IMG/VR virus record: IMGVR_UViG_3300029286_000236
Location: 1-24,836 of that record
DNA length: 24,836 bases
Strand: one strand, 5' to 3'
Origin: a virus
Part shown: positions 1 through 24,836 of the stretch, piece after piece
Numbering within the stretch: position 1 is the first letter of the stretch
Layout of the letters: each line of letters opens with the position of its first letter
Made by a program: the position numbers and the translations under genes
The notes under the pieces: generated by a model
What the model saw: only the letters and a program-made list of their open reading frames with translations
Told to the model about the DNA's origin: nothing
The model's database searches: none

Positions 1-1
1 A

Positions 2-73
2 AGCCTTGGTACATGGATAACTCTTGTAAAATCCAAAGTTGATGATAAATTCTACGAAATATCTCGTGGATAA
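2..73 (+). CDS. C-terminal stub of a fibre-like protein (5' truncated)
   Basis: An open frame enters from the left edge and stops at 71-73, leaving 23 codons that end in YEISRG. The pattern Gly-Thr-Trp-Ile-Thr-Leu followed by a tyrosine and EISR-x closely resembles the end of the next gene (Gly-Ser-Gln-Ile-Thr-Phe, then FIEISRS). I infer a tandem paralogue of the gene at 163, probably another fibre or surface protein with a beta-rich C-terminal domain. It is followed at once by a terminator. The function of the missing part cannot be judged. Confidence 0.6.
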   Translation, partial: SLGTWITLVKSKVDDKFYEISRG

Positions 74-83
74 AAAATAAGGG

Positions 84-117
84 GTCCCTCCCGATAGCTA
101 TCGGGACGGGACTTTTT
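84..117 (+). terminator. Rho-independent terminator containing a CCCGATAGCTATCGGG palindrome
   Basis: The perfect 18-nt palindrome at 89-106 is flanked by GTCCC (84-88) and GGGAC (108-112), which extend the stem past one unpaired C. A run of five T follows (113-117). The inner palindrome is one of the short interspersed palindromes common in Bacteroidetes genomes, apparently serving here as the terminator stem of the preceding gene. Confidence 0.8.
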
Positions 118-162
118 CTAAATTCTTTTAATTCATTAAATAATTTTTAAAAAGTAACATAC

Positions 163-1158
163 ATGAAAACAAAAACTATATTATTGTTATTGACAAGCTT
201 AGTATTCTCAATTTGTTTCGGGAATATTTTCGCTAGTACAATCGGAACTAATGTTATGATTGGTAATTATGACATACTTCCTCATATATGCCAGGCAGGT
301 ATTTTTGCCACTTCTTTTCTTCCGACTATTAGCGGTGTAATGGCATTATACGTAAATGTTAGCGTCACAAAACCAGCCGGAACTGTTGGTATAGGTGGCG
401 ACCATAAAGATAAAGTAGTTCTATTCGACTGGGATGATGTAACAGGTGGTTACACAAGAGATTCAAAGGGTATTGTAATAACAGGTCCCTTAACTTTTTC
501 TGCAGGCGCTTATATGATCGAAGTATATGCCACGCTGCATAAAATTGAAACTTCAGCTAAAACTTCCGGCGATCCTGATAATAAAGGTATTATACAGGGT
601 GTTAAATTCAATCACCCGGGTTCTACACAGGCAATTCGTGAATTCCGTTTTAACTGGATGAATAAAAATATCGGAATTATAGATCGTAAATGTTCAGACA
701 GTACTATGGACTTATACGGTTCTCCATGTAAACCTTTACAAATGAACTTTGACAGTAAAGATACAAAAGATGAAAATTCTTCTGAATTTACTTTTGAAAG
801 CACAGGTAAAGGCTATGATATTGCAATATACAATGGCACATTAACTCTTGCTGCTGTAATGGGTACTATAGCTGCTGATGATGTTACTCCATCTGTAGCT
901 GCAGGCGAAGGTCAATATCAACTTACCGATGGTTCTGTTTCGGCTGTTACTATAACCAAACTGGATAACCCTGTTGATGGCGCATTTTATACCTTGCTTG
1001 GTTCCGGCGGAACTTATCCTTCTATAATTACATCTGCCAATGATTTTGAACTGGCAAGCGGAACAACATGGAATGCTTTAGCAGGATCACAGATCACCTT
1101 TAAAGCATTTAAAAACGGCGTAAGTACCTATAAATTCATTGAAATTTCAAGGTCTTAA
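163..1158 (+). CDS. Exported fibre-like or surface protein, unknown
   Basis: The 331-residue product starts with a Sec-type signal peptide: two lysines, a hydrophobic core at about residues 5-24, and a likely cleavage after the alanine of IFAS. The rest is rich in Gly, Thr, Ser and Asp with no membrane segment, which suggests beta structure. The last 70 residues (SVSAVTITKLDNP..., ending FIEISRS) resemble the C-terminal ends of the flanking stub and of the collagen-like gene at 1242. I do not recognise a named family. A tail-fibre or receptor-binding role is inferred from its place beside the collagen-like gene and the packaging genes; a signal peptide is unusual for a virion protein, so a host-surface role is also possible. 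Cys-Ser at 176-177 and Cys at 188 could form a disulphide. No promoter is visible upstream, and the gene lies between two terminators. Confidence 0.8.
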   Translation: MKTKTILLLLTSLVFSICFGNIFASTIGTNVMIGNYDILPHICQAGIFATSFLPTISGVMALYVNVSVTKPAGTVGIGGDHKDKVVLFDWDDVTGGYTRDSKGIVITGPLTFSAGAYMIEVYATLHKIETSAKTSGDPDNKGIIQGVKFNHPGSTQAIREFRFNWMNKNIGIIDRKCSDSTMDLYGSPCKPLQMNFDSKDTKDENSSEFTFESTGKGYDIAIYNGTLTLAAVMGTIAADDVTPSVAAGEGQYQLTDGSVSAVTITKLDNPVDGAFYTLLGSGGTYPSIITSANDFELASGTTWNALAGSQITFKAFKNGVSTYKFIEISRS

Positions 1159-1169
1159 AATATCTTTAA

Positions 1170-1212
1170 ATCCAGTCGTCCTTCGATAAACTCAGGATGA
1201 CTGGATCTTTTT
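1170..1212 (+). terminator. Rho-independent terminator built on a CTGAGTTTATCGAAGG-type repeat
   Basis: A 13-bp stem (1170-1182 with 1194-1206, one G-T wobble) has an 11-nt loop and is followed by five T (1208-1212). The arms read ATCCAGTCGTCCT and AGGATGACTGGAT. On the reverse strand loop and arm read CCTGAGTTTATCGAAGG, a sequence I recognise as a common Bacteroidetes intergenic repeat. Confidence 0.85.
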
Positions 1213-1241
1213 AAAATTAATTATTAATTAAAAAATTTATC

Positions 1242-2198
1242 ATGAAAACAAAATTTTTAATACTTGCACTGATAGGCATATTTTGCGGGACATTATGCTA
1301 TGCGCAGGATGGTCCCAAGCCTATTGATAAAATGACATCATTTATTCCGACTACCGGCACTGGTTTTAAAATGTATGCTTATCTTGTGAAGAATGCTAAT
1401 ACATACGGACAGGCTGGTTATGTTATGGTGTCCGGCAGCGATTCTGTTATGATCTATATTGATAAAGAAGGCGGTTTAAGTTTTTATAACCCTAAACACA
1501 CTCCTAAAGTTGTTTCATTAGATACTTTATTTCAGTTATCAGGAACAATAGGACCGACAGGAGCTCAAGGGACTACAGGGTTAACAGGCGCTTCAGGGAG
1601 TAATGGTACAAATGGAGCAACCGGACCGACCGGAGCGGCATCGACTGTACCTGGTCCTACGGGTGCAGTTTCTACTGTTCCAGGACCTACAGGGGAAGTT
1701 GGACCTACCGGCGCGGCATCAATTGTTGCTGGACCTAATGGAAATACAGGTCCTACCGGTGCACAGGGCGTAACTGGACAAACCGGCTCCGCTTCGACTG
1801 TTCCCGGCCCTACTGGAGAAACTGGTTCTATTGGAGCAACCGGACCTACCGGAGCGGTTTCTACAGTTCCCGGCCCAACCGGCGCTCAGGGAAGCGCTGA
1901 TATATTAGATTATAAACATAAAACTGCTAATTATACTGCTACTGCTTCTGATGCTGCTATAGGGTTTACAACAGGCGCTACAAATGATACGCTTACTCTT
2001 GATGCTGCTGCAACCTATACAACCGGCAAAATATTCTTTGCCAATAAAGATGATACCGGCGCAGGAGCGGTTGTACTTAAAGCCGATGGCTCGGAACTTA
2101 TCAATGGTAAAAAATATCTTATCTTAGAATACCAATGGAATTCCGTTGAGATCTTTAATACAGGTACTGGTTGGACAATTAGAAAAATTGAACGATAA
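1242..2198 (+). CDS. Exported collagen-like tail-fibre-type protein
   Basis: The product has 318 residues: a signal peptide (about 1-21, ending CYAQ), a short globular part (22-103), a collagen-like Gly-X-Y segment (about 104-217) and a beta-rich C-terminal head (about 220-318). The collagen-like part carries four copies of STVPGPTG and one diverged copy, each of which breaks the Gly-X-Y phase. The C-terminal head ([16 protein letters not shown]..., ending GWTIRKIER) is of the kind that caps many phage fibres. Trimeric fibre formation is what this architecture does in known proteins; a receptor-binding or adhesion role here is inferred. The signal peptide is odd for a virion protein and suggests export to the host envelope or an unusual assembly route. 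No promoter is visible in the AT-rich 30 nt before the start. A strong terminator follows. Confidence 0.85.
1551..1892 (+). repeat. Collagen-like Gly-X-Y coding repeat
   Basis: This codes for about 114 residues of mostly Gly-Pro-Thr and Gly-Ala-x triplets, with the unit STVPGPTG recurring four times and SIVAGPNG once. The copies differ at synonymous positions (for example cct/ccc/cca for proline), so they are not recent identical duplications. Confidence 0.85.
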
Positions 2199-2215
2199 TA
2201 TTTACAACCTTTCTA

Positions 2216-2250
2216 AAGAGCCTTACTACAATGTAAGGCTCTTCTTTTTT
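2216..2250 (+). terminator. Rho-independent terminator after the fibre genes
   Basis: A perfect 11-bp stem, AAGAGCCTTAC (2216-2226) with GTAAGGCTCTT (2233-2243), has a 6-nt loop and is followed by C and six T. It separates the fibre genes from the packaging operon and ends just before the promoter at 2252. Confidence 0.92.
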
Positions 2251-2251
2251 C

Positions 2252-2287
2252 CGTCCTTTCGTATGCAATTGCCTTTATGCATATTTG
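2252..2287 (+). promoter_or_regulatory. Composite late promoter 1 (packaging operon)
   Basis: CGTCCTTTCGTA (2252-2263) is followed after exactly 16 bp by CATATTTG (2280-2287), a one-base variant of the Bacteroidetes -7 box TAnnTTTG. The same arrangement occurs at 7132 and 21355. TTTC at 2257-2260 sits where a -33 TTTG box would be. Two copies of the palindrome GCAATTGC lie in the spacer (2265-2272) and from the last base of the -7 box (2287-2294). The leader to the ATG at 2320 is about 30 nt. Confidence 0.75.
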
Positions 2288-2319
2288 CAATTGCAAATTA
2301 ATTTTAAATCTATATTAAT

Positions 2320-3255
2320 ATGAAAAAAGCAATCGAAGATTATTTAAAAACTGACCGTACGTATGAAAAAGGAGTTCAACTCTATCATAAACACGGCTTA
2401 AAAATGTCACTAAAAAAACAGTTGAATGTTCAGGCTGAAAGCGATTACATGAAAGGAATTCTTTTCGAGGAATTTCGTGAAATGCTTGGGATATCGGCTT
2501 TAGAATTAAAAAACATTCTGGCGCATCCAGTTGTTCCATTAAAAATAGTTACTATTCCGGTAAAATTAACTCCATTACAGGAAATTGAATTACTTTTTAT
2601 GGAAATTAAAAATTATGAAATTTTAGGAGATCTTCCAGCAATAAAAAAAGCTCTTAGTAAAATAGATGTCCTGATTCCGGCAGCTGGTGGAGATGTTCAT
2701 ACGAAGTTTTTAAAAATCGCAAATGAATTTAATTATACAGATGATCCTAAAAAGGTTCCGGTAGATATTAAAAGAGCAATTAAGTTGCGCGATGAATTTC
2801 CCTTCTTAAAAGAGGCAGATTGCCCTGCAGAATTAAAGATATTGGTTGCAGACATGCTAACTGCTTACGAAACATATAAAGCCGCTCACGAAACTTTATT
2901 TACCGTTCAGGGTGAAGAAGAATTACTTGACACAGTTAAAGAAGTAGTTGAAAAATTCATTGAGAACCGTGAAATATGGGATGAGTTGAATTATTATAAA
3001 GAAAATAAAGAAGTACTTGGCAAGCATGTGATCTTTAAAGTAAAGAACTTACAGGAAGAAATTGACGCCATGCCTAACGCTGAACTCGTAAGTGAATTGA
3101 ATAATGCTAAGAGTAATATCTCGAAAGTTAAATCAAAAATCAGCAAAAGCAAGGGCGATCCAAAACAAAAAGAATGGTCGGACAACTTGCAATTACTAGA
3201 GATCAGAAAAGAAAAAATTGAAAAACGACTTGGCATTGTTCCTAAAAAAAGATAA
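2320..3255 (+). CDS. Phage protein of unknown function, coiled-coil C-terminus
   Basis: This is the first gene of the packaging operon, with 311 residues and no signal peptide or membrane segment. The N-terminal 60 residues (Tyr-Glu-Lys-Gly-Val-Gln-Leu-Tyr and a Leu/Lys-rich stretch) and the predicted helices throughout suggest an all-alpha protein. The last 80 residues (about 230-311) are highly charged with coiled-coil character and end KKR. I do not recognise the family, although proteins of this look occur beside terminases in Bacteroidetes phages (recollection, not checked). Its place just before the PLD-like and TerS genes suggests a packaging, DNA-binding or scaffold-like role. The gap to the next gene is 9 nt. 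Confidence 0.85.
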   Translation: MKKAIEDYLKTDRTYEKGVQLYHKHGLKMSLKKQLNVQAESDYMKGILFEEFREMLGISALELKNILAHPVVPLKIVTIPVKLTPLQEIELLFMEIKNYEILGDLPAIKKALSKIDVLIPAAGGDVHTKFLKIANEFNYTDDPKKVPVDIKRAIKLRDEFPFLKEADCPAELKILVADMLTAYETYKAAHETLFTVQGEEELLDTVKEVVEKFIENREIWDELNYYKENKEVLGKHVIFKVKNLQEEIDAMPNAELVSELNNAKSNISKVKSKISKSKGDPKQKEWSDNLQLLEIRKEKIEKRLGIVPKKR

Positions 3256-3264
3256 TAAAAAATA

Positions 3265-3852
3265 ATGGCTTTCTTCTCCCTGAATGATATTGCTACTAAG
3301 CCAGAAATTAATACTGATGACCGTAGCGATATACTCAGGGAGAATTTTTTAAATATACATGAACAAAAAGTCGAAAGTCTTAAAGAACTTAATGGCTTAT
3401 TTCCACTTGACAGGGAAATATTCTTTTTGTGGACTGTTAATAGTTTTAACGCTTTCACTTTTATTCCTTATATTATTAGATATCATAAGCAGATTGATCA
3501 TTTGATTATATCAACTTATAGTATCACAACCAGAATTATTGATTCGTTCATTAAGTATGTTGACCGCAAACAAATTCTAAAGGTTGATATGCTGATCAGC
3601 GATTCGGTTAAATTCAGAATACCTAAAGTTGTGGATCATCTTGAATCTATGATTAACAATAGGAGTGATATCAGAATTATTTATGGTTGGAATCATTCAA
3701 AAGTTACTCTAATGCAAACTGGTAATAATTATTTTATAGCTGAAGGCTCAGGTAACTGGAGTGAGAACGTAAAGAATGAACAATATATTTTCTTAAACAG
3801 TAAGCAGGTTTTTGATTTTCGAGCTAAATGGATAACTAATGGAATTAACTGA
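3265..3852 (+). CDS. PLD-superfamily (HxK) nuclease-like protein
   Basis: The product has 195 residues. Its C-terminal part carries a phospholipase-D-like signature: His144-x-Lys146, then Gly-Ser-Gly-Asn at 161-164 and Asn-Glu at 171-172. In PLD-family nucleases the corresponding elements are HxKxxxxD, GS-x-N and N-x-E. The Asp of the HKD box is replaced, since HSKV is followed by TLMQTG. Only one motif copy is present, as in dimeric Nuc/BfiI-type nucleases. The N-terminal part has an alpha/beta look (LIISTYSIT, strand-helix). Family membership is from motif reading; nuclease activity is inferred and less certain because of the missing Asp. Its place directly before the terminase genes resembles the HNH nucleases that assist end cleavage in other phages. 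The last 14 nt overlap the TerS gene, suggesting translational coupling. Confidence 0.72.
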   Translation: MAFFSLNDIATKPEINTDDRSDILRENFLNIHEQKVESLKELNGLFPLDREIFFLWTVNSFNAFTFIPYIIRYHKQIDHLIISTYSITTRIIDSFIKYVDRKQILKVDMLISDSVKFRIPKVVDHLESMINNRSDIRIIYGWNHSKVTLMQTGNNYFIAEGSGNWSENVKNEQYIFLNSKQVFDFRAKWITNGIN

Positions 3853-4750
3853 AAAGCAAATTGAAGATATCGAAAAACTTGCAGGATGCAATTATACTCC
3901 TGAAAAAATAGCTTTATATCTTGGTATTCCTGAAACTGAATTCATGCAGGAATTTGCGGACACTGAGTCTAAAGTTTATTATCATTTCAATCGTGGCTTA
4001 CTTATCGCCAATGCCGAAATGGATATGACATTGCTCGAATCGGCTAAGAAAGGTAATATCACAGCTTATCAAACCCACAAAAAAGAATCTTTTTATCAGA
4101 AAATTGAAAATTCTAAAAAAAGGATCTTCATTCAAAACGAACTGAAGAATATAGATCGCCTTCAACTTCTTGTTAATAATGGCGAATGTAAAGATATGTC
4201 GCCGGCCGATGAATTATATTACAAGCAACTTGACTTTGTCCGGGCATTATGGGATAAAATGAATAATAAAAATTTTATCGTTAATGCTTTGGTAAAGTCC
4301 TTTCAGGTAAAGGAATGGAAAGCTATTGAACTTTTTAATGATTCTCTTAATTTTTTTAACCAGGACAAAAAAATTAAAGCTGATGCCTGGTCTAATATTT
4401 ATGCTGACCGACTTGATGTTGTTGCTTCTGTTTTGCTTGAAATAAACGACTTTGACCAATATTTTAAATATACAAAAGAAGCTGCATTAATGCGTGGTGT
4501 AGGAAAAGAAAAACCGCAGGAAGTTCCTGCAGGTTTCTATGATCAACGTCCTACATTTTATTCTATGCGTCCGAAGGATGTTGGCTTAATTGAAATTGAC
4601 AGAAATAAATTAGCTAAATTTATTGATAAGTTAATAGATATTCCTGCCGATGAATTGCAACGCTTACACAGGGATGCAACTACTGGTAAATTTGAAAGTA
4701 ATGTTTTTGACGTTCCTTTTTCCGATATCGAATATATAGATGAAAAATAA
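3839..4750 (+). CDS. Terminase small subunit-like protein
   Basis: The product has 303 residues. Residues about 5-45 form a helix-turn-helix-like segment (YTPEKIALYLGIPETEFMQEF). It is followed by a helical stretch with the pattern typical of small terminases, in which a hydrophobic run leads to a small residue, Lys-Lys-Gly-Asn and Ala (LLESAKKGNITAYQ, about 66-79). TerS recognises packaging sites on phage DNA and hands them to TerL. The protein is longer than the usual 140-200 residues; the extra C-terminal 150-200 residues are unassigned and may bind TerL or the portal. It overlaps the upstream gene by 14 nt and TerL by 11 nt. The call rests on the HTH, the helical pattern and its place immediately before TerL. 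Confidence 0.7.
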   Translation: MELTEKQIEDIEKLAGCNYTPEKIALYLGIPETEFMQEFADTESKVYYHFNRGLLIANAEMDMTLLESAKKGNITAYQTHKKESFYQKIENSKKRIFIQNELKNIDRLQLLVNNGECKDMSPADELYYKQLDFVRALWDKMNNKNFIVNALVKSFQVKEWKAIELFNDSLNFFNQDKKIKADAWSNIYADRLDVVASVLLEINDFDQYFKYTKEAALMRGVGKEKPQEVPAGFYDQRPTFYSMRPKDVGLIEIDRNKLAKFIDKLIDIPADELQRLHRDATTGKFESNVFDVPFSDIEYIDEK

Positions 4751-6431
4751 AATATCTCCGGAAGAATTTCAGATACGCTATTCCAACTGGGTTGCCCAGA
4801 TGATTGATATTATTAAGCCTAAAGACTTATTTGTTATTGGCGGTCGCGGAATTTCTAAAACAACTGATATATTAGCAAAAAGAAGTATTGATATAATCTA
4901 TGAAATGCCTCGCGCTACATTCATGATTGTTTCTGATACTTATGTAAATTTACTTACTAATATCATTCCTGAATTACGCACCGGATGGGAACGACATAAA
5001 TTTCTTGAACGTGTTGGCACACTTCCTGGTCATTATGTTGTAGATAAGGAACCGCCACAAGACTGGCCACGTCCTTATACTCCTGCTTCTGAATTTAAAC
5101 ATACTATCCATACTTTCAATGGTTGTAAATTTTTAAATAAAAGCCTTGATCGTCCATCCATGGGAGCTGGCGTTTCAGTGCAACATATGTTCGGAGATGA
5201 AGCTAAATATCAAAAAGAATTAAAATTAAAAAAGTTTCTTCCAACCCTGCGCGGTGATTATATCAAGTTTCGTAATTGCCCTCACTTTATGGGAAAAACA
5301 TTTCTTACTGACATGCCTAATCCTTCTGAGGGAGATGATCCATGGATTTTGGAAATGAAAAAAGAAATGGATGCTAAACAGATCGTTCATATCTTTTATA
5401 CAGCAATAATTGTTAATGAAATTGAATTTGAATTATACACGGCAAAACAACAGCAGGCTTCATCTGTTACTATTGAGAATATACAACGGAAATTAACACG
5501 CTGGAAAGAAAGACTTAATTTTATTCGTAAAGATAGTACATTGTTCTTTATTGCCAGTTGTCTTGCCAATATTGATGTTCTTACATTTGAATATCTTCTG
5601 AGTAATATGACTAATTATGAAGAATTCAAAACAGCTTTTCTCTCCATATATGCAGGAATCAGTAAAGATGCTCGTTTCTATGGGAATTTTTCAGATAAAA
5701 ATATATATACCGATGGTTATAATTACGACTATTATGATCAGTTTGGATTAAATGATAATATCTCACAAAATAGCCAGGGCTTAAAATATATTAAGCATAC
5801 TCAGGCTTTGGAAGGCGGTTTCGATATGGGTAATATGATGAGTTTGGTTATAGGGCAGGATCAGGGAAAAACATTCAGATGCTTAAAAGATATGTATGTG
5901 TTGGTTCCTGAATGGCTAAGAGAGTTAGGAAATAAATATGTTGAATTCTTTAAACCGCATAAGTATAAGATGCTTGAACTCTATTACGACCGTGCAGCAA
6001 ATAACTATGCTAAAGCAAAACAGGATGCTGCTACTCAATTAAAGAATGCAATTGAAAAGGATGCTGCAGGTGCAAGCACAGGATGGACTGTAAAACTTAT
6101 GAGTATAGGACAAAAGAATATTACTCACATGGAAGAGTTCGACCTTATGAACCAAATGATGTCGGGTAATAACAGATCGTTACCTGACCTTATGATTGAT
6201 AAACATGAGTGTAAAGAACTGATAAGCAGTATAAGGTTAGCGCCTATGGAGAAAGATAGTAAGGGAGCTATTAAAAAGATTAAGAAGAGTGAGAAACTTC
6301 CTTTATTAAGACTACCAATGGAGAGTACTAATATGAGTGATGCATTCAAATATTTAATGTGTAGAAAAAAATATTTGAATTTAGTTAAACACAAGAAAAC
6401 AGTTGGCTTTGCTGATAGTACAATAAGATAA
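4740..6431 (+). CDS. terL: Terminase large subunit (TerL)
   Basis: The packaging motor has 563 residues, with an N-terminal ATPase and a C-terminal RNase H-fold nuclease. The Walker A motif is GGRGISKTT (34-42), in which Ser stands where Gly usually precedes the Lys. Walker B is HMFGDE with Asp153 and Glu154. The nuclease half shows acidic residues in the expected order: Asp362 (GGFDMG), Asp417 (YYDRAANN) and Asp487 (MIDKHE). Length and order fit TerL proteins. In known phages TerL cuts concatemeric DNA and pumps it through the portal. The gene overlaps TerS by 11 nt and ends the first late operon; a 740-nt gap without a convincing gene follows before the next promoter. No strong terminator is visible after it; only a weak 5-bp stem lies near 6450-6470, with six T at 6487-6492. 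Confidence 0.93.
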   Translation: MKNKISPEEFQIRYSNWVAQMIDIIKPKDLFVIGGRGISKTTDILAKRSIDIIYEMPRATFMIVSDTYVNLLTNIIPELRTGWERHKFLERVGTLPGHYVVDKEPPQDWPRPYTPASEFKHTIHTFNGCKFLNKSLDRPSMGAGVSVQHMFGDEAKYQKELKLKKFLPTLRGDYIKFRNCPHFMGKTFLTDMPNPSEGDDPWILEMKKEMDAKQIVHIFYTAIIVNEIEFELYTAKQQQASSVTIENIQRKLTRWKERLNFIRKDSTLFFIASCLANIDVLTFEYLLSNMTNYEEFKTAFLSIYAGISKDARFYGNFSDKNIYTDGYNYDYYDQFGLNDNISQNSQGLKYIKHTQALEGGFDMGNMMSLVIGQDQGKTFRCLKDMYVLVPEWLRELGNKYVEFFKPHKYKMLELYYDRAANNYAKAKQDAATQLKNAIEKDAAGASTGWTVKLMSIGQKNITHMEEFDLMNQMMSGNNRSLPDLMIDKHECKELISSIRLAPMEKDSKGAIKKIKKSEKLPLLRLPMESTNMSDAFKYLMCRKKYLNLVKHKKTVGFADSTIR

Positions 6432-6732
6432 TCTTTCTTAAATATATGGGCGATCCCCTGAAATAGGTCGGGCTTTATGCTGTATCTTTTTTAATCCATT
6501 GCGAGTAAACAATTCATTCGTTTCGTTTCATTACATTCGAGACATGCAGTATAGTACCGCATGATCCTCTCATTTCATTAACACTGCACTACATTCTTTG
6601 ATTACTTCGCAACCCACAACAAACCTGTATATAATAAGCCATACGAGATATGACAATATTATATACAGTATTATTATTTTGCCATTATAAAAAAGTATGC
6701 CGCTACAATCCCTATCGCAATAAGGCAATTGC

Positions 6733-6763
6733 AATCCGATTAGATGAGTACTGAATCCGATTA
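6733..6763 (+). repeat. Direct repeat AATCCGATTA x2
   Basis: AATCCGATTA occurs at 6733-6742 and 6754-6763, a period of 21 nt (two helical turns), preceded by the palindrome GCAATTGC at 6725-6732. The spacing would suit a protein binding one face of the helix, but two copies are few. Confidence 0.55.
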
Positions 6764-6938
6764 CAATTATTTTTTTTGTTTAACATTATAAAAGTTGAGC
6801 CAACATTTATAATGGTTGCAAAATTAAAAGGTGTGCTTCGCACGACTTATATGGTGGCATTTTCTGTCATATATCCGCCAATACAACCCCTTGCAATTGC
6901 CCTCTCAAGGTAGAGCGTGTCGTTTGTTGTTGGGGTTT

Positions 6939-7111
6939 GTTGCTTTTAAAAAAGCAACATAAAAGGTTAGGTAGCAGAAAATAAAGATTTTAATTTATAA
7001 ATTTTCTGTAAAAACGTAAAATGTTAATGTTTTTAAAAAGAAAGAGCAACTTTTTTTCTTTTTAAGTGCAAGAAAAGATAAAAAGTTGATTAAAAAAGAA
7101 AACTTGCTGCC
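6939..7111 (+). ncRNA. Candidate structured RNA between terL and the portal operon
   Basis: Four pairings can be drawn. GTTGCTT/AAGCAAC is a tight hairpin (6939-6958). CAGAAAAT pairs with ATTTTCTG (6975-6982 with 7001-7008). A long hairpin at 7047-7088 starts with perfect CAACTTTTT/AAAAAGTTG and continues about 7 more pairs after one mismatch. GGTAGCAG (6970-6977) could instead close the whole domain with TTGCTGCC (7104-7111), using two wobbles. No -7 box for a dedicated + strand promoter is visible, so it would be part of the TerL transcript. AT-rich hairpins arise readily by chance, which limits confidence. Confidence 0.35.
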
Positions 7112-7131
7112 ATCCCGCCGATTAATATTTC

Positions 7132-7167
7132 TGTCCTTTCGTAAATTTTAATTCTAACTTATGTTTG
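7132..7167 (+). promoter_or_regulatory. Composite late promoter 2 (head and lysis operon)
   Basis: TGTCCTTTCGTA (7132-7143) is followed after 16 bp by TATGTTTG (7160-7167), a perfect TAnnTTTG -7 box. The ATG of the first gene is at 7172, only 4 nt beyond the box, so transcription should start at or next to the start codon. Confidence 0.8.
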
Positions 7168-7171
7168 CAGC

Positions 7172-7453
7172 ATGGAAACAATTCCTTTGTATCAGGCTAT
7201 TGAAGAAATGCGGAAACTAACTAAGGCTAAAAAAAGCTTTTCATTTGTTCATGCTACTTATAATAGAGATACAAGAAGTACTGACGGAATAAGAAATGTA
7301 AAAAGCGCCAGATTGCGGCCTAAGACTTCTAATGAGGAAATTGCTTACTCTGATTTTAAATTGTTCTATTATGACGAAGATCAACAATTGCCGCGTAACT
7401 GCTGGCAACCGCTGATTATGTTTTTTAATGGAAAAAAAGTTATACTTACATGA
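7172..7453 (+). CDS. Small conserved phage protein upstream of portal
   Basis: This 93-residue protein has the layout short helix (LYQAIEEMRKL), FSFVHATYNRDTRSTDG, charged segment with ARLRPK, then KLFYYDEDQQ-PRNCW-LIMFFNGKKVIL. I recognise the general pattern from small genes before portals in Bacteroidetes phages (recollection only); no function is known to me. The start is fixed by the promoter: the -7 box ends 4 nt before the ATG, so the mRNA is probably leaderless. The stop overlaps the portal start (ATGA), indicating coupling. Confidence 0.8.
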   Translation: METIPLYQAIEEMRKLTKAKKSFSFVHATYNRDTRSTDGIRNVKSARLRPKTSNEEIAYSDFKLFYYDEDQQLPRNCWQPLIMFFNGKKVILT

Positions 7454-8832
7454 AAGTTGCAAAAGCCGGAAGGCATTCTTTTGTTTTAAGCGATGTTGGC
7501 TGTTATTATTTTGAGACGGCAGCTACTTATAACGTCGCTCAACCCGGTATAATGCGTTTTGACAGCAGTTCTTCTCATCCTTTAAATCCTTTGCGCATTG
7601 CTGATTTTAATATTATTCCCCGCGGCGACTCGAATAATTTCCCTGATGAACTTAGGCAGATACTTGATGAAGCTAATGTAACGCCCGGAGTTATTGAAAA
7701 ACAAGTTGGATTACTTTGGGGACAAGGTCCTGCTCTTTATAAAGTAATTTATGAAGAAGGAAAACGCCGAAAAGCTTATGAAGAAGATAAAGAGATTGAG
7801 AACTGGTTAAAATCATGGGATTACATGGAATATCTGATAAAGGCAATGATAGATTTCCGCCACATGAACGGGCATTATACCAAGTATTTTCGTAACCGCG
7901 CTCCACGTATTGGCGGAGCAGGAAGAATTGAACGTCTTGATCATGAAAGTTCTTTGTATTGCGCATTGGAGTGGCCAGATGCCAGCAGGAATATTAATCA
8001 TATTATTGTTGGTGACTTCGCGCAACCCTGGAAATACGGACTTAGATCATATCCGATTTTCAATAAAGAAAATCCGTATCAGTTCCCTGTATCCATGCGG
8101 TATAGCAATATGTATTCGTTTGCCCTGGATAATGATTATTCCCGTCCTGCTTTTTATGGTACCCTAAATTGGATCAAACTTGCAAATTCGCTTCCTAAAC
8201 TTTTAATGAACTATAATACCAATGCTTCTGCATTGAAGTTCCATATTGAAGTACCTGTAGTTTATTGGCAGGATAAAAAACAAAAATTGATGGATCAATG
8301 CCTGCTTAAAGGTATTGAATATACTGATAAAATGTTGGAAGATCTGAAAGAAGAAATTTTTATAAAATTCGCCGAAACTCTTTCGGGTATTGGTAATGTT
8401 GGAAAATTTATTACCACTGATATGATTTTTGATGATGCTTCAAATCAATATATAGGATGGAAAATTACTCCTATTGATCAGAAGATACTTGATTTTGTGA
8501 ATGCTCAACTTGAAATTTCAAAGCGCGCTGCTCTTGAAACTACAGTTGGGATGGGTTTACATCCTGCTTTGAGTAATATATCAAGCGATGGCAACCTTCC
8601 GTCAGGTAGCGAGCAACTTTACGCTTTTAAGTTATACTTGATGACAGGGGTGGAAATACCAGAGATGATCGTTTGCCAGGATATTAATAACGCTATTGAA
8701 GTCAATTTTCCGGGCAGGGGTCATAAACTTGGATTTTATCATGATACTGTACTTACTGAAGAAATGACCAGTCCGAAAGACAGAATCAGAAATTCGGGAC
8801 CGGATGTTAAAACTAATCAAACAAAACCGTAA
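7450..8832 (+). CDS. Portal protein
   Basis: The product has 460 residues. The N-terminal third carries the signature of portals from Bacteroidetes phages: PRGDSNNFPDELRQIL, then TPGVIEKQVGLLWGQGPALYK (about 57-98). In tailed phages the portal is a dodecameric ring at one capsid vertex through which TerL packs DNA and onto which the tail is built. The helical LEISKRAALETTVGMGLHPALSN region (about 357-378) and the polar, Pro-rich C-terminus also fit. The length is within the normal 400-550 range. It overlaps its neighbours by 4 and 1 nt, so the operon is tightly coupled. Assignment is by pattern and by position after TerL, without a similarity search. Confidence 0.82.
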   Translation: MKVAKAGRHSFVLSDVGCYYFETAATYNVAQPGIMRFDSSSSHPLNPLRIADFNIIPRGDSNNFPDELRQILDEANVTPGVIEKQVGLLWGQGPALYKVIYEEGKRRKAYEEDKEIENWLKSWDYMEYLIKAMIDFRHMNGHYTKYFRNRAPRIGGAGRIERLDHESSLYCALEWPDASRNINHIIVGDFAQPWKYGLRSYPIFNKENPYQFPVSMRYSNMYSFALDNDYSRPAFYGTLNWIKLANSLPKLLMNYNTNASALKFHIEVPVVYWQDKKQKLMDQCLLKGIEYTDKMLEDLKEEIFIKFAETLSGIGNVGKFITTDMIFDDASNQYIGWKITPIDQKILDFVNAQLEISKRAALETTVGMGLHPALSNISSDGNLPSGSEQLYAFKLYLMTGVEIPEMIVCQDINNAIEVNFPGRGHKLGFYHDTVLTEEMTSPKDRIRNSGPDVKTNQTKP

Positions 8833-9917
8833 TGATATTCAATAAAAATGGCACCGGCGCAACGGAAGTAAAGGACCTAATGGGCTTTACTTATGCTTCT
8901 ATTAATTTTAAAAATCTTTCTCCTTATATTGAATTCCCTGAGCGCGATATCATAAATAATATTGTAGGACAAACATTGTTTACTGCTGTTCAGGCGCATT
9001 ATGACAGCGCTAATTATAAAGCTACTCCTATTGCTATGGTTCCGACGCCTCCCGGCGAATCAGGTCCTGCTAAAATAATACGTGAAGCCTTAAATGCTGC
9101 TAATGCAGTGTTAAATGCAAAATATGCTTTACTTGATTCACTTGTTTTAAAACTGCAAAGCCCTATTATTCGCCATGCTCTGCGAATGTATATGCCGAGT
9201 TCGGATGTGCAGCATACCGAAGCAGGACGATCTATTACTGTTACAGAGACTCAGAAGCCGGCTTTTGAATGGCAGGTTGAAAAGGATAATGCAAATATGC
9301 TCGATCTTGCTCACAGAGCGGAAGAATTACTTATTGAATTTCTTTTTCTTAATAAAAATTCTGTTCCATTAGATACCTTATGGAAAGATACAGATGCCGC
9401 TAAAGCTTTGACAAGTGGATTTATCAATTCTGCCGTAGAATTCTCCAAAATATTCTTTATAAATAATTCTAAACGGGTATTCCTCGCTGTTTCGCCGATT
9501 ATGCAGGAAAAACTTCGTGATATTATTCAGCCTGGCTTCCTTGCTGCCGATTATGATACAATAATTACCGCTATACAAGCAGGCAGTGTTACAGGAGAAA
9601 CTAAAACAATGCTTGATAAGGCTTCTGTTCCTTTGGCTTATTATACGATGGCTGACGCTTTAAAACAGTTCAGCGTTGAAATACTTCCTAACGGCGTATT
9701 CCAGAATTATTATACCAATGCTGTTTCATCAAAAGCAATCGCCAATAGCACTGACAGGCTTGGTTTGTCGGCTTTTATTGAAAGAAAAGCTGATATCGAA
9801 TTTAAAAAACTACAGGAGTTTCTTTTAAAACGTTCTACGATAACGAGCGGTGAAACGTACGAACCTGAAGTATTAACAGATAGAATGGATTCAGATAATT
9901 TATTTTTCAGACCATGA
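8832..9917 (+). CDS. Candidate capsid or head-tail connector protein
   Basis: The product has 361 residues and follows the portal with a 1-nt overlap (TAATG). The N-terminus has the pattern INFKNLSPYIEFPERDIINNIVGQTLFTAVQAHY (about 24-57), which I associate with an uncharacterised Bacteroidetes phage family placed near portals (possibly DUF6712, from memory). A weak internal similarity is visible between this part and the second half (VEFSKIFFINN..., MQEKLRDIIQPGF). No HK97 capsid motif, protease or scaffold can be recognised. Because no other gene here looks like a major capsid protein, it is a candidate for that role, but a connector/adaptor is at least as likely. It contains no signal peptide or membrane segment. 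Confidence 0.75.
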   Translation: MIFNKNGTGATEVKDLMGFTYASINFKNLSPYIEFPERDIINNIVGQTLFTAVQAHYDSANYKATPIAMVPTPPGESGPAKIIREALNAANAVLNAKYALLDSLVLKLQSPIIRHALRMYMPSSDVQHTEAGRSITVTETQKPAFEWQVEKDNANMLDLAHRAEELLIEFLFLNKNSVPLDTLWKDTDAAKALTSGFINSAVEFSKIFFINNSKRVFLAVSPIMQEKLRDIIQPGFLAADYDTIITAIQAGSVTGETKTMLDKASVPLAYYTMADALKQFSVEILPNGVFQNYYTNAVSSKAIANSTDRLGLSAFIERKADIEFKKLQEFLLKRSTITSGETYEPEVLTDRMDSDNLFFRP

Positions 9918-10438
9918 ATGAAAGAGAAATAAACCTGCCTGCCGGTAGGCAAGATAAGGATGATATTATAATTGATCCTATCAAAGAACCGGAAACCATA
10001 AGCGAAAAGACTTATAACCGTTCACTAAAAAGGGATATTGATTTTCATAGTAAATTCCTTACTGAACTCATTCAGGAATATATAAAATTCAAGAATAAAA
10101 ATTTCGGTGAAAACAAAGGTTATATTATTCATAAACCCGATGTAAAAGGTCTTTATTCATATCTGAATTTTAAATGGAATGCGTATTGCGCAAAAGCCAA
10201 GTTTAGTCGTAAACATAAATATAATCCAAGTAATAAATGTTTTGTTGAAGAAATAAAAAAACATAATGCAGCGCATTCAAAATTATGTTGGATAAATTAT
10301 GTGATGATGCTCCTGAAGGCTAAGTATACCATAGAACCTAACATCGGCAGGCTTGCTGAAATTTACCGCGAAGATTATCTTCCGGAAGATGCTTTAATTG
10401 ATATTTTTTGTTCACATCAAATTAATTTGGAATACTAA
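9914..10438 (+). CDS. Phage protein of unknown function, with an LPAGRQ repeat insert
   Basis: The protein has 174 residues and is basic and tyrosine-rich, with mostly helical character. It is likely a structural or assembly protein by position, but I do not recognise its family. The start (ATGA overlap with the upstream stop) is secure, yet residues 8-13 are LPAGRQ. These are encoded by a palindromic Bacteroidetes interspersed repeat (9936-9951) inserted in frame near the N-terminus, where it is evidently tolerated. Cys residues occur at 92, 109, 127 and 166, without a clear metal-binding spacing. The stop overlaps the next start (TAATG). Confidence 0.8.
   Translation: MNEREINLPAGRQDKDDIIIDPIKEPETISEKTYNRSLKRDIDFHSKFLTELIQEYIKFKNKNFGENKGYIIHKPDVKGLYSYLNFKWNAYCAKAKFSRKHKYNPSNKCFVEEIKKHNAAHSKLCWINYVMMLLKAKYTIEPNIGRLAEIYREDYLPEDALIDIFCSHQINLEY
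9936..9951 (+). repeat. LPAGRQ-type short interspersed palindrome inside a gene
   Basis: TGCCTGCCGGTAGGCA is a 16-nt palindrome except for one G-T pair. This sequence and its translation LPAGRQ are familiar as a repeat scattered through many Bacteroidetes genomes. Here it lies in frame in codons 8-13 of the gene at 9914. Confidence 0.8.
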
Positions 10439-11349
10439 TGCATACACTTGAGATACCGGATAAAAAAATAGTTATCAATTTTCCTGAGAAAGTGGACGAA
10501 CTAAGCCCTGAACAGGCTGTATTCTTTATGAATCAGGTAATGTTATACCAGGCAGGAACCATTGATCTGAGCGAGTTTAAAATCCGCATAGTTTATCATT
10601 TGCTTGGGATGAAACAAAGCTGGAAATATGCTGCAATGCTGCCTGAACAGAAAGAACAGGTTTGGACTAATATTTACAGGCTTTCGGAAGTAATTGATTC
10701 TTTTTTTATTCCCGGCAAAGATTCTAAGGGTAATGATACAAAGGTTATTGACTGGAACACTACGAAAAATCTGCTTCCTGTTATTGGAAAGTTTTACGGT
10801 CCTGCGGATGCGCTGTTAAATCTTACTTTCTATGAATATAAGGAAGCGCATTCATGCTATATGCAGTATTACGAAACTAAGGATGAAAATTTTCTTAATG
10901 AATTGATTGCTATTCTCTACAGACAAAAGAAAAGATTCTTATTTATCCTGAAATATTTGCCGAAATATGACGGGGATATACGCAGGAAGTTTTCACCCAA
11001 AACAAATCCGGAGTACCTGGCAAAAAGAACGGCTGAAATAACTAAGATTTCTCCTGCCGAAAAGCAGATCGTGGTATTGTATTTCGGGAATTGTCTGAAT
11101 TTTATCAGTACCGGTAAAATAAATATTGACGGAAAAGAAATTGATCTAAGTATTTTGTTTAAAAAGGGTTCAGAAGAAGGTTCAAAATCCGATATCGGAA
11201 TGGCCGGATTGCTTTTTACCCTGGCTGAAAGTAAAGTGTTCGGAAATATTGATGAAACCGCAGATGTAAACCTTTATACAGTGCTTGCCCGTTTATATCA
11301 GTTAAAAATGGATTCCGAAGAATTAAAGCGGAAATATGATAAGAATTAG
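10438..11349 (+). CDS. Phage structural/assembly protein, unknown
   Basis: The product has 303 residues. It begins with a short beta segment (TLEIPDKKIVINFPEKVDELSPEQAVFFMNQVMLY) followed by helices (FKIRIVYHLLGMKQSWKYAAM). This layout looks familiar from Bacteroidetes prophages, though no function is known to me. Later features include AILYRQKKRFLFILKYLPKYDGDIRRKFS (about 160-189), a helical segment around residue 200, and a charged C-terminus. The N-terminal design, a small beta unit then helices, is loosely like tail assembly chaperones, but the tape measure is 10 kb away, so that role is doubtful. The 3' end overlaps the next gene by 14 nt. Confidence 0.8.
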   Translation: MHTLEIPDKKIVINFPEKVDELSPEQAVFFMNQVMLYQAGTIDLSEFKIRIVYHLLGMKQSWKYAAMLPEQKEQVWTNIYRLSEVIDSFFIPGKDSKGNDTKVIDWNTTKNLLPVIGKFYGPADALLNLTFYEYKEAHSCYMQYYETKDENFLNELIAILYRQKKRFLFILKYLPKYDGDIRRKFSPKTNPEYLAKRTAEITKISPAEKQIVVLYFGNCLNFISTGKINIDGKEIDLSILFKKGSEEGSKSDIGMAGLLFTLAESKVFGNIDETADVNLYTVLARLYQLKMDSEELKRKYDKN

Positions 11350-11794
11350 AACATATAAAACTTATTTCGATAGTATTAAAACGCGTATTACCAATATTGA
11401 TACGGTTTTTATTGTTAGTCATCAGGATCAACTTGCGAATAAGATTCGTGAAGTGGCCGCCGGCGAAATTATTCTTATTGTAATTGTTCCTTCTGCTGAT
11501 ACCAATGCTGCCGATGTTAACAATATCATGGAAAATAATACCGGTATCATTTATCTGCTTAAAAAGATTGATATCACGAATATGACCGATGATCTGTTTG
11601 TGGATGAAATGGAAGAAACGCAGGATATTATGACAGCAATAAAAACAATGATGACTGATGATGCAAGCGACCATCAGGCAAATCATTTCATGCATTATTT
11701 TGAACCTAACGGGATGCATACTGATCCTGAATATAATTATTTAGGCTGCAACGGATGGAGTTTGTCGTTTAACATTGTTAATAAAGGGTTTTAG
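11336..11794 (+). CDS. Candidate tail terminator / head-tail completion protein
   Basis: The protein has 152 residues. An alternating strand-helix pattern begins with a strand and helix on a self-contained domain (YFDSIKTRITNIDTVFIVSHQDQLANKIREV), followed by a strongly hydrophobic strand (EIILIVIVPSAD). It has acidic helices in the middle and ends with a strand-rich segment containing GCNGWSLSFNIVN. The size and alpha/beta layout fit tail-terminator or joining proteins of siphophages, and its place after connector candidates agrees. No specific motif proves this. The start overlaps the previous gene by 14 nt, and its TAG stop shares one base with the GTG of the next gene. Confidence 0.75.
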   Translation: MIRIRTYKTYFDSIKTRITNIDTVFIVSHQDQLANKIREVAAGEIILIVIVPSADTNAADVNNIMENNTGIIYLLKKIDITNMTDDLFVDEMEETQDIMTAIKTMMTDDASDHQANHFMHYFEPNGMHTDPEYNYLGCNGWSLSFNIVNKGF

Positions 11795-11973
11795 TGAATG
11801 AAGAAGATGTAATAAAATTAGCAGAGAGACAGAAAAAAGATAATCCTGATAAGTTTTTCTTTGTTATTAAAAACAAATCAGGATGTATTGAAATAATTGA
11901 AAGTATTACTGAAGAAAGGAAAAAAGTATTTGATATTAATAAAACAAAATACGAAATAATTAAGACTTTATGA
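11794..11973 (+). CDS. Small charged protein with GTG start
   Basis: A 59-residue frame starts at GTG (11794-11796), whose first base is the last base of the previous stop. It ends at 11971-11973, overlapping the next ATG by 4 nt (ATGA). The sequence begins with an acidic helix (NEEDVIKLAERQKKDNPDK), followed by FFFVIKNKSGCIEII and a Lys-rich tail. No family is recognised. The two-sided overlap exactly fills the space between neighbours, which argues that it is a real, translationally coupled gene. No in-frame ATG occurs anywhere in it. Confidence 0.7.
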   Translation: MNEEDVIKLAERQKKDNPDKFFFVIKNKSGCIEIIESITEERKKVFDINKTKYEIIKTL

Positions 11974-12230
11974 CTGAAATTTTTGGAATAATAGTTACTG
12001 TTTTACTTTCTATTACCGGCATCCTACTTAACCGATTTGTTAATAGTATTGATGAGTTAAAAAAGATTGTAGAAATGATCCGCATTGAATTAAGCGGTAA
12101 AAATGCCGCATGCGTAGAAAAGCACACTGCTCTTAATGGACGGGTAAAGCAACATGAAATAAAATTAAATGAACTGAACGATAAATTCGAGGAACATGAG
12201 AAGGAAATCACAATTTTAAAAACCAAATAA
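11970..12230 (+). CDS. Small membrane-anchored coiled-coil protein of the lysis cassette
   Basis: The 86-residue protein has one N-terminal hydrophobic segment (about 4-24) followed by a long, charged helix/coiled coil (25-86, with the heptad-like ELNDKFEEHEKEITILK). This layout is like XhlA-type or other holin-associated proteins, though XhlA has its membrane segment at the C-terminus. It directly precedes a holin candidate and the M23 lysin, so a role in lysis or lysin export is inferred. No signal peptidase site is evident. Confidence 0.78.
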   Translation: MTEIFGIIVTVLLSITGILLNRFVNSIDELKKIVEMIRIELSGKNAACVEKHTALNGRVKQHEIKLNELNDKFEEHEKEITILKTK

Positions 12231-12240
12231 ATTTAAACCC

Positions 12241-12786
12241 ATGAAAAAAATCACATTCATTTTACTGCTATTTATTGCAGGCGGAATTTATGGTCAAAAT
12301 TTGACCACAACTGAAAAACTATCAAAAGTCTTTGAGAAAAAACTTGACACCAAAACAAATCCTAATCTTTCATTACGAATTATTCAACAGGATTCAACAA
12401 TTAAGGCATTAAAGGATACAATTACTGCCAAAAATGTTATTATTAAAACAGTGCCTCAAAAACCGGAAACTGGAAGCAAACCTATTGCATGGATTGATTA
12501 TTTTATTGCCCTGGGAGCTTTTATTATTCTTTGGTTTTTATCAAAACTCAAGTATTTACAAACTATTAATGTTCCTATAATACAAAGATTTGTATCAGAA
12601 ACATCTTCATTTATTAATAAGATTCAACAGATATGCGTAGTCTTTTCTGTTATTATACCAATAATAATCGGACTCGGAGTTTTTAGCGGCTATGTGCTTT
12701 CAATATTTGGGAATTTTGAAATAATTTTCCTTTCTATTGCAGGGTTTACACTGTTTACAACAAAGAGACCTGACCTTCAAAAATAA
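12241..12786 (+). CDS. Holin candidate with signal peptide and three membrane segments
   Basis: The 181-residue protein has an N-terminal signal sequence (1-18, cleavage likely after Gly18). A polar stretch (19-82) with short helices ending before the membrane follows, then hydrophobic segments at about 83-102, 131-152 and 153-172. The C-terminus is short and basic (KRPDLQK). Holins are small membrane proteins that open the inner membrane for lysin release; the number of segments and the gene just before the M23 lysin fit that role. The signal peptide and the periplasmic domain are unusual, so it may be a spanin-like or lysis-control protein instead. The spacing to the lysin start is 1 nt. 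Confidence 0.72.
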   Translation: MKKITFILLLFIAGGIYGQNLTTTEKLSKVFEKKLDTKTNPNLSLRIIQQDSTIKALKDTITAKNVIIKTVPQKPETGSKPIAWIDYFIALGAFIILWFLSKLKYLQTINVPIIQRFVSETSSFINKIQQICVVFSVIIPIIIGLGVFSGYVLSIFGNFEIIFLSIAGFTLFTTKRPDLQK

Positions 12787-12787
12787 T

Positions 12788-13222
12788 ATGGCAACAAAAC
12801 CTATAAGACGAGGAGTTATCACTTCAGGATTTGGAGAACGGATACTGCAAGGTAATCGGGAATTCCACCCAGGGATAGATATTTCTGTAGTTGGAGTCCC
12901 TGATAATATTCCGGTATATGCTGCAAAAAACGGCAAAGTGAAATATTTTAATAATGATATTTCAGCAGGAGTTAATGCCGGAGGTGGATTCGGAAGGGTG
13001 GTTTATTTACGACTTGCTGATGGCTGGTTTGCGATTTACCCACATCTTTCGCTGATTAATGGAGATTTACATATTAACGATCAGGTAAAAGAAGGTGATT
13101 TCATAGGAATAATGGGGAATACAGGACATTCTTTAGGAAGACATCTTCATTATGAGGAACGCCCACAATTAAGCCCAGGCGGGGCGCGAATGCCACAAGA
13201 TATTTATGATTTATATGTTTGA
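12788..13222 (+). CDS. M23-family peptidoglycan peptidase (phage lysin)
   Basis: This 144-residue protein is a single LytM/M23 metallopeptidase domain. Zinc and catalytic residues are complete: His27 and Asp31 (HPGID), His86 (YPHL) and the HLH motif at His119/His121. The start of the fold, ITSGFGER, is typical. M23 enzymes cut peptide crosslinks of peptidoglycan. No signal peptide is present, so holin-dependent release is expected. I chose ATG 12788, 1 nt after the upstream stop; an earlier in-frame ATG at 12737 would add 17 residues overlapping the holin candidate and is less likely. It belongs to the lysis cassette with the genes before and after it. Confidence 0.9.
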   Translation: MATKPIRRGVITSGFGERILQGNREFHPGIDISVVGVPDNIPVYAAKNGKVKYFNNDISAGVNAGGGFGRVVYLRLADGWFAIYPHLSLINGDLHINDQVKEGDFIGIMGNTGHSLGRHLHYEERPQLSPGGARMPQDIYDLYV

Positions 13223-13223
13223 T

Positions 13224-13745
13224 ATGAAAAAACTATTCCTTTTACTTGTAATCATTCTATTGCTTGCTTCATGCACCACTCAGAAGCATTGTAATAAACG
13301 TTTTCCCTGCACCGGCAGGATTGATACTATTATTAAGACCGATTATAGAGAAGTTCTGAAGGATACTACTATTTACCTTACTGACAGCGCCTGGGCGCAG
13401 ATGTATTTTGAATGCAGCAAAGACGGCGATGTACTCCTGAAACAGATTCTCGAGCTTAAAGCAGGGAAGTATGTTACTCCAAGAATTATCTATAAGGATA
13501 AAATGCTTTATGTGGAATGTAAGGTTGATAGTGTTGGGATTCTATTGCATTATAAGAATATCCTGATAAAAGAGTTCCAGAAGATTGATAAAACAACCGT
13601 TGTAAAGGAAAATTACCTTACCGGCTGGCAATGGTTCCAGCTTTGGGCGGGCAGAATATTCCTTGGTTTAATTATACTCATATTGATTTATCTTATAATC
13701 CGCAATTCGTTGCGGGTTAATAGATTTTTTAAGCCTCCAAAATAG
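13224..13745 (+). CDS. Lipoprotein with C-terminal membrane segment: u-spanin candidate
   Basis: The 173-residue protein starts with a lipoprotein signal peptide and lipobox (LASC, Cys17). It has a polar periplasmic middle (about 18-130) and one strong hydrophobic segment near the C-terminus (about 140-160, in WAGRIFLGLIILILIYLII), then a basic tail. Outer-membrane lipid anchor plus inner-membrane C-terminal helix is the defining layout of unimolecular spanins such as phage T1 gp11, which fuse the membranes in the last step of lysis. The position straight after the lysin supports this. ATG 13224 was chosen because the lipoprotein signal starts there; an in-frame ATG at 13206 overlaps the lysin. 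It is the last gene before the operon's terminator. Confidence 0.8.
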   Translation: MKKLFLLLVIILLLASCTTQKHCNKRFPCTGRIDTIIKTDYREVLKDTTIYLTDSAWAQMYFECSKDGDVLLKQILELKAGKYVTPRIIYKDKMLYVECKVDSVGILLHYKNILIKEFQKIDKTTVVKENYLTGWQWFQLWAGRIFLGLIILILIYLIIRNSLRVNRFFKPPK

Positions 13746-13772
13746 TTTTTTTTGTTTCTATTTTGAAGCCGG

Positions 13773-13806
13773 ACTGCCGTTGCCGAAAGGGAATGGCAGT
13801 TTTTTA
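13773..13806 (+). terminator. Strong terminator ending the head/lysis operon
   Basis: A 12-bp stem (ACTGCCGTTGCC with GGGAATGGCAGT, one mismatch and one wobble) is capped by a GAAA tetraloop and followed by six T (13801-13805 plus the closing T). It separates the late operon from the accessory operon that starts at 13851. Confidence 0.92.
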
Positions 13807-13850
13807 TGTTTGATAAACATTAAATTGTTAATAACTTTTATTATTTTTCC

Positions 13851-13881
13851 TTGCGTATTAGTTTAAACTAATATATCTTTG
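13851..13881 (+). promoter_or_regulatory. Promoter of the accessory operon with palindromic operator in the spacer
   Basis: TTGCG (13851-13855) is a plausible -33 region and TATCTTTG (13874-13881) a perfect -7 box. The entire 18-bp spacer (13856-13873) is a perfect palindrome. The leader to the first gene is about 60 nt. The late-promoter 12-mer is absent. Confidence 0.75.
13856..13873 (+). promoter_or_regulatory. 18-bp perfect palindrome, likely operator
   Basis: TATTAGTTTAAACTAATA is self-complementary over 18 bp and lies exactly between the -33 and -7 boxes. A dimeric repressor bound there would block RNA polymerase. I found no second copy in the window, and the regulator is not identified. 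Confidence 0.7.
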
Positions 13882-13945
13882 CTTCATCAATTAATTACTA
13901 ACCTTATCCCCTGCAGAGCCAGCAGATAAAAAACCGGCAAAAAAC

Positions 13946-14530
13946 ATGGAAACTTTATCTTTAACAAAACTTAAAAAAATTGTAGGAAAAACCATTAAAT
14001 GGAATGCTCCTGCTTATCATGCCAATTCAGGATTCTTTGGAAAAGGTCTATATGGCGGAATAACCAAGATTACAGAGATTGATTCTTCGCTCAGGAGACC
14101 TATTCTTCAAGAACAAAAGGTTGATGAAAAAAGCGATAGTATTATATTCGCTTTTGTTGATGCTGATTCAATCCTTAATTATTCTGATTCTGATCGTTTA
14201 GTTTCATTTGAAATCATAGAAAAAGTCATGAAAGTTTTATTAATTAAATCTATTATTCCTTCTAATAATCGCATTAACAATGCATATTTCACTGGTACCA
14301 GAGATCAGATTTATGAAAAATTAGAATGGTTAAAAAACCGTGAGATTGTTTCTATTGAAGAAATTGAATATGTTTTTCACAAACAAGATTATATTGATAA
14401 TATTGATTTATTAATTAAAGAAAATGATACTTCGGAAAAGCCTGATGCTTTTGCTGATGAAAGAGCATGGAATGAAATGTATCAAAAAACAACAGGAAAT
14501 CCTTTACCTAAAGGAGGCATTTTACGTTAA
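13946..14530 (+). CDS. Accessory-operon first protein, unknown
   Basis: The 194-residue soluble protein begins with KLKKIVGKTIKWNAPAYHANSGFFGKGLYGG, a small domain that may be beta-rich, followed by a helical middle (LVSFEIIEKVMKVLLIKSIIP). The C-terminal segment is YFTGTRDQIYEKLEWLKNREIVSIEEIEYVF, then an acidic tail ending GNPLPKGGILR. I do not recognise a family. It is the first gene after the operator-containing promoter, and the next gene starts 2 nt after its stop, so the two are co-transcribed. Confidence 0.82.
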   Translation: METLSLTKLKKIVGKTIKWNAPAYHANSGFFGKGLYGGITKITEIDSSLRRPILQEQKVDEKSDSIIFAFVDADSILNYSDSDRLVSFEIIEKVMKVLLIKSIIPSNNRINNAYFTGTRDQIYEKLEWLKNREIVSIEEIEYVFHKQDYIDNIDLLIKENDTSEKPDAFADERAWNEMYQKTTGNPLPKGGILR

Positions 14531-14532
14531 TC

Positions 14533-14856
14533 ATGAAAACTAAATGTTACAGCGTGAGACTTGAAAGTCTCACGTCTATTTCAGATAAATGCTTTAAAGC
14601 AACGAGTTTCGATGGAAGCGAAGATTTAATTCCCAAAAGTCAGGTAATGGGACCGGATTATGATGTGCAAAAATCAAATGCTTACTGGATTTCGGCTTGG
14701 ATACTCGAAAAAAAGAATTTGCAGTACTCCTCAAAAAAAGAAGCATGGTTCGATAGCGATAGCGGACAAATGCTTCCAACTTATATCATTGAAAAACATA
14801 TACCGAATAAAGTTGAACATATAAAAACAGAACCCCATGCAGACCTTATTCGATAA
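14533..14856 (+). CDS. Small phage protein with xIPKSQ motif, unknown
   Basis: The 107-residue protein contains KCFKATSFDGSEDLIPKSQV, then YWISAWILEKKNLQYSSKKEAWFD. This Asp-Gly-Ser...Ile-Pro-Lys-Ser pattern is familiar from small proteins encoded beside phage helicases; no function is known to me. Codons 7-14 lie in an inverted repeat (14553-14574), an interspersed palindrome that codes for part of VRLESLT. The 3' end overlaps the helicase gene by 20 nt, which suggests coupled translation. Confidence 0.8.
   Translation: MKTKCYSVRLESLTSISDKCFKATSFDGSEDLIPKSQVMGPDYDVQKSNAYWISAWILEKKNLQYSSKKEAWFDSDSGQMLPTYIIEKHIPNKVEHIKTEPHADLIR
14553..14574 (+). repeat. Inverted repeat CGTGAGACTT / AAGTCTCACG within a gene
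   Basis: The 10-nt arms are perfectly complementary and separated by GA; in RNA about 8 bp with a 6-nt loop could form. It lies just after the start codon of the gene at 14533 and could slow its translation. The sequence resembles interspersed palindromes of Bacteroidetes. Confidence 0.7.
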
Positions 14857-16054
14857 TCAACTTACAGCCATAGAAAAACTCCGGCATTATAAAGTCGGAG
14901 CTCTTTTTATGGAAGCCGGCACAGGAAAAACCCGCATTGCTGTTGAACTGGCTAATGATATTCAGGAGGTGGATTATATTCTTTGGATTGGTCCATATCA
15001 AACTATCCATCGCCCTGAAGGAGTTAAAACAGAAATTGCTAAATGGGGCGGTTTTCACTGTGCTAACGTGGATTACTGCGGTATTGAAAGTTTGCAAAAT
15101 TCCGACAGGATCTACCTGGAATATCGAAATAAACTTGATTCAGCTTTAAATCCTTTTGTTATTGTAGATGAAAGCCTTAAAATTAAGAATGCAGATGCTA
15201 AACGCACTCATCGTTTGTTTGATTATGGGCAGTTATCAACTTATAGGTTGATATTAAACGGAACTCCCATAACACGTAACCTGCTTGACTTATGGGCGCA
15301 AATGGAATTCCTTTCACCTAAAATTCTCGGTATGGCAATGGCTGAATTTAAAAATACTTTTTGCGCTTATACAAGGGTTACTAAGTCTTTTGGCAGAAGT
15401 TACAGAAGTTATACTAAGGAATTTATTACCGGCTACGAAAATATTGATTACCTGTATTCGCTTATCAGGCATTATGTATATGAATGCGACCTTACATTAC
15501 AGGTGCAACAATATTATAATACCTTGAATTATCAACTGGATCAGGAAAGTAGCGAAGAATATTATCGCCTGAAAGAAAAGTACCTGGACAATGAAGTTTT
15601 ATTGTGGAAAAACAACAATATATTCCTTGAAATGACTCAGAAAATGCAACATACATACAGTTGCACTCCCGAAAAATTTGAGGTATTGGATGAACTTTTC
15701 AAAACGGTTGATGAATCCCGGACAATTATATTTTGTAAATATATCAACAGCCAGGAAGCCTGTAAGAAGTATTTTAAGAAGGCAACTATATTGAGTTATC
15801 AAAAGGAATCTTTAGGATTGAATATGCAACATTTGCATAATACTATTTACTTCGATAAGAATTGGGATTATGCTCTCAGGGTGCAAAGCGGTCGCCGTAC
15901 ATTTAGGGCAGGACAAGAATATGATTGTCGTTACTGGGACTTAACAGGAAATGTGGGACTTGAAAATTTGATTGATAAGAACATCAATAAAAAAATAGGA
16001 ATGGTAGAATATTTTAAAGGGAAAACAAAAGAGGAGTTGAAAACTGTATTATGA
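14837..16054 (+). CDS. SNF2-type helicase/ATPase
   Basis: This 405-residue superfamily 2 ATPase has all main motifs. These are a Q-like start (DNQLTAIEKL), motif I AGTGKT (27-32), Ia (LWIGPY), motif II Asp111-Glu112 in VDESLKIKN, motif III LNGTP (140-144), motif IV (TIIFCKYINSQ), motif V (SLGLNMQHLHNTIYFD) and motif VI QSGRRTFRAGQ (350-360). DES-LKIKN and the R-AGQ ending are characteristic of the SNF2 group, which translocates on double-stranded DNA. The protein is compact, with essentially only the two RecA-like lobes and no added nuclease or DNA-binding domain. It is the first member of a coupled trio: its stop overlaps the IbrA-like gene by 4 nt. A role in phage replication or DNA remodelling is likely; a link with the next two genes is inferred from coupling. 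Confidence 0.9.
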   Translation: MQTLFDNQLTAIEKLRHYKVGALFMEAGTGKTRIAVELANDIQEVDYILWIGPYQTIHRPEGVKTEIAKWGGFHCANVDYCGIESLQNSDRIYLEYRNKLDSALNPFVIVDESLKIKNADAKRTHRLFDYGQLSTYRLILNGTPITRNLLDLWAQMEFLSPKILGMAMAEFKNTFCAYTRVTKSFGRSYRSYTKEFITGYENIDYLYSLIRHYVYECDLTLQVQQYYNTLNYQLDQESSEEYYRLKEKYLDNEVLLWKNNNIFLEMTQKMQHTYSCTPEKFEVLDELFKTVDESRTIIFCKYINSQEACKKYFKKATILSYQKESLGLNMQHLHNTIYFDKNWDYALRVQSGRRTFRAGQEYDCRYWDLTGNVGLENLIDKNINKKIGMVEYFKGKTKEELKTVL

Positions 16055-17331
16055 ATGTTTATGAAGCTATACAGGTGCGTTTGAAACTTCTATTTTTAGA
16101 ATTTGACAACATCTATATTTCTTTTTCCGGAGGCAAGGATAGTGGAGTTCTTCTTAATCTATGCATTGATTATATCAGGAAAAATAATCTACAAAGAAAA
16201 CTGGGAGTATTCCATATTGATTATGAAGCGCAATATCAAATGACAACGGATTATGTTGATAGAACCTTATCTGAGAATATTGATATACTTGACGTTTATC
16301 GTTGCTGTCTTCCACTCCGGGCGCATTGTGCAACCTCAATGTATCAATCATATTGGATTCCTTGGGAGAAATCAAAAAAAGAAATTTGGGTTCGTGATCT
16401 TCCGGAAGGATCCATTCATGAAGATAATCATTCGCTTGATTTTTTTCGTGATGGCATGCATGATTATGAATTTCAGGAAAAGTTCTGCAAATGGTACCAT
16501 AAAAAAAATAATGCAAAACGAACTTGCTGTCTGGTTGGTATCCGTACACAGGAATCATTGAATCGCTGGCGGGCTATATACAGCGATAAGAACTATAAGA
16601 ATTACAACGGCATTAAATGGACCAAACAGATGTATGAGAATGTTTACAACGCTTATCCTATATATGACTGGTGGACTAAAGATGTATGGATTGCTAACGG
16701 AAAATTCAAATGGGATTATAATCGTCTGTATGATCTGATGTATAAAGCAGGAATAAGTATTGATAAGATGCGCGTGGCAAGTCCTTTCAATGACTGGGCC
16801 ACAGAGAGCCTGAAACTCTATCGTGTAATTGACCCGGATAATTGGGGTAAGATGGTTGGCCGGGTGAATGGAGTAAATTTTACAGGCATCTATGGAGGAA
16901 CCACCGCCATGGGTTGGCAGTCAATTAAACTTCCTGCAGGGCATACATGGGAAAGTTATATGTATTTTCTTTTAAATACTCTTCCTTTAGAAATTAGTAA
17001 CAGTTATATAGAAAAGCTAAATACAAGTATTAAATTTTGGAAAGAAAAAGGCGGTGTGCTTTCCTCTGAAACTATTGATAAACTTAAACAAGCAGGCGTA
17101 AAATTTGAAGTCAGTAACACTACAAATTACAAAACCGAAAAACTTCCGGTACGCATGGAATATCTTGATGATATTAATATTTCAGAAGCAAAGGAAATCC
17201 CAACATTCAAACGAATGTGCATCTGTATCATGAAGAATGATCATCTATGTAAGTATATGGGATTTTCTCAGACAAAAAATGAACTGATCCGGCGTAAAAA
17301 TATTATAGAAAAATATCATAACTTATTATGA
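16051..17331 (+). CDS. IbrA-like PAPS-reductase-family protein
   Basis: The 426-residue protein has a PP-loop (ATP pyrophosphatase) motif SGGKDS at 26-31 and the layout of the DUF3440/IbrA group: FHIDYEAQY after the first helix, then CCxxxxAHC (CCLPLRAHC), CCLVGIRTQESLNRW and WTKDVWIANGKFKWDYNRLYDLMYKAG. PP-loop proteins of this superfamily activate substrates by adenylation; PAPS reductases and the DndC phosphorothioation enzyme are relatives. The true reaction of IbrA-type proteins is not established to my knowledge. In E. coli IbrA acts with IbrB, first described as activators of immunoglobulin-binding Eib genes on prophages. Here too the IbrB-like gene follows with a 4-nt overlap. Several Cys (for example CC at 169-170 area and Cys400s) could bind metal. 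Confidence 0.88.
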   Translation: MNVYEAIQVRLKLLFLEFDNIYISFSGGKDSGVLLNLCIDYIRKNNLQRKLGVFHIDYEAQYQMTTDYVDRTLSENIDILDVYRCCLPLRAHCATSMYQSYWIPWEKSKKEIWVRDLPEGSIHEDNHSLDFFRDGMHDYEFQEKFCKWYHKKNNAKRTCCLVGIRTQESLNRWRAIYSDKNYKNYNGIKWTKQMYENVYNAYPIYDWWTKDVWIANGKFKWDYNRLYDLMYKAGISIDKMRVASPFNDWATESLKLYRVIDPDNWGKMVGRVNGVNFTGIYGGTTAMGWQSIKLPAGHTWESYMYFLLNTLPLEISNSYIEKLNTSIKFWKEKGGVLSSETIDKLKQAGVKFEVSNTTNYKTEKLPVRMEYLDDINISEAKEIPTFKRMCICIMKNDHLCKYMGFSQTKNELIRRKNIIEKYHNLL

Positions 17332-17837
17332 AAAGCCCTGTTTACAATGTAAAGGCAGTGCCTTTAGAAAAAATAAGAGCAAACAGTTATAACCCGAATG
17401 CTGTTGCTCCTCCGGAAATGAAATTATTGGAACTTTCAATATGGGAAGATGGTTATACTATGCCAATTGTATGTTATTACATTCCTGATGAAGATATATA
17501 TGAGATTGTTGACGGTTTCCACCGATATACAATTATGCTTAAAAGCAAACGGATACATGATCGTGAAAATGGAATGATGCCGGTTGTGGTTATTGAAAAA
17601 GATATATCAAACCGTATGGCTTCAACAATTCGCCATAATAGAGCCAGGGGAAGCCACGATATTGATTTAATGGTAAACATTGTTTCGGAACTTACCAAGG
17701 CAGGCATGAGCGATGCATGGATCATGCGACATATTGGTATGGATGCTGACGAAATCCTTCGTTTAAAACAATTGTCAGGACTAGCGGAATTATTTGCTGA
17801 TAAAGAATTCTCAAACTCATGGGAAATAGAAAAATAA
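17328..17837 (+). CDS. IbrB-like ParB/sulfiredoxin-fold protein
   Basis: The 169-residue protein has an N-terminal ParB/sulfiredoxin-type domain: VPLEKIRANSYNPNAVAPPEMKLLELSIWEDGYTMPIV, then VDGFHRY with Asp62, Gly63, His65 and Arg66. GxHR is the nucleotide-binding motif of ParB (CTPase) and the related IbrB group. Residues about 95-115 (ISNRMASTIRHNRARGSHD) and the HTH-like helices at about 125-160 (MSDAWIMRHIGMDADEILRLKQLSGL) also match ParB/IbrB. It pairs with the IbrA-like protein (4-nt overlap), as in known IbrAB operons. Its biochemical role is unknown; transcription control or a modification-linked function is possible. Confidence 0.88.
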   Translation: MKSPVYNVKAVPLEKIRANSYNPNAVAPPEMKLLELSIWEDGYTMPIVCYYIPDEDIYEIVDGFHRYTIMLKSKRIHDRENGMMPVVVIEKDISNRMASTIRHNRARGSHDIDLMVNIVSELTKAGMSDAWIMRHIGMDADEILRLKQLSGLAELFADKEFSNSWEIEK

Positions 17838-17856
17838 ACCAAATAAATTTTAAATT

Positions 17857-18312
17857 ATGAAACTACCAAAATTTCTTCTGGCATTTGACCGGGACTTTAT
17901 GCGTAAATTTATTATTCATACGCAAACACCTATTGCTATTTGTGAAGCAATTGAAAACGACATTGAAGTTTTAATTGTAGAAGAAACCGATAATGAACGA
18001 AAAGCAGGATTGACAAATAGAGTAAAAGATTGGTATAAATCAGTAAATAAAAAGGACTTCGCACCGCCAACAAAAGATACATTTCTATTATCAGTGGATC
18101 CAATTAATAACGAACTTTACATTTTACATCGGAACTTTCCGGCTTGCCTTATATGGGTAAAACAGGAAATACCTATGCGCTTTGTTATACAAGATTTATA
18201 TGATGAAGTTGAAAATAATAATGAAATATTAAACATGCCTTTCGTTCAGGCAGCAAAAGATTTTTTTAAGAAATATTCAGAATCTATTATGGGAGGTAAG
18301 CATGACAACTAA
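17857..18312 (+). CDS. Accessory-operon protein, unknown
   Basis: The 151-residue soluble protein begins MKLPKFLLAFDRDFMRKFIIHTQTPIAICEAIENDIEVLIVEE, an alpha/beta start. It continues with a helix (DNERKAGLTNRVKDWYKSVNKKDFAPP), a strand pair (TFLLSVDPINNELYILHRNFPACLIWVK) and an acidic helix at the end. I do not recognise a family. It lies 19 nt after the IbrB-like gene on the same operon, and its 3' end overlaps the next gene by 11 nt. Confidence 0.78.
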   Translation: MKLPKFLLAFDRDFMRKFIIHTQTPIAICEAIENDIEVLIVEETDNERKAGLTNRVKDWYKSVNKKDFAPPTKDTFLLSVDPINNELYILHRNFPACLIWVKQEIPMRFVIQDLYDEVENNNEILNMPFVQAAKDFFKKYSESIMGGKHDN

Positions 18313-18517
18313 GCAAGCCTTTAAACAGATGATAACTACTCCATCTATATGGAAAGTGTTAGATGTTCCTGTATCGCGGGTATTATATTTCCGAAACAGA
18401 CTTAAATATAAAAAACCCATTGAAACCGATAAAATGGAAGAACTTCTGCTGAAAGCCGGATATAAACCGGCGCAGGAAAAACTTTGGCGCTTCGACTCCG
18501 CTCAGCGTCCAAAGTAA
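18302..18517 (+). CDS. Small HTH-like protein with repeat-derived C-terminus
   Basis: The 71-residue protein contains SIWKVLDVPVSRVLYFRNRLKYKKPIETDKMEELLLKAGYKPAQEKLW, which looks like a small helix-turn-helix or Cro-like DNA-binding protein (helix, VPVSRV turn, RNRL helix, KMEELL helix). The last nine residues, RFDSAQRPK, are encoded by an interspersed palindrome (18481-18515), so the gene was extended when the repeat inserted at its 3' end. Role as a phage regulator is inferred from fold impression only. It closes the operon. Confidence 0.65.
   Translation: MTTKQAFKQMITTPSIWKVLDVPVSRVLYFRNRLKYKKPIETDKMEELLLKAGYKPAQEKLWRFDSAQRPK
18481..18515 (+). repeat. RFDSAQRP-type interspersed palindrome at a gene end
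   Basis: ACTTTGGCGC (18481-18490) pairs with GCG-T-CCAAAGT (18505-18515), 10 bp with one bulge, around the core TTCGACTCCGCTCA. This core and its translation RFDSAQRP are familiar from Bacteroidetes genomes. It ends in the stop codon of the gene at 18302. Confidence 0.75.
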
Positions 18518-18610
18518 AAAAAGCCATAAAGATTGCCACAGACCTGTACTGAGTTTGTCGAAATATTCACAGATTAAATTCTATAAAAACGAAAATAATC
18601 TACTTTTTTC

Positions 18611-18641
18611 TTGATTTGTAACTATAAATGATATATTTTTG
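18611..18641 (+). promoter_or_regulatory. Bacteroidetes-type promoter before a structured leader
   Basis: TATTTTTG (18634-18641) is a perfect -7 box, and TTG (18611-18613) lies 20 bp upstream as a possible -33 element. TGTCGGC overlapping the -7 box (18640-18646) has an inverted partner GCCGACA at 18693-18699, which could be a distal operator pair. Confidence 0.6.
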
Positions 18642-18647
18642 TCGGCA

Positions 18648-18778
18648 CAAATTAAATCTGTTCTTTACTTATTATGAAATAAAATGATGTAAGCCGACAT
18701 CATCAACGATAACTCAGTTCCCAGCGAACTATTAGCCATTGCTTGAAGGGCGGCTTCCCGGAGAGCGTGGCTTTTTTT
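18648..18778 (+). ncRNA. Candidate small RNA or attenuated leader
   Basis: From the expected start about 7 nt after the -7 box, about 130 nt without a reading frame lead to a terminator-like hairpin. A small hairpin, AGTTC-CCAGC-GAACT, sits at 18716-18730. Either a discrete phage small RNA is made, or transcription is attenuated before the Bro-N gene at 18805. Confidence 0.45.
18734..18778 (+). terminator. Terminator-like hairpin upstream of the Bro-N gene
   Basis: AGCCA (18734-18738) pairs with TGGCT (18768-18772), continued by GCT (18741-18743) with AGC (18764-18766) and an inner GGG/CCC stem. Seven T follow (18772-18778). No gene ends just before it, so it terminates or attenuates the leader starting near 18648. 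Confidence 0.7.
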
Positions 18779-18804
18779 ATTAACCTAAACTAAAACTTAA
18801 ATTT

Positions 18805-19323
18805 ATGAAAAATGAAATTGTAAAATTTGTTTACGAACACAAAGAAGTTCGTACAATCGTTGATGAACATGAAGAAACGTGGTTTGTCGCAAAAGATATT
18901 TGTGATATTCTTGAACATTCAAATGCTGCAATGGCTGTTGAAAAGTTAGATGAAGATGAGAAACTGATGTCAAAACTTCTTACATCAGGTCAACAAAGAG
19001 ATACCTGGACTATAAATGAGTCAGGTTTATATCATTTAATTTTAACTTCCACAAAACCAGAAGCTAAAGCATTTAGAAAGTGGGTTACCGGCACTATTTT
19101 GCCAGCAATCAGAAAAGCTGGAAAATACACCACTGAACAGGCACAAAACAAAGAACTTGATTTGCAAAGAATTACCGATGAGATAGAAAAAATCGAAACC
19201 GATGTAACTGATTTGAAATCAAGTATTAAAGACCTGAATAATACACGTGAGCAAAAACTCATTGAATTAAAACAAATAATAAGAAGTAATCCTGATCAAT
19301 TAAAACTTGAACTAAAATCATAA
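18805..19323 (+). CDS. Bro-N domain (antirepressor-like) protein
   Basis: The 172-residue protein has an N-terminal Bro-N domain (about 1-110). Diagnostic segments are TWFVAKDICDILEHSNAAMAVEKLDEDEK (with the VAKD and LDxDEK cores), INESGLYHLILTSTKPEAKAFRKWVTGTILPAIRKAGKY. A charged coiled coil (about 113-160) replaces the usual C-terminal KilA-C/Ant domain. Bro-N proteins bind DNA and often act as phage antirepressors or regulators; which here is unknown. It is the only recognisable candidate for a lysis-lysogeny or late-gene regulator. The gene sits behind a promoter and a terminator-like hairpin, so its expression may be attenuated. Confidence 0.9.
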   Translation: MKNEIVKFVYEHKEVRTIVDEHEETWFVAKDICDILEHSNAAMAVEKLDEDEKLMSKLLTSGQQRDTWTINESGLYHLILTSTKPEAKAFRKWVTGTILPAIRKAGKYTTEQAQNKELDLQRITDEIEKIETDVTDLKSSIKDLNNTREQKLIELKQIIRSNPDQLKLELKS

Positions 19324-19336
19324 AACTGTTTTTTTT

Positions 19337-19344
19337 TATTTTTG
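19337..19344 (+). promoter_or_regulatory. Possible -7 box of the exported-cargo genes
   Basis: TATTTTTG fits TAnnTTTG and lies 22 nt before the ATG at 19367, but it sits in a T-rich tract and no -33 TTTG is seen, so it may be coincidental. The T tract after the Bro-N gene has no stem and is not called a terminator. Confidence 0.3.
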
Positions 19345-19366
19345 TGCAAACTTAATCCTTTAAACT

Positions 19367-19963
19367 ATGAGAAAAATATTATTCGCTTTATGCTTTATTA
19401 TGACTATTGGCGCACAGGCGCAGGAATTTAAAGATAAAATCATTACAATAAAAAATGATACTATTACCTGCCAGATAACAATGATTAACGATGATAATAT
19501 TTTCTTTAATATAATTAATAGAGGGAATAATCATACCAGTAAATATCTTTCATTGGTTGAAATAAAATCATATTATGCAACTAAAGATAGCAAACCTGAA
19601 ATACTTACAAGCATAAAACCTGATAGTACAGGAAAAGCAAATATGCCAAAATCAATACAATTTAAAGAAATTAAAAAAGATACTCTGCCTCATATTTCGG
19701 AAAGGCTTAACCAATCCTTGCAATATCAATATGATGCAGGTTTATATTTAAAGAAAAGCGTTGATAATTCTATTGCAGCTTCTGTTATTGGTTTAATTTC
19801 ATCAGGTGTTGCTATTGCTTTATTTTCTTCAGGAGAACCTGAGGCAGGATATGTTTTTATGGGAATTGGTGGAGTTTTTTCTATAGGATTATCCATTTCT
19901 GCTATAATAAATAGATATAAAGCAAGTAACTCTTTAATGAAAAATCAAACTCTTATAAAATAA
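19367..19963 (+). CDS. Exported protein with C-terminal membrane segments (cargo)
   Basis: The 198-residue protein has a signal peptide (1-19, cleavage after the alanine of AQA). A beta-type segment follows (DKIITIKNDTITCQITMINDDNIFFNIINRG), a pattern common in Bacteroidetes envelope proteins, and two hydrophobic stretches near the end (about 138-156 and 161-180). No phage-structural similarity is apparent. Together with the next gene it looks like lysogenic-conversion cargo acting in the host envelope; I infer this from export signals and location. Exact function unknown. Confidence 0.8.
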   Translation: MRKILFALCFIMTIGAQAQEFKDKIITIKNDTITCQITMINDDNIFFNIINRGNNHTSKYLSLVEIKSYYATKDSKPEILTSIKPDSTGKANMPKSIQFKEIKKDTLPHISERLNQSLQYQYDAGLYLKKSVDNSIAASVIGLISSGVAIALFSSGEPEAGYVFMGIGGVFSIGLSISAIINRYKASNSLMKNQTLIK

Positions 19964-19974
19964 ATCTTAACCTT

Positions 19975-20589
19975 ATGAAAAAATTATTATTCATTATTAT
20001 TATGCTTCATTCATTGCAAGGGTTTTCGCAACAAATTGATGTTTCCTTCGGGAAAACAACAAAATCCGAAAAACAATTATGCTTTGGAGTAAATTACAAG
20101 CCACCTATTAAACCTTTAGGATGGTATTTTAATTTTTATGGTATGAATACATATCAGTCCTATGACGATGGTGTTGATTATAGTGATATTTGTGATAAAA
20201 CTTCTATTACAACTGATACAGAAGGTAATAACAATTTTGGGATGAATTTAGGATTATTATATAATCTTTTCAATAAAAATGAAAAATATAAGAAAATATT
20301 TTATATAATGAGTGGTATTGGTTATTGTTGTATACAAGAAATATCAACCACACATTATTATTATCAATGGTTGCAATTTCCGGATCTTAATGAAGGCAGA
20401 ACGGTTACTTTTTTATCCAAATATCAATTTTCCCCAACTATAGAATTGCTTGGCAATATAAATATTCCATTACATAAATCCCCAATAACATTTGGTATTG
20501 AAAGTGGTATAAATTCAAGTATGGGATTCGTTTTTATGGGTTATATTGGGTTTAATTTGGCAAATTTTCATAAAAATAAATCTATATAA
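19975..20589 (+). CDS. Exported beta-barrel-like protein (cargo)
   Basis: The 204-residue protein has a signal peptide (1-19, ending GFSQ). Its mature part is rich in Tyr, Phe, Gly and Asn with alternating hydrophobic residues (VDVSFGK, WYFNFYGMN, FGMNLGLLYNLF, FYIMSGIGYC) and an aromatic-containing end, GYIGFNLANFH. These features suggest a small outer-membrane beta-barrel. It starts 12 nt after the preceding gene and probably shares its transcript. Role unknown; surface change of the lysogen or superinfection exclusion is a possibility only. Confidence 0.78.
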   Translation: MKKLLFIIIMLHSLQGFSQQIDVSFGKTTKSEKQLCFGVNYKPPIKPLGWYFNFYGMNTYQSYDDGVDYSDICDKTSITTDTEGNNNFGMNLGLLYNLFNKNEKYKKIFYIMSGIGYCCIQEISTTHYYYQWLQFPDLNEGRTVTFLSKYQFSPTIELLGNINIPLHKSPITFGIESGINSSMGFVFMGYIGFNLANFHKNKSI

Positions 20590-20615
20590 ATTTACATATA
20601 ATCTAAATTTTATAT

Positions 20616-20623
20616 TATCTTTG
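20616..20623 (+). promoter_or_regulatory. -7 box of the 20782-21257 transcript
   Basis: TATCTTTG (20616-20623) is a perfect TAnnTTTG. No clear TTTG lies at -33 (TTTACA at 20591-20596 is the nearest). The small hairpin ATCGCT/AGCGAT (20629-20646) begins in the expected 5' end of the RNA. Confidence 0.55.
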
Positions 20624-20690
20624 CCCCCATCGCTCCCAAAAGCGATAGTTCTAAAACGTTGAAAAAATGATTATTAATAACTCTTATATA

Positions 20691-20775
20691 GAGGGAACCC
20701 TCTTAGGATTGCAGGCTTCGGCTTGCAGCGGCTTCAACTCCGTGGAACGTCCTAAGGGGGTTCTCTCTTTAGGAG
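20691..20775 (+). promoter_or_regulatory. Large structured 5' leader with UUCG hairpin and Shine-Dalgarno
   Basis: An 18-bp outer stem (20691-20708 with 20750-20767) has no mismatches and two G-T wobbles. It encloses a 7-bp hairpin with a UUCG loop (20710-20727, c-TTCG-g) and a weak second hairpin (20729-20749). AGGAG (20771-20775) follows, 6 nt before the ATG at 20782; this is a good Shine-Dalgarno, rare among genes here. CTCC at 20738-20741 in the second loop is complementary to it. The part around GCTTCAACTCCGTGGAACGTCC resembles interspersed repeats, so the element may be repeat-derived. Confidence 0.6.
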
Positions 20776-20781
20776 ACAAAA

Positions 20782-21090
20782 ATGGAAAACAACCAAAACA
20801 CGGTAACAAGGGAAATAAATATTGAACCCTTAGCCGATCTGCTCACCATGCGTACCGCAACCGACTGGTACGAAGAATTAGAAAAAATTATCAGCGACAT
20901 CAACCTCACCAACCTGGATGAAATATTCCATGCGCATGAAATTGATGTAAGCAGTTTTAAAAGCAAAACGGAATACTACCACATTATCCAGAAACCGGTA
21001 GTAAGAGTTTTTGAAAATAACCTGCTTACGCTCTACATGCTTCGCGATGCGTTTAAAGAAATGCTTGATAAGGAAAGGGGGGAAGAATGA
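20782..21090 (+). CDS. Small soluble protein behind structured leader, unknown
   Basis: The 102-residue, mostly helical and acidic protein contains INIEPLADLLTMRTATDWYEELEKIISDINLTNLDEIFHAHEIDVSSF, a hydrophobic central segment (ENNLLTLYMLRDAFKEML) and no signal peptide. I do not recognise a family. Unlike its neighbours it has a clear Shine-Dalgarno and a strong 5' structure, which suggests its translation is controlled. Its stop overlaps the next start (ATGA), and the pair ends at the terminator at 21280. Confidence 0.8.
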   Translation: MENNQNTVTREINIEPLADLLTMRTATDWYEELEKIISDINLTNLDEIFHAHEIDVSSFKSKTEYYHIIQKPVVRVFENNLLTLYMLRDAFKEMLDKERGEE

Positions 21091-21257
21091 AAATAATATT
21101 TGAATCAGAACAAGAAAAAAGTGAGTATTTATTATGCATTATTCATCTGCTGAATGTATTTTTTAAACTACCTGATAAAAAAGAAGCCGCTCAGTCGGCT
21201 GATAGTTTGGTAATGATGACTAATAATATTGAGGTAAAACCATCTCCTGATAACTAA
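21087..21257 (+). CDS. Small protein coupled to the 102-residue protein
   Basis: A 56-residue frame starts at ATG 21087, overlapping the previous stop by 3 nt, and ends at 21257. It encodes an acidic start (FESEQEKSEY), a hydrophobic segment LLCIIHLLNVFFKL (about 15-28) and a polar tail ending VKPSPDN. Coupling and a terminator 23 nt downstream support a real gene. The hydrophobic stretch is short for a membrane helix. Function unknown. Confidence 0.65.
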   Translation: MKIIFESEQEKSEYLLCIIHLLNVFFKLPDKKEAAQSADSLVMMTNNIEVKPSPDN

Positions 21258-21279
21258 CAATAGTTATTCCTCCGGGAGC

Positions 21280-21306
21280 GCCCCTGTAAAAAACAGGGGC
21301 TTTTTT
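21280..21306 (+). terminator. Strong rho-independent terminator
   Basis: A perfect 8-bp GC-rich stem, GCCCCTGT (21280-21287) with ACAGGGGC (21293-21300), has a five-A loop and is followed by six T (21301-21306). It isolates the upstream gene pair from the late promoter at 21355. Confidence 0.95.
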
Positions 21307-21354
21307 GTCTTATGCCTTATCCCTTGTCAACTTATTAACTTCCGTTTCAATTCC

Positions 21355-21390
21355 TGTCCTTTCGTATCCCACCACTTTGAAATAATTTTG
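21355..21390 (+). promoter_or_regulatory. Composite late promoter 3 (tail operon)
   Basis: TGTCCTTTCGTA (21355-21366) is followed after 16 bp by TAATTTTG (21383-21390). The ATG at 21395 lies 4 nt beyond the -7 box, as in promoter 2. The 12-mer is identical to that at 7132. Confidence 0.82.
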
Positions 21391-21394
21391 TTTC

Positions 21395-21919
21395 ATGAGT
21401 ATTGCAAAGCGTTTATTAGACATGCGTCAAAATCAGCGAAGCAGGTTTCGCATGCCTTCGCATGAAGGTCCTTTCGATTTAACAATATCGCCTGAAGGTA
21501 TTACTGACAGATATCAACGCAGCCTTAATGAAGAAGCCCTTGCCGCTTACAATAAAAAATTAAAAGACTTCTGGGCTGAGGTTCAGTCGGAATTACGCTC
21601 TTCTGCTGATTTAATGGTGCGGAAAAATAAATACCTGGGCAAAAGTATAAAGGGAAATCTTTATTATGATATGGGCGAAGTTTTCAAACTTGGATTCTCT
21701 TTTCGCCCTGAAGGAGTTTATATTCATAAAGGAGTCGGACGTGGTTATATCGCCTCCGGAGGCAGCGTAGTTAAAACTTCAAGATCATCTGGATTTAATC
21801 GCCATCCTCAAATATGGTTTAATCCTGTGATTGAACGAAATATTGAACGCCTTAAAGAAATTGTAATTGAATATCATAAGGAACTTACAATTAATACAAC
21901 ACGAATTTTCATTAAATAA
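21395..21919 (+). CDS. Phage neck/connector candidate upstream of the tape measure
   Basis: The 174-residue protein begins with a basic segment (SIAKRLLDMRQNQRSRFRMP), has a helical middle (LAAYNKKLKDFWAEVQSEL) and a conserved-looking segment KLGFSFRPEGVYIHKGVGRGYIASGG, then HPQIWFNPVIERNIERLKEIVIEY. Proteins of this size and pattern precede tape measures in Bacteroidetes phages (recollection only); the basic residues and helical ends would suit a neck or tail-completion protein. The start is fixed by the promoter, with a predicted leaderless mRNA. The tape measure begins 2 nt after its stop. Confidence 0.75.
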   Translation: MSIAKRLLDMRQNQRSRFRMPSHEGPFDLTISPEGITDRYQRSLNEEALAAYNKKLKDFWAEVQSELRSSADLMVRKNKYLGKSIKGNLYYDMGEVFKLGFSFRPEGVYIHKGVGRGYIASGGSVVKTSRSSGFNRHPQIWFNPVIERNIERLKEIVIEYHKELTINTTRIFIK

Positions 21920-21921
21920 AT

Positions 21922-24836
21922 ATGGCTAAAACAAGTATATCTGATCTTAGGTTTGCTATTTATATTAATAATAGTCAGGCGAGCAAAGCGCTTGTTGAAC
22001 TGGATGCAGTTACAGGTAAGCTTGAAGAAAGTTTGCGGCAACTTATTGCTGAAGGTAAAAATGAAACTGCCGAATATAAAGCGAAAAAGCAGGCGCTTGA
22101 ACAAGTAATCCTCGAAAAAAAGAAACTCGATGCTCAGGGTAAAGAACTCAGCGCATCAATGAAAACACTTATTAAGGATGGAAAGCAGGAAACCGCAGAA
22201 TTTAAAAGTTTAAAACTGCAGGCTGATCAGGTAAGCGCTGCAAAAGCGAAACTTACAATACAAGCTAAAACTTTAAACAGCGAACTCGAACAACTTAGCA
22301 AAGAAGGTAAAAAAGATACGGCGGAATTTAAACAATTAACCGCCGCTATTGAAGCTAATAAATTAAAACAACAATCTTTACGTCAGGAAGCCGGATTACA
22401 GGCTTTGTCAATGAGAGAATTAATCTCATTACAGAAAAGTTTGAAAGCGCAATATGCAAGTGCTATACCTGGTTCAGCCAACAGAACAAAATTAGCTTCT
22501 GAACTTGGTGTTGTTCAGACCCGAATAACTGAATTAAATGGTGGAGCAAAGAAAACAGGTTCTTCCCTTTCATCCCTCGCCTCCGGTATGAATAAATACT
22601 GGATGGTTATTACAACAGGAATGGCTGCTCTTACCGGAGTAGTCCTGGGTTTTAAAAAACTTGTTCTCGATTTTAACGCTTTTGAGCAAAAAGTAGCTAA
22701 CCTTTCTGCTATTACCGGACTGGCTGGTGATGATCTAAAGTATCTTTCAGATGAAGCGAAAGAACTTTCTACTTCTGTTACTTCCTCCGGCGTTAAGATT
22801 ACCGCCAGCGCCGATGATATTGTAGATGGTTTTAAATTAATGGGTTCTGCCCGCCCTGAATTATTAAAAGATAAAGAGGCGCTGGCACAAGTAACAGAAA
22901 GCGCTTTAACTTTAGCAGCTGCCGGTCAATTGGAAATGGTACCTGCTGTTGATGCTGTGGCTGCCGCAATGAATCAATTTCAATTAGGCGCTGAAGAATC
23001 TACCCGGATAATTAATGTACTTGGCGCAGGCGCCATGGCGGGAAGCGCTGAAATCCCACAACTTACTGAATCTCTATCAACTTGTGGCACCGTTGCTCAG
23101 AATTCTAACCTTTCACTTGAGCAAACAATTGGAGTTATGGAGACACTTGCCGAACGCCAGTTAAAGGGTACTGAAGCCGGAACTCAATTTAAATCTTCAT
23201 TAATAAGCATGAAAGCCGCAGGAGTGGGTTATACCAGCGGAGTATTTAATATGCGCGACGCTTTGGTCGAAATTAAAAAAAGAATGGATGCGGCAAGTGG
23301 CGCTATGGAAAGAGATAAGGTATTAATTGACATATTCGGGAAACGAAATATTACCGTAGGTACTATATTAACTCAGAATATTGAGAGATATGATTATTTC
23401 GCCAAAGCTGTTACCGGCACTAATGTTGCAGTAGAACAAGCAATAACATGTACAAGCACTAACTCGGCAAAACTTGAACAGGCAAAGAACAAAGCGCATT
23501 TAATGGCTCTTGAACTTGGCGAAAAACTTGCTCCGGCCATGACCTTTAGCACAAATGCTTTTATGTATTTCCTGAAGGCAATAACAACATCAATCAATTT
23601 TTATAAGGAACATAGCAGGGCAATAAATTCCGCATTGCTTGGAATTGCCGCATTTACTATAGCTACTAAAGCCAATGCTATAATGACAGGCATATTTAAT
23701 GGCGTTTTAAAAGTTGCAACTACGGCAATACAAATATTTAATTCTGCAATGAAAGGCAATCCATGGACTTTGATTGCTTCAGGTATTGCTGCTGCAGTTG
23801 GTTATCTTTTAATTTTTAGAAATACAACTGAAGAAGTTTTAGCTTCTACTAAAGCCATAAATGATATAACTGATAAATATAATACTAAACTCGCTGAAGA
23901 ATCGGCTCAGGTGAAGGTTTTATATGAAGCTTTAAAAAAGACAAATCCGAAAAGCCAAGAGAGAAAGGATTTAATTGATAAAATAAATTCGACTTATGGA
24001 ACTACCCTGCAAAATCTTGCTGATGAGAAAAAATTTACAGATCAATTAGATACAGCGTATGGTAATGTTGTAAATAAACTCAGACAAAAAATATTACTTG
24101 AAAGTCAATCAGAAACATTGTCACCATTAATTAAAGAACAGAACATTATTATTTCACAAATGCAATCAATAAAAGATAAATATGATGCTTTTATTGAGAG
24201 TGAAAAAAAGAATAAAGGATTTACTGGTATTGAAAAACTACCCAAGTCTTTAATGGAATGGGCTAAAGAACAATCTGAATTTTTGGGAATATCAGGAGTA
24301 ACAAATAATGGTGTTAAACAGTCTACAAATGAGATAGGATTATTATATAAACAATATGAAAATCTAACCTCACAAATTAATTTAGCACTTAACGAAACTG
24401 ATAAATTACTAAAAGTTACAAATATAGTTTCTATACCTCCTCCTGATAATGGTGATGGAGGAGATGGTTCCGGAAATGTAGATAAACTCAAAGATGCCTA
24501 CGAGCAACTTAATGAACAGGTAAGCGAATATACTAAACTATCAAAAGTTGCATTTGCAGAAGGCGATGTAGAAACCGGGAAAAAATATGCCTTAATGGTT
24601 GCGGATATTTCTGCTAAAATCAAAAAAATTGACGAACTTTTTAAGGAGGCAGGTAATCCTTGGGCTGATGTAGAACCACTGGATTCTTCAGTATTAATTA
24701 ATGATGATGAAATAATTGATACAGCTCAAACTATTTTTGCAGACCTTGATAAAATGGATGAAGCATATTTTAAAAAAGAAGCTGAAAGAGAAAAGAAAGC
24801 TGCTGAAGATAAAATTGCTCTAGAAAAAGAAATTCA
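21922..24836 (+). CDS. Tail tape measure protein (3' end beyond window)
   Basis: The frame is open from ATG 21922 to the window edge: 971 complete codons, so the protein is large. Residues 30-160 hold three copies of a 42-residue coiled-coil unit, marked by EGKNETAEYK, DGKQETAEFK and EGKKDTAEFK. A hydrophobic segment follows (about 226-245). The TP901-type tape-measure core begins after it: FEQKVANLSAITGLAGDDLKYLSDEA at about 254-280, later LAERQLKGTEAGTQFKSSL and further hydrophobic stretches. A long charged coiled-coil region starts at about 630. Tape measures fix siphophage tail length, occupy the tail tube and are ejected into the host. No tail-sheath gene is visible, consistent with a siphovirus. 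It is the second gene of the tail operon. Confidence 0.92.
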   Translation, partial: MAKTSISDLRFAIYINNSQASKALVELDAVTGKLEESLRQLIAEGKNETAEYKAKKQALEQVILEKKKLDAQGKELSASMKTLIKDGKQETAEFKSLKLQADQVSAAKAKLTIQAKTLNSELEQLSKEGKKDTAEFKQLTAAIEANKLKQQSLRQEAGLQALSMRELISLQKSLKAQYASAIPGSANRTKLASELGVVQTRITELNGGAKKTGSSLSSLASGMNKYWMVITTGMAALTGVVLGFKKLVLDFNAFEQKVANLSAITGLAGDDLKYLSDEAKELSTSVTSSGVKITASADDIVDGFKLMGSARPELLKDKEALAQVTESALTLAAAGQLEMVPAVDAVAAAMNQFQLGAEESTRIINVLGAGAMAGSAEIPQLTESLSTCGTVAQNSNLSLEQTIGVMETLAERQLKGTEAGTQFKSSLISMKAAGVGYTSGVFNMRDALVEIKKRMDAASGAMERDKVLIDIFGKRNITVGTILTQNIERYDYFAKAVTGTNVAVEQAITCTSTNSAKLEQAKNKAHLMALELGEKLAPAMTFSTNAFMYFLKAITTSINFYKEHSRAINSALLGIAAFTIATKANAIMTGIFNGVLKVATTAIQIFNSAMKGNPWTLIASGIAAAVGYLLIFRNTTEEVLASTKAINDITDKYNTKLAEESAQVKVLYEALKKTNPKSQERKDLIDKINSTYGTTLQNLADEKKFTDQLDTAYGNVVNKLRQKILLESQSETLSPLIKEQNIIISQMQSIKDKYDAFIESEKKNKGFTGIEKLPKSLMEWAKEQSEFLGISGVTNNGVKQSTNEIGLLYKQYENLTSQINLALNETDKLLKVTNIVSIPPPDNGDGGDGSGNVDKLKDAYEQLNEQVSEYTKLSKVAFAEGDVETGKKYALMVADISAKIKKIDELFKEAGNPWADVEPLDSSVLINDDEIIDTAQTIFADLDKMDEAYFKKEAEREKKAAEDKIALEKEI

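Follow-up and report, generated by a model that had tools for sequence, protein, structure and literature searches.

A probable phage-specific promoter box in fixed register before late operons of a Duneviridae-like phage of Bacteroidota and its relatives, and a candidate for its reader

Introduction

The virus fragment IMGVR_UViG_3300029286_000236 (24.8 kb), whose full length of 24,836 nt we will refer to as the window, repeats a 12-nt sequence before three operons, each time at the same distance from a box of host promoter type, and this raises the question of whether the three sites belong to one regulon and what recognizes them. Standard promoters of Bacteroidota, served by sigma-ABfr, contain a -33 TTTG and a -7 TAnnTTTG element (PMC6847099, PMC7366714). 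The first-pass annotation of this DNA had proposed a late regulon dependent on a phage factor. Late-gene timing in phages of Bacteroidota appears to be undescribed, and searches of an open full-text library, with a paper on Porphyromonas gingivalis phages among the texts checked, turned up no mention of the motif.

The terminase of the window is 44% identical to that of Cellulophaga phage Ingeline and 41-42% identical to those of the Flavobacterium phages 6H and laban (Duneviridae); its portal shares 33-37% identity with the three, and its head genes are collinear with theirs, the homologous terminase, portal and head genes standing in the same order. A pattern scan for close terminase relatives of the window found none. 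In a single grading that covers the whole explanation developed below, we hold it quite probable that the window phage is a temperate, Duneviridae-like siphophage of Bacteroidota. The window begins just past the position of the major capsid gene, and the region upstream of the protease lies outside it. Its relevant genes are the following:

Packaging operon: 2320..6431, + strand; genes at 2320, 3265 (phrog_20533), 3839 (small-terminase-like position) and 4740 (terminase large subunit)
Head/lysis operon: 7172..13745, + strand; genes at 7172, 7450 (portal), 8832, 9914, 10438 and 11336 to 13206; M23 peptidase at 12737
Accessory operon: at 13946; possible weak fourth box copy upstream
71-aa protein gene: 18302; regulator candidate of the first-pass annotation
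Bro-N gene: 18805; regulator candidate of the first-pass annotation
Tail operon: 21395..24836, + strand; neck/tail-completion-type gene at 21395, tape measure at 21922, running off the end

Results

Sites in the window

Late box copy 1, CGTCCTTT: 2252..2259, + strand; 12-mer CGTCCTTTCGTA to 2263; upstream of the packaging operon
-7 box of copy 1, CATATTTG: 2280..2287, + strand; start codon at 2320
Late box copy 2, TGTCCTTT: 7132..7139, + strand; 12-mer TGTCCTTTCGTA; upstream of the head/portal operon
-7 box of copy 2, TATGTTTG: 7160..7167, + strand; followed 4 nt later by the ATG at 7172; a leaderless start is predicted
Late box copy 3, TGTCCTTT: 21355..21362, + strand; 12-mer TGTCCTTTCGTA; upstream of the tail operon
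-7 box of copy 3, TAATTTTG: 21383..21390, + strand; followed 4 nt later by the ATG at 21395; a leaderless start is predicted
Possible weak fourth copy, TTTCCTTG: 13846..13853, + strand; 12-mer TTTCCTTGCGTA with 10/12 matches, in exact register
-7 box of the possible fourth copy, TATCTTTG: 13874..13881, + strand

The 11-mer GTCCTTTCGTA stands at 2253, 7133 and 21356, followed each time by 20 nt and TTTG, and exactly 16 nt separate the 12-mer from the -7 box in 3/3 copies. The composite GTCCTTTCGTA-N20-TTTG, found three times in the window, was absent from all of 1000 dinucleotide shuffles; GTCCTTTCGTA alone, also present three times, had one occurrence in 5/1000 shuffles, and the reversed-pattern control on the same record gave 0 matches. 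The three sites, their spacing and their positions before the packaging, head/lysis and tail operons, as given in the first-pass annotation, are hereby confirmed. Of the -7 boxes, which it had described as of TAnnTTTG type, that of copy 1, CATATTTG, is one base away from this pattern, and the annotation's statement that the accessory promoters lack the 12-mer is not quite right, given the weak TTTCCTTGCGTA in register before the accessory operon. This fourth copy, with its two mismatches, may be a chance match. Its spacer contains the palindrome ATTAGTTTAAACTAAT. Box-bearing promoters of Ingeline (38902), 6H (20547) and laban (26905) correspond in position to the promoter of copy 1, and the register of copy 2 is matched before the homologous gene in six related phages (L183, L188, L190, L193, L205 and L215).

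Conservation among related phages and host background

Portal alignment A1 recruited 80 loci with flanks of up to 10 kb, which formed 53 DNA clusters; two of its six rows came from loci first found by the motif, which costs one or two clusters their independence, whereas all others had been recruited by protein similarity alone. Every 7-mer at distances of 8-44 before TTTG was scored over these clusters without assuming a motif, and TGTCCTT-N25-TTTG ranked first of all combinations of 7-mer and distance (15/53 clusters, against 0.44 expected), followed by GTCCTTT with N24, a 7-mer that peaks at N23 and N24 only; the minus strand gave no signal in the same search. Among 28 full records, TGTCCTTT N23-24 TTTG was present in 24, with more than 60 sites, all on one strand per record and in about 2-6 copies each, and the reversed control gave 0. 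In a viral collection, exact copies of the 12-mer followed by A..TTTG, with distances of 4-34 allowed, peaked at the spacing of the window (11/73 stretches), and at least 5 of these 11 stretches belong to related phages.

The pattern occurs in 138/396 Bacteroidota genomes, mostly once; by inspection of the table rather than from summed counts, it is not visibly commoner than the reversed control. In hosts with such prophages the sites are clustered there: Hymenobacter amundsenii has five in a stretch of 28 kb, and a Tidjanibacter genome has four in one of 18 kb; the scatter over random genome positions that would speak against a regulon was thus not seen. The sequence is short and isolated matches do occur in unrelated genomes, as a chance or mobile repeat would have it, but that origin is extremely improbable, being contradicted by the shuffles, the strand bias, the register and the spread of the pattern over phages with 20-54% portal identity. 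The three sites in the window are, in our judgement from sequence comparison, very probably late promoters of a family-wide phage regulon.

The conserved unit, its register and predicted leaderless starts

The first-pass annotation had taken the 12-mer as the conserved unit, which is not borne out: over 99 distinct sites, gathered with a loose -7 box pattern, the core is the 8-mer TGTCCTTT (first base C in 13%, the other core bases having been fixed by the search), and the bases 3' of it vary. The CGTA tail lies outside the core, and the 12-mer is a window-level version of the 8-mer. The gap between TGTCCTTT and the 8-base -7 box is 20 nt in 97/119 sites and 19 nt in 21/119. Since the -7 box of F. 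johnsoniae spans T-12 to G-5 (PMC6847099), this gap places TGTCCTTT at about -40 to -33. Over the 99 sites the -7 element agrees with TAnnTTTG (A 93%, T 91%, third T of the TTTG position 87%), the first T being present in only 62%. A -33 TTTG, on the other hand, was not found: TTT and a variable base, within the 8-mer, stand at that position, and other lineages have AAC, TAA or CAA there.

This geometry also bears on the view that the box is an operator, at which a repressor holds the late genes off in the prophage. The box does overlap the -33 region of promoters of temperate phages; it is, however, not palindromic, it precedes late rather than early operons, and a repressor would not need its register of 19 or 20 nt, which leaves little slack. 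We regard such an operator as very improbable.

In 34/99 distinct sites, including those of the window at 7172 and 21395, an ATG follows exactly 4 nt past the -7 box; other sites have leaders of about 14-24 nt. With the G of the -7 box at -5, a gap of 4 nt would make the A of the ATG +1, which predicts leaderless late mRNAs at these sites, in a phylum where such mRNAs are rare (3.7% of 5' UTRs in B. thetaiotaomicron are shorter than 10 nt; PMC7366714).

Box switching among lineages

A pooled search for a single second motif in the phages without TGTCCTTT gave nothing clear, because several boxes were mixed; these were resolved by a search phage by phage without an assumed motif, in which a sequence had to do no more than recur upstream of -7 boxes close to ORF starts. 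Other boxes appeared in the same register, namely TGTAACA, TGTCTTAA, TGTCACA, CGTCACA, TGTCCATT and CGCCTTGC, distributed as follows:

TGTAACA: L206, L214, L222, L233
TGTCTTAA: 6H, L204, L230-232, L238, L247
TGTCACAA/C: laban, L213, L226, L249
CGTCACAA/G: L212, L220
TGTCCATT: L229
CGCCTTGC: L234-236, L246

The substitute boxes precede homologous operons (protease, packaging, portal and tail). The two Flavobacterium phages 6H and laban carry different boxes (TGTCTTAA and TGTCACAA, respectively), and TGTCCTTT recurs in phages or prophages whose hosts are Bacteroides (BT-TP2, with TGTCCTTT at 17977 and 25811 and CGTCCTTT at 32316), Porphyromonas gingivalis, Cellulophaga and Hymenobacter. The host sigma factor can therefore not be all that determines the box. 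The box tracks the phage lineage and not the host, which argues for a phage-encoded reader.

These observations weigh on another explanation, in which the promoters are of host type only and TGTCCTTT is an optimal extended -33 element for the host primary sigma factor, with no phage activator. In its favour, the -7 box belongs to the host type and the late box has its TTT close to -33 (PMC6847099). Nonetheless, boxes differ within one host genus and are common across host orders, the 396 host genomes show no visible excess of the pattern, and a -33 motif is hardly visible in the host promoters of F. johnsoniae (PMC6847099); promoters of host type alone are accordingly improbable. A phage-encoded specificity factor likely reads the late promoters. 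In this sense, the regulon and phage factor proposed in the first-pass annotation are well supported by comparative genomics, through the register, the strand, the lineage-specific switches and a box that follows the phage, but the regulators that it named are not.

A candidate activator at the early/late junction

The proteins of 23 phages were clustered, and one near-universal family not evidently structural or related to packaging was obtained: proteins of 155-266 aa in 18/23 phages (BT-TP2 gp8, Ingeline gp41, 6H gp40 and laban gp42, among others), found also in L192, L242 and L308, whose records the clustering had missed. In 18/18 near-complete phages its gene stands at the junction of early and late genes, upstream of the late promoters, and with few exceptions the boxes follow it on the same strand, the first of them as a rule no more than 550 nt past its stop codon. 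The exceptions are boxes upstream of the gene (two in G002, one in G016), opposite-strand matches (one in Ingeline, one in one P. gingivalis phage) and the permuted record of Ingeline. The gene lies outside the window, and is presumed present in the remaining part of that phage genome, where it would be expected directly ahead of the protease/capsid operon, with another box separating the two.

Profile comparison shows the branches of this junction protein to be homologous (E 9e-7, 5e-4 and 5e-4). AlphaFold models of two branches (pLDDT 84.5 and 70.8) share one topology, alpha/beta in the N-terminal part and made of three helices in the C-terminal part, the latter with a conserved basic segment around R143. 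BT-TP2 gp8 had no match and no recognisable DNA-binding domain in Pfam and PHROGs, sequence and structure searches against PDB gave nothing significant and no fold match, respectively, and a structure search of BFVD returned only an uncharacterised protein of Polaribacter phage Leef_1. Pfam, PHROGs and the PDB sequence search did not place it in a named late-activator family of the Q/RinA/ArpU type. That it binds DNA is conjectured from where its gene stands and how well it is conserved. Box type fits the tree of the junction protein, but the portal tree equally well, so vertical inheritance would account for the fit just as co-evolution with this protein would.

Bro-N and the 71-aa protein, the regulators named earlier, were rejected as activators, with no homologue of either in the 22 other phages compared. 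Another phage product could read the box, such as phrog_10300, which is an early regulator of LuxR/GerE type, or else a sigma-like factor not seen here or a modifier of RNA polymerase: phrog_10300 has a GerE-type HTH domain, and its Ingeline member weakly matches a phage sigma-factor family. As a common activator it was rejected, having been found in only 8/23 phages, carriers of different boxes included, and not in most phages with TGTCCTTT; moreover, ten non-structural BT-TP2 proteins gave no sigma domain. Another reader of these kinds is possible though unlikely, and the junction protein is the favoured candidate, somewhat more probable than its alternatives combined.

Discussion

The explanation that we consider quite probable as a whole is that of late promoters read by a phage activator, most plausibly the junction protein. 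A phage-encoded protein would bind TGTCCTTT at about -40 to -33, in place of the weak host -33 contact, and would fix host RNA polymerase with sigma-ABfr on the -7 box, so that the packaging, head and tail operons are switched on together, part of the late mRNAs beginning at or adjoining the AUG. The likeliest activator is encoded just before the first late promoter, and across related lineages the spacing would have been kept while the box changed, presumably in step with the recognition surface of the activator. Transcription from the sites, binding and activation are what we infer from computed sites, register, strand, operon positions, box switches and the conservation and position of the candidate.

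Should this hold, a single sequence rule is enough to recognise the late operons of phages and prophages from Bacteroides, Porphyromonas, Cellulophaga, Hymenobacter and their relatives, a candidate master activator is flagged, and phage-derived, possibly orthogonal promoter/activator pairs become available for gut Bacteroides. In related viruses from gut, oral and environmental Bacteroidota the box itself, or a substitute particular to the lineage, stands at an unchanged distance before the late genes, and BT-TP2 in B. thetaiotaomicron makes the system testable. We consider evenly balanced the broader reading of a widespread, unnamed activator family with no solved fold, which takes over the primary polymerase of Bacteroidota at late promoters, many of them leaderless, and whose DNA specificity has changed more than once with the geometry kept; if true, it would provide a natural series of orthogonal activator/box pairs.

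Among known systems, the middle promoters of T4 combine a MotA box with AsiA in sigma appropriation. There as here, the box is phage-specific and non-palindromic, lies in the region of -30 to -40 at a fixed distance from a host-type proximal box, and replaces the normal distal promoter element. The box, the host phylum and the gene class (late, not middle) are different in our case, the partner protein is a candidate, and there is no detectable MotA relative: neither BT-TP2 gp8 (Pfam, PHROG) nor 10 other BT-TP2 proteins gave a MotA or AsiA homologue. With regulators of the lambda Q, RinA and ArpU type the system shares a regulator gene (here a candidate) placed last in the early block, before the late operons that it would control; lambda Q, in contrast, acts by antitermination at one promoter, whereas several dispersed promoters with a DNA box are seen here, and no sequence relation of these regulators to the junction protein was found. 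The sigma-ABfr promoters of the host have the same -7 box at the same position relative to the predicted start, but a weak TTTG in place of the strong 8-mer at about -40 to -33, and leaderless starts, frequent among our predictions, are rare in hosts (PMC7366714). Systems of this kind, in which a late activator of a phage has a promoter box to itself, are known elsewhere; the box family, the host phylum, the candidate protein and the switching of boxes within a fixed geometry appear to be new.

Hairpins and terminator-like promoters

In the related phage and prophage loci compared (L-numbers), the spacer between the late-promoter box and the Bacteroidota -7 box (TAnnTTTG) can consist of a GC-rich hairpin with TATTTTTG or CAATTTTG directly after it (L190 5890, L205 15387, L189 9552, L192 13948, L198 13), and stems of at least 6 bp were found in 8 of the 99 distinct spacers, versus 0.95 in shuffles. 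Given this arrangement, these promoters seem to carry a built-in intrinsic terminator of the upstream operon, its T-run doubling as the -7 box.

Hairpins formed by two inverted boxes were also observed: the box TGTCCTTYC is accompanied by its inverted copy (GGAAGGACA), situated immediately 5' of the -7 box, at L185 5973, L200 1103, L237 3499, L248 5195 and in L273 (phage record G020).

The start codon would be paired in a 5'-terminal stem-loop of several predicted tail-operon mRNAs (L189 ~9588, L218 ~13134, L257 ~120), an example being CCATAATTC-tcg-AATTATGG.

Accessory operon and other features of the window

Further features of the window are the following:

1242-2198: GPTGA-type repeats in a collagen-like protein, whose gene separates the packaging operon from the genes on the capsid side
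6432-7171: ~740 nt without a credible ORF, in the interval between the terminase gene and the second late box
13857-13872: perfect palindrome ATTAGTTTAAACTAAT, separating the weak box from TATCTTTG of the accessory operon

The palindrome is a possible operator, and AATTAGTTTAAA precedes a homologous operon in the related phage Flavobacterium 6H. At TGTCCTTTCGTA sites of L167 (Capnocytophaga canis), L013 and L034, the -7 box is flanked by an inverted repeat (AATCGGATTGAT / ATCAATCCGATT); among the accessory genes of the window, those for the helicase, the PAPS-reductase-like protein and ParB are shared by L013 (42-79% identity).

Variants of the -7 box

In the Porphyromonas gingivalis phages L264 and L266, the -7 boxes of late promoters bearing the TGTCCTTT box often end in TTTCG or TTCG, rather than TTTG.
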